Shown here piece by piece: positions 1 to 64,000 of a DNA stretch of 64,000 nucleotides. Source of the DNA: Alloprevotella sp. oral taxon 473 str. F0040 (GTDB taxonomy: Bacteria > Bacteroidota > Bacteroidia > Bacteroidales > Bacteroidaceae); the NCBI RefSeq assembly GCF_000318095.2, contig NZ_KB290716.1:20426-84425 (forward strand). The letters are read 5' to 3'. The notes under the pieces were generated by a model. It was given only the letters and a program-made list of their open reading frames with translations. It had not been told where the DNA came from and did no database searches. The position numbers and the translations under genes were made by a program. The first letter of the stretch is position 1. Each line of letters opens with the position of its first letter.

Positions 1-601
1 TTTTGCACTTTTTGCTTTCACAACCTTCACAAAAATCTCTGTAATAAACTGACATACAATGAATAAGGCTATATTTTCGGACAAAATTTAACAATCAAGC
101 GATGAAATGCCTTTGAGGAACCCTAAAAGAGGAGAAAGAGAGCACGCAGAGGGACAAAAGAGAGGGGCAAGAAAAAGTCCCAAAATCGTACGAAATTGGG
201 GCTATCGGTGAAGGTTGTGAAAGCAAAAAGTCAAAAGTGCTGGGGATGCGCGCGTGTCACGCGCGTGGGCGAGAAACGCACTAATTTCATCAGAAACAAG
301 GGTCATCACACCAAGATTCAGCATTACCCCATATTTCCGATTCTCGCAAAAGGGCTCCAGACTGACCAAAAATGAATATGCCACTCTTGGCCATATTCGC
401 AAATAGAGCAGAGAAAAACACGAAAAGTCACAAGTTTTTTACGATTACACAAAACTTAAATACATCTTTTACAGGGTTAGACCCCAATATTTCAACTCTA
501 TTAACCCATATATCTATAGCGGGCACACGGTCAGCACCGCAATAGTACAAAAAAGCCACACAGATATGGGCCGTAAAATATAAATCCTTAAATCACTAAA
601 C
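1..601. other. Intergenic region, no supported gene
   Basis: No convincing coding sequence is seen here. A minus-strand open frame of 66 codons overlaps the right arm of the inverted repeat and looks like repeat-derived sequence rather than a gene. The stretch holds the 24-bp inverted repeat described separately and a short GC-rich palindrome at 249-265 (arms CGCGCGTG and CACGCGCG around one T). The remainder up to the lipoprotein gene is A+T-rich without a clear promoter match. Confidence 0.6.
7..231. repeat. 24-bp inverted repeat pair, MITE-like
   Basis: Positions 7-30 and 208-231 are perfect reverse complements over 24 bases; the right arm begins GTGAAGGTTGTGAAAG. The arms are separated by 177 bases with no gene. 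This spacing and the absence of coding capacity resemble a miniature inverted-repeat element, but no target-site duplication could be identified because the left side is cut by the window edge. It could also be a large hairpin or two independent copies of a dispersed repeat. Confidence 0.55.
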
Positions 602-1024
602 ATGAAAAGTTTATTCATTACTCTCTCTTTCCTCTTCACCACGATGGGCTATCTCTGCCTGATGAGCTGCACAACAACGCGCGAAATTCACCATCAAACC
701 ACGCTACACGACACCGTGCGCCTCAGCCAACGTGATACCGTGCGACAATGGCGCATACAGCACGATAGCATTTTTCTCCACGATAGTGTTTACTGGCAAG
801 GGAATCAAATGGTGAAAGAGCGAACACACGAACATTGGCACTTCGTGCATGACACGCTGCATCGGGTACACCTCGATACCTTGTTTCATGCTAGAGATCG
901 ACAAGAACAACAACGCACTGCCACTTCGACGACTCCGCGGGACTCACTCATCTCTGCCCTACTTTTTGCCCTCATCGGAGTTGCAGTGGGGGGAGTGTTG
1001 AGAGGATTCCTCGTCCGTAAATAA
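602..1024 (+). CDS. Phage-type small lipoprotein with C-terminal membrane anchor
   Basis: This 140-residue protein begins with a lipoprotein signal peptide; the lipobox LMSC puts the modified cysteine at residue 23. The middle is rich in repeated Asp-Thr-Val/Asp-Ser-Ile steps with many histidines (HDTV, RDTV, HDSI, HDSV, HDTL), and the last ~25 residues form a membrane helix followed by a basic tail. Proteins of this build are common in Bacteroidota prophages and mobile elements beside amidase or holin genes, where they may act like spanins. Here no phage gene is adjacent, so it may be an orphan remnant or a domesticated envelope protein. Function is inferred only from architecture; I do not recognise a named family. 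Confidence 0.6.
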   Translation: MKSLFITLSFLFTTMGYLCLMSCTTTREIHHQTTLHDTVRLSQRDTVRQWRIQHDSIFLHDSVYWQGNQMVKERTHEHWHFVHDTLHRVHLDTLFHARDRQEQQRTATSTTPRDSLISALLFALIGVAVGGVLRGFLVRK

Positions 1025-1059
1025 TGACTACAACGGTCTAATGACCGATTTGGAATAAT

Positions 1060-1112
1060 ACCCAATCGGCTGTGGCAAAACAGATTTTACCACAGCCGAG
1101 TCGGATTATTGT
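1060..1112. terminator. Bidirectional terminator-like hairpin
   Basis: Arms CGGCTGTGG (1067-1075) and CCACAGCCG (1090-1098) are perfect complements. Inner AAAA/TTTT and outer AATAAT/ATTATT segments extend the pairing. The hairpin lies between the convergent ends of the plus-strand lipoprotein gene and minus-strand aroE, so it can serve both. Confidence 0.65.
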
Positions 1113-1142
1113 TGGGGAATATGCCATTTGCTGAAAGCCTCT

Positions 1143-1967
1143 CTAGAGCGCAAGCGTGTGCCATGCCTCCCAAGCGGCTTCTGCCTGAAGGTGCAACATT
1201 TCAAGTCCGTTTTTCACGACTGTATCTTGCGCTTTGCCCAACTGCATGAAGCGCGTTTCGAGGGGATTGTAGACTAAATCGTACAGCACATGGGCTGACG
1301 TGAGCAAGGTATAAGGGATGCCTGGAGCTTCCTCCACTTTGGGGTGCATGCCTAGCGGAGTGGTATTGATCACTAGAGAATGCGCTTTCATCACTTCGGG
1401 CGTGAGAGCATCGTAAGTAAGCACTGGCACTACAGCTCCACCTACTTCCACACCTTGGGGCAGAGGGTGGCGACTCACATAAGTGGGATGAATACCCAAC
1501 TTTCGGAGCGCAACAACGACAGCTCGAGATGCTCCACCAGTGCCCAACACAAGGGCGCGCTGGATGTCGGGACGAAGCAAGAGGCGCAAACTCTCTGTGA
1601 ATCCGACCCAATCGGAATTATCGCCCAATAGTCGCACTTCTCCATCAGCACTGCGGACTATACGCACCACATTGACGGCTCCTATCTCAGTAGCAGCAGG
1701 CGACAAAGCATTGAGTTGCGCAATGATTGTTTGCTTGTGAGGGATAGTTACATTGAACCCACGCAAATGGGGTTGTGTCATTGCCCACTGGTGCAAATCG
1801 GGCAGTTGCTCCATTTCAAAGTTCTCATAAGTAGCCTCAATATTTTCGCATGCAAACTTTTCCGCAAAGTATTTTGCAGAAAAACTATGCCTGAGCGGAA
1901 AGCCGATAAGCCCATATACATCGACAAAGGCAGCACCTTGGGAAGAAGAGGAAAGCAAGTGCCCCAT
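1143..1967 (-). CDS. aroE: Shikimate dehydrogenase
   Basis: AroE reduces 3-dehydroshikimate to shikimate with NADPH in the cytosolic aromatic amino acid pathway. The 274-residue protein has the substrate-binding stretch YGLIGFPLRHSFS near residues 18-30, the catalytic lysine in NVTIPHK (Lys78), the catalytic aspartate in GDNSD (Asp119) and the dinucleotide loop GTGGASRA near 142-149. The ATG used gives about 14 residues before the conserved Tyr-Gly-Leu-Ile-Gly block, slightly longer than relatives, but no internal ATG fits better. It lies 17 bases after ubiE/menG on the same strand, an arrangement usual in Bacteroidales, and is the last gene of the run before a terminator. Confidence 0.96.
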   Translation of the reverse strand: MGHLLSSSSQGAAFVDVYGLIGFPLRHSFSAKYFAEKFACENIEATYENFEMEQLPDLHQWAMTQPHLRGFNVTIPHKQTIIAQLNALSPAATEIGAVNVVRIVRSADGEVRLLGDNSDWVGFTESLRLLLRPDIQRALVLGTGGASRAVVVALRKLGIHPTYVSRHPLPQGVEVGGAVVPVLTYDALTPEVMKAHSLVINTTPLGMHPKVEEAPGIPYTLLTSAHVLYDLVYNPLETRFMQLGKAQDTVVKNGLEMLHLQAEAAWEAWHTLAL

Positions 1968-1984
1968 AACAAGCCTTTACATTC

Positions 1985-2722
1985 TTATTTTTCAGCTGTG
2001 TAGAGCGTGGAGAGTCCGAAAGTGAAACGGCGGAATTTCACCGATTGGAAACCCGCTTTTTCGATGATGCCTTGCATCACTTCGCCTTGAGGGAAAGCTT
2101 CCATCGTAGCAGGCAGATAAGAATAGGCTCGGCTGTCGCGTGAAACGAGTTTTCCCACGATGGGCATCCACACATGGGCATAGAGCCAGAAGAGTTGTTT
2201 CATGGGGAAGCGAACTGGACTGGTGAGTTCTATGATGACGAGTCGTCCGCCTGGTTTGAGCACACGGAGCATCTCGCGAAGTCCTCGGTCGAGGTCTTCA
2301 AAATTGCGAACACCATAAGCCACAGTGACGGCATCGAAAGTGTTATCATCGAAAGAAAGTGCCATGCAGTCTTCCTTTTGTAGCGTGATGATGTCGGACT
2401 TTCCGGCGCGCTCCACCTTCTCACGACCTACACTGAGCATTCCTTCTGAGAGGTCAGCCCCAATGAGTGATTGTGGATGCAGACGATCCACGGCCATTAG
2501 GGCGAAATCGCCTGTGCCAGTGGCTACATCGAGGATGCGCTGCGGAGCGTAGGGCTTCAAAGAGTCGATAGCTGCCTTGCGCCATGAACGGTCGATGCCC
2601 AGCGAGAGGGTGTGATTGAGAAAATCGTAGGAATGTGCGATTTGGTCGAACATACGTTCCACCTGTTCGCCCTTGGCTCCTTCGTTGGAGTAAGGCTTTA
2701 TGCTTTCTTGCTGATATTTCAT
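1985..2722 (-). CDS. ubiE: Demethylmenaquinone methyltransferase (MenG/UbiE)
   Basis: This 245-residue SAM-dependent class I methyltransferase makes menaquinone from demethylmenaquinone for the anaerobic respiratory chain. The SAM-binding motif [13 protein letters not shown] is at about residues 63-75, and the UbiE-type blocks [17 protein letters not shown] and [15 protein letters not shown] follow. The N-terminal [21 protein letters not shown] segment is typical of the family. Because Bacteroidales use menaquinone, the MenG role is preferred over ubiquinone methylation. It sits 17 bases upstream of aroE and 22 bases after the ClC gene, so co-transcription is likely. Confidence 0.96.
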
Positions 2723-2744
2723 TGCAAAGTTTGTGCGTTATAGC

Positions 2745-4595
2745 TTATTCTTCAGAGAAATCTTTCATGATTTCACGATAAGCACTGTAAAGTTCAGAGC
2801 GGCTCACATAGCCCACAAAGCGGTTTTCAGTGTTGACCACGGGGAGTGTGCCTGCATCATCGACTTGGAATTTGTCCATAATGGCTAACATACCATCATC
2901 AGTGCGCAGCGTGGCTGAAGGCTGCGACATGAGCCCACGGACGGTGAAGGTCTTGTAGAGTTCGCTTCGAAAGATGATATGGCGAATGTTGTTGAGATTG
3001 ATTTGCCCCAATAAAGTTCTATCAGGACTACAGACAGCGAAATGGAGACGTTTACTAGAAGAAACGATTTGCAGCATCTCACCGAGAGAGATGTCGGGGT
3101 TAAGCACTGGACGCGTTTTGTCGATGACGTCATCGAGATTCATCAAGGCAATGACCGCCTGGTCTTTGTGGTGGGAAAGGAGTTGTCCACGACGTGCCAA
3201 ACGCATGGCATAGATACTGTGGGGTTCGATGCTGCGCACGAGGCTATAGCTCACTGAAGAGACAATCATCAGCGGCACGAGGAGTTGATAACCGCCAGTG
3301 AGTTCTGCAATGAGAAAGATGCCAGTGAGAGGAGCATGGAACACAGCACTCATCACTGCAGCCATGCCATAAAGGGTGGCGTTGGTGGTGGGAAGCACGA
3401 TGCCAAAGGGCTGTACAAGATTCCACACTCCAGCAAAGACGAAGCCTGTGACTCCCCCGAGGAAGATGGAGGGCGCAAACGTACCACCGCAACCGCCTCC
3501 CCCCGTGGTGGCTGTGGAAGCAAAGACTTTCACCAAAGCCACGAGCGCGAGGAAGACGAGCAAATACTGGTCGTGTCCATAGAAGAGCGAGTTGTTCATC
3601 ACAGACGAGGCATCGCTCACTCCGTGACTATTGAGCAAGGTAGAAATTGTGGAATAGCCTTCACCATAGAGCGGTGGGAAGAGGAAGATGAGGGCTGCTA
3701 ACACCGATGCCCCAAGGGCGAAACGTACCATCATGTTTTTGCATTTGGCAAAGATTTGCTCAAAGGCATTCATGGAGCGCGTGAAATAAAGGGCTACGAA
3801 ACCGCAAACCAGACCGAGCAAGATGGTACTGGGCACGCGTTCCACGACAAAGGGATCGTTGAGATCGAAATGAAACATGGTGGCATTGCCCGAAAGGAAA
3901 TAGCTGATGCAGGCGGCCGTGGTGCAGGAGATGAGCAAGGGGACGAGCGACCACATGGTGAGGTCGATCATCAACACTTCGATGGTGAACACGAGTCCTG
4001 TGATGGGGGCTTTGTAAATGCCGGCGATGGCGCCTGCTGCTCCACAGCCGACAAGCAACATCAAAGTGCGGTGATCTTGGTGAAACCAACGACCTATGCG
4101 GCTGCCAATGGCTGAGCCTGTGAGTACAACCGGCGATTCGGCTCCAACAGATCCACCAAATCCGATGGTGATGCCGGAAGCGACAATAGACGACCACATG
4201 TTGTGCGAACGAATGTGCCCTTGGTTGCGCGAGATGGCATAGAGAATTTTGGTGATACCATGCCCGATGTTGTCACGCACTATAAACTTGATGAAGAGTG
4301 CGGAGATAAAGATGCCGACTACAGGATAGATGAGATAGAGGGCATTGGAACGATCGACATCAAAGTTGTGGGTGAGCCAATGTTCCACAAAGTGTACAAA
4401 CCATTTGAGCAAATTGGCGGCCAATCCCGAAGCTACTCCTACTAAGAAACTTAGAATAAGGATGAATTGCTTGTGGGTGATGCTACCATTGGTGAGCTTC
4501 TTTAACCACTGGGGCATGCGTAGATGCGCCGGCGTGGGAAGCGCAGTGATGCTCTCTTTGGTGTTTTCAAAAAATTCTTTGGGAGAAAGAGGCAT
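2745..4595 (-). CDS. ClC-family chloride channel/transporter with CBS domains
   Basis: The 616-residue protein has an N-terminal tail, about ten to twelve hydrophobic membrane segments between residues ~43 and 455 and a C-terminal pair of CBS domains (about 470-610) that usually sense nucleotides. The gating glutamate is present in GAESP (Glu153). The upstream anion-selectivity loop, GSGIP in well studied members, reads GHGIT (111-115), so the coordinating serine is replaced. TTGGGGCGGTFAPS later in the protein is a typical ClC block. Transport direction and anion preference cannot be read from sequence. It lies between sua5 and ubiE on the same strand; a cluster of short repeats fills the gap to sua5. 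Confidence 0.93.
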   Translation of the reverse strand: MPLSPKEFFENTKESITALPTPAHLRMPQWLKKLTNGSITHKQFILILSFLVGVASGLAANLLKWFVHFVEHWLTHNFDVDRSNALYLIYPVVGIFISALFIKFIVRDNIGHGITKILYAISRNQGHIRSHNMWSSIVASGITIGFGGSVGAESPVVLTGSAIGSRIGRWFHQDHRTLMLLVGCGAAGAIAGIYKAPITGLVFTIEVLMIDLTMWSLVPLLISCTTAACISYFLSGNATMFHFDLNDPFVVERVPSTILLGLVCGFVALYFTRSMNAFEQIFAKCKNMMVRFALGASVLAALIFLFPPLYGEGYSTISTLLNSHGVSDASSVMNNSLFYGHDQYLLVFLALVALVKVFASTATTGGGGCGGTFAPSIFLGGVTGFVFAGVWNLVQPFGIVLPTTNATLYGMAAVMSAVFHAPLTGIFLIAELTGGYQLLVPLMIVSSVSYSLVRSIEPHSIYAMRLARRGQLLSHHKDQAVIALMNLDDVIDKTRPVLNPDISLGEMLQIVSSSKRLHFAVCSPDRTLLGQINLNNIRHIIFRSELYKTFTVRGLMSQPSATLRTDDGMLAIMDKFQVDDAGTLPVVNTENRFVGYVSRSELYSAYREIMKDFSEE

Positions 4596-4597
4596 TG

Positions 4598-4683
4598 TAG
4601 ACGTTAGACGTTAGAGATTAGACGTTAGAGGGGCGCAGACCCGTTTTAGACGTTAGAGAGTAGACCTTAGAGGGTAGACGTAT
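4598..4683. repeat. Short tandem-like repeats of TAGACGTTAGAG
   Basis: The unit TAGACGTTAGA(G) occurs at 4598, 4605 (overlapping), 4619 and 4647, with variants TAGACCTTAGAG at 4661 and TAGACGTA at 4675. Spacing is irregular. The block lies in the gap between sua5 and the ClC gene and contains no gene. Such clustered units usually arise by slippage. Confidence 0.7.
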
Positions 4684-4710
4684 ACTCTTCTCTCTATATC
4701 GTAGTATGGG

Positions 4711-5289
4711 TTAAGGACGGATGACAGTGACCTCCGAAGATGCCGTGAGTTTGATGATAGACGATGCCGCACCATTGTCGGGTTCATCACGACGGGAGGT
4801 GCAGACGTAGTCGACCGCAGCAAGGATTTCGGGAGAGATGTCGGCAAAGCAACGGGGGGCAGCTTCTCCACTGATGTTGGCAGAAGTGCTGACGACCGCG
4901 CGCTTCATGCGCATGCAGAGCTCTTTGCTAAACTCTTCTTGGGTGATGCGCAAGGCTGCACTGCCATCTTCTGCGAGAAGATTGGGAGCTAGATGGCGCA
5001 CATTGTCATAGATGATGGTGAGAGGGCGAGTGGCACACTCCAGCAGTTGCCAAGCAACTTCGGGCACATCGGGTACATAGAAGTCAACTTTGGCTTCACT
5101 ATCCACCAAACTGATAAGGGCTTTTGCATCTTCGCGACGTTTGATTGCGTAAATTTTAGCCACTGCTTCTGGATTAGTGGCATCACAACCCAAGCCCCAA
5201 ATGGTGTCGGTGGGATAGAGAATGACGCCACCTTGGTGCATCACGTCAATGGCTTGCTTGATATCTTGTCGTTGTTCGTGAGTGAGCAT
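4711..5289 (-). CDS. L-threonylcarbamoyladenylate synthase (Sua5/TsaC/YrdC family)
   Basis: This 192-residue protein has the YrdC fold that makes threonylcarbamoyl-AMP from threonine, bicarbonate and ATP for the t6A37 modification of ANN-decoding tRNAs. The signature GGVILYPTDTIWGLGCDATN is at about residues 20-39, followed by IYAIKRRE and the motif RPLTIIYDN. The late stretch VSTSANISGEAAP is also typical. It is the short TsaC-like form, without the C-terminal Sua5 domain. It is preceded by the acyltransferase gene (66-base gap) and followed by the ClC gene. Confidence 0.94.
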   Translation of the reverse strand: MLTHEQRQDIKQAIDVMHQGGVILYPTDTIWGLGCDATNPEAVAKIYAIKRREDAKALISLVDSEAKVDFYVPDVPEVAWQLLECATRPLTIIYDNVRHLAPNLLAEDGSAALRITQEEFSKELCMRMKRAVVSTSANISGEAAPRCFADISPEILAAVDYVCTSRRDEPDNGAASSIIKLTASSEVTVIRP

Positions 5290-5354
5290 AATGCAGAGTT
5301 TAAATGTGTTGGTGATTGCGTTGAAACCTTATTAGGATTGCTTTTGATACCTTC

Positions 5355-6509
5355 CTAGAAAGGAGTATGAGGGGTGCTGGATCGAGATTGCTGCCACTGT
5401 TTCCACCAACTGCGTACATTTCGATCGGCACGCGCTAAGATATAGGCTAGCGTTATGAAGAGGGCGATGCTCCAACCGAGGGTGGCAACATCATTTCGCT
5501 CTGCGGCTTGCGAGGCACGAGGTAAAATCTCAGCACGAATGATGGGATGATAGACAAAGAGTGCGGAAGAATAGATGCCCCAATGCTCCCACCCCATGCG
5601 AAATGAGGGATGACTGAGTAAAGATACCCACGGCACTACCGCCATGATGGCAAAGAGGGGAGAAAAGAGCCAGAAGGTGAAATGGAAAGCTGAGCAATAA
5701 AGTAACACCAACCCGAGAAGGCTCGTCAATAGGGCTAGTCCCTGCTGCAAGATGGGGGAAAGTTTACTTTTCCATTTCGTCATTGTGGCTGCCCCACCCC
5801 ATCGCGCTGCGCTTATACCCAAAGCAAAGGGAAGGAGATGACCAAGGGCAGAAACACGAAGATAACGCAGCAACGAACTGTTGCTAATTTCCAAGTGAAT
5901 GTTGGATTCGTTGGCTAACCACATGGCTAGGAGACTCAATCCTACGATGCTCCACAAAGGAATAGCACTTTTCCATCTATAGAAAACACAACGATAAAGG
6001 AGATAGAATTGCAACATCAGGGAGAAGAACCACCAAGGACCATAGAGCAGCGTGTCGAACTCGAAAAAGTTGCCCAAGAAAGCGAGGGTGAGCCAGGGAT
6101 TGCTCTTTCCGAAACTAAGGGTGAACGTGTGCCAATCTATCAAAAAGAAAAGGGCAACCACGAAACCCGGAATCATGAGCCCCCACAATTTCTTCATGTG
6201 TTGCCACAGAAAAAGAAGTGTCGAGGGGACTTGCGTTAGACTCTTCTCATACTTCATCACCAAACCATAACCACTGAGGAAGAGGAAGATGGACACTCCG
6301 TAATGTCCGAAATGGGAAAAGACCGAAGCTATCATGCGCCACACATCTTGGCTGTGGTGAAACTCAAAGAGCACACGCTGGATGTTGCGAGGGGAAAACG
6401 TGAACTCGTTCTCTGCTACGGCACCTGGTAAGAGATGCAACAGATTGTGCAACATGATGCTCAAGATGGCGATGCCCTTGAGTAAATGATTATCGGATTT
6501 GGTGAGCAT
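5355..6509 (-). CDS. Acyltransferase 3 family membrane protein
   Basis: A 384-residue polytopic membrane protein of the acyltransferase-3 family, which O-acylates surface or cell-wall glycans using acyl-CoA. It begins LLKGIAILSIMLHNLLHLLP, carrying the histidine usual in the first helix, followed by FGHYGVSIFLFLSGYGLVMKYEK, a family hallmark, and then eight to ten hydrophobic segments. I chose the ATG at 6509 because it starts directly before the first conserved helix; an ATG at 6554 would add 15 residues without conserved features. It follows the phosphoethanolamine-transferase-like gene, suggesting a role in modifying lipid A, LPS or another envelope glycan, but the substrate is unknown. 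Confidence 0.85.
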   Translation of the reverse strand: MLTKSDNHLLKGIAILSIMLHNLLHLLPGAVAENEFTFSPRNIQRVLFEFHHSQDVWRMIASVFSHFGHYGVSIFLFLSGYGLVMKYEKSLTQVPSTLLFLWQHMKKLWGLMIPGFVVALFFLIDWHTFTLSFGKSNPWLTLAFLGNFFEFDTLLYGPWWFFSLMLQFYLLYRCVFYRWKSAIPLWSIVGLSLLAMWLANESNIHLEISNSSLLRYLRVSALGHLLPFALGISAARWGGAATMTKWKSKLSPILQQGLALLTSLLGLVLLYCSAFHFTFWLFSPLFAIMAVVPWVSLLSHPSFRMGWEHWGIYSSALFVYHPIIRAEILPRASQAAERNDVATLGWSIALFITLAYILARADRNVRSWWKQWQQSRSSTPHTPF

Positions 6510-6565
6510 AGTGGAATAAGAAGATTCGTCACAGCAGAAAGAGATAGACCACAAAAGCTGATGTC

Positions 6566-8509
6566 TTAGGGACGAGAGCTACGCATCACTTCGTCATAAT
6601 TGATATTTCCTCGCAACAATCGACGTTGGGGACGAAATTTGGGTGAAAGTGGGTCGCGATGGGCTTTATAATGAGAGGTCTTGATACCTGCAAGTCCTAA
6701 GAGGAGATGGGGCAAATCATCGTGAGAGAAGGGATGATGTTGGGCAGTCTGAATGCGCTCGAAGAGTTCGGGGTGCAAACGACGAAACTTTCGACTTCCC
6801 CAAATCATGAAAGGGACTTCGTATTCATGACGTATGACCTCGGCTGAGGGCTGCTCATCGTGGATGCGACCATAAAGTTTGATGCTGCCATCATAAACTT
6901 CTTCTCCATGATCTGAAAAATAGACCACTACGGCATCTTCATTCGCAAAATTCCGCAAAATGCGATCTACCACTTCATCATTCCAGCGGGTAGCATTGTC
7001 ATAGTGTGCCACAGTTTCTCGTTGAGATTTTGACAAATCAGGTCGAGGAATATCGTGATGGGTGAAGGTAGTTTGATCGGAGGGATAGCGATGATCGTAT
7101 TCCATGTGCTGCCCCCAAAGGTGAAACAGATAGAGATTGCGCTCGCCAGGTGTGAAGCTTTTCAACAAACTTAGGATAGTGCCATCATTCTTGCTGCGAA
7201 AGGCATTGCGATGGTCAAAACAGAGGTTCTCCATTTGTGCATCATTCAAGAAGAAGGAACCATTAAAATCGATGCTTCCCTGCGATACGGTATGGAAGAA
7301 CTGATTGGAGAGGAAGGCGACTTTGAATCCTGCTCGCTTGAACAAGGCTGGAAAGAGGACGCCTTCCGTCCATCTGCCTCCTTCATCGGCACTTTGAGTG
7401 GAGAGGAAGGCTCGAAAGGCATTGCTTGTGATGTTCCACGGAGAAATGACATCATCGAAGACTATCAGTTCCCCACGCTTTGCCCGCTCACTGAGTCGCG
7501 GTGTTGTAGGCAAGCCATACCGATAGAGCGCAGCATGGTGTTTGTTGTAACTTTCGCCGATAATCACCACAATGTTGGGACAACTCTTTTCTGCCACTTT
7601 CAACACGGGCAGATGTTGCATACGTAGTTTCAAAGCCTCTGTTTCATGTGCTGCCATACGCACGAGATGAAGGGCTTGAACGCTGCGATAATAGGGGGTA
7701 AAGAATTCCGATTCCGCAACAGACTCTGCATGTTCAGTCTGGCTATTAGAGATGAATTGTAGCATCTTGAACTGATGATTCATCCATACGATCCCAGCAC
7801 TACACAAGAATACGGAAAAACAAGCGAAGAAGAGGTTTGTCCACAAAGGGAGAGCCAGCCTACTCTCTTGCACCTTATTGTCGCAATCTCCACTGGAATC
7901 TTCTCTTTCTATCTCGGAAGCCTTACTCTTACTAACCTTGCACCATAGACCAAATTTCCGTATTATCTTTCGCAAGTTTCTACTCCCTCTCGGCCTGAAC
8001 CTCTGGCACAATATGCGAAAGGGGATGTGGTGCCAAAACTCGAATATCAGACTCATTGAAGCGAGAGAAAGCGTTGTAATAAAGACCTTCCAAAAGACTT
8101 CGTTGGACAGCAATCCCTCCACAAACTCACTAGATTCAGCGGGAGAGGTTTCTAGCAAAAGATGTACAACGGTGGGAGAAATGCAAAGATGGAAACGCTC
8201 AAATAAGAAAATCTCTACACTCCATAGTATATATGCAGATAGATAGACAAAGCATTTCACAAAACGAGACATAGTGTACCTCTTTCCTGACTTGGTCATC
8301 AGAGACAATAGCTCCAACAAAGCAGCAAGCAGATAAATGTCAAACGAGGCAACAAGACCATAATATCCATAATCATGGCTGGGACGCTCAGTAATCCACG
8401 CATTGCTCAAGAACAACATCAGCAGAGTTCCGACCAACACTCGTTGCCGCTGCAAAGGGCGAACAAGCGTAGAGAGGAAGCAATGAAGAAATGAGCGTGA
8501 AAATGACAT
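6566..8509 (-). CDS. Phosphoethanolamine transferase-like membrane sulfatase-fold protein
   Basis: This 647-residue protein has about five N-terminal membrane segments within residues 1-245 and a periplasmic alkaline-phosphatase/sulfatase fold from about 305. Metal and catalytic signatures are visible: NIVVIIGES (Glu319), the nucleophile region WNITSNAF (Thr361), LFHLWGQH and YFSDHGEE (Asp533-His534). This pattern matches EptA-type enzymes, which move phosphoethanolamine from phosphatidylethanolamine to lipid A or other surface glycans. It is first in the minus-strand run that continues with an acyltransferase, consistent with envelope modification. The acceptor (lipid A or other glycan) is not determined. 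Confidence 0.85.
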   Translation of the reverse strand: MSFSRSFLHCFLSTLVRPLQRQRVLVGTLLMLFLSNAWITERPSHDYGYYGLVASFDIYLLAALLELLSLMTKSGKRYTMSRFVKCFVYLSAYILWSVEIFLFERFHLCISPTVVHLLLETSPAESSEFVEGLLSNEVFWKVFITTLSLASMSLIFEFWHHIPFRILCQRFRPRGSRNLRKIIRKFGLWCKVSKSKASEIEREDSSGDCDNKVQESRLALPLWTNLFFACFSVFLCSAGIVWMNHQFKMLQFISNSQTEHAESVAESEFFTPYYRSVQALHLVRMAAHETEALKLRMQHLPVLKVAEKSCPNIVVIIGESYNKHHAALYRYGLPTTPRLSERAKRGELIVFDDVISPWNITSNAFRAFLSTQSADEGGRWTEGVLFPALFKRAGFKVAFLSNQFFHTVSQGSIDFNGSFFLNDAQMENLCFDHRNAFRSKNDGTILSLLKSFTPGERNLYLFHLWGQHMEYDHRYPSDQTTFTHHDIPRPDLSKSQRETVAHYDNATRWNDEVVDRILRNFANEDAVVVYFSDHGEEVYDGSIKLYGRIHDEQPSAEVIRHEYEVPFMIWGSRKFRRLHPELFERIQTAQHHPFSHDDLPHLLLGLAGIKTSHYKAHRDPLSPKFRPQRRLLRGNINYDEVMRSSRP

Positions 8510-8617
8510 GAGTGGACAAATGAAACAAGAAATACACAGTGATATCTCTGGTACTTACGCTAGCGATGAATGTGGATGATGGCTAGAACATCATGATTTT
8601 AGCCAAAAAGTTCACCG

Positions 8618-8649
8618 CAAATTTACCATTTTTTGAGGGCGTATGCAAG
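8618..8649 (-). promoter_or_regulatory. Putative Bacteroidota promoter for the phosphoethanolamine-transferase-like gene
   Basis: On the minus strand the -7 box reads TAAATTTG (8625-8618), matching TAnnTTTG, and 20 bases upstream is CTTG (8649-8646), one mismatch from TTTG. It lies about 110 bases before the start codon at 8509. Confidence 0.55.
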
Positions 8650-8720
8650 AGTTCCTCTAGTTTTATGCAAGGGGATAAAAGAACCGCAAGATAGAGCGTA
8701 ATTACACCCTGTAAAAACAG

Positions 8721-9683
8721 CTATTCTTTCCGGTGGCTTACCGTAATCTGTGGGAAGGGGAAGGAAATACCCGCTTCATTAAAGGCATGGAAAACGGTGA
8801 GATTGAAGCCATGAGTCACTGCAAGGACATCTGAAACATTCACCCACGCACGAACAAGAATGTCTACACTACTAGCATTGAGTGCAGAAACTCCAATGTA
8901 AAGTTCATTTTCTTTCAACACGCGTTCATCTGCTTCCAAAAGTTCGCGAAGAATCACGAGTGCTTTATCCACATCGCTATCGTAGTCAATGCCGAAGGTC
9001 CATTGCAAACGACGGGTGTCTTGGGCTGTAGGATTGATGATGACACCACTGCTCAACGCACCATTGGGAATGAAGATGACCTTGTTCTCGATGGTGGTGA
9101 TAACTGTGTGGAAAAGACTCACGCTTTTTACAGTGCCTTCTACATTCTGCGCTTGGATGAAGTCTCCTATTGCAAAGGGTTTGGTGACAACGATGATAAC
9201 ACCACCAGCAAGGTTCTGCAACTGCCCACTCAATGCCATGCCGACTGCCAAACCCATAGAGGCAAGTACAGCAGCTAGACTAACGCTTTTCACGCCTAAA
9301 ATGCTGATGACTGCAATACCTACGGCGATGTAGAGCAGTGCTATGACAATGGAGTTGATAAGCGAGACGGCTACGCCAGTTAAATTACGGCGATCCATGA
9401 TACCTTTCAACACTCTGATGATGGCATTGATGACCCATCGTGCTATGAAAAAGAAGACAATGGCAAGTAGCACGCGGATACCAAAATTGATGAGTCCATC
9501 CTTCCACCCTTCAAGCATGGTAAGAAATTTGTGCTCATTAATATGAATGGGCTGAGTCATGCCTGAAACGACTTCTTTCGTAGTGTCATTTTGACTTATG
9601 AAAAGGGGCAAGTATTTGAGTAGCAAAGGTTGTATCTGCATAATCATGTAGGAGACTAGAAAATTATATGCAAAATCACCCAT
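8721..9683 (-). CDS. Small-conductance mechanosensitive channel (MscS family)
   Basis: A 320-residue MscS channel that releases solutes on osmotic downshock. After an N-terminal extension, three hydrophobic segments lead to the pore helix with its glycine/alanine pattern (SLAAVLASMGLAVGMALSG), then the cytoplasmic beta domain starting VTKPFAIGDFIQ and the alpha/beta domain ending FPFPQITV. An internal ATG at the 15th codon could also be the start. It follows the OmpA-domain gene by 42 bases on the same strand, so it may belong to the same envelope operon. Confidence 0.93.
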   Translation of the reverse strand: MGDFAYNFLVSYMIMQIQPLLLKYLPLFISQNDTTKEVVSGMTQPIHINEHKFLTMLEGWKDGLINFGIRVLLAIVFFFIARWVINAIIRVLKGIMDRRNLTGVAVSLINSIVIALLYIAVGIAVISILGVKSVSLAAVLASMGLAVGMALSGQLQNLAGGVIIVVTKPFAIGDFIQAQNVEGTVKSVSLFHTVITTIENKVIFIPNGALSSGVIINPTAQDTRRLQWTFGIDYDSDVDKALVILRELLEADERVLKENELYIGVSALNASSVDILVRAWVNVSDVLAVTHGFNLTVFHAFNEAGISFPFPQITVSHRKE

Positions 9684-9725
9684 CTATGCACAAGGCATAG
9701 ATAGGCGATAAACAAGAATTTGAAT

Positions 9726-10787
9726 TTACTTTTCCAAAGAGATGTCGACTCTTCTGGCGACTTGCGCACCGACAGCAGAGTGATTGACACCACAATCAGC
9801 AAGGACGATGCGACGGGAGTCTACACCTTGCTGTAATAAATAGCGTTGTACAACTTGTTGTCGCTTTTGCGCGAGTCGAATATTGTATTGACGATTACCT
9901 TCTGGCGAAGCATATCCTCTCAGCACAATGCGTGTTTGCGGAAACTCAGTAAGAAATTGCAGAGTTTCCGCAATTTTTTGTTTTGCATCGGCACCCAAAT
10001 GTGCGCTGCTCAAACTGAAGAACAAAGAACGCTCGAAGTCAGCAGGAACAATTGCTAATGTTGGACTATCACCCACCCATTGACCTATCAAAGAGTCATT
10101 TACAGGCAATAAACTGTTATGACTCTCCAGAGAGAAAGTTGGAGTCACTCGCTTCATCTCTGGTGTGTTGATTTGAACAACAGATGTATCAGTGCTTTGT
10201 AATTGCTTTAACTGCGCTTCCAAAAGTCGAAGTTGATGAGCTAAACTATCATCACGCGTAGCATTGACTGGCAGTGGCACGGGGATAAAAGTTGATATCT
10301 GACGTTGCTTCTGTGGACGTTGCTGTTGCAACTGTCGCAATATAAAGGCTTGCTCATTAAGCACTTGTTGCAAAGCTGGAGAAATCTCTTGTTGCGTGTT
10401 GCGCTGTTGCACGACCAAATGTTGTTGAGCGAGTAATTGTTGCACCATCTGTTCTAATTTTGCCAAACGTGCAGACAAAGCTGAAACAGAAGCTGATGGA
10501 GTAACTTCATGGTTGACAGGCGAGCCAAATGCTTCTACCATCAACCACGTGCGCAACCAATCTTTTGTGTCTCGATTGCGCTGCTCTTTCATCTGCTGTT
10601 GCTGCTTTACCATAGTGATGAGAGCAGCCACCAATTGATTTTCATCAACAGCAATCAAGGTGTCGCTAGCAGCCACCACTCTGCTCTCTGCAACTCCCGT
10701 AGGAGCTGCAGAAGCCGTATGTGGCATGAGCGGTAGTAACACGAGGATGTTCCAAAGGCAAAAACTAATAATTCTTTTCATAAACAT
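9726..10787 (-). CDS. OmpA-domain peptidoglycan-associated protein with Gln-rich coiled coil
   Basis: The 353-residue protein has a signal peptide (cleavage near SAA after residue ~27), a glutamine-rich, coiled-coil-prone middle (about 90-190, many QQ runs) and a C-terminal OmpA domain (about 245-353). The domain carries RIVLRGYASPEGNRQYNIRL and AQKRQQVVQRYL; the arginine used to bind diaminopimelate is present, but the usual GHTD is GYAS, as in many Bacteroidota relatives. It has no beta barrel of its own. The upstream gene, 30 bases away, encodes barrels plus a Gln-rich tail, so the pair probably acts together to tether the outer membrane to the wall. Confidence 0.88.
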   Translation of the reverse strand: MFMKRIISFCLWNILVLLPLMPHTASAAPTGVAESRVVAASDTLIAVDENQLVAALITMVKQQQQMKEQRNRDTKDWLRTWLMVEAFGSPVNHEVTPSASVSALSARLAKLEQMVQQLLAQQHLVVQQRNTQQEISPALQQVLNEQAFILRQLQQQRPQKQRQISTFIPVPLPVNATRDDSLAHQLRLLEAQLKQLQSTDTSVVQINTPEMKRVTPTFSLESHNSLLPVNDSLIGQWVGDSPTLAIVPADFERSLFFSLSSAHLGADAKQKIAETLQFLTEFPQTRIVLRGYASPEGNRQYNIRLAQKRQQVVQRYLLQQGVDSRRIVLADCGVNHSAVGAQVARRVDISLEK

Positions 10788-10817
10788 GAGATTATGAGAA
10801 ATAATACCTTGGACTAA

Positions 10818-12701
10818 TTATTGTGCAGAACTAGCAGAGGAAGTTGAGGCTCCTTTGGCTGATGCTGCTTTGGGCTGTGAAGCTCGCACAGTAGCCGACT
10901 GAGCGGGTTGAACAACTGGATTTGCAGCCTTATTAACTGCTTTTTGCTCTGACTTATTCTGAAGCAACTGCTGTTGAAGCTGCTGAATTTGTCGTTGCAG
11001 TTGCTGAATCTGCTGTTGATTGTTGCTTTGTTGTCCGTTCTTCAAAACAGTGCCAGCCTGTGGCATGGTGTAGTATTGTGGCAATACCTGCTGAGGCACT
11101 TGATTATTTCGCAATGCCATGATAAGCAATATCTTATCGAAGTCTGACATTGTGCTGAAAGAATTACTCTGCTGCACTGGAGTTTGCTGGGTAGCTTGGA
11201 GTACACGTTGCACAATGCGTGCAAGTTGTTCTTCATTGAGCAGAATCACATTGCCAGTGGTCTGCAAAGGTACAGAAGTCTTCACAGTAGCAGGCACAAG
11301 AGGCGTGGCATCAATAACAACATCAGCGGTGTCTACTGCAACGGCAGTGCGGGTTTTCACATCGTCACGAAGCACAACAGCTGTGTCTACACGAACCTTT
11401 GAATCCTTGTCGGCTGCCATTTGCTGCAACTTCTCCTTTGCCAACATTCTATCGTGCTCTGCTTGTATCAACTTTTGATAAGCAGCAGTACCGTTCTTTG
11501 CCTTAAGTCCAAGATTGAAACGAAGACCTAGACGATACATCCAGTTCACATTGATAGAAGAAGGATTAGCAGCCTCTGTAAGTTTGGGATTATCTTGCTC
11601 CATAAGCAGGGCCTCGGCAGAACCAAAAGCACTCACCATGCGATGCAAGGGCACTTCTAATCCACCACCACCAAGAGCAAACCAGCCGCTCTTGGCGTTA
11701 ACAAAACGAGCATCTTTATCTGAATACTTATCATCTACGTTGAGATATCCAGCACCCAAAGAAAGGTATGGCGTAACGCCACGAGGTACATTGAGACGAG
11801 TCAAGAGATTTGCACCATAAATAGAGAGTCCTCCATCTAATTTGGTGCTGAGTCCATCGGGCTTATCAGTAGCGCGGTAGTAGAAAGCACGGAGACCTAC
11901 AAGAGTAGTAAAGTCAACTCCTGCAGAAAGTCCTGCCAACCATGTATCTCCAAAACTTGAATTTTCGCGGAAGTTGAGATATGCAGCAGAAGGCTCAACG
12001 ACCAAACGCAAGCCACGGAAGCCACCGCTGAAAGTTTGGCGATAAGCTCGGCTCACCTCATCCTTGGCAGCAGGGGCACCACCTAAATAGAAATCTAGAG
12101 AAGCCAAAGCACTCCAGTTTTGCAGGGTATTGTCTGTTCCAGCCACCACATATTGGCTACTAGGAGCTGCATTGAAGAAAAGATTTCGCGCTTCGAGAGA
12201 GAAAGCTACGCGAGGCACAATATTGATTTTCAAACCTGCACCTATATTTCCATAAAGTTGCTCTTCGTGTACACGACGACCAGCATTCACCACATCATCG
12301 TAATGAAACTTGAGCACACCAGCACCACCAACTACATAGGGAGTGAAACGGGCGTTGTTCCAAAGATTGAGTTTGAGATCACCACCGATACGCTCGTAAG
12401 TAATCTTAGAGTTTTCGAGTTTGCCAGCAAACTCATTAGCTACGTTCCAACCTGTACCTTGCAATTTGCCTTTGAGGTCGAAACTACGCTCATAGTTACC
12501 ACGGATTTCAAGGATGGGTCCGAAGCCAAAGCCTACACGCGCACCATAAAAAGCGGAATTACCAACATTAAGCTGATTGTTCCAAAATGTATAACCTGAA
12601 GTGGGACTCACAATTACACTGAGATCACTCACTTGAGCTTGAGAACGCTGTGGAGCCATCAAAGCTACGATGGCAAGAACACCTAGAATTGCTTTTTTCA
12701 T
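10818..12701 (-). CDS. Outer membrane protein with two tandem OmpA-like barrels and Gln-rich tail
   Basis: This 627-residue protein starts with a clear signal peptide (MKKAILGVLAIVALMAP, cleavage near AQA/QA around 22-23). Residues ~24-208 form an eight-strand OmpA-like barrel ending LASLDFYLGG. Residues ~225-410 repeat the pattern and end YRLGLRFNLG, so the barrel appears duplicated. The rest is periplasmic: a charged linker, then a glutamine-rich coiled-coil segment (about 545-590) and an Ala/Ser-rich end. It has no OmpA peptidoglycan-binding domain; the next gene supplies one. No enzymatic motif is seen. A structural or porin-like role is inferred. Confidence 0.8.
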   Translation of the reverse strand: MKKAILGVLAIVALMAPQRSQAQVSDLSVIVSPTSGYTFWNNQLNVGNSAFYGARVGFGFGPILEIRGNYERSFDLKGKLQGTGWNVANEFAGKLENSKITYERIGGDLKLNLWNNARFTPYVVGGAGVLKFHYDDVVNAGRRVHEEQLYGNIGAGLKINIVPRVAFSLEARNLFFNAAPSSQYVVAGTDNTLQNWSALASLDFYLGGAPAAKDEVSRAYRQTFSGGFRGLRLVVEPSAAYLNFRENSSFGDTWLAGLSAGVDFTTLVGLRAFYYRATDKPDGLSTKLDGGLSIYGANLLTRLNVPRGVTPYLSLGAGYLNVDDKYSDKDARFVNAKSGWFALGGGGLEVPLHRMVSAFGSAEALLMEQDNPKLTEAANPSSINVNWMYRLGLRFNLGLKAKNGTAAYQKLIQAEHDRMLAKEKLQQMAADKDSKVRVDTAVVLRDDVKTRTAVAVDTADVVIDATPLVPATVKTSVPLQTTGNVILLNEEQLARIVQRVLQATQQTPVQQSNSFSTMSDFDKILLIMALRNNQVPQQVLPQYYTMPQAGTVLKNGQQSNNQQQIQQLQRQIQQLQQQLLQNKSEQKAVNKAANPVVQPAQSATVRASQPKAASAKGASTSSASSAQ

Positions 12702-12744
12702 TTCGTTTAGTTCTTGTTGATATTAGTATTCTGGAGAATGAATG

Positions 12745-13857
12745 TTACAGTTCACTCTCCTTTAATCTTTCTGCATTTTCTGCCACAATGAGGTGGTCGA
12801 TGCAATCTTGCACATCACCATCCATAAAGGCAGAGAGATTGTAGATGGTATAGTTGATACGGTGGTCGGTGATACGTCCTTGTGGATAGTTGTAAGTACG
12901 AATCTTTGCCGAACGGTCGCCCGTTGAAACCAACGTTTTACGACGAGAAGCAATGTCATCTACATACTTCTGATGCTCCTTGTCGTAAATGAATGTACGC
13001 AAGCGAGCGAGAGCACGCTCCTTATTCTTAGGCTGGTCGCGTGTTTCGGTACATTCGATGAGAATCTCTTCTACTACGCCTGTGTTTGGATTCTTCCAAT
13101 TGTAACGCAAGCGTACTCCCGACTCTACCTTATTGACGTTCTGGCCGCCTGCTCCTGATGAGCGGAACGTATCCCATTTGATTTCACCTTCGTTGATCAC
13201 CACATCGAAGGCTTCTGCTTCGGGAAGCACAGCCACAGTAGCTGCAGAAGTGTGTACACGCCCTTGAGTCTCTGTGGCTGGCACGCGCTGCACACGATGC
13301 ACACCACTTTCATATTTCAGCGTGCCATAGACATCAGCTCCAGTCACAGAGCACACTATTTCTTTATATCCTCCAGCTGCACCCTCAGAGAAACTGGAAA
13401 CCTCGAGCTTCCACCCTTTAGTTTCACAATACTTGGTGTACATACGGAAGAGGTCACCAGCAAACAAGGCTGCTTCATCACCACCTGTGCCACCACGAAT
13501 CTCAAGTATCGCATTCTTTGCATCCTCAGGATCTTTGGGTACAAGCATGAGTTTGATTTCTTCTTCCAATGTCGGAATGCGCTCTTCGCAAACGGCTACT
13601 TCTTCTCTAGCCATCTCTTTCATTTCCGCATCATCTTCCGTCATAAGAATACTCTTACTCTCAGCGAGATTGCCAAGAAGATTGGCATATTCCTGACGAG
13701 CATTCATGAGTTCTTCAAGATCCTTATACTCTTTGGTGAGGCGGACATAGCGTTGTTGGTCGGCTATGACAGCTGGGTCTGTGATGAGGGTAGAAACTTC
13801 TTCGAAACGAGCTACGAGGGCATCGAGTTTTTCGAGAAGTGTGGTTGTTTCTGCCAT
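12745..13857 (-). CDS. prfA: Peptide chain release factor 1
   Basis: RF1 (370 residues) releases the peptide at UAA and UAG codons. The codon-recognition tripeptide PAT is at residues 193-195 (RVPATETQG), which separates it from RF2, and the universally conserved GGQ that reaches the peptidyl-transferase centre is at 237-239 (SSGAGGQNVNKVES). The N-terminal helical domain and the length are normal. In many Bacteroidales prfA directly follows purM; here an acidic lipoprotein gene and a 21-bp repeat array lie between them. No consensus promoter was found in the 346 bases upstream. Confidence 0.98.
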   Translation of the reverse strand: MAETTTLLEKLDALVARFEEVSTLITDPAVIADQQRYVRLTKEYKDLEELMNARQEYANLLGNLAESKSILMTEDDAEMKEMAREEVAVCEERIPTLEEEIKLMLVPKDPEDAKNAILEIRGGTGGDEAALFAGDLFRMYTKYCETKGWKLEVSSFSEGAAGGYKEIVCSVTGADVYGTLKYESGVHRVQRVPATETQGRVHTSAATVAVLPEAEAFDVVINEGEIKWDTFRSSGAGGQNVNKVESGVRLRYNWKNPNTGVVEEILIECTETRDQPKNKERALARLRTFIYDKEHQKYVDDIASRRKTLVSTGDRSAKIRTYNYPQGRITDHRINYTIYNLSAFMDGDVQDCIDHLIVAENAERLKESEL

Positions 13858-14014
13858 ATTGATATGGGAAATTATTCTAAGTTTATTGAGGTAAATGTAC
13901 AGGGCACAAGACTGAACATCTAATGTTGGTGCCCTTATTGTGACGAAGTAACAAAAAGTCTAACAGGCTGATGGTCGAAGTCATTTGCTCACTCCTGCAA
14001 GTAACTCTCTACCA

Positions 14015-14126
14015 CTAGGAGATATAGCTAAAAATCTCAGAGATATTGGAAAAACTCTCGGAAAACTTTCGGAAAAACTCAGAGATAAATTGAAAAGTCT
14101 CGGACATTTTTTGAGAACTCTCGGAG
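14015..14126 (-). repeat. Array A: six 7-bp dyads at exact 21-bp spacing
   Basis: Units start at 14015 (CTAGGAG), 14036 (CTCAGAG), 14057 (CTCGGAA), 14078 (CTCAGAG), 14099 (CTCGGAC) and 14120 (CTCGGAG), each exactly 21 bases apart. Spacers are A/T-rich. On the minus strand one frame is open through the array and reads heptads such as MSETFQF and ISEFFRK, ending in TCC-TAG at 14017-14015; another in-frame stop precedes it, so no long ORF exists. The array lies upstream of prfA. It belongs to the same family as the arrays at 24038, 39027 and 58909. Strand is assigned from the Ser-Glu frame. Confidence 0.85.
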
Positions 14127-14203
14127 ATATCATGAGGACATCGTAGTTTCCACCTCTAGATTCTACGCCTTCTAGACCAGCAGGTGAAGTGTAAGCTTAT
14201 ATA

Positions 14204-14635
14204 TTAGCGTGTCAATTCGTTAAACCCTTCGTTATAGCCTGCGTTATAGCCTTCTTCGTATTGCTCGGCTGCTTTGCCTTGATACTTATTATCTTCGTCA
14301 AAACTTGTGCCATGATCGCTGCCAGTGCCTGCGTCGGCAGAGCCATCGTCATAACCTTGAGAATGACCAGCTTCATAAGCCTCATCCTCGGGTGACAGTC
14401 TGTCACTCATCATAGTGGAACTTCCTTCATTATCTTCAGAGTCCATGTGCCTGGAAGAAGCTCCACTAAAATTGTCCTCTGCATCATGATTATTACCTTG
14501 TGAATCGTCTGAAGTATCATAGGCAGAGTCAGCTGTTTCTGCATCATCTTCGGAGTATTTTCCCCGAACCGCACAGCTAGCGAGAAGCATCACAGCAATA
14601 CAGCAGTAAAAACTGCTATAAAGAAAAGATTTCAT
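14204..14635 (-). CDS. Acidic lipoprotein with Gly-Tyr repeats
   Basis: A 143-residue lipoprotein: the signal peptide ends in LASC, placing the lipidated cysteine at residue 21. The mature part is strongly acidic and low in complexity, rich in Asp, Glu, Ser and Gly. Two short segments near the end share a Tyr-x-x-Gly pattern, AYEAGHSQGYDDG and YEEGYNAGYNEGF, which may form a small helix-packing motif. I do not recognise a named family. It separates purM (66 bases upstream) from prfA, which are neighbours in many related genomes, so it looks like a lineage-specific insertion. Location at the inner or outer membrane is likely; function unknown. Confidence 0.75.
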   Translation of the reverse strand: MKSFLYSSFYCCIAVMLLASCAVRGKYSEDDAETADSAYDTSDDSQGNNHDAEDNFSGASSRHMDSEDNEGSSTMMSDRLSPEDEAYEAGHSQGYDDGSADAGTGSDHGTSFDEDNKYQGKAAEQYEEGYNAGYNEGFNELTR

Positions 14636-14701
14636 ACGAGGTTTAGTTCGTTGCTAATTATGGTTGTATAGGACACTCAGAGATTGGTGTACTATAAGAA
14701 C

Positions 14702-15871
14702 CTAATAGTTGAACTCACCAAACTCACTTCGGATTGTAAGCGACTTCTTACCTTCTTCTACGTGCCCAATCACTTGCGCATCTATGTTGAAAGATTTTGA
14801 AATTTCAATAACACGCTCGGCATGTTCTGGGGAGAGATAGATTTCTAAGCGGTGTCCCATATTGAATACCTTATACATCTCGCTCCAGTCTGCTCCACTC
14901 TCCTCTGCTATAGTGCGGAACAAGGGAGGAACGGGGAACATGTTGTCCTTGATGACACGACAATTGTCGGACACAAAGTGTAAAACTTTGGTCTGAGCTC
15001 CACCAGTGCAATGAACCATACCATGGATTTCAGGACGTAACTCATCGAGCAATCTCTTGACTACAGGAGCATAAGTGCGAGTGGGAGACAGCACTAGTTT
15101 GCCTGCATTGACCGGACTTCCTTCCACAGCATCCGTGAGTTGATAATGACCACTATATACCAGTTCTTCTGGCACGGCTTTATCAAAGCTTTCAGGATAC
15201 TTTTCAGCGAGATACTTGGCAAAGACATCATGGCGAGCTGAAGTTAATCCATTGCTGCCCATACCACCATTGTACTCCGTTTCATAAGTGGCTTGTCCGC
15301 TTGAAGAGAGTCCCACTATCACATCTCCTGGACGAATGTTGGCATTGTCAATGACATCACTCCTCTTCATGCGACAGGTGACAGTGCTATCTACAATAAT
15401 AGTACGCACCAGATCGCCAACATCAGCCGTTTCACCGCCTGTAGCATAGATGCCAACTCCCATGTTGCGAAGATTTTCCAAAAGCTCATCAGTCCCATTA
15501 ATGATGGCACTGATAACCTCACCAGGAATGAGCATCTTGTTTCTGCCAATTGTAGAAGAGACTAAGATATTGTCTACAGCCCCAACGCAGAGCAGATCGT
15601 CAGTGTTCATGATGAGTGCATCTTGAGCAATGCCTTTCCACACTGACAAGTCTCCTGTTTCTTTCCAGTACATATAAGCCAAACTCGACTTTGTACCTGC
15701 TCCATCAGCGTGCATGATGTTGCAGTATTCAGGATCTCCGCCCAAAATATCAGGGATAATTTTGCAAAAGGCTTGGGGGAAAATACCTTTGTCAATGTTT
15801 TTAATGGCGGCATGCACATCTTCTTTCATTGCGCTAACACCACGCATCATGTAACGTTGGTTCTTGTCCAT
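14702..15871 (-). CDS. purM: Phosphoribosylformylglycinamidine cyclo-ligase (AIR synthase)
   Basis: PurM closes the imidazole ring of AIR from FGAM with ATP in purine synthesis. The 389-residue protein carries the AIR synthase signatures: HADGAGTKSSLAYMYW near residues 55-70, DALIMNTDDLLCVGA, and ATGGETADVGDLVRTI for nucleotide and metal binding, then the second-domain block GMVHCTGGAQTKVLHF. It is longer than the ~345-residue enterobacterial enzyme, as is usual in Bacteroidota. The start is supported by the segment MRGVSAMKEDVHAAIKNIDKG shortly after it. It is followed by the acidic lipoprotein gene and then prfA on the same strand. Confidence 0.95.
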   Translation of the reverse strand: MDKNQRYMMRGVSAMKEDVHAAIKNIDKGIFPQAFCKIIPDILGGDPEYCNIMHADGAGTKSSLAYMYWKETGDLSVWKGIAQDALIMNTDDLLCVGAVDNILVSSTIGRNKMLIPGEVISAIINGTDELLENLRNMGVGIYATGGETADVGDLVRTIIVDSTVTCRMKRSDVIDNANIRPGDVIVGLSSSGQATYETEYNGGMGSNGLTSARHDVFAKYLAEKYPESFDKAVPEELVYSGHYQLTDAVEGSPVNAGKLVLSPTRTYAPVVKRLLDELRPEIHGMVHCTGGAQTKVLHFVSDNCRVIKDNMFPVPPLFRTIAEESGADWSEMYKVFNMGHRLEIYLSPEHAERVIEISKSFNIDAQVIGHVEEGKKSLTIRSEFGEFNY

Positions 15872-16025
15872 AGTAAGGGGGCTGAAAAGAGTTGGAGGAA
15901 GGAACTGAGAGCCAGATTGTAAGGAGAAGAACTCCCTATCTTTTCTAAAACCAAAAGAACATAGCCTTGTCAGAAATCTCTAACTATGTGCGATGACTTA
16001 GAACAAATGACTCTTATAGGAGGGG

Positions 16026-16616
16026 TTAAAAGTTTACACTAGGAGCATTTTGTGCATCAGCAGTCGCTTCAAAAGTGGCACGTTTTTCAAAGCCAAACAT
16101 ACCTGCAAGGAGGTTGATGGGGAAACGTCGCACACTTACGTTGTAGTCACGCACAGATTCATTATACTTCTTACGTGCTTCGTTGATGCGATTCTCCGTC
16201 CCTTCCAATTGAGCTTGGAGCATTGAAAATTGCTCATTAGCTTTCAAGTCGGGATACTGCTCTTGCAGCATCATTAGTTTGCCGAGTGCTTGCGAGAGTT
16301 GTCCTTGTGCATTCTGGTAGGCAGCAAGTTGTTCGGGAGTTGCATTGGAGGGATCTAGCGTGATTTGTGAAGCCTTAGCACGAGCTGCAATAACGTTCTC
16401 AAGTGTAGTGCTTTCATGCTTGGCATAGCCTTTGACAGTGCTCACAAGATTAGGTATGAGATCAGCACGACGTTGGTAACTACTCTGCAAATCTCCCCAT
16501 ACCTGATTTACAGCTTCGTCTTTTGTCATAAGACTATTGTACTGGCAACCGCCGAAACCTACGAGGACAACAACGACTGCAAGGATGATCCAAAGAATTC
16601 TATTAGAACTTTTCAT
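16026..16616 (-). CDS. LemA family protein
   Basis: A 196-residue LemA protein: one N-terminal membrane helix (about 8-24), the conserved NSLMTKDEAVNQVWGDLQSSYQRRADLIPNLVSTVKGYA segment in pieces between residues ~27 and 65, and a long helical domain ending with the family motif YNxxVRxFP (here YNVSVRRFP) and NLLAGMFGF. LemA proteins have an extracytoplasmic N-terminus and are often encoded next to TPM-domain proteins. That holds here: the TPM gene lies just upstream on the same strand. The cellular role is not well defined; envelope stress or quality control is suspected. Confidence 0.94.
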   Translation of the reverse strand: MKSSNRILWIILAVVVVLVGFGGCQYNSLMTKDEAVNQVWGDLQSSYQRRADLIPNLVSTVKGYAKHESTTLENVIAARAKASQITLDPSNATPEQLAAYQNAQGQLSQALGKLMMLQEQYPDLKANEQFSMLQAQLEGTENRINEARKKYNESVRDYNVSVRRFPINLLAGMFGFEKRATFEATADAQNAPSVNF

Positions 16617-16727
16617 ACGATATGTATTTGAAGGGATATTGAAAAAGTCTATATGTAAAGGAAACGATTTGTTTTCTGAATGTGGAGAAAAGGGTAAGCA
16701 GGTATGAGACTAAGAAATGCCCTTCCA

Positions 16728-17678
16728 TCAGAAACGGCCACCAGATCCGCCTCCACCAAAAGATCCACCACCAAATGAACCTCCACCAAACGAGCCACCG
16801 CGGCCGCGACCACCTCTCAGCATGCTCCCTAAAAGCATACCTGCAAGAAGGCCTGAAGCTGAAGAGTCATCTTGATCGTCATCTTCAGTCCGCTCACGAG
16901 TGAACACTTGCCCACAATGCTTGCACCGATAGGTGATGACTACTAATCGCACGGCTCGGCCGTTACGAATCAATCGCTGCTCTTGTTGACGAAGTTTTTC
17001 TACTTTTCGTTTCCGACATTGTGGACATCGGGGATGTGTGACATTGAGTAGATACAAACAATAAATCAACACTACGAGGAACAAAACGATGACCAAAAAC
17101 ACGCCTCCTCCCACATTACCAGTATCCTCTAGCGCTTTTAGCTCTGAGTCTCCTTGTGCCACTTGATTGATGGCCTTGATTGCAACGAGCATCGCCCCAT
17201 CCCAATCTTGTTTTTTGAGGAGAGGAACAAAAAAGCGGTCTTCTATGAGCTGGATTTGCCCATCGGGCAAGGTACCTTCAAGACCATTTCCGGTGAGAAA
17301 TTGATAGCTTCGGTCTCCTACTGCCAGAACGATTACCAAACCAGTATTGGTTCTTTTGTCCCCCACTCCATGTTTTCTAGCAAGAGCCATAGCAAATTCG
17401 TAAGGATCATCACCTTCTAGTTTGTCAAGTACAGCCACTAGAGTTTGCACACCTTTTGTTTCCTCTAAATGTTGGAGGATTACATTTAGACTATCTACTG
17501 TGGACTGAGAAAGGATGTGCTCGGGATTACTCACATATTGCGTACGATCTTGATAGCGCGGAACGGGCACCTCTTCAGGTGTCCAGACCTTTGCTGAAGC
17601 TCCAACGAACCAGCTCAACAACAGAGCGACGACTGCAAGCCATCGACGAAAGAAGCAAAGTGAAAGACGTTGTTGCAT
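16728..17678 (-). CDS. TPM-domain (YgcG-like) protein with zinc ribbon and Gly-rich tail
   Basis: The 316-residue protein has a signal peptide, a TPM domain (about residues 40-170, including YVSNPEHILSQSTVDSLN, LVIVLAVGDRSYQFLTG and EGTLPDGQIQLIEDRFF), one membrane helix near 190-212 and a cytosolic part with two CxxC pairs (CPQC, CKHC) that should bind zinc. The C-terminus is a repeated Gly-Gly-Ser-Phe stretch. TPM proteins of this type are commonly paired with LemA, as here. A clear promoter lies 85 bases upstream. Possible roles include membrane-protein or photosystem-like quality control; this is inference from the family. Confidence 0.9.
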   Translation of the reverse strand: MQQRLSLCFFRRWLAVVALLLSWFVGASAKVWTPEEVPVPRYQDRTQYVSNPEHILSQSTVDSLNVILQHLEETKGVQTLVAVLDKLEGDDPYEFAMALARKHGVGDKRTNTGLVIVLAVGDRSYQFLTGNGLEGTLPDGQIQLIEDRFFVPLLKKQDWDGAMLVAIKAINQVAQGDSELKALEDTGNVGGGVFLVIVLFLVVLIYCLYLLNVTHPRCPQCRKRKVEKLRQQEQRLIRNGRAVRLVVITYRCKHCGQVFTRERTEDDDQDDSSASGLLAGMLLGSMLRGGRGRGGSFGGGSFGGGSFGGGGSGGRF

Positions 17679-17762
17679 ACGCTTTTGATTGGGGAGTTAA
17701 AAAGGAAACTGATTACACAGATAAACACTAAAACTGGTGTAAAAAACAGGAAACTCCTACTG

Positions 17763-17794
17763 CAAAGATACTAACTATCGAGGAACAAGCCAAA
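17763..17794 (-). promoter_or_regulatory. Bacteroidota-type promoter of the TPM-lemA pair
   Basis: On the minus strand, TTTG (17794-17791), 20 bases, then TATCTTTG (17770-17763). This matches the Bacteroidota primary-sigma consensus TTTG-N19/21-TAnnTTTG without mismatch. The start codon at 17678 is about 85 bases downstream. Confidence 0.8.
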
Positions 17795-17831
17795 AATCGC
17801 GCTTTATTTCAGTTATTACTAGTTATAACAT

Positions 17832-17886
17832 GATAAAAAACGCACACATCACAGCACACTAACTCTTACTAGCGTGCTGTGATGTG
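17832..17886 (-). terminator. Rho-independent terminator overlapping the DUF5715 gene end
   Basis: Perfect 13-bp arms, CACATCACAGCAC (17845-17857) and its complement at 17874-17886, form a hairpin. Read on the minus strand it is followed by GCGTTTTTT. One arm lies in the last codons of the DUF5715 gene, which stops at 17869. Confidence 0.8.
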
Positions 17887-18711
17887 AAAGCAGGATTGGT
17901 GAACTTCATATTTGACATAGCAAGTGCCCCGTTTGCGCTGATCATTCAGCACTTCGGCTAAAATACTCTTTAGGGTCACTGCCCATGTCTCTACCTGTGG
18001 AGGAAGAGCAGGATCTTGCACTCTGAAATAATGATTGTAGGAGATGTCAAAGGTAGTGCCAAAGCGATGACAGCTATTCTCCGAGGCGTTGCCATTATGA
18101 CGACGTAAACGCTGCACATCTTCCTCCGTACGGAGCACAGAAGTCACAATCAGTTTATGAAAAGGAATACCTTTGGTTGTAAGACTATCTAAAAAGGAAC
18201 GACTAATCTCTTCGAGCAATGTGGCTGCTCTAGGCACAAGATAGGGAATACTATGTGCTAATGGTTTGACTATGTAATAAGGACTATCTCCGATGAAGAC
18301 TAGTTTACTACCATGACGGGTGGCCTCTTCCCTATTCTGGCACGACTGAATACCAATTTTTGAAGCAGTAGCCAACTGCACATCGTTCAAGTCTGGGAAA
18401 GCTTCATCGAATGTGGGAACTGACGTCACACGATTCTTCACTGGTGTCCCGTCTTTGGTGAGCCAAATAGGATTGCGACGAGGAGCTAAAAAGAGACTAT
18501 CCTCTGAGCGACTATGCACTGTCACAGAATCATCGGCTTGTGACACTGCATCTCTAGCAGACTGTGTAAAACTCTCAATTTGTCGGGATGCCCATTCTGG
18601 GAAAAGAAGTTTTATGCCGAAGAGAAAAGCCACAAGCCCCCAAAACACTAACAAGAAATGATAGCGAGTAAACCTTTGATTGCTATGACGAATATCTCTT
18701 TTATCTGTCAT
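17869..18711 (-). CDS. DUF5715 family protein, M15-peptidase-like
   Basis: This 280-residue protein has one N-terminal membrane helix (about 18-38) and should face the periplasm. Its C-terminal domain carries SCHRFGTTFD (Ser213, His215, Asp222) and YEVHQSCFHIT (Glu269, His271, His276). Together with SVLRTEEDVQRLRR they resemble the SxHxxGxxxD and Glu/His zinc and catalytic residues of M15 D,D-carboxypeptidases (VanX/VanY). I therefore infer a cell-wall peptidase or a close relative, though the family is formally uncharacterised. It follows the DUF4924 gene by 57 bases and ends in its own terminator. Confidence 0.75.
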   Translation of the reverse strand: MTDKRDIRHSNQRFTRYHFLLVFWGLVAFLFGIKLLFPEWASRQIESFTQSARDAVSQADDSVTVHSRSEDSLFLAPRRNPIWLTKDGTPVKNRVTSVPTFDEAFPDLNDVQLATASKIGIQSCQNREEATRHGSKLVFIGDSPYYIVKPLAHSIPYLVPRAATLLEEISRSFLDSLTTKGIPFHKLIVTSVLRTEEDVQRLRRHNGNASENSCHRFGTTFDISYNHYFRVQDPALPPQVETWAVTLKSILAEVLNDQRKRGTCYVKYEVHQSCFHITAR

Positions 18712-18768
18712 GTGTTATTCTAAATATCTATGATGTAATGAGACTATACACTAAATGTCAATGCCACC

Positions 18769-19338
18769 CTAATCATTACTTTCTAACTTCCCTTCTCGAT
18801 TTACATTCCAATAGTCAGACAGCTGACCGAGGAAGGTGGATACATCTTTGGCAGCCGCTAGCGTTTCACTGCTAACCTCTTTTTTTTGTAAACGCAGAAG
18901 CATAACTCCATAAAGTAATTCAAAACAAAGTTCTAGCTCCTGGGGCACTCCTATACCTGATGTCTTATGCTCTGTCGATTGTTTAGCGCGAAGTTCGACG
19001 ATGTAGGGCAATACTTTGTAATACATCTGTCGATAATAAGGATACTTGGCATTATCGACCAAGAGTTCATGGACCTCTGCCAAACCCTCTATGACGTTCT
19101 TATTGATTTGTAAATGTCCTTGCTCAATCACTCCTTCTTCACGCATCATTGTGCAGAGATGGCCATACCATTCGTCCATGGCTACTCGCTGCAATTCAGA
19201 CACTTCAAAGCGAGACAAATAGTTCTCGCGGAGTTCATCAATACTACAGTGATGCGCACGAAGAATGTCTTCGACCTGCCACATATATAATAAGTATTCA
19301 GAACGATTGGTATATTGAAGACGTTGAGCTATCAGCAT
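18769..19338 (-). CDS. DUF4924 family protein
   Basis: A 189-residue, mainly helical cytosolic protein that I assign to the Bacteroidota family DUF4924. Recognisable parts are MLIAQRLQYTNRSEYLLYMWQVEDILR at the start (given here in two blocks by eye) and the late segment ELELCFELLYGVMLLRLQKK. There is no signal peptide and no known catalytic motif. The start overlaps nothing; it lies 6 bases after the LysE-type exporter gene, so the two are probably translated from one message together with DUF5715. Function unknown. Confidence 0.75.
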   Translation of the reverse strand: MLIAQRLQYTNRSEYLLYMWQVEDILRAHHCSIDELRENYLSRFEVSELQRVAMDEWYGHLCTMMREEGVIEQGHLQINKNVIEGLAEVHELLVDNAKYPYYRQMYYKVLPYIVELRAKQSTEHKTSGIGVPQELELCFELLYGVMLLRLQKKEVSSETLAAAKDVSTFLGQLSDYWNVNREGKLESND

Positions 19339-19344
19339 AACAGA

Positions 19345-20046
19345 CTAGGAAGAGATGGGTATTCTAACTTGGATGTGAAAGAGGGTAAGGAAAGCATAGA
19401 TAACACTCACCGTGAGCACGATGACACCTATGGTGCGATTGAGCACAATCATTCCTCGATAACCAAATGAGTTCTTCATGCGTGTGATGAGGTAGGTCAG
19501 TCCTCCCCACCACAACATTGCCCCTCCGAAGATGGACATATAGCCCCAAAATGCACCGAAGGGATTTTGCGGCACCGTAAAAGTGAGCTGCGCAAACAGA
19601 GCAATGAAGAGAAAGATGATTAGGGGATTGGAGAGCGTGAGAAAGAAAGAAGTGATAAAATTGTGTACTAAACTACCACGCTTATGTTTTGAACGGCGAA
19701 TAGCTTTGAGAGGATTGCTTAAAAGTGTGTGCAAACCAAAACCAAAGAGAATGGCACTTCCACCAATCTTCATCCAATATATGTTCTGTTCTTGTTCTAC
19801 AAATGACATAACGAGGGTCATACCAGCACCAGTGATGATGGCGTAAATGAGGTCGGAAAGGGAAGCTCCCAAGCCAGTAACTAAACCAACGTTACGTCCT
19901 CGATGCATGGTACGCTGAATACAGAGCACCCCCACTGGCCCCATCGGTGCAGACACGATGATACCAATGAGCAATCCTTTGACGATTAGCTGAATGGTGC
20001 TACTAAATATCGCCCAATCAATTAGTGGGCTTTCGAGAATAGACAT
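19345..20046 (-). CDS. LysE/RhtB family exporter
   Basis: A 233-residue inner membrane protein of the LysE family with about six hydrophobic segments. The N-terminal block GIIVSAPMGPVGVLCIQRTMHRGRN contains the family signature with two prolines and glycines, and SNPLIIFLFIALFAQL is the conserved mid-protein segment. Members export amino acids or related small molecules; the substrate here cannot be deduced. It begins a short minus-strand run with DUF4924 and DUF5715. The terminator of the gal operon lies directly upstream. Confidence 0.85.
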   Translation of the reverse strand: MSILESPLIDWAIFSSTIQLIVKGLLIGIIVSAPMGPVGVLCIQRTMHRGRNVGLVTGLGASLSDLIYAIITGAGMTLVMSFVEQEQNIYWMKIGGSAILFGFGLHTLLSNPLKAIRRSKHKRGSLVHNFITSFFLTLSNPLIIFLFIALFAQLTFTVPQNPFGAFWGYMSIFGGAMLWWGGLTYLITRMKNSFGYRGMIVLNRTIGVIVLTVSVIYAFLTLFHIQVRIPISS

Positions 20047-20080
20047 AGTACCTGCAAATATCGCTATTTTTAATGAGAAA

Positions 20081-20117
20081 AAAAAGCACTGAGCGAGGAA
20101 ATCGCTCAGTGCTTTTT
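20081..20117 (-). terminator. Terminator of the galactose operon
   Basis: Perfect 16-bp arms at 20081-20096 and 20102-20117 (AAAAAGCACTGAGCGA and its complement) enclose a 5-base loop; the arm ends give a run of T on either strand. It lies 50 bases beyond the galK stop codon and before the LysE gene. Confidence 0.9.
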
Positions 20118-20166
20118 AGAATAAAGGGCTTTTGCGAAGCCCTACGCACAAAAAGTGTGTGCTCGA

Positions 20167-21327
20167 TTAGCAGAGTTTACGAGCCCCATCACCGATAACC
20201 ACATCGATGATAATGGGTTCCTTGCCAAACTTTGCAGTGAATTTTTCCTTAACCACCTTGCAGAAGTTGTCATAGAGCTCATCGGCTACGAGGTTAATAG
20301 TGCAACCACCAAAGCCACCACCCATGATACGTGAACCTGTTACGCCTTCTTCACGCGCTACATCATTGAGATAATCGAGTTCTTCGCAAGATACTTCGTA
20401 CTCTTTGGAGAGACCTTCGTGGGTTTCATACATCATCTTGCCCACAGTTTCATAGTCACCCTTCTCAAGAGCATCACATACTGTGAGCACGCGTTCACGT
20501 TCACCGATAACATAGTGTGCACGGAGTGCATCTTCTTCACTCACTTGACCACGAACTTCATCGAGTTGTTCGTAGCTAGCATCACGTAAGCTCTCAACTT
20601 CAGGGTGAAGCTTATGGATAGCTTCAGCTACACGTTCGCAGCTACGGCGACGATCATTGTAAGGAGAACCCACGAGTTCGTGCTTCACTTGAGAGTTCAC
20701 AAGAACAAGCTTATAGCCCTTAGGGTTAAAAGGGAAGTATTCAAACTCACCGCTGCGGCAGTCAAGACGCATGAGAGAGCCAGCCTTACCATGAACGGAA
20801 GCAAATTGGTCCATAATACCGCAGTTGCAACCTACATATTTGTGCTCTGTGCGTTGACCAACACGTGCAAGTTCCATTTTTTCAATTTTGTTTTCACCCC
20901 AAATATCATTGAGTGCAAAAGCATAAACTGATTCAAGAGCTGCAGAAGAACTCATTCCAGCTCCAAGGGGTACGTCACCTGCAAAAGCAGTGTTGAAACC
21001 TTCTACAGGAACACCGAGTTCCATCATTTCGCGGCAAACACCAAAGATGTAACGTGCCCAACTTGCAGAAGGACCTGCGGGATCATCAAGAGAAAACTCT
21101 GTATAGTCCTTCAAGTCGATAGAGTAAGCGCGTACTGTGCGAGTGCCGTTGGGCTTGATTTCTGCAATCATACCTTGCTGTACAGCACCAGGGAATACGA
21201 ATCCGTTGTTGTAGTCGGTGTGTTCACCAATCAAGTTGATACGACCAGGAGAAGCATATACAGAACCAGTAGTGCCGTCGAAGTGTTTTTGAAAACGGCT
21301 ACGAACGTCATCGATAGTAAGTTTCAT
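20167..21327 (-). CDS. galK: Galactokinase
   Basis: GalK phosphorylates alpha-D-galactose at C1 in the Leloir pathway. The 386-residue GHMP kinase has the sugar-binding signature GRINLIGEHTDYNNGFVFP near residues 28-46, the ATP-binding loop PLGAGMSSSAALE (about 125-137) and the third motif GSRIMGGGFGGCTINLV near the end. The catalytic aspartate region CGIMDQFAS is present. Length is normal. It is the last gene of the galM-MFS-galK operon and is followed by a strong terminator. galT is not in the window. Confidence 0.97.
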   Translation of the reverse strand: MKLTIDDVRSRFQKHFDGTTGSVYASPGRINLIGEHTDYNNGFVFPGAVQQGMIAEIKPNGTRTVRAYSIDLKDYTEFSLDDPAGPSASWARYIFGVCREMMELGVPVEGFNTAFAGDVPLGAGMSSSAALESVYAFALNDIWGENKIEKMELARVGQRTEHKYVGCNCGIMDQFASVHGKAGSLMRLDCRSGEFEYFPFNPKGYKLVLVNSQVKHELVGSPYNDRRRSCERVAEAIHKLHPEVESLRDASYEQLDEVRGQVSEEDALRAHYVIGERERVLTVCDALEKGDYETVGKMMYETHEGLSKEYEVSCEELDYLNDVAREEGVTGSRIMGGGFGGCTINLVADELYDNFCKVVKEKFTAKFGKEPIIIDVVIGDGARKLC

Positions 21328-21365
21328 GGAAAATATTGTTTTGAGGGGTTATGAGGAATACCTAG

Positions 21366-21402
21366 TGGTGCAATGCTCTCCCCGAGTAGGGAGGCATTGC
21401 CA
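21366..21402 (-). other. Hairpin in the MFS-galK gap
   Basis: Arms GCAATGC/GCATTGC with inner CTCCC/GGGAG and outer GTGG/CCAC pair across a 6-base loop in the 99-base gap between the transporter and galK. There is no T-run on the minus strand, so it is more likely an RNA-stabilising or attenuating structure than a full terminator. Confidence 0.6.
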
Positions 21403-21426
21403 CAAGGCTATAGAAATACTTGGAAA

Positions 21427-22716
21427 TTAAGCTTCATCACGACGGCTTACGCGGCTTCCAACAAGTGCGTAGAAGAGAATATAAGCCGCGCAGAATACTA
21501 CCACCCAGAAGCTAGCATTGTAACCAAAGAGGTCGGCTACATAGCCTTGAACAGCCATCATCACAGCACAACCAAAGACCATGGTCATGAAGATACCACT
21601 GGCGATTGCAGTGAAACGTCCAAGACCTTCTACTGCGAGGTTGAAGATCGCTCCCCACATCACAGAGGTGCAAAGACCGACAAGGAGAAGAGAGAAGGTG
21701 CCAAGAGGAATGGGTTGCCAGATGAGTTCAAGAGTACTCCAGTTTACACCGGGGAAGTTTACCAAAACATCGCTAGGAGCAAACATACCGAAGAGTACAA
21801 GCACAAGAGTTGCAGTAGAAACAGCAGTAATCATAGCGCGGCTGCTCACCTTGCTACCGATACTAGCACCTACAAAACGTCCTACAAGCATCATAAACCA
21901 ATATACAGCAACGAGCAAACCAACCGTAGCTACAGGAATACCTTGAGCTACCAGGTCTTGCTGCACGAAGTTAGGTACACCTACTTCAATGCCCATGTAG
22001 AGGAAGATAGCCAAAGCACCGAGAGCAAAGTGACGGAAACCGAGTGCACCAGCAATCAATTGACCTGTAGTGAGCGTGCTAGACTCTTTTTCTTCTTTGA
22101 CAGGCTCTTCAATCTTGGTAAAAAGAATCACAACAAAAGCAATAGCAAAAATCGCAAAAGCAATGAGCAAAGCAGGAGAAGCATCAGAAATACGAGCCTT
22201 GCTTACATCTGCGATGAGAGCACCCATAAGAATGTAGCAAGCCACAGCAGCAGAAGAGTTGAACACACCACCGAGCTGAATGAGCTGATTACCTGAGTTA
22301 CCACCGCCACCAAGGACGTTAAGCATAGGGTTCACAACGCTGTTGAGGATAGCCATGCAGAGACCTGCGATGAACGCACCAGCAAGATATACAGCAAACA
22401 CCAAACCGAGGTTTTCTTGAGCGTTGAGCTGTCCGCTAAACCATTGGATAGCAATACCCACCATACCGACAACGAGACCACCAAGGGCTGTTTTCTTGTA
22501 ACCATACTTAGAAATGAGCAAACCTGCGGGGATACCCATCACAAGATAAGCTACGAAGTTACCATAGTTACCAATCTGTGCCAACACATTGGAGATAGGA
22601 CCTTGGTTTTTAATAATCGTTGCCATGGGCGTGCAGAGGTTTGTCACGAAGGCAATCATAGCGAAGAGGGCAATCATCACAATAATTGCACCCCATTGTT
22701 TGGTTTTTTGAGCCAT
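21427..22716 (-). CDS. MFS sugar:H+ symporter, FucP/GluP type
   Basis: A 429-residue major facilitator with twelve predicted membrane helices. The N-terminal segments (KNQGPISNVLAQIGNYGNFVAYLVMGIPAGLLISKYGYKKT in several pieces) and the block FVQQDLVAQG with YWFMMLVGRFVG are typical of the fucose/glucose-galactose permease group. Its place between galM and galK indicates that it imports galactose, probably with protons. Sequence alone does not exclude glucose or another hexose. The gaps on both sides (90 and 99 bases) contain hairpins. Confidence 0.88.
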   Translation of the reverse strand: MAQKTKQWGAIIVMIALFAMIAFVTNLCTPMATIIKNQGPISNVLAQIGNYGNFVAYLVMGIPAGLLISKYGYKKTALGGLVVGMVGIAIQWFSGQLNAQENLGLVFAVYLAGAFIAGLCMAILNSVVNPMLNVLGGGGNSGNQLIQLGGVFNSSAAVACYILMGALIADVSKARISDASPALLIAFAIFAIAFVVILFTKIEEPVKEEKESSTLTTGQLIAGALGFRHFALGALAIFLYMGIEVGVPNFVQQDLVAQGIPVATVGLLVAVYWFMMLVGRFVGASIGSKVSSRAMITAVSTATLVLVLFGMFAPSDVLVNFPGVNWSTLELIWQPIPLGTFSLLLVGLCTSVMWGAIFNLAVEGLGRFTAIASGIFMTMVFGCAVMMAVQGYVADLFGYNASFWVVVFCAAYILFYALVGSRVSRRDEA

Positions 22717-22764
22717 TGAATGTATTTGATTAGATTTTTATTTAATTAGTTTTCGAGAGAAAAG

Positions 22765-22794
22765 GCTCGTACTGAGACATCACCCAGCACGAGC
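22765..22794 (-). other. Hairpin in the galM-MFS gap
   Basis: GCTCGT (22765-22770) pairs with ACGAGC (22789-22794), and CTG with CAG inside, around a 10-base loop. It lies in the 90-base gap between galM and the transporter. No T-run follows. Confidence 0.5.
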
Positions 22795-22806
22795 TGATGC
22801 TTTCCA

Positions 22807-23889
22807 TTAAGCTTCTACACCAAATTTGTAGACTGTCTTTTGCGTGTACACTTCACCAGGATTCAACACGACGCTGGGGAAATGTGGTTTATTGGGGCTA
22901 TCGGGAAAATGTTGTGCTTCAAAGCAGAGTGCAGAACGACGTCCGAAAGTAGCACCATGATAACCAGGAAATCCATTAGCCCAGTTATCTGAATAGAACT
23001 GCATTCCTGGCTCTGTGGTATAGACTTCCATCGTGCGACCACTCACAGGCTCCTTGATTTTAGCTGCAAAGGAGAGTTCACCAACTTCCTTTTTATTCAG
23101 CACAAAGCAATGATCGTAACCAGCTCCATTCTTGATTTGTTCGTCTTTTGGATCATCAATACGTTCACCAACTACATGAGGAGTACGGAAATCAAAAGGT
23201 GTGCCTTCTACCTTACGCACTTCACCAGTAGGAATACAAGTTTCGTCAATAGGAATGTAGAAATCTGCGTTGATTTCACACACAGTATCCATGGCTGTTG
23301 GTGTAGGATTTCCTAAACCTTGGAGAGAGAAGAAACCATGACTTGTCATATTCACCACCGTCTTCTTGTTAGTAGTGCCGCGATAATCTATTACAAGTTC
23401 ATTTTCATCCGTCCAAGTATAACGCACCGTCATGGAGAGTTCACCAGGGAAACCTTCTTCATAATAGGGAGATACATAGCGAAGCACAAGCGTTTGTGCG
23501 CCAATCTGCTCTGCATCCCACACACGTGCATGAAAACCAGTTGGACCACCATGAAGATGATTAGGACCATTGTTCACAGAAAGACGGTATTCTTTGCCGT
23601 TAAGTTGGAAACGTCCTCGCGCAATACGGTTGCCGTAGCGACCAACTAAAGTAGAGAGGAAGGGTTCAGGTGAATTGATACAAGCATCAATATTGTCATG
23701 TGCTTGAATCACATTGGTGTGCTTTCCATCACGATCGGGCACCATGATTGCCACAATAGTACCACCATAGTTGGTAATAGCAACTTCATTACCTTGGATA
23801 TTGCGCAAGAAGAAAAGATTTGTCTTCTTTCCATCAATTTCCTTTTGAAAATCGGCGGGATTAAGACCGCTAAGTGCTTGAGTTTCCAT
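22807..23889 (-). CDS. galM: Aldose 1-epimerase (galactose mutarotase)
   Basis: GalM interconverts alpha and beta galactose so that galactokinase can use it. From the ATG at 23889 the protein has 360 residues. Visible family blocks are the substrate-binding GPNHLHGGPTGFHARVWD and TSHGFFSL segments, and the catalytic glutamate region LCFEAQHFPDSPN. An in-frame ATG at 24009 would add 40 residues, but these lie upstream of the promoter at 23980-24010 and have no conserved features, so the shorter start is preferred. It is the first gene of the galactose operon. Confidence 0.95.
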   Translation of the reverse strand: METQALSGLNPADFQKEIDGKKTNLFFLRNIQGNEVAITNYGGTIVAIMVPDRDGKHTNVIQAHDNIDACINSPEPFLSTLVGRYGNRIARGRFQLNGKEYRLSVNNGPNHLHGGPTGFHARVWDAEQIGAQTLVLRYVSPYYEEGFPGELSMTVRYTWTDENELVIDYRGTTNKKTVVNMTSHGFFSLQGLGNPTPTAMDTVCEINADFYIPIDETCIPTGEVRKVEGTPFDFRTPHVVGERIDDPKDEQIKNGAGYDHCFVLNKKEVGELSFAAKIKEPVSGRTMEVYTTEPGMQFYSDNWANGFPGYHGATFGRRSALCFEAQHFPDSPNKPHFPSVVLNPGEVYTQKTVYKFGVEA

Positions 23890-23979
23890 TGTTGTATAGA
23901 CTAAACTAATGGGATTGTATTGCAAAAATATCAATCGAAGTGCATGGCATTTTGGCCTTGATTTGCTTTCTTCGTGTTG

Positions 23980-24010
23980 CAAATCTACGAATTTATTTCC
24001 TTCGTACAAA
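23980..24010 (-). promoter_or_regulatory. Promoter of the galM-MFS-galK operon
   Basis: On the minus strand, TTTG (24010-24007), 19 bases, then TAGATTTG (23987-23980), a full match to the Bacteroidota consensus. The galM start at 23889 is about 90 bases downstream. The position excludes a longer galM reading frame beginning at 24009. Confidence 0.8.
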
Positions 24011-24037
24011 GCAAAAGCGCAAAAAAAACAGAAAAAT

Positions 24038-24086
24038 TTCAGAGCCAGAAATGAACATTTCTGAGCGACAATGAAATTCTTCTGAG
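24038..24086 (-). repeat. Array D: three 7-bp units at exact 21-bp spacing
   Basis: TTCAGAG (24038), TTCTGAG (24059) and TTCTGAG (24080) are exactly 21 bases apart, just upstream of the gal promoter. On the minus strand the same Ser-Glu heptad frame seen in the other arrays is readable (for example SEMFISG). Copies are more degenerate than at 14015 and 58909. The rest of the 538-base gap between galM and era has only the gal promoter and the era terminator. Confidence 0.6.
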
Positions 24087-24283
24087 TTTTTCTAATATGC
24101 CTGATAAAACGAGCAAGAAAACAAGTTCTTTTTTCCTGTTTAGACTAAAAGGGTACACACAAAATCATAGCAAGATGAGACTCGTTATCACTCTTTTTTC
24201 CTTCATCATCTACACGATAACCTAACAGAAAAGCCAGAAACTAGCATGCAACTACAGACATTCTTAAATTCTAATTTCAAGTT

Positions 24284-24329
24284 TATAAAAACCACCCTCT
24301 GTATATCATATTCATACAGAGGGTGGTTT
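24284..24329 (-). terminator. Terminator of the yceD-rpmF-fabH-era operon
   Basis: Perfect 16-bp arms (24289-24304 and 24314-24329, AAACCACCCTCTGTAT and complement) with a 9-base loop; on the minus strand the stem is followed by TTTTTATAA. It lies about 100 bases beyond the era stop codon. Confidence 0.85.
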
Positions 24330-24427
24330 ACACGATCCCTACGGATTTATTGGGTGGAGTCATCCACCTAATCCATGATTTCTTTTGACAACTCGCACAT
24401 AGCGGTGCTACTACGAGCTGCAACTAT

Positions 24428-25309
24428 CTAGTCTAGACGATAACCAAAGGCTTCAAGACGACGATCATTTTGTCGCCAGTCTTTGTCCACTTTCACATAG
24501 ACTTCTAGATATATACTCTTTTGGAAGAACTTCTCTAGGGTTTTACGAGCTTCGGTAGACACCTTCTTCAGCGCAACGCCTTTATGACCTATAATTATAC
24601 CCTTCTGGCTATCGCGCTCTACGTAGATAATCGCACGAATGCGAATATTCTTCTCTGATTCCTTGAACTCTTCTACTGCTACTTCCACCGAATAGGGAAT
24701 CTCCTTATCATAATAAAGAAGAATCTTTTCGCGGATAATTTCATTCACGAAGAACCGAGCTGGCTTGTCTGTCCATTGATCTTTATCGAAATAAGGGGGT
24801 GAGTCAGGCAACAACTCTTTAATTCTTGCTAGCACAGCATCAACATTAAACTTTGCTTGTGCTGAAATCGGGAAGATTTCTGCTGTTGGCAAAACTTCGT
24901 GCCAAGCTTCTATCAGCTTCATCACACCCTCTTGATTGGAGAGGTCTATTTTATTGATCAACACAAAAACGGGAATCTTCATGCGTTGCACCTTAGTGAT
25001 GAAATCTGCATTCTTGTCTGGTTTCTCGACTACATCAGTCACATAGAGCAAAATATCAGCATCTTGCAAAGCTCCTTCTGAGAATGCCAACATGGACTCC
25101 TGCAACTTGTAATTAGGTTTGAGCACACCAGGGGTGTCAGAAAATACTATTTGAGCATCCTCCGAATTGATAATACCCATAATACGGTGTCTTGTGGTCT
25201 GGGCTTTGAATGTTGCTATGGAAATACGTTCGCCCATGAGGAGATTCATGAGAGTGGATTTCCCCACATTGGGATTACCTACAATATTTACGAAACCTGC
25301 TTTATGCAT
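24428..25309 (-). CDS. era: GTPase Era
   Basis: Era (293 residues) is an essential GTPase that binds the 3' end of 16S rRNA and helps mature the small subunit. G1 GNPNVGKSTL is at about residues 11-20, G3 DTPG near 59-62 and G4 NKID near 119-122. The C-terminal KH RNA-binding domain includes the block IIGHKGVALKKVSTEARKTLEKFF. The length is normal. It is last in the yceD-rpmF-fabH-era series, a conserved order in Bacteroidales, and a terminator follows. Confidence 0.97.
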   Translation of the reverse strand: MHKAGFVNIVGNPNVGKSTLMNLLMGERISIATFKAQTTRHRIMGIINSEDAQIVFSDTPGVLKPNYKLQESMLAFSEGALQDADILLYVTDVVEKPDKNADFITKVQRMKIPVFVLINKIDLSNQEGVMKLIEAWHEVLPTAEIFPISAQAKFNVDAVLARIKELLPDSPPYFDKDQWTDKPARFFVNEIIREKILLYYDKEIPYSVEVAVEEFKESEKNIRIRAIIYVERDSQKGIIIGHKGVALKKVSTEARKTLEKFFQKSIYLEVYVKVDKDWRQNDRRLEAFGYRLD

Positions 25310-25429
25310 AGAATATACGTTGAGAATTGAAGAAGGGCATCTAATGAGCCAGTTGTAAGAAAAGACGTTTTATTCTCCTCATCCTTGAGTCTGAAGTCCT
25401 GGAGTACCAATGAATAAAACGATAGAAGA

Positions 25430-25471
25430 AGCGACTTCCAGCCAGTGCCCAGTGCAAGACCGAAAGTCGCT
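25430..25471 (-). terminator. Weak terminator-like hairpin between fabH and era
   Basis: AGCGACTT (25430-25437) and AAGTCGCT (25464-25471) pair across a 26-base loop in the 234-base fabH-era gap. On the minus strand TTCTTCTATCGTTTTATT follows. It may reduce read-through into era rather than block it. Confidence 0.4.
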
Positions 25472-25543
25472 CATTATTTGGGGTTACAACTTTGGGAGAA
25501 TCAAAGTGCAACTGAGGCTTAAGATAGGTCTAATCAATAGAAA

Positions 25544-26542
25544 CTACTGACCATCATATCCCCACTTCATGTAGGCAGCACCCCAGGTGAAACCTGCTCC
25601 AAAGGCTGTAAGCACGATGTTATCACCCTTCTTAAGCTGCTTTTCATAGTCCCAAAGCGCAAGGGGAAGAGTGGCAGCTGAGGTATTACCATAGCGTTGA
25701 ATATTGAGCATCACTTTGTCCATAGGGAGCTCCAAGCGGTTGGCCACAGCCTCGATGATGCGCACGTTGGCTTGGTGAGGGAGCACCCATGTGATGCTAT
25801 CGCCATTCAAACCATTGCGTTCGGCAATGGTGGCACAAGCATCGCTCATGTTTGTCACAGCAAAGCGATAGACTGTACGTCCTTCTTGGTGCAACTTGTG
25901 CATCTTGTGGTCGATAGTGAAATAAGAGGGAGGACAAGCAGAGCCACCAGCGCGCATGCAGAGGAAAGGAAGTCCCTTACCATCAGCACGGAGATAGCTG
26001 TCTTTCCAACCGAAATCCTCAGTCGTAGGCTCAACGAGCACAGCCGCAGCACCATCACCAAAGATTGGACTAGTGGCACGGTCGCTATAGTCTACGATAG
26101 ACGACATTTTATCAGCACCAACAACGACAACTTTCTTGTAGCGTCCGCACTGCACCATTGAAGCAGCCATGTCCATAGCAAAGAGGAAACCGCAGCATGC
26201 AGCTTGAAGATCAACACAGAAGGCATTTTTCATGCCGACACGTCCCACTACTATGCTCGATGTTGTAGGGAAAGGATAATCGGGCGTAGTGGTGGCTACG
26301 ATCACGCAATCAATGTCTTGTGGATCGGTGATAGTCTTTTCAAGGAGTTGCTTCACGGCCTTGCGCGCCATGTAGCTAGTGCCTAAACCTTCTTCGTTGA
26401 GAATGCGACGTTCTTTGATACCAATTCTGGTCATGATCCACTCATCGTTGGTTTCAACCATACGAGAGAGTTCGTCGTTGTTAAGGACATATTCGGGGAC
26501 GTATCCGCCTACGCCCGTGATAACGGCATTGATTTTTTCCAT
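25544..26542 (-). CDS. fabH: 3-oxoacyl-ACP synthase III
   Basis: FabH condenses acyl-CoA with malonyl-ACP to start fatty acid synthesis. The 332-residue protein has the complete Cys-His-Asn triad: Cys116 in LQAACCGF, His256 in LPHQAN and Asn286 in YGNTSAA. The C-terminal [13 protein letters not shown] is also typical. The start codon gives the usual N-terminus running into [15 protein letters not shown]. It lies downstream of rpmF, with a hairpin in the gap, and upstream of era. Confidence 0.97.
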
Positions 26543-26703
26543 TTGAGGGAAAGATATAAGTTGTTAGCCCAAACTTTGTCGTTGTGCTGAGGGAGAGCTA
26601 ATGAAATAAGTCGCCGTAAATTGCAAGCGGCGGTGCGACATTGGTCAATCTTCCTGTTAGTGCACGATGCAGGGGTTGGACTTTGCCCCAGATAAAACAA
26701 GAA

Positions 26704-26743
26704 TGCGGTTTCCGGCAGGCTAGACTAGCCACCGAAAACCGCA
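26704..26743 (-). terminator. Hairpin after rpmF
   Basis: TGCGGTTTCCGG and CCGAAAACCGCA pair with one mismatch, and an inner GGCTA/TAGCC stem adds stability. On the minus strand TTCTTGTTTTATC follows. It lies 13 bases past the rpmF stop, so it may lower expression of fabH relative to the ribosomal protein. Confidence 0.6.
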
Positions 26744-26756
26744 AAATGCGTGTAGA

Positions 26757-26945
26757 TTACTCAGCAACCTCAGCCTTTACGATAGCAATCTTACCACGAT
26801 AGTAGCCGCAAGAGGGGCAAACAGTGTGATAAAGATGGAAAGCACCGCAGTTGCTGCACTTTGCGAGCGTAGGAGCTACAGCTCCATCATGGGTGCGACG
26901 CTTGAGGGTACGAGTCTTCGATTGTCTTCTTTTAGGATGTGCCAT
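26757..26945 (-). CDS. rpmF: 50S ribosomal protein L32
   Basis: A 62-residue basic protein starting MAHPKRRQSKTRTLKRRTHD, the characteristic L32 N-terminus. It retains all four cysteines of the zinc-binding form (CSNC near 32-35 and CPSC near 48-51). It lies between yceD/DUF177 and fabH, as in most bacteria, which supports coupling of ribosome and lipid synthesis. Confidence 0.97.
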   Translation of the reverse strand: MAHPKRRQSKTRTLKRRTHDGAVAPTLAKCSNCGAFHLYHTVCPSCGYYRGKIAIVKAEVAE

Positions 26946-27141
26946 TGTTGTATTGTATTTTTTGTATTATTGTTCGTAAGTTGATTATGAATCTCTTTTA
27001 CATCATGCTAGCCGTCATCTCAAGGAGAGAATCCAACAGGTTGAATCAAGAGCTATAATGCACAAGAAAAGAACAGCGAGGTTGCCAACTTCTCCGAATT
27101 AGGCTACGGAGTTTGCTGCTCGAATATCGCGTGCTATGGAA

Positions 27142-27621
27142 TCAAGATGAGAAATCTGTACTATTGTCCTCGGAATCCTCCTCTGCGGAGAAGCGACTCA
27201 TCATGTCAGCATTGCACTCACCTTCTGGATGCACTCGCTGGAGTGGCAAATTGAGAGCAATAGATTCAAAGATATCCCAAGCTGTGTCGTAGTGAGTCTG
27301 CGAGAAGGGAATGACAATCAAATCCGCATCTGCGTTATCATCATCATAGCCCACACGGAGTTCTTCTTCAAAAACAATGGGAATAGTGGTTGGATCAAGG
27401 CAACGATCACATGCCACTACCACTGTTCCTTCACCTTTATAGGTAAACAGATAGGTATCTCCTGCACCAAATCGTACGCGCATTTCGACCTTCACGTCTC
27501 CGCCAATGATTTCGCTTTGCTCTAAATCAGCGAAATAGTCATTACTGAGGTGAAGTGTACGTGCAACAGCTTCGTGCTGAACGCTGCGCAGGGGGACTAT
27601 GTATGCGTCTTTACTAGACAT
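27142..27621 (-). CDS. YceD/DUF177 family protein
   Basis: A 159-residue acidic protein of the DUF177 (YceD) family, which is nearly always encoded directly upstream of rpmF and has been linked to 23S rRNA processing. A recognisable central segment is VVVACDRCLDPTTIPIVFEEELRVGY, with the conserved CxRCL. Only one CxxC-like pair is present. It begins the operon with rpmF, fabH and era. The 196-base gap to rpmF contains no other gene that I can see. Confidence 0.88.
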   Translation of the reverse strand: MSSKDAYIVPLRSVQHEAVARTLHLSNDYFADLEQSEIIGGDVKVEMRVRFGAGDTYLFTYKGEGTVVVACDRCLDPTTIPIVFEEELRVGYDDDNADADLIVIPFSQTHYDTAWDIFESIALNLPLQRVHPEGECNADMMSRFSAEEDSEDNSTDFSS

Positions 27622-27629
27622 ATCGAGTG

Positions 27630-27660
27630 CAAAGTTACGTCTTTTTTATGAAACGACTAA
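27630..27660 (-). promoter_or_regulatory. Putative promoter of the yceD operon
   Basis: TAACTTTG on the minus strand (27637-27630) matches the -7 consensus. The -33 position, 19 bases upstream, reads TTAG (27660-27657) and is imperfect. The -7 box is only 9 bases from the annotated start, so translation may begin close to the transcript end. Confidence 0.4.
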
Positions 27661-27680
27661 GTTTTTCCTTGCAAAAATGA

Positions 27681-27709
27681 GGTGACAAGGCCAAAAAAGC
27701 CTTGTCACC
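27681..27709 (-). terminator. Terminator of rho
   Basis: Perfect 11-bp arms GGTGACAAGGC and GCCTTGTCACC enclose a 7-base loop, about 50 bases past the rho stop; TCATTTTTGC follows on the minus strand. The rho message thus seems to end at an intrinsic hairpin. Confidence 0.75.
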
Positions 27710-27757
27710 AGGTAGTTTATTGTTGTTTTCGTGATAAAACTCACTCATACCAACAGT

Positions 27758-29980
27758 TTACTTGTTCATTTTCATCAAGAATTCTTCATTAGAACGAGAA
27801 TCTTCCAGACGTTTCTTCACGAAGTCCATAGCCTCAACACTACTCATATCACCGATAAACTTACGGATAATATACATGCGGTTAAGCGTGTTATCATCGA
27901 GCAAGAGGTCATCGCGACGTGTAGAACTTTGGATAAGATTGACAGCAGGGAAGATGCGCTTATTAGCCAGAGTACGATCAAGCTGCAACTCCATATTACC
28001 AGTACCCTTGAACTCTTCAAAAATCACTTCATCCATCTTCGATCCCGTGTCGGTCAATGCCGTTGCAATGATGGTGAGCGAACCACCGTTCTCGATGTTG
28101 CGTGCAGCACCAAAGAAGCGTTTGGGCTTTTGGAGCGCATTGGCATCCACACCACCAGTGAGAATCTTCCCTGAAGTAGGAGCCACAGTATTAAATGCTC
28201 GCGCAAGACGAGTGATTGAATCTAAGAAAATAACGACATCATGACCACATTCTACCATGCGTTTTGCCTTCTCAAGCACCATTTGAGCAATGCGCACGTG
28301 ATGCGTGGCAGGTTCATCAAAAGTTGAAGCTATCACCTCGGCGTTCACCGTTCGCGCCATATCCGTCACTTCTTCTGGACGCTCATCAATCAGGAGCATC
28401 ATGAGATAAGTTTCAGGATAATTAGCCGCAATGGCATTAGCGATTTGCTTCATCAAGATGGTCTTACCTGTCTTGGGTTGAGCCACTATGAGAGCACGTT
28501 GTCCCTTACCTATTGGAGAAAACAGATCAACCGTGCGACAAGCGAGCGGTGCATTAGGCTGCGTAGAGAGCTTAAACTGCTCGTCTGGGAAAAGAGGAGT
28601 GAGGTGTTCAAAAGCTATGCGGTCACGCACTTGGCTTGGAGCCAATCCATTGATGCGATCCACACTGGTTAGCGTGAAATATTTCTCACCTTCCTTGGGC
28701 ACTTTCACCTTTCCTTCGATCACATCCCCCATTTTTAGCGCATAATTGCGCACTTGATTTTGGGTTACAAAGATATCATCAGGAGAAGGCATGTAGTTAT
28801 AATCCGACGAACGAAGGAACCCAGTGCCCTGTGGCGTGAGTTCTAAAACTCCTGTTCCATCGATGACAACATCAAGCAGAGTAGGAGGTTGCACCACGGG
28901 GGCACTCTCCTCACGATTCAGCAACTGAGGATTGACCAATGCATCATCTTTAAACTTGCGGAATCGAGGCACCTGCTGTGGTTCAGGCTCACTATAATAA
29001 GGTTGTTCTTGTAGTTCGGGAATAAAACTGAAATCAGTGCTATTGATAACAGGCACATCTTCTACTATCACAAAATCACTCTCTGGAGCTTTCTCCAACA
29101 CAGGCAAATTAGCATACTGCGGTTGGCTGCGTTGTTGGAAATGCTGTGATAGAGTTGCCAAAGGATTGTGCAGCGCAGGGTGTTTCTCTTCACTCTCCTC
29201 AGTCTCCGCTGTAGTTGATTCAGCGGCAGCAGCTTGCTGTCTCATTTGTGCTAAGATAAAGTCTGGAAGATCGTCGTTTTCAGCTTCGTTAACCACCGCA
29301 CTACCAGAGGAGACCTTAGAAAAGGCAGTCTCAGAAGTCGTTGTAACATCTACCGTAGGAGTGTTGTCATGAGCCACTTCGATGTTTTCATTCATGACAG
29401 AACCTTCAGCCACAGGCTTAATCTCTTTTATAGCTCTCGGTGTATCCATTGCAGGAGATTGATTTCCGAACATACCAGTAAGCCCAGAAGGCGTATCAAA
29501 AGTCAATGAAGTATTTGACAATTGAGCTTGACGCATCATCGTTTTTTGACGAAACATCATTTCTTCATAGGCACGTCGTTGTTCCACTTCAGCCTTTGTA
29601 GGGCGTCCTCTCTTACGCTTAGGAGGCTCCTCCACATGATCAGCAGCAAGCAAAGCTTGCACAGCCTCAGCTTCAGTCTCACGCGCCTTAGCTGCTACCA
29701 TTCTTTTAGCTGCACGTTCATCTCTCGCGCTATCAAAGCGTTCACTATTCCCTGTTTGAGTGGCAGAATACACGTGATCCTGTCCATAAGTAGTGATACG
29801 TCTACGTCTAGGCGCAGCTTCCACCCCATTGCTCACTTCATCAGCTTGAGCATCAATAATATCATACACCAGCTGTTCACGAATGCTACTGGTGTAGTTT
29901 GGCGTCTTCATCGCACTGGCCATCGCTTGAAGTTCTTCGATGCTCATTGCGAGAAGCTGTTCTTTCGTATATTTTGGCAT
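27758..29980 (-). CDS. rho: Transcription termination factor Rho with long disordered insertion
   Basis: Rho is a hexameric RNA helicase that ends transcription. This copy has 740 residues against about 420 in enterobacteria. Residues 1-45 form the Rho N-terminal helical domain, ~50-365 a low-complexity, Gln/Glu/Ser/Thr-rich region with an AT-hook-like KRKRGRPTK (121-129), ~366-440 the RNA-binding cold-shock domain, and ~475-740 the ATPase, with Walker A QPKTGKT (501-507), Walker B VVIFLDS (582-588) and the Q/R-loop region ALTDTGSKMDEVIFEEFKGTG. All catalytic elements are intact. Large insertions are known in Bacteroidota Rho and have been linked to condensate formation. It is transcribed alone, divergent from the ABC-F gene. 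Confidence 0.97.
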   Translation of the reverse strand: MPKYTKEQLLAMSIEELQAMASAMKTPNYTSSIREQLVYDIIDAQADEVSNGVEAAPRRRRITTYGQDHVYSATQTGNSERFDSARDERAAKRMVAAKARETEAEAVQALLAADHVEEPPKRKRGRPTKAEVEQRRAYEEMMFRQKTMMRQAQLSNTSLTFDTPSGLTGMFGNQSPAMDTPRAIKEIKPVAEGSVMNENIEVAHDNTPTVDVTTTSETAFSKVSSGSAVVNEAENDDLPDFILAQMRQQAAAAESTTAETEESEEKHPALHNPLATLSQHFQQRSQPQYANLPVLEKAPESDFVIVEDVPVINSTDFSFIPELQEQPYYSEPEPQQVPRFRKFKDDALVNPQLLNREESAPVVQPPTLLDVVIDGTGVLELTPQGTGFLRSSDYNYMPSPDDIFVTQNQVRNYALKMGDVIEGKVKVPKEGEKYFTLTSVDRINGLAPSQVRDRIAFEHLTPLFPDEQFKLSTQPNAPLACRTVDLFSPIGKGQRALIVAQPKTGKTILMKQIANAIAANYPETYLMMLLIDERPEEVTDMARTVNAEVIASTFDEPATHHVRIAQMVLEKAKRMVECGHDVVIFLDSITRLARAFNTVAPTSGKILTGGVDANALQKPKRFFGAARNIENGGSLTIIATALTDTGSKMDEVIFEEFKGTGNMELQLDRTLANKRIFPAVNLIQSSTRRDDLLLDDNTLNRMYIIRKFIGDMSSVEAMDFVKKRLEDSRSNEEFLMKMNK

Positions 29981-30139
29981 AGAGGGGAAATAAATGTCTT
30001 TGTTCTAAAATAGAGCCACCACCCCATCCACATCTCTGCGAATGAATGATTAATTGAATATAATAAATGAGGTGGGATTAAAATTCTGCGGAAATGCGAG
30101 AATCACAATATAGTTCAGTTGTCAACAAGCATTTTCTCC

Positions 30140-30164
30140 ACAGCAGAATCCACAATTCTGCTGT
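30140..30164. promoter_or_regulatory. 10-bp dyad between divergent rho and ABC-F genes
   Basis: ACAGCAGAAT (30140-30149) and ATTCTGCTGT (30155-30164) are perfect complements around a 5-base centre, in the 315-base gap between rho and the ABC-F gene. It may be an operator or an RNA hairpin in one of the leaders. On the minus strand TACTTTTG (30224-30217) nearby matches a -7 box for rho, without a good -33. Nothing else is recognised in the gap. Confidence 0.45.
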
Positions 30165-30295
30165 TTAATAAAGTACTGCTAATGTGACTTTGAATAAAAC
30201 ACATGGTTTTCAACTGCAAAAGTATAACAATTCTCTTAATTATACGAATTAACTCCTCTCTTTTTTGTAAATTCGCTTCATAAAATTTTCCATTC

Positions 30296-32167
30296 ATGGC
30301 CACTCCTTACTTAGATATACAGAATTTAACCAAGAGCATCGGTGATTTAATTCTCTTCGAAGATTTATCTTTCAGTGTTGCGGAGGGACAACACGTGGGA
30401 CTCATTGCCAGAAATGGTGCAGGAAAATCCACCTTGCTGAGTCTCATTGCAGGAAAAGACACCGCAGACTCTGGAGATATTGTTTTTCAGAAAGGGCTGC
30501 GCATAGGTATGCTCGAACAGACTCCCGACTTTTCGCCTGAAATGCCCGTGCGACAAGCCGTAGCGAGTCGACTACGCGCTGAGTATGCCTCACTCCTCAT
30601 TGCCGATGAAGGCCAGACGTTACAGGCACACACTGATACTTTCGATGCAGATGAAGAATGGACAGAAGTGCAACTTCGAGCCCAACAAATCCTCACCCAA
30701 CTTAAAATCACCCAGCTCGATAAACCCATTGGCCTTCTTTCTGGTGGACAACAAAAGAGAGTGGCCTTGGCTTCTGTGCTCATTGCCAATCCAGATTTAC
30801 TCATTCTCGATGAACCCACTAACCATCTCGACCTCGAAATGATTGAGTGGCTTGAAAAATATCTTCAACGCAACACAAAAGCTCTGCTACTCGTCACCCA
30901 CGATCGCTACTTTCTAGATCGCGTGTGCCAGTCTATCGTAGAGATCGATCAGCAAACGGCTTATAGCTACAAAGGAAATTATGCCTACTATTTAGAGAAG
31001 CGCGATGAGCGCATAGCTGCTACGAATGCAAATATAGACCGTGCGCGCAATCTATATCGCAAAGAACTCGACTGGATGCGCCGCCAACCACAAGCACGCG
31101 GTCACAAAAGTCGCTCACGCAAAGAGGCTTTTTACGAACTGGAACAACAGGCTAAACGCCGTACAGAAGAGCGAGCAGCGCGCCTCAATGTCAAAGCTGG
31201 CTACATCGGGTCTAAAATTTTTGAAGCCGAATATGTGTCAAAGACATTTGAAGATGGCGTAGTAATCCTCAAAGACTTCTATTACAATTTCTCACGCTTT
31301 GAGAAGATGGGCATCGTTGGCAACAATGGTACAGGCAAAAGTACCTTTATCAAGATGCTCCTCGGACAAGTGCCACCCTCAAGTGGTCGTTTTGTAGTCG
31401 GCGAAACAGTAAAATTCGGTTATTTCTCTCAAGATGGGCTTCCCCTTGACACGCAGATGAAAGTCATTGATGTGGTGCGTAATGTGGCCGAAACAGTGGA
31501 CCTCGGTGGCGGTCGTCACCTCACTGCCATGCAGTTTCTCACCCACTTCCTCTTCCCCCCAGCGCGCCAACAAGACTACGTCTACAAACTTTCGGGCGGA
31601 GAACGTCGTCGACTCCAGTTGTGTCTTGTGCTCATGCAAGCTCCCAATTTCCTCATCCTCGACGAACCGACCAATGACCTCGACATTGCCACCCTACAAT
31701 TGCTTGAAGAATACTTAGCCGACTTTCGTGGATGTGTCATTGTTGTCAGCCACGATCGTTATTTTATGGACAAGGTCGTCGATCACCTTCTCGTGTTCAA
31801 AGGCGATGGTGTAGTGGACGATTTCCCTGGCAACTACTCTCAGTATCGTGAGTATCTCCAAATAAAAGAGAAGGAGGAGGTGCGCGAACGCAAAGAGCAA
31901 CGCCCCGATACCACAGATACCCGCAAACCCATCCACGAAGGAAGTGATCGTCGCCGAAAACTGACCTTCAAAGAACGTCGTGAGTTTGAACAACTCGAAA
32001 CTGAAATCGAACAACTCGAAACAGAAAAAACAGAAATCCATGGCACCCTCTCTTCAGGTTCGGCCTCTGTCGAAGAGATCACCCAACTTTCCAAACGTCT
32101 TCCCCTACTGGAAGAAGAATTAGAAGAGAAATCCATGCGCTGGCTCGAACTATCGGAGTTTGCTTAA
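30296..32167 (+). CDS. ABC-F family ATPase (Uup-like)
   Basis: The 623-residue protein has two ABC ATPase domains and no membrane part. Domain 1: Walker A RNGAGKST (39-46), signature LSGGQ (148-152) and Walker B LLILDEPTNHLD (168-179). Domain 2: GNNGTGKST, LSGGE and FLILDEPTNDLD. A charged linker joins them, and the C-terminus (about 530-620) is a predicted coiled coil, as in Uup. ABC-F proteins act on the ribosome, and Uup relatives influence translation of difficult sequences and DNA transposon excision. Antibiotic-resistance members have different linkers, so resistance is not inferred. rarA follows directly. Confidence 0.92.
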   Translation: MATPYLDIQNLTKSIGDLILFEDLSFSVAEGQHVGLIARNGAGKSTLLSLIAGKDTADSGDIVFQKGLRIGMLEQTPDFSPEMPVRQAVASRLRAEYASLLIADEGQTLQAHTDTFDADEEWTEVQLRAQQILTQLKITQLDKPIGLLSGGQQKRVALASVLIANPDLLILDEPTNHLDLEMIEWLEKYLQRNTKALLLVTHDRYFLDRVCQSIVEIDQQTAYSYKGNYAYYLEKRDERIAATNANIDRARNLYRKELDWMRRQPQARGHKSRSRKEAFYELEQQAKRRTEERAARLNVKAGYIGSKIFEAEYVSKTFEDGVVILKDFYYNFSRFEKMGIVGNNGTGKSTFIKMLLGQVPPSSGRFVVGETVKFGYFSQDGLPLDTQMKVIDVVRNVAETVDLGGGRHLTAMQFLTHFLFPPARQQDYVYKLSGGERRRLQLCLVLMQAPNFLILDEPTNDLDIATLQLLEEYLADFRGCVIVVSHDRYFMDKVVDHLLVFKGDGVVDDFPGNYSQYREYLQIKEKEEVRERKEQRPDTTDTRKPIHEGSDRRRKLTFKERREFEQLETEIEQLETEKTEIHGTLSSGSASVEEITQLSKRLPLLEEELEEKSMRWLELSEFA

Positions 32168-32255
32168 CAATGAAACTACCATTTTCTTAGCTCTTCACTC
32201 CTCCCCCTATCATCTCATAGCTATTGTACAACGTCTACTTTCACACTTCCACACA

Positions 32256-33524
32256 TTGAAACCTCTAGCCGAACGCCTACGTCCCACTACCCTCTCCAAC
32301 TACATTGGCCAAAGTCATTTGGTCGGTGAAGGGGCTGTGCTACGTCGCATGATTGAAAGTGGGCGCATTTCATCTTTTATTCTTTGGGGGCCTCCTGGGG
32401 TTGGTAAAACTACCTTGGCAAAAATCGTGGCATCCACCCTCGATGCGCCTTTCTACACGCTCAGTGCTGTGACAAGTGGCGTAAAAGAAGTGCGTGAAGT
32501 CATCAGCCAAGCCAAAAATCAACAATTCTTTGGATCGGTCAATCCCATCTTATTTATAGATGAAATTCATCGTTTCTCAAAATCTCAACAAGACTCGCTT
32601 CTCGCAGCGGTCGAAACTGGAGAAATCACGCTCATAGGTGCGACGACCGAAAACCCATCGTTCGAGGTGATACGCCCTCTTCTCTCACGTTGTCAGGTGT
32701 ATGTACTACAACCCCTCAATGAGACGGAACTACTCCAACTTGTTGATCATGCCATTCATCAAGACATCCTCCTTCGCGAACGCAAGTTTGAAGTTAAAGA
32801 GACCGAGGCACTTGTACGATTTAGCGGTGGAGATGCAAGAAAACTCCTCAACATCCTTGAGTTACTTGTTAATGCTACGACAGAAGACGCCACAATCCTC
32901 GTCGACAATGCCACTGTCACCAATCGTCTTCAGGAAAACCCCATGGCCTATGATAAAGAAGGGGAGATGCACTATGACATCATCTCCGCTTTCATCAAGA
33001 GCATCCGAGGAAGTGACCCCGATGCAGCCATCTATTGGTTAGCACGTATGATAGCTGGCGGAGAAGACCCCAAATTTATAGCCCGTCGTTTGGTGATTAG
33101 TGCCAGCGAAGACATCGGACTAGCCAATCCCAATGCCCTGCTCATTGCCAATGCTGCCTTTGATGCAGTCAATAAAATAGGATGGCCAGAGGGGCGCATT
33201 CCCTTAGCGGAGGCCACCATATACTTGGCCACCTCTCCCAAATCCAATTCGGCATACAACGCCATCAACGCTGCATTGGCCTTTGTCGAAGAATCCGGCA
33301 ACATCCCTGTGCCTCTCCATTTGCGCAACGCTCCAACTTCGCTCATGAAGTCGCTCAATTACGGAACTGACTATCTCTATCCTCACGACTTTCCTCAACA
33401 TTTCACTCCACAGTCCTACATGCCCGAGACCATCCAAGGCAACCAATTTTGGCATCCTGCCGACAATGCCGCAGAAGAGCGTCATAAGTCTTGGCTTTCT
33501 CAATTATGGAACCGACAAGAATAA
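32256..33524 (+). CDS. rarA: Replication-associated recombination AAA ATPase RarA/MgsA
   Basis: RarA acts at stalled replication forks. The AAA+ domain shows GPPGVGKTT (Walker A), PILFIDEIHRF (Walker B), GATTENPSFEV (sensor 1) and LLSRC, followed by the MgsA C-terminal tetramerisation region. I place the start at TTG 32256, which gives MKPLAERLRP and matches the family N-terminus, with 422 residues. The frame is open back to another TTG at 32160, which overlaps the ABC-F stop by 8 bases and would add 32 residues without family features. No in-frame ATG exists nearby; the ATG at 32170 leads to a stop after six codons. Confidence 0.93.
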   Translation: MKPLAERLRPTTLSNYIGQSHLVGEGAVLRRMIESGRISSFILWGPPGVGKTTLAKIVASTLDAPFYTLSAVTSGVKEVREVISQAKNQQFFGSVNPILFIDEIHRFSKSQQDSLLAAVETGEITLIGATTENPSFEVIRPLLSRCQVYVLQPLNETELLQLVDHAIHQDILLRERKFEVKETEALVRFSGGDARKLLNILELLVNATTEDATILVDNATVTNRLQENPMAYDKEGEMHYDIISAFIKSIRGSDPDAAIYWLARMIAGGEDPKFIARRLVISASEDIGLANPNALLIANAAFDAVNKIGWPEGRIPLAEATIYLATSPKSNSAYNAINAALAFVEESGNIPVPLHLRNAPTSLMKSLNYGTDYLYPHDFPQHFTPQSYMPETIQGNQFWHPADNAAEERHKSWLSQLWNRQE

Positions 33525-33604
33525 TCCTATCCTGTTTTCTCAAAACTATGGTGGGTCCCCCTCTAATGTTTAACCTATAAAGGCGCAGTGCGCTGTCCCG
33601 CATT

Positions 33605-33946
33605 ATGAGAATTGTACAAATGCTCCAGTTGGAACAAAACCCAGACCTTATCCGTCAATATCGCTACTTCCATTCTCGTGAAGGCATCTGGCCAGAAATC
33701 CTACAAGGCATCAAAGACAGTGGCATTCTCGAGATGGAAATCTACCTTTTAGACCACTATCTCTGCATGATTGTAGACTTGCCTGAAGACCTGTCTTGGC
33801 AAGAAGCCATGGACCGCATGGCCAAAGCACCACGTCAAGCAGAATGGGAAAACTTTGTATCTCAATTCCAACGTGCAGCTGCCGATGCTCGCAGCGACGA
33901 GAAATGGCAACGTATGGAACGAATTTTTCATCTGTACTCCGATTAA
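33605..33946 (+). CDS. L-rhamnose mutarotase family protein
   Basis: A 113-residue dimeric alpha/beta-barrel type protein of the RhaM family, which interconverts the anomers of L-rhamnose. The diagnostic N-terminal stretch IRQYRYFHSREGIWPEI carries the active-site Tyr and His23, with Glu26 and Trp29. The centre contains EIYLLDHYLCMIVD and WEAM-like WQEAMDRMAKAP. No other rhamnose gene is present in the window, so a more general sugar mutarotase role is possible. It follows rarA by 80 bases and is followed by a terminator shared with miaA. Confidence 0.88.
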   Translation: MRIVQMLQLEQNPDLIRQYRYFHSREGIWPEILQGIKDSGILEMEIYLLDHYLCMIVDLPEDLSWQEAMDRMAKAPRQAEWENFVSQFQRAAADARSDEKWQRMERIFHLYSD

Positions 33947-34022
33947 AACCTGTCGTCACGCCCAACCCCTTATTCAACTTTATGAGAGAGACTAACCTCT
34001 TTTCTCAGACCACTTCACAAAC

Positions 34023-34069
34023 TTTGGTGCTGACACTACTAAGAATTACACAGTAGTGTCAGCACCAAA
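34023..34069. terminator. Bidirectional terminator, 18-bp perfect stem
   Basis: Positions 34023-34040 (TTTGGTGCTGACACTACT) and 34052-34069 are perfect complements with an 11-base loop. It lies between the convergent mutarotase and miaA genes, 26 bases from the miaA stop. Confidence 0.88.
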
Positions 34070-34094
34070 ACTATTTATGCACGATTTTAAACCT

Positions 34095-35015
34095 TTATCT
34101 TGAAGCGACCATCATTTGTTCTATCAGGGTCATCACACCCTTCGTATCGTTAGCATCGAACCAACGTACCGAGGTGTCTTTGTTGAGCCACGTCATTTGC
34201 TTTTTGGCAAACACACGCGTATTCTTTCGCATACGATCGAGAGCCATGTCCAACTCCCAATCTCCATCAAAATAGCGAAACATTTCCTTGTAGCCCACCG
34301 TATTTAGCGCGTTTAGTTCACGAAAAGGCAGCACCCGCTCAGCTTCTGCCAAGAAACCCTCCGCCACCATCATCGACACCCGATTATTGATGCGAGAGAA
34401 AAGTTCCTCTCTAGGACGTTGCAAACCGATTTTCACGACGTCAAAAGGTCGTTTTTTAGCTTCACCTGTGAGCAACTCGCTCACACGCTGTCCACTCTCA
34501 TAGATAATTTCTAGAGCATGCACCACACGCTTTGCATTTTGCACATCTACGCGCGCAAAATAGGCTGGATCACGCTCTTCAAGTTCTTGAAGCAGTGCAG
34601 ACAAGCCTTCACTTTCCAAGCGTGCATAGAGTGTTGTACGCACCTCTTCAGAAATAGTAGGCAAAGGATCGATGCCGCGACAAAGGGCATCGACATACAT
34701 CATGCTTCCTCCGCTCACCACGAGGGTATCATGGTCAGCAAAATGATACTCACAAACTTTCAAGGCCTCTTCTTCAAAACGCGCTGCACTATAATAATCA
34801 GTGAGTGCAAGGTTTCCTACGAAATGATGCTGCACACGAGCCAATTGCTCTGCAGTAGGAGCAGCAGTGCCGATGGGCAAATCGGCAAACATCTGACGCG
34901 AATCGGCACTAATGATGGGACAATGCAAGAACTCAGCCATTTGCAGGCTGAGTTCTGTTTTTCCTACGGCCGTAGGGCCAGTGAGAACAAAGAGTTTAGG
35001 ACGAGAACATTCCAT
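34095..35015 (-). CDS. miaA: tRNA dimethylallyltransferase
   Basis: MiaA adds a dimethylallyl group to N6 of A37 in tRNAs reading UNN codons. The 306-residue protein has the P-loop GPTAVGKTELS near residues 13-23, the DSRQ(M/V) motif ISADSRQMFADLPIGTA, and VVSGGSMMYVDALCRG. The C-terminal part contains TRVFAKKQMTWLN, typical of the family. Length is normal. It lies directly after the pRiA4b-ORF3-like gene (no gap) and downstream of lpxA; this order occurs in other Bacteroidales. Confidence 0.96.
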   Translation of the reverse strand: MECSRPKLFVLTGPTAVGKTELSLQMAEFLHCPIISADSRQMFADLPIGTAAPTAEQLARVQHHFVGNLALTDYYSAARFEEEALKVCEYHFADHDTLVVSGGSMMYVDALCRGIDPLPTISEEVRTTLYARLESEGLSALLQELEERDPAYFARVDVQNAKRVVHALEIIYESGQRVSELLTGEAKKRPFDVVKIGLQRPREELFSRINNRVSMMVAEGFLAEAERVLPFRELNALNTVGYKEMFRYFDGDWELDMALDRMRKNTRVFAKKQMTWLNKDTSVRWFDANDTKGVMTLIEQMMVASR

Positions 35016-35552
35016 TTAAAACGAAGGACTGTCAGAGATTTCAAAACCTTCCAAGTCAATTTCATCAGAATTGAAGGAGTCTATGCCGAAATCATCAAAG
35101 GATTCACTTGAGCCTCCAAAATCATTGTTCACGGAGAAGTCCATTTCCGCAATCTGCTGTGGAGCTTTGCCCACAGACTTGATTACTTCAGGCTCATCAC
35201 TACCAGGCAATTCATCACGCAAACAAAGAGAGAACACGCGATCGTTGAAAGGATCAAACACATATTCTAAATTGCGAATGCCCTTGTCCAAAAAGTCAGA
35301 GAGCAAAGTGTCAGCCATGGTGTAGAGGTCCACGTCTTCTGAAGAAGATTCGTGCATGTCCTCGCGTGTCACCTGTTCGCCACGCTCCCATTCCTCATTG
35401 CAGATGTAGAAGGAAGTCATTTGGTCATCAGGATAATTGCAGGATTCCAGCAAGACCTTGCTGAGTTCTAAGAAAGAGGCGTCCTCATCAATGAGGATGT
35501 CACGACGAAAATCATCTACTTCGTCGCAAACCACTCTAATAAGATATTGCAT
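35016..35552 (-). CDS. Plasmid pRiA4b ORF-3-like / IS1096 passenger TnpR-like protein
   Basis: The 178-residue acidic protein begins with a pRiA4b ORF-3-like domain (about residues 1-110; YLIRVVCDEVDDFRRDILI, MTSFYICNEEWERG, and LEYVFDPFNDRVFSLCL are recognisable). The last ~60 residues are low-complexity and rich in Asp, Ser and Phe. Proteins of this type are sometimes labelled as transposon passengers, but in Bacteroidales they sit as a chromosomal gene next to miaA and lpxA, as here. Function unknown. Its stop is directly adjacent to the miaA start, indicating translational coupling. Confidence 0.75.
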   Translation of the reverse strand: MQYLIRVVCDEVDDFRRDILIDEDASFLELSKVLLESCNYPDDQMTSFYICNEEWERGEQVTREDMHESSSEDVDLYTMADTLLSDFLDKGIRNLEYVFDPFNDRVFSLCLRDELPGSDEPEVIKSVGKAPQQIAEMDFSVNNDFGGSSESFDDFGIDSFNSDEIDLEGFEISDSPSF

Positions 35553-35572
35553 ATAGCAGAGCGTTCGTGAGA

Positions 35573-36343
35573 TTATTTACCAATGAAACCACGCTTTGAG
35601 TTCACCAAGAAGTCTAGGAGATAGTCCACTTCTTTGCACTTAGGCACTGTGGTACGGATTTCTTCAATACGTTCGTTGAAGAGCTTTGAGTTTTGATAGA
35701 GAATCAAGAAGGCCGAATGTAACGCATTGATTACATCCAAGGGGAAATTACGACGCTTCAATCCCACCATGTTCAAGCCACAATAAGCCACTGGTTCGCG
35801 AGCTGCAATGCAGAAGGGAGGCACGTCTTGCGCTGTGCGTGTGCCGCCGCTCACCATAACATACGACCCGATGTGGCAGAACTGATGCACCAGCACATTG
35901 GCGGAGAGAATCGCAAAGTCGTCGATAACCACCTCACCAGCTATTTTGGTAGAATTACCTAAGATGCAACCATTGCCGACGATGCAGTCATGTCCCAAGT
36001 GCATCCCTTCCATGAGAAGGTTATTGCTACCCAATACAGTCTTTCCTTTGGCAGCCGTACCGCGGTTGATGGTCACATTCTCACGAATCGTGTTGTTATC
36101 GCCGATCTCTGCAGTGGTTTCTTCTCCACGAAATTTCAAATCTTGGGGCACAGCTCCAATCACCGCACCAGGGAAGAAGGTGTTGCCACTGCCAATGCGT
36201 GAACCACTCAAGAGGGTCACAGAGTTCATGAGCTTATTATTGTCGCCCAACACCACATTAGCATCGATGTAGCAGAAAGGACCAATCTCACAATTCTCAC
36301 CGATTTTCGCTTCGGGATGAATAAAAGCAAGAGGAGAAATCAT
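35573..36343 (-). CDS. lpxA: UDP-N-acetylglucosamine O-acyltransferase
   Basis: LpxA puts the first hydroxyacyl chain on UDP-GlcNAc in lipid A synthesis. The 256-residue protein is a left-handed beta helix of hexapeptide repeats (IGENCEIGPFCYI and so on) with the catalytic histidine in MHLGHDC (His118). The C-terminal helical part contains VGLKRRNFPLDVINALHSAF. Length is normal. It starts 12 bases after the lpxC stop, with no room for the FabZ domain that usually lies between. Confidence 0.97.
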   Translation of the reverse strand: MISPLAFIHPEAKIGENCEIGPFCYIDANVVLGDNNKLMNSVTLLSGSRIGSGNTFFPGAVIGAVPQDLKFRGEETTAEIGDNNTIRENVTINRGTAAKGKTVLGSNNLLMEGMHLGHDCIVGNGCILGNSTKIAGEVVIDDFAILSANVLVHQFCHIGSYVMVSGGTRTAQDVPPFCIAAREPVAYCGLNMVGLKRRNFPLDVINALHSAFLILYQNSKLFNERIEEIRTTVPKCKEVDYLLDFLVNSKRGFIGK

Positions 36344-36355
36344 AACTTGTATGTG

Positions 36356-37273
36356 TTAAGCAAAGAGATGTTTGAATTTAGCGCGCACCATGCGTGCAAA
36401 CTTATTGTTGGCATCGTGACCTGGACGGATGGCGATAATACGTCCCTTGAGAGGACGTCCTATGAGTGCCATGTCTCCTATGATGTCGAGAAGCTTGTGA
36501 CGGGCAGGTTCGTTCGACCACTGGGCTGGACGTTCTTGCAAATAGCCCAATTGGTTGGCATCGCGATGTTCTACACCGAGCGTATCGGCCAATTTATCCA
36601 GACGCTCTTGCGATACCAAACGCTCATAAATCACCAAAGCATTGCTCAAATCACCACCTTTGATGAGCCCCATTTGCAAGAGAGCTTCAATCTCACGCAC
36701 AAAAACAAACGTGCGAGCAGAAGCGATTTCCTCAGCAAAATCTGACATGTGCTCCAAAGTTGCACTTTGACGTTGTACAAACTGACTATCGGGAAACTCT
36801 ATGGTTGAATCTATCGCAAAGCGGTCTGCTGGTTGTACACGCAAGCAAGAACCTGAAATCTCATCATAATACTCAAAAGGCTCGGTAATCTCAATGTAGC
36901 GACGAGGAGCGTCTTGTTCTTCAAGTCCCACTTTGAGTATCTGCTCTACATACAAGATGGAACTACCATCAAGAATGGGAAACTCTGGCCCATTGATTTG
37001 GATGAGACAGTTGTCCACTCCAAGTGCCACGAGCGCAGCCATGGCATGCTCAATAGTAGAAACACGACATTCTGGCGTACCCACTACGGTGCCACGAGAA
37101 GTGTCTATCACATTTTCGGCCAACGGGATAATGTAGGGCTGGCCTTCGAGGTCTACTCGTTGAATTTTATATCCATAATCTGCTGGAGCAGGTAGGAAAG
37201 TAATCGAGAGCTGAAGCCCTGTGTGAAGTCCTTTTCCTTGTAGGGAGAAGGAAGCTTTAAGGGTATGTTGCAT
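36356..37273 (-). CDS. lpxC: UDP-3-O-acyl-N-acetylglucosamine deacetylase, without FabZ domain
   Basis: LpxC removes the acetyl group in the committed step of lipid A synthesis. In this 305-residue protein the zinc ligands are visible: His76 (STIEHAMAA), His259 and Asp263 (ARHKLLDIIGD), as is the catalytic His286 (RPGHDANNKFA). In most Bacteroidota the protein continues into a FabZ dehydratase domain of ~150 residues. Here the frame stops 11 residues after KFARMVRAK and lpxA begins 12 bases later. The LpxC part itself is intact, so the loss should not abolish deacetylation; FabZ would have to be encoded elsewhere. Confidence 0.95.
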   Translation of the reverse strand: MQHTLKASFSLQGKGLHTGLQLSITFLPAPADYGYKIQRVDLEGQPYIIPLAENVIDTSRGTVVGTPECRVSTIEHAMAALVALGVDNCLIQINGPEFPILDGSSILYVEQILKVGLEEQDAPRRYIEITEPFEYYDEISGSCLRVQPADRFAIDSTIEFPDSQFVQRQSATLEHMSDFAEEIASARTFVFVREIEALLQMGLIKGGDLSNALVIYERLVSQERLDKLADTLGVEHRDANQLGYLQERPAQWSNEPARHKLLDIIGDMALIGRPLKGRIIAIRPGHDANNKFARMVRAKFKHLFA

Positions 37274-37467
37274 AGGAATTTAAATCTATTAAAGTGGAAA
37301 GTGGACAACAAACATGCGATGCTATCACCAATATCCTAAGGGAGGTGTTGGAGATTCCAGAGAACTGGACTAATACGAAAACGAGAAGCCCAATGTCGAT
37401 GAATGTCTACGAAACACTAAATGTTCAGCATCCATGCTTTCAATAAGCAACGGCGAAGGCAAGGCTT

Positions 37468-38508
37468 TTATTGTCCTAACTTAGTTTTAAGTTCGTCAAG
37501 CTCCTTGCGCAAGGCAAGCATTTCCTTGCGTATATCGGGCAATTGCTTGAATACGGCACTGGAGAGAGCAAACTTTTTTGCATTGATGGCGGGTGTACCC
37601 ATGACGGGAGCACCATCAGTGCGGGCAGTGTGGATGCCAGCTTGTGCACCAGCCTGCATGCCATCGGGCAGATGGAGGTGACCAGCCACGCCCACTTGTC
37701 CACCAAACATGCTCCAAGCTCCTACTTTCGTGCTGCCTGCCACGCCCACTTGTGCTGACATTACGGTGTGTGCTCCTACTTCTACATTGTGCGCTATCTG
37801 CACAAGATTATCGAGCTTTACGCCTTGACGCACGATGGTCGTACCCATGGTGGAACGGTCTACACAAGCATTTGCACCTATTTCCACACGATCTTCGAGA
37901 GTAACAATACCGATTTGTGGAATCTTTTCATAACCTTCTTCAGAAGGTGCAAAACCAAATCCATCGGCACCAATGACACAACCACTGTGCAAGATAACTT
38001 CATGGCCAATCTTACAACCATGATAGATGCTCACATGAGGATAAAGCAAGCAATTGTCGCCAACATACGCCCCTTCTTCAATCACCACATGGCTGTAAAT
38101 TTGCGTACCATCGCCTACAGTCACATGATCACCAATCACTGCAAAAGGCCCTACATAGACATCTTCGCCTAGTGTAGCCGTTTCGCTAACAAAAGCTAAG
38201 GGGTGCACCCCACTACGCTTTTGGGTCATACTCTCATAAAGTGCCAACAACCGTGCGATAGACTCATAAGCATTGTCTACGCGAATGAGCGTGGCAGCCA
38301 CAGGCTTTTCGAGCTGGAGGTCTTTATTTACCAGGACGATGCTCGATTGTGTCTCGTAAAGATGGTGAGTATATTTGGGATTGGCCAGAAACGAGAGTGC
38401 ACCATCCTCGCCTTCTTCAATTTTGGCAAAGGTTTTGGCCACAGCATCTGGGTTACCCTCGATGATTCCTTCTAGATAGGTTGCTATTTGTTGTGCGGAA
38501 AATTCCAT
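37468..38508 (-). CDS. lpxD: UDP-3-O-(3-hydroxyacyl)glucosamine N-acyltransferase
   Basis: LpxD adds the second acyl chain to the lipid A precursor. From the ATG at 38508 the protein has 346 residues: an N-terminal uridine-binding domain ([14 protein letters not shown]), a left-handed beta helix of hexapeptides with the catalytic histidine in [13 protein letters not shown], and a C-terminal helix ending [17 protein letters not shown]. An in-frame ATG at 38616 would add 36 residues lacking family similarity and would lie upstream of a -7 promoter box, so it is rejected. It leads the lpxD-lpxC-lpxA cluster; a 194-base gap without a gene separates it from lpxC. Confidence 0.95.
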
Positions 38509-38529
38509 TATATCGTACTTGTTTAGCTG

Positions 38530-38537
38530 CAAATATA
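38530..38537 (-). promoter_or_regulatory. Possible -7 element of the lpxD promoter
   Basis: TATATTTG on the minus strand matches TAnnTTTG, 22 bases before the chosen lpxD start. No good TTTG is found 19-21 bases further upstream, so this is a weak call. Confidence 0.4.
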
Positions 38538-39026
38538 AGATTTCTTGTGTAAACAGAGAAATATATCTGCACTTTCTTTGCCTTGGAGCAAAGGAAAAAC
38601 GCCTTTTCTGGGTCATACTCGGCTATATCAGACTTAGCAAAGGATTATCTCATCCAGATAAAGGTAGAATTAAACACTTCTTCTTTATATAGCTTGGACT
38701 TCTACTCCCCACACATCATATTCCTTGTCATGTATGAGTCATCATGTGCTGGACCTATTCGGATAATTGCATGTATTCAGTCACGGAAGGGCGACATCAT
38801 TAGCAGACGTTTTCAATTCTGTCCTACAGAAGTCTTAATTTCAAAAGGCAAAAATCACATGAGTTTTCTTCCATCTAGAAGAGTCCAAATGGTCTTCTAG
38901 TCTCAGAAGATGGTGTATGTAGCTTTATTCTGCCATACGTCATTTGTTGTAGAGTAAAATTAAGCCACTTTTGGCCTATCAGATAGAATGGATTAGACGT
39001 AAATTGCCTAGTTATTCGTTCAAAGT

Positions 39027-39096
39027 CTCCTATGTAAAATATAATCTCTAGGAGATTTTCGGAATGTTCTCGGAGAAATCTATGCTCAACTAGAAG
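39027..39096 (-). repeat. Array B: degenerate 21-bp repeat units
   Basis: Units at 39027 (CTCCTAT), 39048 (CTAGGAG), 39069 (CTCGGAG) and 39090 (CTAGAAG) keep the exact 21-base spacing. On the minus strand a Ser-Glu heptad (FSENIPK) is followed by ATC-TCC-TAG, the same end as in array A. The copies are more decayed than at 14015 or 58909. Confidence 0.6.
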
Positions 39097-39324
39097 AGAA
39101 GCGATAATCCTCTCCTACGACCAACAAAAAATAATGGGATGTACGATGCGCAAACATCCATCAACTAACTTGTATAGACAATGCCACGTTAAAATGACAT
39201 GGTAAAAGTGTAAAGTTTTCTTTACCTTCTTTCCATTTTGACAGAAAAGATAAAGTTCGACTAGTGTTTCTATACTACGAGCTAACGAAACTAGATTCAA
39301 TGTGACAAGGAATAGTACAACAAG

Positions 39325-39359
39325 AAACGCGCTCAATCCTTGCGGACTGAGCGCGTTTT
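39325..39359 (-). terminator. Terminator of the FAS1-SusCD operon
   Basis: AAACGCGCTCA (39325-39335) pairs perfectly with TGAGCGCGTTT (39348-39358), with an inner TCC/GGA. It lies about 58 bases past the last susD stop. On the minus strand the stem is followed by CTTGTTGTAC, so the T-run is short. Confidence 0.7.
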
Positions 39360-39416
39360 ACGCTAGAAATATTGAGGCATCTGAATAATCATGACTCTAA
39401 AATGCCTAAATTCTGC

Positions 39417-41603
39417 TTAGTTACGTGCCTTTGGAGCTGGAAGATACCAGTTGCCACTTACGAAACGATCGTAGAAGTTTCCGGTCTTTGTGGGTTGCTC
39501 ATAAGGTTTGAGATCAAGATCGCGACGAGAAATCAACCATGCCATCCATGAGTTGTTCACTTTTTCATCACCAGCCTTGTTGCGGTGACGTTGGATGCGC
39601 ATGAGATCAAAGTAACGGTGACCTTCAAAAGCATTGTCGAGCGCCATTTCATCAGCAATAAGAGTTTCTACTGCTGCAATTTCAGCCTGAGTAGGCTCAT
39701 AAGGTGTGAGCTTACCCGTCACATAAACGTGATCATACTCGTCGCCTGATTCAGTGGCTTCCTTCTCAACACGTGTCTTGGTATCATCAAACTCAAGTTT
39801 GGGAGTTTCCAAGAGCTCAGGCTTCTCCATAGCTACACCCTGACGTGCAGCTTCGTCAACAATACGTTGGGCAACGACGTTCTTGTAGACCCAAACAGTA
39901 TCAGCATCAGTGAAGAAACCACATCCTGCGGAATGTATGCCTACATTAGTCTTATTGGTGAAGGTACTGAAATCAAGGTATTCCTTTTCACCTGCACGAA
40001 TAATGGTGCTTTCACCAATGCTATTAGGCCCATTTATCTGACGAATAATCCATGGACGAGTCAAGGATATAATTCTGGAGATGTCCTTCTTGGTGTCGTC
40101 TGTATAGACTGTATCGACGAATGTACGCTCTACCAAACGTGGGTTGTTTTCAGGACTCAAGCCTGAGCGGAGCACATCAAATGCCATACGTGGGTATCCA
40201 GCGCGATTGATGGCTTCGGCATACTTAAGATAGATACGACGAAGTGTGTAAACTGGAATACCATAGGAGAACTGAGGTCTGGAGGTAGCATAGGCTCCAT
40301 TAGGAGAGTTAGAAGGCATGTTGAACTTTTGGATAAAGCGCAACTGACCTGCTTCAGTCATGTAGATGGGAGCACTCTGATTGCCTCGGATATCTCCTAA
40401 TGCGGGATATTTCACATCCTTAACACGACGACTGTTGTCATCAAATTCATTATAGACAAATACTTGACTCTCATTCAGCTTGAGGTAAGAATTAGAGGGT
40501 TGTACTTGACGATTGCGATAGTTGACAGATAATGATACCTCTCCCTGTGAGCTGGTTTCTTCCTTCTTTTTGCCATCACTTCCCGTAGATTCTTTAGTAT
40601 CGCGGCTGGTAGTTGAGCTAGCATCGAATCCATAAATCTGAGGAATGCGAGAAAGCACCTTACCGAAGAAGCTGTTGGCCGCTGAAGGGATAGAAGTAAA
40701 CACCCGTCCTTGCGAAATAATGTTCTTATTTTCATAAAGGGAATACCAACCAGAAGTGGCATCAAAAAGGTCAGAACGATCACCGTCACGACGATAAGCT
40801 CTAGCATATGCAGAGACTGCTAATCTAGTATTACGGTCAAGGTAGCGATGGAAATGGGTAGCTGCTTTCTCGTAGTCAGACTTGTCGGCACCACGGAGCA
40901 AATAGAGATCGCCATATACAAGATCGCCATTGAAGACTGTGAGTGCTTGTGCAAAGTCTCCAGCACCAGTTTTGAAGTTAGGATAGTTGATATAACCTAA
41001 TCCATTGCTGTAGGCATAGGCTTGCTTTAAGCCGCCATGTTGTTCCAAAAGGTTGAGGAGGTTGTCGGGAGTGGCAAATCCAAGAGGAGGATTTTGTTCC
41101 CAACCAGTAGAAGCTGAGCTAACGGGAGCAGTGATAAAAGGAACGCTGCCGTATTGCTGTACTAGTTGGAGATAAGTCCACGCACGCACAAGCTGAACTT
41201 GAGCCAACTCACGGCGCATGTAGTAGTTATTATTTCTCAGTGCCATAGAGTCCACCTTGTCAAGGTAGAAGTTGCACTGGTTGATCACCTTGTAGTAGGC
41301 AGCGCGGTTCAACAATTCGCTGCTTCCATCAGAATGGTCGCGGAAATTGATGATGTTGTTGATGGAGTCATTGGTATACTCCGTTGCACTGACTAGGTCG
41401 CCTCGCAATTCTCCAAGCAAGACGTTTTGCTCTACCACGCCTTGAAGATTGCGCAGAATGCCGAAATAGAAATTGACAGTGTCTCGACCAGAGAAGTTCT
41501 CTGCATAACGGTCAATATCGGGAGTGAGCATATCTTCACACGAAGTGGTGAGTGCACCAAAGCCTACGAGGGCGAGAATCAGCGAAAGAATTGATTTCTT
41601 CAT
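39417..41603 (-). CDS. SusD/RagB-family surface lipoprotein (second pair)
   Basis: SusD-like proteins form the lid over a SusC transporter and bind its cargo at the cell surface. This 728-residue member is longer than the usual 500-600. The signal peptide ends TTSC (lipid-modified Cys22) and is followed by EDMLTPD. The family C-terminal motif is present as DEMALDNAFEGHRYFDLMR, close to residues 655-675, and helical TPR-like repeats cover the N-terminal half. A lysine/glutamate/serine-rich insertion near residues 335-350 (KESTGSDGKKKEETS) is probably a surface loop. It is last in the operon and pairs with the SusC immediately upstream. The ligand is unknown. Confidence 0.9.
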   Translation of the reverse strand: MKKSILSLILALVGFGALTTSCEDMLTPDIDRYAENFSGRDTVNFYFGILRNLQGVVEQNVLLGELRGDLVSATEYTNDSINNIINFRDHSDGSSELLNRAAYYKVINQCNFYLDKVDSMALRNNNYYMRRELAQVQLVRAWTYLQLVQQYGSVPFITAPVSSASTGWEQNPPLGFATPDNLLNLLEQHGGLKQAYAYSNGLGYINYPNFKTGAGDFAQALTVFNGDLVYGDLYLLRGADKSDYEKAATHFHRYLDRNTRLAVSAYARAYRRDGDRSDLFDATSGWYSLYENKNIISQGRVFTSIPSAANSFFGKVLSRIPQIYGFDASSTTSRDTKESTGSDGKKKEETSSQGEVSLSVNYRNRQVQPSNSYLKLNESQVFVYNEFDDNSRRVKDVKYPALGDIRGNQSAPIYMTEAGQLRFIQKFNMPSNSPNGAYATSRPQFSYGIPVYTLRRIYLKYAEAINRAGYPRMAFDVLRSGLSPENNPRLVERTFVDTVYTDDTKKDISRIISLTRPWIIRQINGPNSIGESTIIRAGEKEYLDFSTFTNKTNVGIHSAGCGFFTDADTVWVYKNVVAQRIVDEAARQGVAMEKPELLETPKLEFDDTKTRVEKEATESGDEYDHVYVTGKLTPYEPTQAEIAAVETLIADEMALDNAFEGHRYFDLMRIQRHRNKAGDEKVNNSWMAWLISRRDLDLKPYEQPTKTGNFYDRFVSGNWYLPAPKARN

Positions 41604-41662
41604 GATGGTGAAGTGTTGAATCTAATGTGATGTATGGGGATGGGAGTAACGAAAGTGGAGGC

Positions 41663-41693
41663 GGCAAGCCCATCTTATGGGATGGAACTTGCC
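41663..41693 (-). other. Hairpin in the susC-susD gap (second pair)
   Basis: GGCAAG (41663-41668) and CTTGCC (41688-41693), with inner CCATC/GATGG, form a stem in the 117-base gap between susC and susD. No T-run follows. Confidence 0.6.
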
Positions 41694-41720
41694 ATTTCCT
41701 TATACTTTCCTCGAACAAGC

Positions 41721-44700
41721 TTAGAGGTTGATGGTCAAACCGAGATTGAAACTACGATTTTGCATCAGCATGCCTGTATCAATACCTTGATAAAGGACTC
41801 CGTTGCCTGCGGTTACTTCTGGATCGCTGCCGAGATACTTCGTGAGGGTTACAACATTGTTGGCTTCACCCCATACGGAGAATCCTTGCAACCAAGAAAG
41901 GCTTACAGGAAGCTCATAAGTGAGACGAACTCGCTTGAGCTTGAGGTAAGAACCATCCTCGATCCAACGATCAGAGAAACGCTCATTGTTTACCCAGTTG
42001 AGTGACTCAGGACTCATGGTGCGTGGCTGATTGGTCTTTTGACCTTCTGCACGCCAACGATTGACTACAGCAGTGGTTTGATTCCAAATGTTGTTGGCAC
42101 TTTCAAGCTGCATGCGTTGATAGTTGTAAATGTCATTGCCCAAAGAGTACTTGAAGTTGACATCGAGAGTGAAACGCTTGTAGTTGAGAGTGGTGAAGAT
42201 GTTACCATAGAGGTCGGGATTGGGATCACCGATTTTTACGCGGTCAGCTTCATTGATCCAACCATCGCCATTTTGATCGACAAAGTGAACATCGCCTGCC
42301 TTGAAATCGCGTGAAGGCTGTGAAGAAAGGCCCGTGGGATATTTCAAACCTGCAGCTTTAGCTTCGGCAGTGGTAGAGAAAACACCTGCGGTCTTGTAGC
42401 CATAGAAAACGCCTGCGGCTTCGCCCACTGCAGTAAGGATGTTGTCCTTGCCATAAATAGAACTAGTGTAACCATTCAACACGGTTTCGCTAGAAGCTAT
42501 CTTCTGAGCATTCTTGTCTAACCGGTAAGTGCGGATTACGTTGTTCTCAGTGAGTGGAAGTTTCGTGATTTCGTTCTTATAGTGTGCTACGCTGAATCCG
42601 AGATTCCACTTGAAGTCTTTGGTGTTGATCAAGACTGCATTGACATTAACACTAGCACCCGTGTTGCGAAGTTCGCCTTCATTGGTCCACTGGCGTGAGA
42701 GACCTGTGATGTCGCTCACGGTGCGACGAGTGAGCAGGTCGGTCGTGATAGAACGATATACGTCTACACCAAGTGCCAAACGGTTACGGAACATATTCAG
42801 CTGCACACCTGCATTGAGACGATGCGTAGTTTCCCACTGAATCTTGGGGTTGGCTATGTTAGCAAGTTCCAATGACGTAGCGCGATCCAAGAACTTGATG
42901 TTCTGGAAATAGGTACGGGTGGCATAGTAATCGAGATCGTCATTACCGCTCATCTCATAACCTGCAGTGAGTCGAGCATAGTCAATGAAAGATACATTGA
43001 ACCACTTTTCGTTGCTCATCACCCAACCAGCTTGCAAAGAGGGGAAGAGACCCCATTTTACGCCAGCAACCTTGATGCCCCCCTCAGCTTCCTTACCAAA
43101 TCGTGAGGAACTTTCTGCAGAAGCAATGAATTTGACGAAGTAGCGATTGAGGAAGTTGTAGTCTACATTGGCATAGTAAGCCAAGTTAACCCAACGGTCA
43201 TTGACACCACCATTGCCGAGATAGTCGAGACGATAGCTGATGTTGGGCGTCTTGTCATTACCATTGTTGTAACCTTCTGAAAAGCTATCGGAATATCCGT
43301 AAGATGCCATGCGGAATCCTCCGAAGACATCCCATTGATGCTGACCGTAGTTTTTGGTCCATTCGATGCGGAAATCATTGTTGATGGTGGTTTCCTTACC
43401 AAACTGTGTGGCGATGACATTTTGCACCATGCCAAGACCTTCTACATACTTCTTAGGAGTTCCGCTAGCTGGCATGAAATACTTTTCATTGCTACGGATA
43501 AGAGAATAGGCAAAGCGGTTGGTGATTGAGAGGTTCTTGTTAATTTGATATTTAGGAGCTACGTTAAGCAAGAATTGTGTTTGCTCTTGATAGTTCTTAT
43601 TTTCTCCTTCACCATTGTCAAGCACCCAATAGGGATGCGCCAAACCTTCAAATCCAAAACGAGAAGCGAAGAGGAAGGGGTTGTTAGCTGCAGTGTAATC
43701 TTGACCTGTATATACACGATTATTGTGCACAAAGCCCAATTGATTATTTCCTAAATAACGGAGGAAGTAAGCATAAGGGTCTACAAATGGGGACTGAATG
43801 AGTCCCAACACATTGGGAGAAGAGATATTCTTACGCGCATAACTGGAAGCCCATCCGTTGTCACGGAGATTGTAGGCATTTCGCACGTAGGTCATGTCTA
43901 AAGCTGTGGTAAAACCGTCAAAAAGATTGATATCAGTGTTGAAACGGATGTTCAAACGATTGAAGTCATTCTTCTTTGCAGTAGCTTCACTTTGGCTATA
44001 ACCCAAAGACAAGTTATACATAGCCACTTCGTCACCACCCTGCACATTCACACGATAGTTCTGACTGAAAGCATTGCGATAGAGAGGCTTCTGCCAATTG
44101 GTCTCATTGTGATAGAGATCGTAGAACAAGCTCTTCTTGTCTTCGTTGAGGAAAGGAACGGACAAATCGGAAGCACGGAAGCGAGCATCGGGAGTAGTAC
44201 CCAAGAACTCGGCAAGGTAGCTGCGATATTGCTTGGAGTTCATCACCGAAAGGGTGTTGGGCATCTGCTCAAAACCTCCAAAAGCACGGATGTTGATGCG
44301 AGTGGCCATAGAATGACCACGCTTGGTGGTGATACGGATGACCCCATTGGCTCCTTCAGCTCCGTAGAGTGCTGTACCGTTTTGCAACACTTCTACACTT
44401 TCAATGTCTTCTGTGTCTAAAAGATTGAGGACATTGGTATAGAAACCTTGGTGAAGAGTGGTGCGACTATATTGCATATCCCACACTACTCCATCGACTA
44501 CCACCAAAGGTTGTGCACTTGCATTGAGGGAATTGAGACCATTGATGAACATGGCTGCACCTTGTGCGGGCATTCCGCCACGATTGATGGTGCGAACTGC
44601 GCCATGGAGACGTTGTTCGATGTCATTTTCAATGGTGATGGAGCTAGACTCATTGATTCGCTCTACACGCTTCTGGAGAATGTTTGTCCCATTAGAGTAG

Positions 44701-45110
44701 AGCGATGGGAGTTGATTGCTATAAAGATAGACGTTGCGAAGATTCTCTCCACGAAGTGCTACCTGCACTCCATTGTATCCATCGGTCGATACATAGAGGG
44801 CCGTGATATATTCAGGTACACGGAGTGTGTATTCACCTTTTTCGTCGGTAAGTGCACTGTAGTAGCGATTGTTGAGTGCTTGCACGCGCACACCACTCAA
44901 AGGTTGATTGGTGGCAGCATCGTAGACCACACCTTTCACTTCCTTCTTTTGAGCGGCAGGCTGGTGAACTGCTTTCTTATCGGCCATCCGTGTGCTATCG
45001 CTTACTTCCGCAGCGTGTGCATTGAGCACGCAAGCTCCTGAAAGTACGAAGAGACTGACGCCACAACGTAGGGCTGTTTGCATCATATTATTGCGATGAT
45101 CAATATTCAT
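41721..45110 (-). CDS. SusC/RagA-family TonB-dependent transporter (second pair)
   Basis: A 1129-residue outer membrane transporter energised by TonB. After a signal peptide ending near NAHA/AHAAE (about residue 34) comes a carboxypeptidase-D-like beta domain (EVKGVVYDAATNQPLSGVRVQAL, about 57-130). The plug domain (about 150-270) contains QPLVVVDGVVWD, DIESVEVLQNGTALYGAEGANGVIRITTKRG, with the usual SusC wording. The remaining ~850 residues are a 22-strand barrel. The plug entry LPSLYSNGTNILQKRVERINE differs from classic SusC. It pairs with the following susD and lies 28 bases after a FAS1 lipoprotein gene. Confidence 0.92.
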   Translation of the reverse strand: MNIDHRNNMMQTALRCGVSLFVLSGACVLNAHAAEVSDSTRMADKKAVHQPAAQKKEVKGVVYDAATNQPLSGVRVQALNNRYYSALTDEKGEYTLRVPEYITALYVSTDGYNGVQVALRGENLRNVYLYSNQLPSLYSNGTNILQKRVERINESSSITIENDIEQRLHGAVRTINRGGMPAQGAAMFINGLNSLNASAQPLVVVDGVVWDMQYSRTTLHQGFYTNVLNLLDTEDIESVEVLQNGTALYGAEGANGVIRITTKRGHSMATRINIRAFGGFEQMPNTLSVMNSKQYRSYLAEFLGTTPDARFRASDLSVPFLNEDKKSLFYDLYHNETNWQKPLYRNAFSQNYRVNVQGGDEVAMYNLSLGYSQSEATAKKNDFNRLNIRFNTDINLFDGFTTALDMTYVRNAYNLRDNGWASSYARKNISSPNVLGLIQSPFVDPYAYFLRYLGNNQLGFVHNNRVYTGQDYTAANNPFLFASRFGFEGLAHPYWVLDNGEGENKNYQEQTQFLLNVAPKYQINKNLSITNRFAYSLIRSNEKYFMPASGTPKKYVEGLGMVQNVIATQFGKETTINNDFRIEWTKNYGQHQWDVFGGFRMASYGYSDSFSEGYNNGNDKTPNISYRLDYLGNGGVNDRWVNLAYYANVDYNFLNRYFVKFIASAESSSRFGKEAEGGIKVAGVKWGLFPSLQAGWVMSNEKWFNVSFIDYARLTAGYEMSGNDDLDYYATRTYFQNIKFLDRATSLELANIANPKIQWETTHRLNAGVQLNMFRNRLALGVDVYRSITTDLLTRRTVSDITGLSRQWTNEGELRNTGASVNVNAVLINTKDFKWNLGFSVAHYKNEITKLPLTENNVIRTYRLDKNAQKIASSETVLNGYTSSIYGKDNILTAVGEAAGVFYGYKTAGVFSTTAEAKAAGLKYPTGLSSQPSRDFKAGDVHFVDQNGDGWINEADRVKIGDPNPDLYGNIFTTLNYKRFTLDVNFKYSLGNDIYNYQRMQLESANNIWNQTTAVVNRWRAEGQKTNQPRTMSPESLNWVNNERFSDRWIEDGSYLKLKRVRLTYELPVSLSWLQGFSVWGEANNVVTLTKYLGSDPEVTAGNGVLYQGIDTGMLMQNRSFNLGLTINL

Positions 45111-45138
45111 ATTCTTCGATGATTATAGTTTAGATGGC

Positions 45139-47106
45139 TTAATTGCCACGATAAGGCTTGAGAACTAGAGCTACGATGTTGAGTGCGCTGCAACGGATTT
45201 TCTTGTCACTTCTTCTCTTCTTAGGCATGGTGATCACCAAACGAGGGAATGAGTCGATGCCACTAGGCAATCCTCTATAGCATTTGGGGAATTCGATGTA
45301 CTTACCAAGCTTAATGGTGTTGACCTTGCTCTGATCGAACTGGGGATTACCCTTCGCATCTTTTTCTTCTTGGTCGATGGTGATGGTTTTTGTAGCCTTT
45401 CCATCTTCGTCAGTAAACTCGATTTCCTTACCTTCGTCGTCTAAGACTTTGGCAGAAAAAACAACGCGCTCATCATCTACATCACCGAAGTTGAGGTCGG
45501 TCTTAGAAGGCACCATAACAAGTTCTACTTCGTAACGCGTAGAGAATACTTGTGGCAAGCGGAGGTTAACTACCATCTCAGACTGGATGTTGTCGATTTG
45601 GAAGCGAACATAAGTGTTGGTTGCGATGTCGCCTTTGACACCAGTCATGACAACATTACCGTCAGCATCTTTAATCTCATTACCAGCTTCATCGGTTTTA
45701 GCACGATACTCGTTATAGTTAGACTCGTTGAGTGTAATGAATGTTCCCTTACCAGAAGCAGAACGAACATTGTTGGTATTGAGAATCACAAAGAATCCAG
45801 AACGTCCCATGAGATACTCCACCTTTTGTACCCAAGCATAAGCTGGATCCAAATCATACTTCGTCAAACGATAGATGTAACCATTAGAAGCACGATAAGG
45901 AGTGATACCAGCTAACACAGGATTCTGTGCGCTGTTAGTACCTTTGCCATCTGCTGCTGAATTATAGAACACGACACCAGATGTAGCAACCAAAGAGTCT
46001 GCATGATTGACATAGTTGTTGAGCTGAGCAGAGTCTTTGCCATCGATGTTGCGCATATAATAAGGCGCAAAGAACATATTGACAGCGATGTTCTGTTCTG
46101 TGACATGCTGTTGCAAGGAGTCTGCAAGTGTCATCTTAGGATCGGCCTTGGTAGGTGCATCAAGTCTGAACTGGTCCTTGAGGGTTTTACGGTTGAAGTC
46201 AGCACCGTTCCATTCATAAGAGTAGCGTTGACCATATTTCAAAATACGACCTATCTTCTCTTTGGCTTGGAGCCATGCTTCATTCGTTGGGATGAGGGCT
46301 ACATAAGTAGAGTCTTCATTACGAATGCTGGCTCTTGCAAAATTAAGAATCTCGTTGCGACGACTCACAACAGTATCCACATATACCATCTGTCCTTTCT
46401 CATTCAAGGCACCAGGAGTCGAACGATTCCAGAGGGTGTCGATTTCAGTACGAGATGCAATCAAGTTGTTGACACTAGAGAACTGTGGATAGTAACCGAG
46501 ATAGTCGTAGATATTGTAGGCGAAGGGGGCAACACCATTCAAAAGATGTAGGCTACCATTGCTGGCTACTTGGGTGCTACCTTGAACAGGAATGCTGCTA
46601 AACTTGTCACCTGAGTAGATGGCATTCTTTTGGTTCATCATCTTGATTTCCTGTTTGCCGGTATAACCTTCGTGGTTAAAGCGAGCAATGTGGTTACCTA
46701 CAAGCTGTGACCAAACATAGTATGAGATGTCGAGTGCTTTAGTGCGACCTTCGGGAGTGCCGAGAGCGGCATACTTAGCAGCAGCATCGAGAGTATCGTT
46801 CCAAGTCTTTGCATTGAAAGAACCATTAACGGGAGCCCACATGGTGAAGCTCTGAGACTGATTCAACAACTCTGCTGCTGTGATAGTAGACTTGTGATCA
46901 TTCTCATTGCTCAAGACCTTGGTACGCTTTAAGATTCCAGCAAAGTCTGACAAATTGGGATTGCTCTCAATGGTTTCCCAAAGGGTCTTATCAGAACCTA
47001 TGGTATTTTTGATATCAAAATGGTCGTCTGTGCAGGCACTTATGGCAAGCATGGCCATGGTGGCTAGTGCACCGCGAGATACCCATTGACTTATTCTATT
47101 CTTCAT
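45139..47106 (-). CDS. Fasciclin (FAS1) domain lipoprotein, 655 residues
   Basis: The signal peptide ends ISAC (Cys25) and is followed by TDDHFD, an acidic start that resembles the lipoprotein export signal used in this phylum to reach the cell surface. FAS1 domain 1 (about 40-195) has SQSFTMWAPVNGSFNAKTW. Domain 2 (about 200-420) has STYVALIPTNEAWLQAKEK. The last ~220 residues form a beta-rich domain without a clear name. FAS1 domains mediate adhesion and ligand binding in many organisms. The protein lies between another FAS1 lipoprotein and the second SusC, so it is probably an accessory surface protein of the SusCD complexes. Confidence 0.85.
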   Translation of the reverse strand: MKNRISQWVSRGALATMAMLAISACTDDHFDIKNTIGSDKTLWETIESNPNLSDFAGILKRTKVLSNENDHKSTITAAELLNQSQSFTMWAPVNGSFNAKTWNDTLDAAAKYAALGTPEGRTKALDISYYVWSQLVGNHIARFNHEGYTGKQEIKMMNQKNAIYSGDKFSSIPVQGSTQVASNGSLHLLNGVAPFAYNIYDYLGYYPQFSSVNNLIASRTEIDTLWNRSTPGALNEKGQMVYVDTVVSRRNEILNFARASIRNEDSTYVALIPTNEAWLQAKEKIGRILKYGQRYSYEWNGADFNRKTLKDQFRLDAPTKADPKMTLADSLQQHVTEQNIAVNMFFAPYYMRNIDGKDSAQLNNYVNHADSLVATSGVVFYNSAADGKGTNSAQNPVLAGITPYRASNGYIYRLTKYDLDPAYAWVQKVEYLMGRSGFFVILNTNNVRSASGKGTFITLNESNYNEYRAKTDEAGNEIKDADGNVVMTGVKGDIATNTYVRFQIDNIQSEMVVNLRLPQVFSTRYEVELVMVPSKTDLNFGDVDDERVVFSAKVLDDEGKEIEFTDEDGKATKTITIDQEEKDAKGNPQFDQSKVNTIKLGKYIEFPKCYRGLPSGIDSFPRLVITMPKKRRSDKKIRCSALNIVALVLKPYRGN

Positions 47107-47141
47107 TGTGATAGGAAAGCTGAAGGTGAGAAATTATACAA

Positions 47142-47195
47142 CCTTTCTCTTGCTGCTGGCAGAAGCCTAAAGGCTTGCCAGCAACAGAGAAAAGG
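47142..47195 (-). other. Strong hairpin in the FAS1-FAS1 gap
   Basis: TTGCTGCTGGCAGAAGCC pairs with GGCTTGCCAGCAA with small bulges, and the outer CCTTTCTCT pairs with AGAGAAAAGG. It fills most of the 95-base gap between the two FAS1 genes. On the minus strand TTGTATAATTTC follows, so it may be an attenuator or a stabilising element. Confidence 0.65.
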
Positions 47196-47201
47196 AAAGC
47201 T

Positions 47202-49319
47202 TTACCACTGATCTTCGGGCTCTAACGTGCCGCTAAAGACAGAGTTGGGAACTAATTCAAAATAATCAGAGAAGAACTGGCTATCAGTTTGGTTCAAAGC
47301 AGACTTGAAGCGGAGATAGTAGCTCTTACCTGGCTCCATGTGTTGCACTGTAATGATGCGGCGAAGGATGTCTCCAGAACCAAAATTTCGAAGGTCAGTA
47401 TCACCCTTACCGTCATTGACAGTGAATGAACGAGGAGCTTTCATCCAGCCGTGGTTGCGCATGTTCTTATCGTTTTCAGCATTGAGGCTTTCATCCTTTG
47501 AATCTGCTACCCAACCAATGTTATCGTTGCCTTTACCAGCTTGACGCATGTCAACGGGCAAGCCAGCGGGACGCAAGTCATTGGGGCTATTGCCGAAATA
47601 AACTTGACACATACCGCGGAGACTGTTGTTAGAAAGTCCCATGCGGATTTCATAAGTTCCGGCAGCTGGTACGGGAGGTAACTTCAACACGAAGTCGTAC
47701 AAACCAAGTACCATCAATTCATCACCTTGATAGTCACGCCAGCCACTACCACCAACCGCAGAGGAGTGAAGATAAAGGAGGCGTGTGCCTTCACTTGCAT
47801 TGAGAATGTTGTTGAAAAATCCTCTGGGGAAGTAAGTGTATTTGCGATTGCTACGGCAACCGTAGGATAACAATTCAGGAAGAATGGTAGTGATGTCGAA
47901 ACGGATGCGCTCTCCGCCTAAAGCAGCACGAGCAGTTTGGTCGAGCATCAAGATTTTACCAATGGGGAAATAGTATCCATTCAACGCATTATTGTCAACG
48001 GCTTTACCATTTACTTGGTTTTCAGCAGACACCTCAATACCCTCTGCCACTACTTTTGTCATTTTAGTGTAATCATTAGGATCGTAAGTTGCTACACGAT
48101 TCAAATGAATTTTGTGGTCAGTTGCAGTTTGAGTAATCTTCATCAACTCTGGGTTCTCACCCACAGTGGTGAAATAGTCAAATACATCAATAGAATATTT
48201 ATTCTGCTGTGGGTTATAAGCATCACCATACTTGTAGCCCCATTCACTATAGTGCGCTACAAATTGGTTGAAGCCCATACGCCCTTTCAAGAAGTGATAA
48301 GCCACAAACCTATTGACAGCATTTTTCTCGTTGGTTAAATCGCCTTGTGCTTCTGTACCATAAGCCGTTTCTACCTTAGCACGCACGGCAGCGACAATCT
48401 CATCTGTGTTAGTGATGGCACCACCTGTACCCAATACTGGAGCAGGAATGCCCCACTCTTTGGCGTAAACATCGTCAGTTTCGACAAAACCAGTGAAACC
48501 TAAGTAGCGGTGTTGCGCCTCTGAGAAACGACCAACTACGCCATTGAAGCGGCGTGGCTCAGTTTCGTGCTCTTGAGCTTCATAGGCTTGGTCGAGTGTT
48601 TCCACCAATTTCTTGTCCCAACCTGTAGCTTTGAGCAATGCTGTCATGACATTCATGTTGCCAGCTTCGGCAATAAGATCGGGCACAGCCTTGCTAGAAG
48701 GAGCAATAACAGCATCAACTTCATGGATGAAACCGTTACTGGTCTTCTGGTCAGTACTTACAATTCGTGAATTACCATTGAGTTGATAATAGGTATCAAT
48801 AGGAGTTTTGGAGCTATCTGTAAGCTGCTTGAGAGTAATCGAACGGTTGTTCAAATCACCTTTTGGGAAAGCACCATTTACATAGTTTCCAAAGTTTGGA
48901 CTATCATAGGCTGTTTCTGTACCATTGTCAATGACACAGCTATATGCGATACGTTGAGCCTGCTCTAGAGACAAATCATTAACAGTCTTGCCTTCTCCCA
49001 AGAGACTGGTGATATACTTCGCCATGGCTTCATTGGTGGGCGCAAAGATGGTGTAGTTTCCACGCGCTGCCAACACAGAGCTGAGAGGAGAAGCATTGTC
49101 CTTGTTACCCAAAGTAACACGCTGCATCACCTTATAAATATCTGAGAACTTAGCATTGTCGCGCAGATGATCCGTGATGGTTTCATCCTTGCTGATGGTG
49201 AAATTACCCGTATCTACCGTTTCGCGGCAGCTTTCCAAAGAGGCAAGTACACCGAGGCCAAGTGAAGCCACGCACACATAAGTGGCGAGTTTCTTGATGC
49301 TAAAACTATACTTGTTCAT
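47202..49319 (-). CDS. Fasciclin (FAS1) domain lipoprotein, 705 residues
   Basis: A lipoprotein signal ending LESC (Cys31) is followed by FAS1 domain 1 (about 45-207), with the diagnostic GNYTIFAPTNEAMAKY, and a second, more divergent domain (about 208-460, closing with GYYFPIGKILMLDQ). Residues ~465-705 form a beta-sandwich-like domain containing AAGTYEIRMGLSNNSLRGMCQVYFGNSPNDL and MEPGKSYYLRFKSA, which looks like a carbohydrate-binding or adhesion fold, but I cannot name it. It overlaps neither neighbour and starts 3 bases after the first susD, indicating tight co-translation. Confidence 0.85.
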   Translation of the reverse strand: MNKYSFSIKKLATYVCVASLGLGVLASLESCRETVDTGNFTISKDETITDHLRDNAKFSDIYKVMQRVTLGNKDNASPLSSVLAARGNYTIFAPTNEAMAKYITSLLGEGKTVNDLSLEQAQRIAYSCVIDNGTETAYDSPNFGNYVNGAFPKGDLNNRSITLKQLTDSSKTPIDTYYQLNGNSRIVSTDQKTSNGFIHEVDAVIAPSSKAVPDLIAEAGNMNVMTALLKATGWDKKLVETLDQAYEAQEHETEPRRFNGVVGRFSEAQHRYLGFTGFVETDDVYAKEWGIPAPVLGTGGAITNTDEIVAAVRAKVETAYGTEAQGDLTNEKNAVNRFVAYHFLKGRMGFNQFVAHYSEWGYKYGDAYNPQQNKYSIDVFDYFTTVGENPELMKITQTATDHKIHLNRVATYDPNDYTKMTKVVAEGIEVSAENQVNGKAVDNNALNGYYFPIGKILMLDQTARAALGGERIRFDITTILPELLSYGCRSNRKYTYFPRGFFNNILNASEGTRLLYLHSSAVGGSGWRDYQGDELMVLGLYDFVLKLPPVPAAGTYEIRMGLSNNSLRGMCQVYFGNSPNDLRPAGLPVDMRQAGKGNDNIGWVADSKDESLNAENDKNMRNHGWMKAPRSFTVNDGKGDTDLRNFGSGDILRRIITVQHMEPGKSYYLRFKSALNQTDSQFFSDYFELVPNSVFSGTLEPEDQW

Positions 49320-49322
49320 AAC

Positions 49323-51293
49323 TTATTTACCATTATTGGTTTTAGGCATGTACTTTTCCCAAGCTGGATTCTGCACCAACTGGCCTCCAGTACTACCACC
49401 ATAGTTCTTACCGTTCACTTTGAGTTCTTCTACATAGATTGGGTTGTAGAGAGACCAAATGGATTGAAGACGTGCGCGAACAGCTGTGGGCAAACCTGCC
49501 CAGTCCAAACCACCCTTAGTCTTGTTTTGAGTGCTGTAAGTGAATTCACACTGGCGAACGATGTCGAACCAACGCTTACCTTCACCAATGAATTCTCTTT
49601 GACGTTCGGCAGCAATATAATTCACAACATTGCTATAGTCTCTGTGACGAGCATCCCAAGCCTCGGCAAACTTCTTTGCCTTTTCTCCTTCTGCCACATT
49701 CTTGATAGCATCGTCTTCAAACTTTGGTGAACGAATACGCACGCTAAAGTTCTCACTACCTTCAATCAGGGTGTCAGCACCTGGGTTGTTACGACGATAG
49801 ATGTCGTCGGCAAGCATATAGGCAGTGCGTTGATTCAAGCTCTTTTGTCCCTTGGCACTTTGCACCATCACCGTTTCCTGTTTGAAATCGCTGGTCAAAC
49901 GAGCCAATGCCTCTGCTTGAATTGTCATCACATCTGTAAGGCGATAAACAGGCCAGTGGGCTTTTTGAGAACTATTATTACGCATCGAGTAAGATACCCT
50001 CCCCTGGCGTACATTAAGAGGGTTAATATCACTCACCGAAGAAGCAGCTCCTTTAATGATGGGAGTAGAGGATGCTTTACCATTTTCATCCAAGAAACCA
50101 TAGGAAACCATGCGCAGGTCAGTCTTACCATAGCCCTTTTCTACGTCAACTTTATCGGTCACGTTGAATAGACCATTGGCTGCAATCATATTACCAGCAC
50201 TATGACTACCACTACCATCACCATAGAATTCTGAAGGGATAGTAGTGTTCTTTACGTTCACTCCATCAAAGTAGAGTTCAAAAATACTTTCTGGTGAAAA
50301 TTGAATACCAAAGACCATGTTATACGCATCATCAGAAACAGCAAATTTTGAATCTGAATTGCGATATAAGGGGTAACGTACATTGGCACGATAGTCCGTA
50401 GGCTTAATGTTGTTGGTCAGAAGATACTGTTGGTATTCTTCTGCTGCTTTATCAATCACGTATTGAGCATACTGCACAGACTTTTGCAAAAGCTCTTGAG
50501 ACAATGCATTTTCTTGAGCTGCTGTGAGCTCTGCGCCATTTTCACCCTTGATAGGGAAACCTTTAATCTTGGCATTTTTCACCAAGCCAGCACGCCAGAG
50601 GTACATATCTGCCAACAAGGCATACATACCATTCTGAAGGATGCGACACTTATTGTTGTAAGTATCACCATAGTTCGTACTGGCTCTTCCAATATTATCT
50701 TCTACTTGTTTAATGAGCAGAGCCATCAAATCTGCAGCAGGTGTGGCAGGAATCTTAGAAGTACGTGCATCACGGTCTGTGTCTACAGAGTGTTCTACGA
50801 AAGGAACATCGCGATAGGCACGAACCAAATAGAAATAATATAAAGCACGCAAGGCAATCATTTCACTCTTAATGGGAGCAAAATCACCTTCTGTGAAAGA
50901 AGGATCTACCTTATCACGCACCATGCGTTCACCATTGTCAAGGACTTCGTTGCAGAAGTTGATACCTTTATACATGGATGACCAGTCGAACATCCCTTGC
51001 GTGGGTTGTAACACCCCATCCTGCAAGTAGCGATATTCAGTCTTCTCGGTCTTGTTCAGCTCTACATTGTCAGAGCGAAACTCTCCCCAAATGAGAATAT
51101 TGCTGGTGTTTTGTGTCAATTGATAATATGCGGCATTACGCACATTCTCAACATCGTTTTTACTCCCCCAGAATTCCTCTTTCGTAATAGAGTCGGTGGG
51201 ATAGAGTGTCAAGTAATCACTACAAGACACCAATCCGCCCGCCAACACAATTGCGCTGGATGTAAGGAGTTTGTTGATGATATTTCTTTTCAT
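49323..51293 (-). CDS. SusD/RagB-family surface lipoprotein (first pair)
   Basis: A 656-residue SusD-like protein. The signal peptide ends LVSC (Cys24) followed by SDYLTLYPTDSITKEEFWGSK, the standard N-terminus of the family. The C-terminal motif YIAAERQREFIGEGKRWFDIVR is present near residues 560-580. It should cap the preceding SusC (133-base gap with a hairpin) and bind its cargo on the cell surface. The FAS1 gene follows after 3 bases. Length is somewhat above the family average; the ligand is not predictable. Confidence 0.93.
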   Translation of the reverse strand: MKRNIINKLLTSSAIVLAGGLVSCSDYLTLYPTDSITKEEFWGSKNDVENVRNAAYYQLTQNTSNILIWGEFRSDNVELNKTEKTEYRYLQDGVLQPTQGMFDWSSMYKGINFCNEVLDNGERMVRDKVDPSFTEGDFAPIKSEMIALRALYYFYLVRAYRDVPFVEHSVDTDRDARTSKIPATPAADLMALLIKQVEDNIGRASTNYGDTYNNKCRILQNGMYALLADMYLWRAGLVKNAKIKGFPIKGENGAELTAAQENALSQELLQKSVQYAQYVIDKAAEEYQQYLLTNNIKPTDYRANVRYPLYRNSDSKFAVSDDAYNMVFGIQFSPESIFELYFDGVNVKNTTIPSEFYGDGSGSHSAGNMIAANGLFNVTDKVDVEKGYGKTDLRMVSYGFLDENGKASSTPIIKGAASSVSDINPLNVRQGRVSYSMRNNSSQKAHWPVYRLTDVMTIQAEALARLTSDFKQETVMVQSAKGQKSLNQRTAYMLADDIYRRNNPGADTLIEGSENFSVRIRSPKFEDDAIKNVAEGEKAKKFAEAWDARHRDYSNVVNYIAAERQREFIGEGKRWFDIVRQCEFTYSTQNKTKGGLDWAGLPTAVRARLQSIWSLYNPIYVEELKVNGKNYGGSTGGQLVQNPAWEKYMPKTNNGK

Positions 51294-51360
51294 GAGGTCT
51301 TAGATAAAGAGCGACAAGAGTCAACTCTATGATAAATAAGATGCTTATTGAAATGTTTCC

Positions 51361-51404
51361 TGTAGGTAAGCGGCAAAGTTCTCAAAACTTTGCCTACCCC
51401 TACA
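51361..51404 (-). other. Hairpin in the susC-susD gap (first pair)
   Basis: GGCAAAGTT (51372-51380) pairs with AACTTTGCC (51386-51394) and TGTAGG pairs with CCTACA outside. It lies in the 133-base gap between susC and susD, where similar hairpins are also found in the second pair. Confidence 0.65.
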
Positions 51405-51426
51405 CGGAAAACAGAGACCATTTGTG

Positions 51427-54400
51427 TTAGAAACCGAAGTTCAAGCTAAATGTAAACGAACGAGCGTTAGGCGTTTGCTGTCTGTCGATAGCAGGGCTAT
51501 AACCTGCAGCTCCGTGCTCTGGCTCAACACCTGAATACTTCGTCCAACGGAAAAGGTTGTTGGCTGAGAAGTGAATATTCAGAGCTGAAAGGCCGAGTTT
51601 CTTCAGATGCTTAGCATCAACAGAATAACCCAATTGGAAATATTGGAAACGCAAGTAGTCTGCAGCTTCAACGTAGCGGTCAGAAGCCAACGCATTGAAA
51701 GAGTTTCCTGCAGAAGCATTCTTCGCACGAGGAATTTCAGTCACGTCGCCATTCTTGCGCCAGCGCCAGTTAACAGATGCCATCTGATTCTTGTTGGTAC
51801 GCATATCTTCAGCTTCCATACGGGCAAGGTTGATTACCTTGTTACCTACACGGAAATTGAAGTTGGTCTTCAATGACCAGCGACCATAACGGAAGTCTAC
51901 ACCAAAACCACCGTTGACTTTAGGATTAGAAGAGCCTAGATAAACGATATCAAGTTCGTTGATTTGACCATCATGGTTGATATCTTCGTAAATTACGTCA
52001 CCACCTTCGAAACGATAGTTGACACCACCATAATCAAAGTACATGGGAAGAGGATTTCCGGCCTTGTCATAAATGACATTACCGTTGGCATCACGTGCAA
52101 TAGGTGCAGTCTTACCAGTAGCCTTAGCCGTATTGACTTTACCTGCAGCATCTACATACTTATTCTTCTCTTCATTTTGGAAGTAACCATTGTGGTCGTA
52201 GTCATAAGCGTAGACTCCCTTATAGCGGAAACCATAGATACCACCCAATGCGTGACCGAGCTGCACGCGCTTTACGAAGGTTTCATTCTTTTTATCAAAC
52301 TGACCATTCATGGAAGCCAAGACATTCTTGTCCATTTCCGTCACAACGTTCAAGTTTTGCGCTACGTTTGCACGTAGGGTTACGTTAAACTTGCCAATGT
52401 TCAAGATGGGCTTCGTAGAGACAAAGAGTTCCCAACCTTCATTCTCCATTCGACCCACATTACCATTGGCAATGTTAGAATAACCAGTTGAAGAAGGAAT
52501 ACGAATGTTAGACATGAGGAGGTCTGAAGTATACTTCTTATAGACACTCAAGTCAAATTGGAACAAGTCATCTAGCAAGTTGAGGTTGAAACCAAGGTTC
52601 CAAGACTTTGTCTTCTCCCAACGAATCTCCGTAAGACGGAGGTTATCAGGAGCAATACCTTGCTTACCAAGGTATGAACCATAAGAACTATACTTATTGT
52701 AAATCAAACCTTCTCCAAACCAAGCATTACCGTTCACACCCCAGCTAGGACGAACAGCCAACATGCTCACATATTTTTTCAAAGGCTTGAAGAAACCTTC
52801 GTCTGAGATATTCCAACGACCAGAGATACCAGGGAAGAATCCCCATTTGTTACCCGAGCCGAACTTAGTCATACCATCAGCACGAACTGTGAAGTCTACG
52901 ACATATTTTGAACCATAAGCATAGTGCAAAGTACCTGTTCCGTTCATGCTTCTATGTGTACCAGTGGAAGAGCCAGTACCTGTGAGATAGCCTGGAACGG
53001 TGGGGTCACTAATACCACCAGAAATACCAGAGAACGCTAAGTCTTGTTTGGTAGAACTACTTGTATTAATTTCGTAACGTCCCAATACTTGCAAAGAGTG
53101 ATTCTCGGGAAGATGAGGACGGAACATCAGAGAGTGACGCGAAGTGAACGAGAAGTTCTTAGAGTCAGAGTTGTTGGTAAGGTCCACACCTTGTGTCCAG
53201 TTGTTAGAAGTCAACTGATGCGGATAGTAAGAAGAGGTCGTTTCTGTGTACGCGTTGATATGTACCTCCGCAGTATAATTCAACTGCGTAGTCTCTTCGT
53301 CCTTACCCAAGAACTTATATTCCAAAGAGAATTGTGGAGTAATCGTATAAGTGCTCTGACGATTCCAAGCCAAGTTAGCAATCGCCACAGGGTTACCATT
53401 GTCCACCATGTCACCCAAATAGTAAGAGGTCAAACCAGAGTTATTGGGCAACAGACGATTTTTATAGGCATCACCAGCCTTAGGTGGCATAAGGTAATAC
53501 TCACCAGTATCAAAGTAGTTACCAGTCGCTTGGTCATATTCCCAACGATTCACCGCCATGTTGGGCATTGCCTTGTAGGCCTTATCCAAGATGTTACCGT
53601 TGTTACGGTTGTTCTTGGTGTAAGTGAGGGAGAAGTCAGAAGAGAATTTGATGCGGTCAGACACATAGTAGTCAAGTGTCAGACGAGTAGAGAAGCGATC
53701 GAGAGATTGCTTGATGATCGTACCTGTTTCGTGGTCATATCCACCAGACACACGGAAGGTCACCTTCTCACCACCACCAGAGAGGTTCACACCATAGTTT
53801 TGCTTCGTACCAAACTGGGTCACTTCTTTCACCCAATCCGTGCTCTTATTATAGTTTTCATAATAAGCAGGATGGCTGCGAAGGTAAAGCAACTCTACAA
53901 TACTTGAAGCATAGTCACTCTGATTGGGGTTAAAGTAAGCTTCTTTCAACATCATGGAGTAGCCAGGACCATCGAGCATATTGAGACCCTTAGGCTGCCA
54001 CGCACCATTGAAGCGATAGCTGAAATTCACCTTCGTCTTACCACGCTTACCGCGACGTGTCGTGATTTCAATAACACCATTAGAACCGCGTGCACCCCAG
54101 ATAGCAGTAGAAGCAGCATCTTTGAGCACCTTGATGCTCGCGATGTCCTCAGGATTCACTTGGAGAAGAGTAGCAAACTGTTCTTCGTTATCAAGGTTAT
54201 TGAGGTCGAGTGAAGACACATCCTGTCCGTCGAGAGGATAGCCATTCACCACGATAAGAGGCTCTTGCGAACCGTTGATAGAACTCACACCACGCAAGCG
54301 CATAGAAGTACCAGAACCAAGGTTACCAGAGTTGGCCACGATATCGAGACCAGCGATTTCACCTTGAAGAGCTTCACCTGCAGTAGTGAAGGACAGACCC

Positions 54401-54828
54401 TCTTTGCTGTCCATATTGAGGGTTTGAGTAGCCGTTGAAACTTCCTTTGGTGGAATATCCAAACCATTGGAACGCACACGACGTTTCGTCACAACATCCA
54501 CCGTAGAGATGGCATTGCGGTCGTGTAATTCAATGCGGAAAGTGGTGCGTGCACCGATGTTATCAATACGAGAAGTTTGATAACCTATATAAGAAATCTC
54601 AAGACGGTTGTTGGGATTCTTAATAGTCATGGTGAAGTTACCGCTCATGTCGGTCTGAGCAGCCGATACTACGCGGTTACTCTTATCCTTCTCCACGACG
54701 TTAGCCATAACGATAGCACCATCTGTCTTGCTAAATACATGACCAGAGATGCGCTTCTGCTGCGCAAAGGCCGCCGTAGTGCAACACAAGGCAAGTACAA
54801 TCGTTGAAGTATACTTTATGTGGTTCAT
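51427..54828 (-). CDS. SusC/RagA-family TonB-dependent transporter (first pair)
   Basis: A 1133-residue transporter with signal peptide (cleavage after AFA, residue ~22), a carboxypeptidase-D-like domain (KRISGHVFSKTDGAIVMANVV, ~24-100), the TonB-box-like stretch STVDVV (~110) and the plug (about 130-260), containing GEALQGEIAGLDIV, SGTSMRLRGVSSINGSQEPLIVVNGYPLDG and IKVLKDAASTAIWGARGSNGVIEITTRRG, which is classic SusC. The rest is a 22-strand barrel ending in FTFSLNFGF with a terminal Phe. It follows the large FAS1 gene by 11 bases and is paired with the next susD. Confidence 0.95.
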   Translation of the reverse strand: MNHIKYTSTIVLALCCTTAAFAQQKRISGHVFSKTDGAIVMANVVEKDKSNRVVSAAQTDMSGNFTMTIKNPNNRLEISYIGYQTSRIDNIGARTTFRIELHDRNAISTVDVVTKRRVRSNGLDIPPKEVSTATQTLNMDSKEGLSFTTAGEALQGEIAGLDIVANSGNLGSGTSMRLRGVSSINGSQEPLIVVNGYPLDGQDVSSLDLNNLDNEEQFATLLQVNPEDIASIKVLKDAASTAIWGARGSNGVIEITTRRGKRGKTKVNFSYRFNGAWQPKGLNMLDGPGYSMMLKEAYFNPNQSDYASSIVELLYLRSHPAYYENYNKSTDWVKEVTQFGTKQNYGVNLSGGGEKVTFRVSGGYDHETGTIIKQSLDRFSTRLTLDYYVSDRIKFSSDFSLTYTKNNRNNGNILDKAYKAMPNMAVNRWEYDQATGNYFDTGEYYLMPPKAGDAYKNRLLPNNSGLTSYYLGDMVDNGNPVAIANLAWNRQSTYTITPQFSLEYKFLGKDEETTQLNYTAEVHINAYTETTSSYYPHQLTSNNWTQGVDLTNNSDSKNFSFTSRHSLMFRPHLPENHSLQVLGRYEINTSSSTKQDLAFSGISGGISDPTVPGYLTGTGSSTGTHRSMNGTGTLHYAYGSKYVVDFTVRADGMTKFGSGNKWGFFPGISGRWNISDEGFFKPLKKYVSMLAVRPSWGVNGNAWFGEGLIYNKYSSYGSYLGKQGIAPDNLRLTEIRWEKTKSWNLGFNLNLLDDLFQFDLSVYKKYTSDLLMSNIRIPSSTGYSNIANGNVGRMENEGWELFVSTKPILNIGKFNVTLRANVAQNLNVVTEMDKNVLASMNGQFDKKNETFVKRVQLGHALGGIYGFRYKGVYAYDYDHNGYFQNEEKNKYVDAAGKVNTAKATGKTAPIARDANGNVIYDKAGNPLPMYFDYGGVNYRFEGGDVIYEDINHDGQINELDIVYLGSSNPKVNGGFGVDFRYGRWSLKTNFNFRVGNKVINLARMEAEDMRTNKNQMASVNWRWRKNGDVTEIPRAKNASAGNSFNALASDRYVEAADYLRFQYFQLGYSVDAKHLKKLGLSALNIHFSANNLFRWTKYSGVEPEHGAAGYSPAIDRQQTPNARSFTFSLNFGF

Positions 54829-54839
54829 AATGGCTGAGA

Positions 54840-57800
54840 TTATTCTTTGATACTGAATTTAGACAAGAAAGCCTTTGCCTGCTTAACACTGCTCCATTTG
54901 CGAGCGTATCCAGCAGAGAGTGACTTATCGAAAAGCAATGCCTTACCGATGGTATGCACCACAGCATACGAGCTACTGCGGATATATTGAGGAGCAGTTT
55001 CGCGATCGTAGTTGGCATCACGCACCAATTGGTTGTAAGGTGCCACCACAGGGACGGTTTGTCCGCTTTCGTCCTTCAACACAATACTGTTAGGAGTCTG
55101 CGACACATTCAACTTCATATACACCTTCGTCTCATTGTTTACACTAGAGGTGGAGTATTCTTCCTTGCTTGTCACATTGTCCACAAACACGCTTTCGTCT
55201 TGGAAGTGGTATTTTAAGAAGTTGACCAAAGTAGTGATCATAGCTTGCGCCTTGATTTTCACTTCACCATTGTGCTTATTCACTGCATCTACTTCCTTCT
55301 GATTACTCTTATCATCTGCGAGTTTTACTTCAGCTTGGAGATTATCAGTGAGATACTTCTCAATTTTTTCCCAAGTGGGAAGTCCCTTGTCCACCTCAGC
55401 CTTTACAGCTTCATTAGTAGGAGCGTAGATGGTATAACGATAGTTATTGAAGAAACGCACGAGCTTATCATCCTTGGTACCGGCATTAAACACTTGTCCA
55501 GCCTTATTACCTGCTACAAAGACATAATATTTCAGAGCCACCTTTTCACGTTCCTTACCAGCAGCATCGTCTAACTTCTTAGCCTTGAGAGAATCATACA
55601 AACCTGCTTTATCAAGAACATCAGTATTCAAGCCATCGCAAAGCTTCATAAACTCCGCATAGTCTGTATTCTTGGTCAAGATTTGGTAAGCAGAATGAGT
55701 CGTAGCCTGCAAAGGACGATCAAGAAGGTAGGTCATACCATTACCATAACCATTCTTTTCGCGTGTTTGGTCATACTCTGCTGTAATCGTTGATTGATAG
55801 GCTGCTCCCGTACCTTGGAGTTGTTCGGCCAAGCCTCCCATCAAAGTAGTACCCTTTCCGCGTTTACCAGTGCTGGTTACCATGATTGGAGCCCCCTCAC
55901 GAGACAAGAAATACTTGCGTTCGGCGTTAATACCTTGCACATCATTATTGTCGTGTACCACGATGTGATGGTTCACCATCTCAATCAAGAGTTTCTTCTT
56001 GATATAACCTACCCCCTGGTCGATCGTTACGTGACCTTCATGGTGGTAGTTTCTTTCTTCTTGGTCTTTAGTTTGTGGACCAGTGTTCAGGTTCAAGCGA
56101 TAAGCCAACTGGCGCACACCCAAAGTCTTCACACCACTTCCCGCACCACGCGTATTAGTAGGCTCCCAACGATAATAAATCTGGCGATTTCTCATCATGG
56201 AGGCAGGATCAATGTAACCAAAGTTCTTCAATCCATCGTCTGTAGGTACAAAGAAGGAGAAGCGGCTTTGCATTGCCTTCAAATAAGTTGAGAAGTACTG
56301 CTGCAAAGGTGCTTTAGCATAGTCACTACCTTGCACAAAAGAATCGTCGGCACGAACCACAGTACGTACTATTTGCGTGTTACTGCTATAAAGTGCAGGA
56401 GCCAACACAGAAGCATAGTCCGCAGGTGAAACCACACGATTCATTACATAGACCACACCATTGTTTGCTAAAAGAGTCTTGTCAATGACAGACTTATAAG
56501 CCGCCTCACTTGGATAGTCACGAAGGGGGAACATGGGGTCACGCGCATCATTCATAATGGTGAGGTACTTTGAAGGAACGCTCTCATTGAATGAGGGTTT
56601 CATCAAGTTATTCACCAAAGGCTGCACGATATCCAAAGGAATTTGGTCGATGTGTTTCAGAAGATTCTCTTCGTTCACCTCAAGATCCTTAAGACCATAA
56701 CGTTCAAGCAGCACTTGCCCCGCGCCACGCAAGAAATAATCTCTCAATGCTTTGTCACTGGGAACAAACATCACGCCCATGTCTTTCTCCTTCTCCGTGC
56801 CACCTTCAGGCTTATAAGAGTTCCAGCCTGGATCGTAAGTCAGGAGGGGGAAATCATTATTTACAATGCGATCAGGCCCAGTAGTCAAGCGGCCTGTCTT
56901 AGTATTGATTGCAAAATAGCGTTTTTCAAAGATAGAGTCTATACTATTATTATGGAGAGCTTTGTAGTTCTCTGTCAGTGTTGCATCATAATAAGGTGCG
57001 CTGAAACGATCTAAGATGTGGCTAAAGATATTAGTTTCGCCATTACTGCGAATCTCTTCTGCCATACTGCTGGGTGGAACCAACACCTTATCAAGCACAT
57101 GAAAATAACCATTCAAGCATACAACGTCTTGCTCCATCACACGATTACCAAAGACATAAGCACGAGTAGGATCACTTTCATTCCAGCCATTCTTATCTCC
57201 AACAATAAAGGCCACATCGCTACGTCTAACGCGCTGCTCCTTCATATTGTTTTCTATGAAGTGTGTCATCATAGGCTCAGAGTCATCTGTCGCCATAAGG
57301 ATACTCTTACCCTTATCACCCTTGAAGCGGTCCCAATAGTGTTTTTCGCCTTCCACCTGACTATAATTAGTAGGAAGCTCTTCTGGACGCCACAAACGCA
57401 CACTATCCACAACAGCAGCTGCAGAGTTCTGGCGCAAAGCGAGGTTTTTATCGCCATTGTCTGCATTACCCATCATCTCGATCACATAGGCATTATTGAG
57501 CTGTGCACCATTGAAGAGAATACGCTTTTGGGCATCGGTGAGTTGTTCATAAGAACTAACTCCCCATTTATTGTTCTTGAAGAATTCCTCATAAGCCGCA
57601 TCTGGAGCGACAAACAGCGTTTTACTACCCGTCTTCGACATCACCTCCTTATAACCGAGGTCTTCGATTAGACGCACTGTGTAGTTAAACTTATTACGCC
57701 CCTTGAGTTCATCATAGATACTACCACCCAAGAAACTCGGACGAGTCTCATCGAGCTTATAGTCATCTTGACAAGAGTACGTGATGCCGCCAATTGAGAG

Positions 57801-57872
57801 CAACAGGAAAGCTCCAATCATGGTCTTTCCCATTCTGCAAAAACGGTTTTTCATACACATGCTTTTTATCAT
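54840..57872 (-). CDS. Large fasciclin (FAS1) domain lipoprotein, first gene of the operon
   Basis: A 1010-residue lipoprotein. The signal peptide ends TYSC (Cys34) and is followed by QDDYK, close to a surface-export signal. Four FAS1-like domains can be traced by their opening motif: SKTLFVAPDAAYEEFF (~84), GVMFVPSDKALRDYF (~366), FSFFVPTDDGLKNF (~538) and YTIYAPTNEAVKAEV (~812). Each ends in a motif like GYFHVLDKVLVP or NGVVYVMNRVVSP. No enzyme motif is seen. Three in-frame ATGs occur in the first 18 codons; the first is used. A clear promoter lies 75 bases upstream, so it opens the operon. Confidence 0.87.
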   Translation of the reverse strand: MIKSMCMKNRFCRMGKTMIGAFLLLSIGGITYSCQDDYKLDETRPSFLGGSIYDELKGRNKFNYTVRLIEDLGYKEVMSKTGSKTLFVAPDAAYEEFFKNNKWGVSSYEQLTDAQKRILFNGAQLNNAYVIEMMGNADNGDKNLALRQNSAAAVVDSVRLWRPEELPTNYSQVEGEKHYWDRFKGDKGKSILMATDDSEPMMTHFIENNMKEQRVRRSDVAFIVGDKNGWNESDPTRAYVFGNRVMEQDVVCLNGYFHVLDKVLVPPSSMAEEIRSNGETNIFSHILDRFSAPYYDATLTENYKALHNNSIDSIFEKRYFAINTKTGRLTTGPDRIVNNDFPLLTYDPGWNSYKPEGGTEKEKDMGVMFVPSDKALRDYFLRGAGQVLLERYGLKDLEVNEENLLKHIDQIPLDIVQPLVNNLMKPSFNESVPSKYLTIMNDARDPMFPLRDYPSEAAYKSVIDKTLLANNGVVYVMNRVVSPADYASVLAPALYSSNTQIVRTVVRADDSFVQGSDYAKAPLQQYFSTYLKAMQSRFSFFVPTDDGLKNFGYIDPASMMRNRQIYYRWEPTNTRGAGSGVKTLGVRQLAYRLNLNTGPQTKDQEERNYHHEGHVTIDQGVGYIKKKLLIEMVNHHIVVHDNNDVQGINAERKYFLSREGAPIMVTSTGKRGKGTTLMGGLAEQLQGTGAAYQSTITAEYDQTREKNGYGNGMTYLLDRPLQATTHSAYQILTKNTDYAEFMKLCDGLNTDVLDKAGLYDSLKAKKLDDAAGKEREKVALKYYVFVAGNKAGQVFNAGTKDDKLVRFFNNYRYTIYAPTNEAVKAEVDKGLPTWEKIEKYLTDNLQAEVKLADDKSNQKEVDAVNKHNGEVKIKAQAMITTLVNFLKYHFQDESVFVDNVTSKEEYSTSSVNNETKVYMKLNVSQTPNSIVLKDESGQTVPVVAPYNQLVRDANYDRETAPQYIRSSSYAVVHTIGKALLFDKSLSAGYARKWSSVKQAKAFLSKFSIKE

Positions 57873-57946
57873 TTATTATGTATTCGTTTTATTGTTGCAA
57901 GTTAAAACCGTATGGACTTAAGGGTGATTCTATCCACACGACTTCG

Positions 57947-57978
57947 CAAAATTAGTCGAAAAGCAACTACTGACCAAA
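57947..57978 (-). promoter_or_regulatory. Promoter of the FAS1-SusCD operon
   Basis: On the minus strand, TTTG (57978-57975), 20 bases, then TAATTTTG (57954-57947): an exact match to the Bacteroidota consensus. It is 75 bases upstream of the first FAS1 gene. No second consensus promoter was noticed inside the operon. Confidence 0.8.
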
Positions 57979-58908
57979 TTTCCACGGACTATTTTTCGCC
58001 TCTCACATTAAGTTTTTTAATACTCAGGCTGAGTGCTAGCAAAATCTAGGTAATCTCTTTCATTTTTCAAGCAGGAAATGAATATTATTTACATATCCAT
58101 CCAGATAAAGCAGATTATACCCGAATATAGGCGAGTACACTTTGCAAAAACTACTATTAAAACTGCACACACTATTCATTTTTACCTTCCTAAAAATCGC
58201 AATAATCAAAAACAAAAATACACACTTAACAACATTATATATCATATAAGAAAATAACTCTTATATCAACTCCACCAACATCCTTACGATAATCGAAGCA
58301 AAATTCAATGCTAGCTAACGGCATAAAAGGAAAAGCGACTCACCAGCTTGGGCAACCCAGCCAACGAATGAACTTTCCATATTGACAACTCCAAAGCTTC
58401 ACGAGCAATCTATCCATTTCCCTTCAACCGCTATGCTTCATGCTCTAAAGATGATTCAGACAGCAACTCGCCGAACTCTCCTCCGTTCTAGAATCACCCT
58501 ATTATCACATTCAATCTGAACGCAAAATCTTGAGCTCAAAATCGGACAAACACCCTAGTCATCTCCTACACCGCTCAAAAAAAGTCACTTATATCTCACA
58601 TCCGCAACAAAAGCAAGAGACCAAAAAACAACATGGCCACCTTCAAGCATCCTATCTATCAACTTATTATCATCACTTTCTCACTTCAACAGAAAACAAG
58701 GAAACAGAATAAACCCACGAAATTAAAAGACATTTCAAATAGAAGCTTTCAGACATTATTCGTAAAGTAAGACCTTAGCCCAACGAAAGAAAACGCTCAC
58801 ATTGCACATCTGGTGAAGATGCGCCCAACTGCACCCCATCTAACTCTATTGGCAACAGCAACTCAGTCCAACACACCCAAATGAAATCATACAACTCTAG
58901 CCCAAACT

Positions 58909-59020
58909 CTCGGAGGATTATAATAAATACTCCGAGAGTTCTGGCAAAATCTCCGAGAGTTTCGATAAAATCTCCGAGATATTTTTGAAAAACTCCTAGA
59001 TTTTCTGTGATTTCTCAGAG
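58909..59020 (+). repeat. Array C: six 7-bp dyads at exact 21-bp spacing
   Basis: Units at 58909 (CTCGGAG), 58930, 58951 and 58972 (CTCCGAG each), 58993 (CTCCTAG) and 59014 (CTCAGAG) are exactly 21 bases apart, with A/T-rich spacers. On the plus strand one frame reads heptads such as ISESFDK and ISEIFLK and ends in TCC-TAG (58997-58999). An in-frame stop at 58898 and the lack of an ATG argue against a standalone gene. It lies about 70 bases before the lepA promoter. It is the best preserved member of a family also found at 14015, 24038 and 39027. Confidence 0.85.
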
Positions 59021-59089
59021 AAAGTTTATCTACGTTGGAAGGACGAAAAAAAGAAGAAAGAGATTCCTCTAAAAGCTCTTCCATTGCTG

Positions 59090-59121
59090 TTTGTTCATAT
59101 CACACAAAATCAGTATCTTTG
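59090..59121 (+). promoter_or_regulatory. Promoter upstream of lepA
   Basis: TTTG (59090-59093), 20 bases, then TATCTTTG (59114-59121), an exact consensus match. The lepA ATG is at 59488, so the leader would be about 360 bases long, with no recognisable ORF or riboswitch in it. Confidence 0.65.
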
Positions 59122-59487
59122 CAGATGGTTGCCCTATGCGCAGCCTCTATTGGCCACACATTATAGCTCTTAACGCACTGATGTTACCTCTTCTCACCAG
59201 TACGATTTCTACCTCTAACAGAGCCCCCGCCTCACGCGCTATGTAAATGACTAAAAGTAGTTTGCGAATACGAATTGCCAACGCTCAGGAATTCCAACAT
59301 TGCAACAGCACCCTGGCAATTATCTCTCTGCGTTGTAGCCCGTCCTCAAGAGTTCAAATGTAATCATAGTGGCTTACATGGCTTTATCCTCGCTAACCCA
59401 CATGGCGAATAACGCTACAAACTCATTAAATAGCTGGTATTCAGTAAAAACTCTATACTTTTCCACCCTCTCATCTCAACAAGGCTC

Positions 59488-61269
59488 ATGAAGCACATCC
59501 GAAATTTCTGCATTATCGCCCACATTGACCACGGAAAAAGCACTTTGGCTGACCGATTGCTTGAACGCACGTCAACCATCAAGGTGACCGCAGGCCAAAT
59601 GCTCGATGACATGGACCTCGAAAAAGAGCGCGGTATCACCATCAAAAGTCACGCTATCCAGATGAATTATAAGTTGGATAACCAAGACTATGTGCTTAAC
59701 CTCATTGATACCCCAGGACACGTGGACTTTGCCTACGAGGTGAGCCGCTCCATTGCAGCTTGCGAAGGCTGTTTGTTGGTGGTAGACTCCACTCAAGGTG
59801 TGCAAGCACAGACGATATCCAACCTCTACATGGCTATTGAGCATGATTTGGAAATCATTCCTGTGCTCAACAAGTGCGACATGCCCAACTCTATGCCAGA
59901 AGAGGTGGAAGACGAAATCATCGAACTCATCGGCTGCAAACGCGAAGACATCATTCGTGCTTCGGGTAAGACGGGCGAAGGCATTGACGACATTCTCCGC
60001 GCTGTGGTAGAGCGCATCCCCGCTCCTGTGGGAGATCCAGATGCTCCCTTGCAGGCTTTGATTTTTGACTCGGTGTTCAACTCTTATCGTGGCATCATCG
60101 CCTACTTTAAGATCGTAAATGGCTCGATCAAAAGTGGAGAGAATGTGCTTTTTGTCAACACTGGCAAACAATATAAGGCCGATGAAGTGGGTGTGCTCAA
60201 GATGGAGCTTTCTCCCAAAAAGGAACTTTCCTGTGGCGATGTAGGCTATATTGTAAGTGGTATCAAGACAGCTACAGAAGTGAAAGTAGGCGATACCATC
60301 ACTACCGTCGAAAATCCTTGCCAAAAGGCTATTGAAGGTTTTGAAGAAGTGAAGCCCATGGTCTTCGCTGGTGTCTACCCTATCGAAACCGAAGACTTTG
60401 AACTCCTCCGTGCATCTTTGGAAAAACTCCAGCTCAACGATGCCTCTTTGTCCTTCCAACCCGAATCGTCTGTTGCACTCGGTTTCGGTTTCCGTTGCGG
60501 ATTCCTCGGACTCCTCCACATGGAAATCGTGCAAGAACGCCTAGACCGTGAGTTCAACATGAACGTCATCACCACCGTGCCCAACGTAAGCTACAACATC
60601 TACGACAAACACATGGAGATGAAAGAGGTGCACAACCCTGCTGGTATGCCCGATGCGATGGAGATCGACCACATCGAAGAGCCCTACATTCGCGCTTCTA
60701 TCATCACACGCACCGATTTCATCGGTAACATCATGACCCTCTGCTTGGGTAAACGTGGTGAACTCATCAAGCAGGAATACGTTTCGGGCGACCGTGTAGA
60801 ACTCCACTACGACATGCCACTGGCGGAAATCGTGATTGACTTCTACGACAAACTCAAATCTATCTCCAAGGGATACGCTTCGTTTGATTATCACCCCATC
60901 GGATTCCGCCCTTCAAAGCTCGTAAAACTCGATATTCTCCTCAATGGCGAACCCGTGGATGCCCTTTCTACGCTCACACACGTGGACAACTCCGTATACT
61001 TCGGCCGTCGCATGTGTGAAAAGCTCAAGGAATTGCTCCCACGTCAGCAGTTTGACATCGCCATCCAAGCCGCCATTGGTGCGAAAATCATTGCGCGCGA
61101 AACCGTAAAACAGTTGCGTAAAGACGTGACTGCCAAGTGTTATGGTGGTGACATCAGCCGTAAGCGCAAACTTCTCGAAAAACAAAAGCGCGGTAAGAAG
61201 AAGATGAAGGAAATCGGTAACGTACAGGTGCCTCAAAAGGCATTCCTTGCCGTGCTGAAACTCGACTAA
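59488..61269 (+). CDS. lepA: Elongation factor 4 (LepA)
   Basis: LepA is a ribosome-binding GTPase related to EF-G that affects translation initiation and back-translocation. The 593-residue protein has G1 [15 protein letters not shown] (about 10-24), G3 DTPGHVDF and G4 NKCDMP, then the EF-G-like domains and the LepA-specific C-terminal domain with [23 protein letters not shown]. Length is standard (~595-600). It is monocistronic or leads into pheS 163 bases later, preceded by a long leader from the promoter at 59090. Confidence 0.97.
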
Positions 61270-61432
61270 TCTCTCCCAGCCTCAGCATCTTTTATTTAAA
61301 AGACTAGACCCAAGTCCCATTAAGGAGCACACATCCTTGCTTGTGACACTCCATTCTTTCTCAGGATTTTAGCCTTAGTCTTCACTACATATTCGGAGCT
61401 TTGCTCCCTCTTTCTCGATAAAAATTAACATC

Positions 61433-62452
61433 ATGATAGAGAAAATCAAGCAGTTGCTCGCAGAAGTGCCGAGCCTTTCTGCACAAACTGACGAACAGCT
61501 CGAAGCACTTCGCTTGAAATACCTGAGCAAGAAAGGTCTTATTAACCAGCTCATGGCGGATTTCCGCAATGTTGCAGCAGATCAAAAGCGTGAAGTGGGT
61601 GTGTACATCAACCAATTGAAAGATGCACTCCAATCTCGCTTCAACGACCTCAAAGCGGAACTTGCCACCACCGAAGAAGATCACTCACATCTCGATCTCA
61701 CTCGCACGCCCTACCCCATTGCTTTGGGCACACGTCACCCTCTTTCGGTCGTGAAACAAGAAATCATCGACATTTTTGCTCGCATGGGCTTCTCACTCGC
61801 CGATGGCCCTGAAGTAGAAGACGACTGGCATGTATTTGGTTCCATGAACTTTGCCGAAGATCATCCAGCGCGCGACATGCAAGACACCTTCTTCATCGAA
61901 GCACATCCCGATGTGATCCTCCGCACCCACACTTCTAGCGTGCAAAGCCGCGTGATGGAACACACTAAGCCCCCCATCCGTGTGATTTGCCCTGGTCGTG
62001 TATACCGCAACGAAGCTATTTCTGCACGTGCACACTGCTTCTTCCACCAAGTAGAAGGCTTGTACATCGACAAAGATGTGTCATTCACCGACTTAAAACA
62101 AGTATTGCTCACCTTCGCGCGTGAGATGTTCGGTCCTGACACTCAGATTCGCTTGCGCCCCTCCTACTTCCCCTTCACCGAACCTTCTGCTGAAATGGAC
62201 ATTTCGTGCAATATCTGCGGTGGTGAAGGATGCGGATTCTGCAAACACACTGGCTGGGTGGAAATCCTCGGTTGCGGTATGGTAGACCCAGCTGTGCTTG
62301 AAGCTAACGGCATTGACTCCACTATCTATAAAGGCTACGCCTTCGGTATGGGTGTAGAGCGCATCACCAACTTGAAGTATCAAGTGAAAGACCTCCGTCT
62401 CTTCTCTGAAAACGATGTGCGCTTCCTCGACCAATTTATGGCAGCTCACTAA
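61433..62452 (+). CDS. pheS: Phenylalanine-tRNA ligase alpha subunit
   Basis: PheS (339 residues) is the catalytic subunit of the alpha2-beta2 phenylalanyl-tRNA synthetase. An N-terminal coiled coil (residues ~1-90, tRNA binding) is followed by the class II core with motif 2 around VICPGRVYRNEAISARAHCFFHQVEGL, the motif FPFTEPSAEMDISC and motif 3 GMGVERITNL. A CNICGGEGCGFCKHTGW zinc-like loop is also seen. pheT is not in the window, which is common in Bacteroidota where the two genes are unlinked. A terminator follows. Confidence 0.97.
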   Translation: MIEKIKQLLAEVPSLSAQTDEQLEALRLKYLSKKGLINQLMADFRNVAADQKREVGVYINQLKDALQSRFNDLKAELATTEEDHSHLDLTRTPYPIALGTRHPLSVVKQEIIDIFARMGFSLADGPEVEDDWHVFGSMNFAEDHPARDMQDTFFIEAHPDVILRTHTSSVQSRVMEHTKPPIRVICPGRVYRNEAISARAHCFFHQVEGLYIDKDVSFTDLKQVLLTFAREMFGPDTQIRLRPSYFPFTEPSAEMDISCNICGGEGCGFCKHTGWVEILGCGMVDPAVLEANGIDSTIYKGYAFGMGVERITNLKYQVKDLRLFSENDVRFLDQFMAAH

Positions 62453-62474
62453 TTAGAGCACTTTCCCCAAGTAG

Positions 62475-62513
62475 ATCCCCATAATATCTATGAGATATTG
62501 TGGGGATTTTTTC
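62475..62513 (+). terminator. Rho-independent terminator of pheS
   Basis: ATCCCCATAATATCT (62475-62489) pairs with AGATATTGTGGGGAT (62493-62507) with one G-U pair and a 3-base loop, followed by TTTTTTC. It begins 23 bases past the pheS stop. Confidence 0.88.
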
Positions 62514-62705
62514 TACAACAATGATATTACCCTCCCTCGCCTTAAGAGCTCTATAGCTGAATCTGACCACGACGATGACAGATAACCAGTGTCCTACGTG
62601 GAAAGTTCAATCCAAGAAGGGCATAAGCGGTCTTAAAAGCGAATATCTTTGCCATCTACTCCAAAAATAAGCCTTAAATATCCAAGTTGTATCAGCTAAA
62701 AGTAG

Positions 62706-62713
62706 TACCTTTG
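62706..62713 (+). promoter_or_regulatory. Possible -7 element upstream of pncA
   Basis: TACCTTTG matches TAnnTTTG, about 108 bases before the pncA start. The nearest TTG lies 16 bases upstream, shorter than the usual 19-21. TATCTTTG at 62644-62651 is an alternative, also without a good -33. The rest of the 368-base gap after the pheS terminator shows nothing else. Confidence 0.4.
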
Positions 62714-62820
62714 CTAAGAACAAAAACCCTTTTGCCAACAAGCAAATTGCACAAAAATAGGCTACTGATGCGACTCATCGCCACACACCTTAGTGATTTG
62801 CCCTTCAAAAACACAACCCC

Positions 62821-63390
62821 ATGTCTTCTTTACCCCTCAACTCTTCTGATATCCACCTCGTTGTCGTGGATTGCCAACATGATTTCTGCCATCCTGAAGG
62901 TGCGCTCTACGTGCCCCAAGGAGAGCGCGCAGTGGAAAACATTGCTAGCCTACTGAAAACTGGAAAAGTGGCGCGCGTCACCTTCACGCTCGACTGGCAT
63001 CCTCTCGACCACTGCTCTTTCAAACCACAAGGTGGGCAATGGCCCGTCCACTGTGTGCAATATAGTCGCGGAGTAGCTCTTGCAGAAAGTTTGATGGATC
63101 CTCCCCTCCTCTCCTCGCTGCATCCCACATTTGTGACCAAGGGAGCTAACCGCAACCAAGAAGAATATGGCGCCTTTGCTCAACCCTCTGTAGAAGAACT
63201 TGCATTGCTTCAGTCGGGCAAAGTGGTGGTATGTGGTATTGCTGGTGACTATTGTGTACTCGAAACGCTGAGAAATGTACTTAAAGTGCGTCCTGATGCA
63301 CAAGTGTTCATGGATGGCATCGCTTCGATTGACGGAGGCACCGCCCTCAACGAGTTTATGACTAAACATCAAATAGAGCGTTTCCAATAG
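62821..63390 (+). CDS. pncA: Nicotinamidase
   Basis: PncA hydrolyses nicotinamide to nicotinate for NAD salvage. The 189-residue protein of the cysteine hydrolase family shows the catalytic triad Asp17 (VVDCQHDF), Lys107 (VTKGANRN) and Cys145 (GIAGDYCVLETL) and the metal ligands Asp58, His60 and His64 (LDWHPLDHCSF). The start at 62821 gives the standard N-terminus. The downstream gene, 32 bases away, encodes nicotinate phosphoribosyltransferase, which uses its product, so the two form a salvage unit. Confidence 0.95.
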   Translation: MSSLPLNSSDIHLVVVDCQHDFCHPEGALYVPQGERAVENIASLLKTGKVARVTFTLDWHPLDHCSFKPQGGQWPVHCVQYSRGVALAESLMDPPLLSSLHPTFVTKGANRNQEEYGAFAQPSVEELALLQSGKVVVCGIAGDYCVLETLRNVLKVRPDAQVFMDGIASIDGGTALNEFMTKHQIERFQ

Positions 63391-63422
63391 TTACTCGAGA
63401 AAAATCTCCTAAGTAAAAAGCT

Positions 63423-64000
63423 ATGTTACCAACAACCTTCAATAAGCGCAGTATTGCCCTCCTCACCGACCTCTATGAAATTACCATGGCAAATGGTTAT
63501 TTCGAGGAAGGCAGAAAAGACACAGAAGTGGTATTTGATGTATTTTATCGACAAATCCCTGACCAAGGCGGTTTCGCCATCTTTGCTGGGTTGGAACAAA
63601 TCGTAGAATACATTGAGCATCTCCACTTTACATCGGAAGATGTAGACTATTTGCGCTCACTCAACCTATTCTCAGAGCCTTTCCTGCAATATCTTGCTCA
63701 TTTTTCTTTCTCTGGTAACATTGATGCCATCGCAGAAGGTACGATAATCTACCCGAACGAACCGCTGATGACGATAACGGCTCCTATTATTGAGGCACAA
63801 CTCATAGAGACGTTCTTGCTCACACAGATTAACCACCAGAGCCTCATCGCTACTAAAGCCAACCGCATCGTGAGAGCGGCTAAGGGCCGTGGTGTAGCCG
63901 ACATGGGCGCTCGTCGTGCGCATAATGTGGATGCAGCGGTGTATGGTGCGAGAGCTGCCTACATTGGAGGTGTTAACAGCACTGCGACCGTGCTTGCTGG
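63423..64000 (+). CDS. pncB: Nicotinate phosphoribosyltransferase, 5' part (cut by window end)
   Basis: Only the first 192 codons are in the window. The start ATG at 63423 is followed by MLPTTFNKRSIALLTDLY and EITMANGYFE, the typical N-terminus of the family, and by the phosphate-binding/catalytic stretch ADMGARRAHNVDAA. The enzyme converts nicotinate and PRPP into nicotinate mononucleotide. It lies directly after pncA and completes the salvage step. The stop codon and C-terminal part are beyond position 64000, so intactness cannot be checked. Confidence 0.93.
   Translation, partial: MLPTTFNKRSIALLTDLYEITMANGYFEEGRKDTEVVFDVFYRQIPDQGGFAIFAGLEQIVEYIEHLHFTSEDVDYLRSLNLFSEPFLQYLAHFSFSGNIDAIAEGTIIYPNEPLMTITAPIIEAQLIETFLLTQINHQSLIATKANRIVRAAKGRGVADMGARRAHNVDAAVYGARAAYIGGVNSTATVLA

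What the first reader, a model, noticed from the sequence alone, without database searches (positions are those of the whole stretch)
39325..57978. An 18.5-kb operon linking two SusC/SusD pairs to three FAS1 lipoproteins
From a consensus promoter to a terminator, seven genes run FAS1(1010 aa)-SusC-SusD-FAS1(705)-FAS1(655)-SusC-SusD, with short gaps. The FAS1 proteins together have about eight domains, and at least two have acidic residues after the lipid cysteine, like surface-export signals. There is no glycoside hydrolase, lyase, sulfatase, protease, sensor or sigma/anti-sigma gene. This is unlike an ordinary polysaccharide utilisation locus and suggests a surface machine that captures a ligand through fasciclin domains (protein, glycoprotein or matrix) and delivers it, undigested or digested elsewhere, to two importers.
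Basis: partly seen in the sequence, partly recalled or inferred. Interest (0 to 1): 0.75.

Follow-up and report, generated by a model that had tools for sequence, protein, structure and literature searches.

The report
Conserved fasciclin and double-SusCD import cassette
A gut Prevotellaceae bacterium carries an 18.5-kb operon of two outer-membrane importers and three probable surface proteins built from eight fasciclin domains; many relatives carry the same seven-gene block, in several of them beside pectin-degrading genes, but this bacterium's genus keeps it without the pectin genes looked for, so what it imports here is an open question.

Summary
Seven minus-strand genes (FAS1a-SusC1-SusD1-FAS1b-FAS1c-SusC2-SusD2) run from an exact Bacteroidota-type promoter (57947-57978) to a strong terminator (39325-39358), with eight FAS1 domains (4+2+2) and no enzyme or regulator. 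The block is an old unit: the order is complete in 20 of 22 genus loci (one cut, one with a split SusC2), 28 of 40 loci from other Bacteroidales (11 scored as cut, one without FAS1b) and 3 of 3 loci outside the order. The seven proteins co-diverge. This supports one machine. This genus (with Prevotellamassilia timonensis) keeps it in 18 of 19 good genomes under purifying selection, yet GH28 is found in 2 of 19 and rhamnose and uronate isomerases in none. Best reading: a plant-glycan (probably pectin-type) uptake cassette now kept as an enzyme-free core importer; its present ligand is unknown. New variant of a known kind.

The parts
57947..57978 (-). Bacteroidota-type promoter TTTG-N20-TAATTTTG, 74 nt upstream of the first start codon
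   Evidence: exact match; 5 in window vs 0.84 expected. With a spacer of 18-22 an exact match lies within 350 nt upstream of FAS1a in 8 of 55 relatives' loci, the nearest (L032) among them; 47 have none. The consensus is recalled.
54840..57872 (-). FAS1a: 1010-aa lipoprotein (Cys34 invariant in its alignment) with four FAS1 domains (aa 56-269, 274-486, 497-726, 732-984)
51427..54828 (-). SusC1: TonB-dependent transporter of the SusC/RagA family
   Evidence: TIGR04056 654.8 bits
49323..51293 (-). SusD1: lipoprotein lid, SusD family
   Evidence: PF07980 52.4 bits, PF14322 37.5 bits
47202..49319 (-). FAS1b: 705-aa lipoprotein (Cys31 invariant in its alignment), two FAS1 domains (aa 51-210, 215-462) and an unassigned C-terminal region
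45139..47106 (-). FAS1c: 655-aa lipoprotein (Cys25 invariant in its alignment), two divergent FAS1 domains (aa 46-198, 202-418) and an unassigned C-terminal region
41721..45110 (-). SusC2: second TonB-dependent transporter of the SusC/RagA family
   Evidence: TIGR04056 553.2 bits
39417..41603 (-). SusD2: divergent SusD-type lipoprotein; YY-x-x-IN-x-CN conserved in ten aligned members
39325..39358 (-). Intrinsic-terminator-like hairpin, 15 pairs, 58 nt after SusD2

Best explanation
The operon encodes one outer-membrane uptake module. Three fasciclin-domain lipoproteins on the cell surface take the place that surface glycan-binding proteins hold in a PUL: they catch a large polymer and pass oligomers to two SusC-SusD 'pedal-bin' importers. 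The module is an old cassette of the Bacteroidia that descends, and is sometimes duplicated, as a block; in many carriers it works with enzymes for rhamnogalacturonan-type pectin or other plant cell-wall glycans. In this genus those enzymes and the rhamnose and galacturonate isomerases are absent but the importer cassette is kept as a core operon. It most likely scavenges glycan fragments released by others; galactose- or arabinose-rich side chains are a first guess, because GH2 beta-galactosidases stand beside the cassette in some related Prevotellaceae. Shown: gene content, FAS1 domains, order, co-divergence, purifying selection, neighbours in relatives, absence of the genes searched for. 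Inferred: surface location, complex formation, glycan as ligand, scavenging.
For: Order conserved across families and orders. Co-divergence. dN/dS 0.035-0.106 in the seven genes against the nearest relative. Of 393 Bacteroidales genomes GH28 is in 37 of 42 cassette carriers and 73 of 351 others. PL11 rhamnogalacturonan lyase in 30 of 41 carriers (a few by weak matches) vs 1 of 31 non-carriers. Nine PL11 hits, in six genomes, within 25 kb of FAS1c vs 3.5 expected, P about 0.009. PL11, GH28, GH43, GH106 and sensor domains in 104 flanking proteins scanned. In a Prevotellaceae MAG (L217) a PL11 gene starts 17 nt after SusD2. B. thetaiotaomicron RG-I locus: SusCD BT4164/65, SGBP BT4167, SusCD BT4168/69, lyase BT4170 (PMC8002723, passages). 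The genus clade lies inside Prevotellaceae cassettes (quick tree). GH2 beta-galactosidases L197, L219. Genus: cassette in 18 of 19 good genomes; GH28 2 of 19; RhaA and UxaC 0 of 19; PL11 0 of 8 tested.
Against: GH10 xylanase is also commoner in carriers (34 of 41 vs 7 of 31), so part of the association only marks plant-polysaccharide degraders. RhaA is near 4 of 67 anchors (0.91 expected, P 0.014), but three are in one genus; counted once the excess is not significant; UxaC 0 vs 0.93. No test corrects for phylogeny or genome size. Flanks differ between lineages, so ligands may differ. Only PL11, GH10, GH28, RhaA and UxaC were looked for in the genus. Nothing shows what the window's own cassette binds.
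Confidence: 0.55

Rival explanations
1. Re-purposed module: in this genus the FAS1 proteins catch a host or dietary protein, glycoprotein or peptide and the two SusCD pairs import peptides.
For: No glycan enzyme or sensor in the operon; the pectin genes looked for are nearly or wholly absent in the genus while the cassette is kept under strong constraint; FAS1 profiles match the animal matrix proteins periostin and TGFBIp.
Against: The match to periostin is at domain level and says nothing of ligand. Several of the nearest cassettes outside the genus stand near glycan enzymes. No peptidase is in the operon; a DPP-IV-type gene is the fourth gene downstream in one related group (six loci, L202 type).
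Confidence: 0.17
2. Ordinary PUL transporter whose enzymes sit elsewhere in this genome (split PUL), on a plant glycan other than rhamnogalacturonan.
For: GH10, GH43, GH2, GH115 and alpha-galactosidase genes flank some relatives' cassettes; GH10 association.
Against: GH10 0 of 8 genus genomes tested, GH28 2 of 19. The genome was not scanned for other CAZymes, so this stays open.
Confidence: 0.22
3. Two independent SusCD systems that merely share a promoter, with no joint function.
For: Each SusCD pair is complete; well-studied SusCD complexes have one kind of pair.
Against: Fixed order across the class and unit-wise divergence of paralogous cassettes.
Confidence: 0.06

Closest known systems
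B. thetaiotaomicron RG-I locus BT4145-BT4183, transporter block BT4164-BT4169 (PMC8002723, passages read)
   Same: Two SusCD pairs (BT4164/65, BT4168/69) with, by locus number, two genes between them, one called SGBP (BT4167), and then an RG lyase (BT4170). BT_4163 is listed with BT_4164/4165 in one PUL among genes changed in a dma2 mutant (PMC13088901, table passage; its substrate is given there as unknown).
   Different: Whether BT4163, BT4166 and BT4167 are FAS1 proteins, and the strand and order, were not tested here (no sequence at hand). The window's operon has no lyase, hydrolase or sensor.
Levan and dextran utilisomes (PMC7618045, passages read)
   Same: SusC2D2 core with extra surface lipoproteins, one a glycan-binding SGBP.
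   Different: One kind of SusCD pair, an Ig-like SGBP (levan) and a surface glycanase; here two pairs, FAS1 proteins, no enzyme.
RagAB peptide importer of Porphyromonas gingivalis (PMC11817032, search listing and start of abstract only)
   Same: SusCD-type importer implicated in protein/peptide uptake.
   Different: One pair; a FAS1 partner is not known to me (recall); nothing found here points to peptides.
Periostin and TGFBIp (animal four-FAS1 matrix proteins)
   Same: Tandem FAS1 domains; FAS1a also has four.
   Different: Animal secreted proteins; only domain-level similarity.

Membership tests
Polysaccharide utilisation locus (PUL) | SusC/SusD pair | tested here: met
   two pairs
Polysaccharide utilisation locus (PUL) | Linked carbohydrate-active enzymes | tested here: not met
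   none in the operon or among the ten neighbouring proteins scanned; met in several relatives
Polysaccharide utilisation locus (PUL) | Linked sensor (HTCS, SusR or ECF sigma/anti-sigma) | tested here: not met
   sensor-kinase and regulator domains do flank some relatives
SusCD utilisome | SusCD and surface lipoproteins form one stable complex | not testable with these tools
   co-divergence is compatible; the structure job did not return
SusCD utilisome | Surface glycanase component | tested here: not met
   no enzyme family among the seven proteins
Fasciclin (FAS1) domain proteins | Match to the FAS1 profile | tested here: met
   FAS1a, FAS1b over the Pfam cut-off; FAS1c only through its family profile
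RG-I pectin import system | Same gene layout as BT4164-BT4169 | tested here: inconclusive
   fits by locus number and names in PMC8002723 passages; strand and order not seen
RG-I pectin import system | Sequence homology to BT4163-BT4169 | not tested
   no B. thetaiotaomicron sequence was available
RG-I pectin import system | Host can degrade RG-I and use rhamnose and galacturonate | tested here: not met
   window genome (96.7% complete): no GH28, PL11, RhaA or UxaC match; other enzymes not searched

The most novel reading that the evidence does not exclude
The cassette builds an obligate mixed machine, a SusC1D1-SusC2D2 hetero-assembly crowned by eight FAS1 domains, and in this genus it has lost its pectin context and become a core, enzyme-free receptor-importer for a different ligand (for example a host-derived or bacterial surface glycan).
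Probability: 0.2. Interest if true: 0.75.

Novelty: new variant of a known kind. Interest (0 to 1): 0.52.

Why it matters
It gives fasciclin domains a testable role in bacteria: probable surface receptors tied to SusCD importers, in a block conserved in parts of the class Bacteroidia. It suggests that the surface-binding proteins of a well-known pectin locus may be FAS1 proteins. And it offers a natural case of an importer kept as a core operon in a genus that lacks the enzymes and isomerases its relatives have, a clean system for asking whether gut bacteria keep 'cheater' importers or re-aim them.

Tried and rejected
Considered and set aside: (1) a chance or recent neighbourhood, rejected by order conservation. 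(2) Relation to the Bacteroidota BAM complex, in which surface lipoproteins sit over a barrel: PMC12611786 holds no 'FAS1' or 'fasciclin' in its main text. (3) Relation to the trypsin-recruiting 00502/00509 proteins reported in Prevotellamassilia: 00502 is Omp28-related, both are T9SS-dependent (PMC9477747 passages). (4) B12 or iron lipoprotein systems: not tested directly; both SusC proteins score well over the SusC/RagA subfamily cut-off.

Led nowhere: structure prediction. The FAS1b job (alignment A4) had not returned at the last poll, so no fold search was run. The 24-member SusD2 alignment was too variable for the named-genome scan. Literature: ten searches showed no paper that ties FAS1 proteins to SusCD pairs. 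Of the few holding both words, PMC10199937 (passages) reports SusCD pairs and, apart from them, one highly transcribed FAS1 gene taken as an adhesin in a Flavobacteriaceae symbiont; PMC7661554 (passages) names a fasciclin gene in another organism; PMC6032426 is a fasciclin review (passages). PMC2668756 was seen in a listing only. The library holds only CC-licensed PMC papers, and the original B. thetaiotaomicron pectin paper was not read.
Full report
OBSERVATION. Gaps are 3 to 133 nt. SusC, SusD and FAS1 identities hold by family models, with two limits: SusD2 is divergent, and FAS1c has no Fasciclin Pfam hit of its own and is FAS1 only through its family. A FAS1 profile started from FAS1b's first domain and iterated over the three families ends with domains at FAS1a 56-269, 274-486, 497-726, 732-984; FAS1b 51-210, 215-462; FAS1c 46-198, 202-418. 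Eight is therefore right, with the caution that the profile was trained on these same families; the weakest domain (FAS1a 497-726, 1.5e-5) appears only in the last round.

ORGANISM. The genus holds Prevotellamassilia timonensis An873 and Prevotellaceae bacterium Marseille-P2826: contig lengths tie G032 and G033 to those records (168,486 and 2,762,878 bases). The window genome is 2.55 Mb in 24 contigs.

CONSERVATION. Around FAS1b matches, 40 stretches were fetched. Of 35 in this genus, 22 hold the cassette and 13 hold a FAS1b-like paralogue with no SusC recognised in the stretch. A six-frame profile count gives the complete order in 20 of 22 genus loci (of the other two, L037 is cut by the contig end and L038 has SusC2 in two pieces), 28 of 40 other Bacteroidales loci (11 scored as cut, one lacking FAS1b) and 3 of 3 loci outside the order. 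Two of the 11 'cut' loci (L104, L110) also lack FAS1b in its place. L067-L069 (FAS1 proteins without SusCD) and L137-L138 (sub-stretch and fragment) were left out. In the 80 best named loci found through SusD2, 79 have SusC2 directly upstream; 65 show SusD1-FAS1b-FAS1c-SusC2-SusD2 without interruption, 2 more do with a split SusC2, 5 lack FAS1b, and the other 8 are cut by the contig end. FAS1b is the least constant member. In 58 genomes of the genus a full-length FAS1c is found in 43, and in 18 of the 19 that are at least 90% complete and at most 5% contaminated; the exception, G449, is 99% complete. In 393 Bacteroidales genomes 42 have a FAS1c match of at least 240 model positions. Three genomes outside the order, of 295 searched in the class, have a long match.

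UNIT. Pairwise identities of the seven proteins over 29 loci (406 pairs) correlate at 0.78-0.96, which common ancestry alone would also raise. More telling, the two G191 cassettes are 23-40% identical across the seven proteins, yet one pairs with a G271 cassette (46-66%) and the other with the G077 cassette (35-62%) and a second G271 cassette (31-51%) for all seven. Not every pair tells: the two G267 cassettes are near each other (45-69%), and the G436 pair (21-51%) is no clearer than a pair between genomes. So the cassette descends, and at times duplicates, as a block. Against the nearest relative dN/dS is 0.035-0.106 for the seven genes. Of the ten closest named loci (among L142-L156) with over 2 kb downstream, nine have lpxD-lpxC-lpxA there; no other of the 80 loci does, though some are cut short. 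The SusC2 tree puts the genus rows, with one other Prevotellaceae row, in one clade inside the Prevotellaceae cassettes (quick method).

NEIGHBOURS IN RELATIVES. Flanks hold PL11 rhamnogalacturonan lyases, GH28, GH43, GH78 and GH106 rhamnosidases, an arabinofuranosidase, GH2, GH10, GH115, T9SS-tail proteins and sensor-kinase domains; others scanned have no family or no link to glycans. PL11 is in 6 of 50 downstream and 1 of 54 upstream proteins scanned. Presence: GH28 in 37 of 42 carriers vs 73 of 351; PL11 30 of 41 vs 1 of 31; GH10 34 of 41 vs 7 of 31; RhaA 34 of 41 (one a fragment) vs 2 of 20; UxaC 36 of 41 vs 5 of 20. Position, 67 FAS1c anchors in 41 genomes, within 25 kb: PL11 9 vs 3.5 expected (P about 0.009; six genomes), GH28 6 vs 6.5, GH10 2 vs 2.9, RhaA 4 vs 0.91 but three from one genus, plus a broken RhaA in G271 not counted, UxaC 0 vs 0.93. 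So a rhamnogalacturonan link is moderately supported and a general plant-polysaccharide link is clear; neither is corrected for phylogeny or genome size.

THE GENUS. GH28 is in 2 of 19 good genomes, PL11 and GH10 in 0 of 8 tested, RhaA and UxaC in 0 of 19. The window genome has no match for any of the five. The genus keeps the importer but has lost, or never had, this way of using pectin.

MECHANISM. SusD caps SusC, and extra lipoproteins dock on SusC's lip in known utilisomes (PMC7618045, passages). The lipid cysteines of the three FAS1 families are invariant in their alignments, and the acidic residues after two of them resemble the surface-export motifs S(D/E)3, K-(D/E)2 and Q-A-(D/E)2 without matching them exactly (PMC6222051, passages). 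I infer that FAS1a-c are surface receptors and that oligomers made elsewhere are imported. Known SusCD complexes are SusC2D2 twin barrels; whether the two pairs here mix is open.

VERDICT. Real, conserved and, by selection, functional; a variant of a known kind (SusCD uptake module), with FAS1 proteins as its probable surface components and an enzyme-free form in this genus. The layout match to BT4164-BT4170 is a lead, not a sequence test.

Noticed in passing
L039 (9071-13450) and L041; also L051-L056, L062, L070, L071: FAS1b-like lipoproteins (about 700 aa) without SusC in the stretch, in other genomes of the genus; L039 and L041 have two in a row.
   Followed up: no
window 57873-59487: A 1.6-kb intergenic stretch without an ORF of 100 aa or more between the operon and lepA, with several copies of 'ctcggaga' and an inverted copy around 58900-59000; like letters occur after the operon near 39055-39080.
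   Followed up: no
L164, L165, L167, L169, L170, L176, L178, L179 downstream of SusD2: In rumen Prevotellaceae/Bacteroidaceae a recurring run follows the cassette: in most a large protein (weak DUF5013 match in the one scanned), then GH28 and an Asp-Al_Ex permease.
   Followed up: partly
L067, L068, L069: Smaller FAS1 proteins (310-472 aa) elsewhere in Bacteroidales, not linked to a SusCD cassette in the stretch.
   Followed up: no
L142, 12187-17870: The nearest relative (Marseille-P2826) has two extra ORFs (235 and 977 aa) between SusD2 and lpxD.
   Followed up: no
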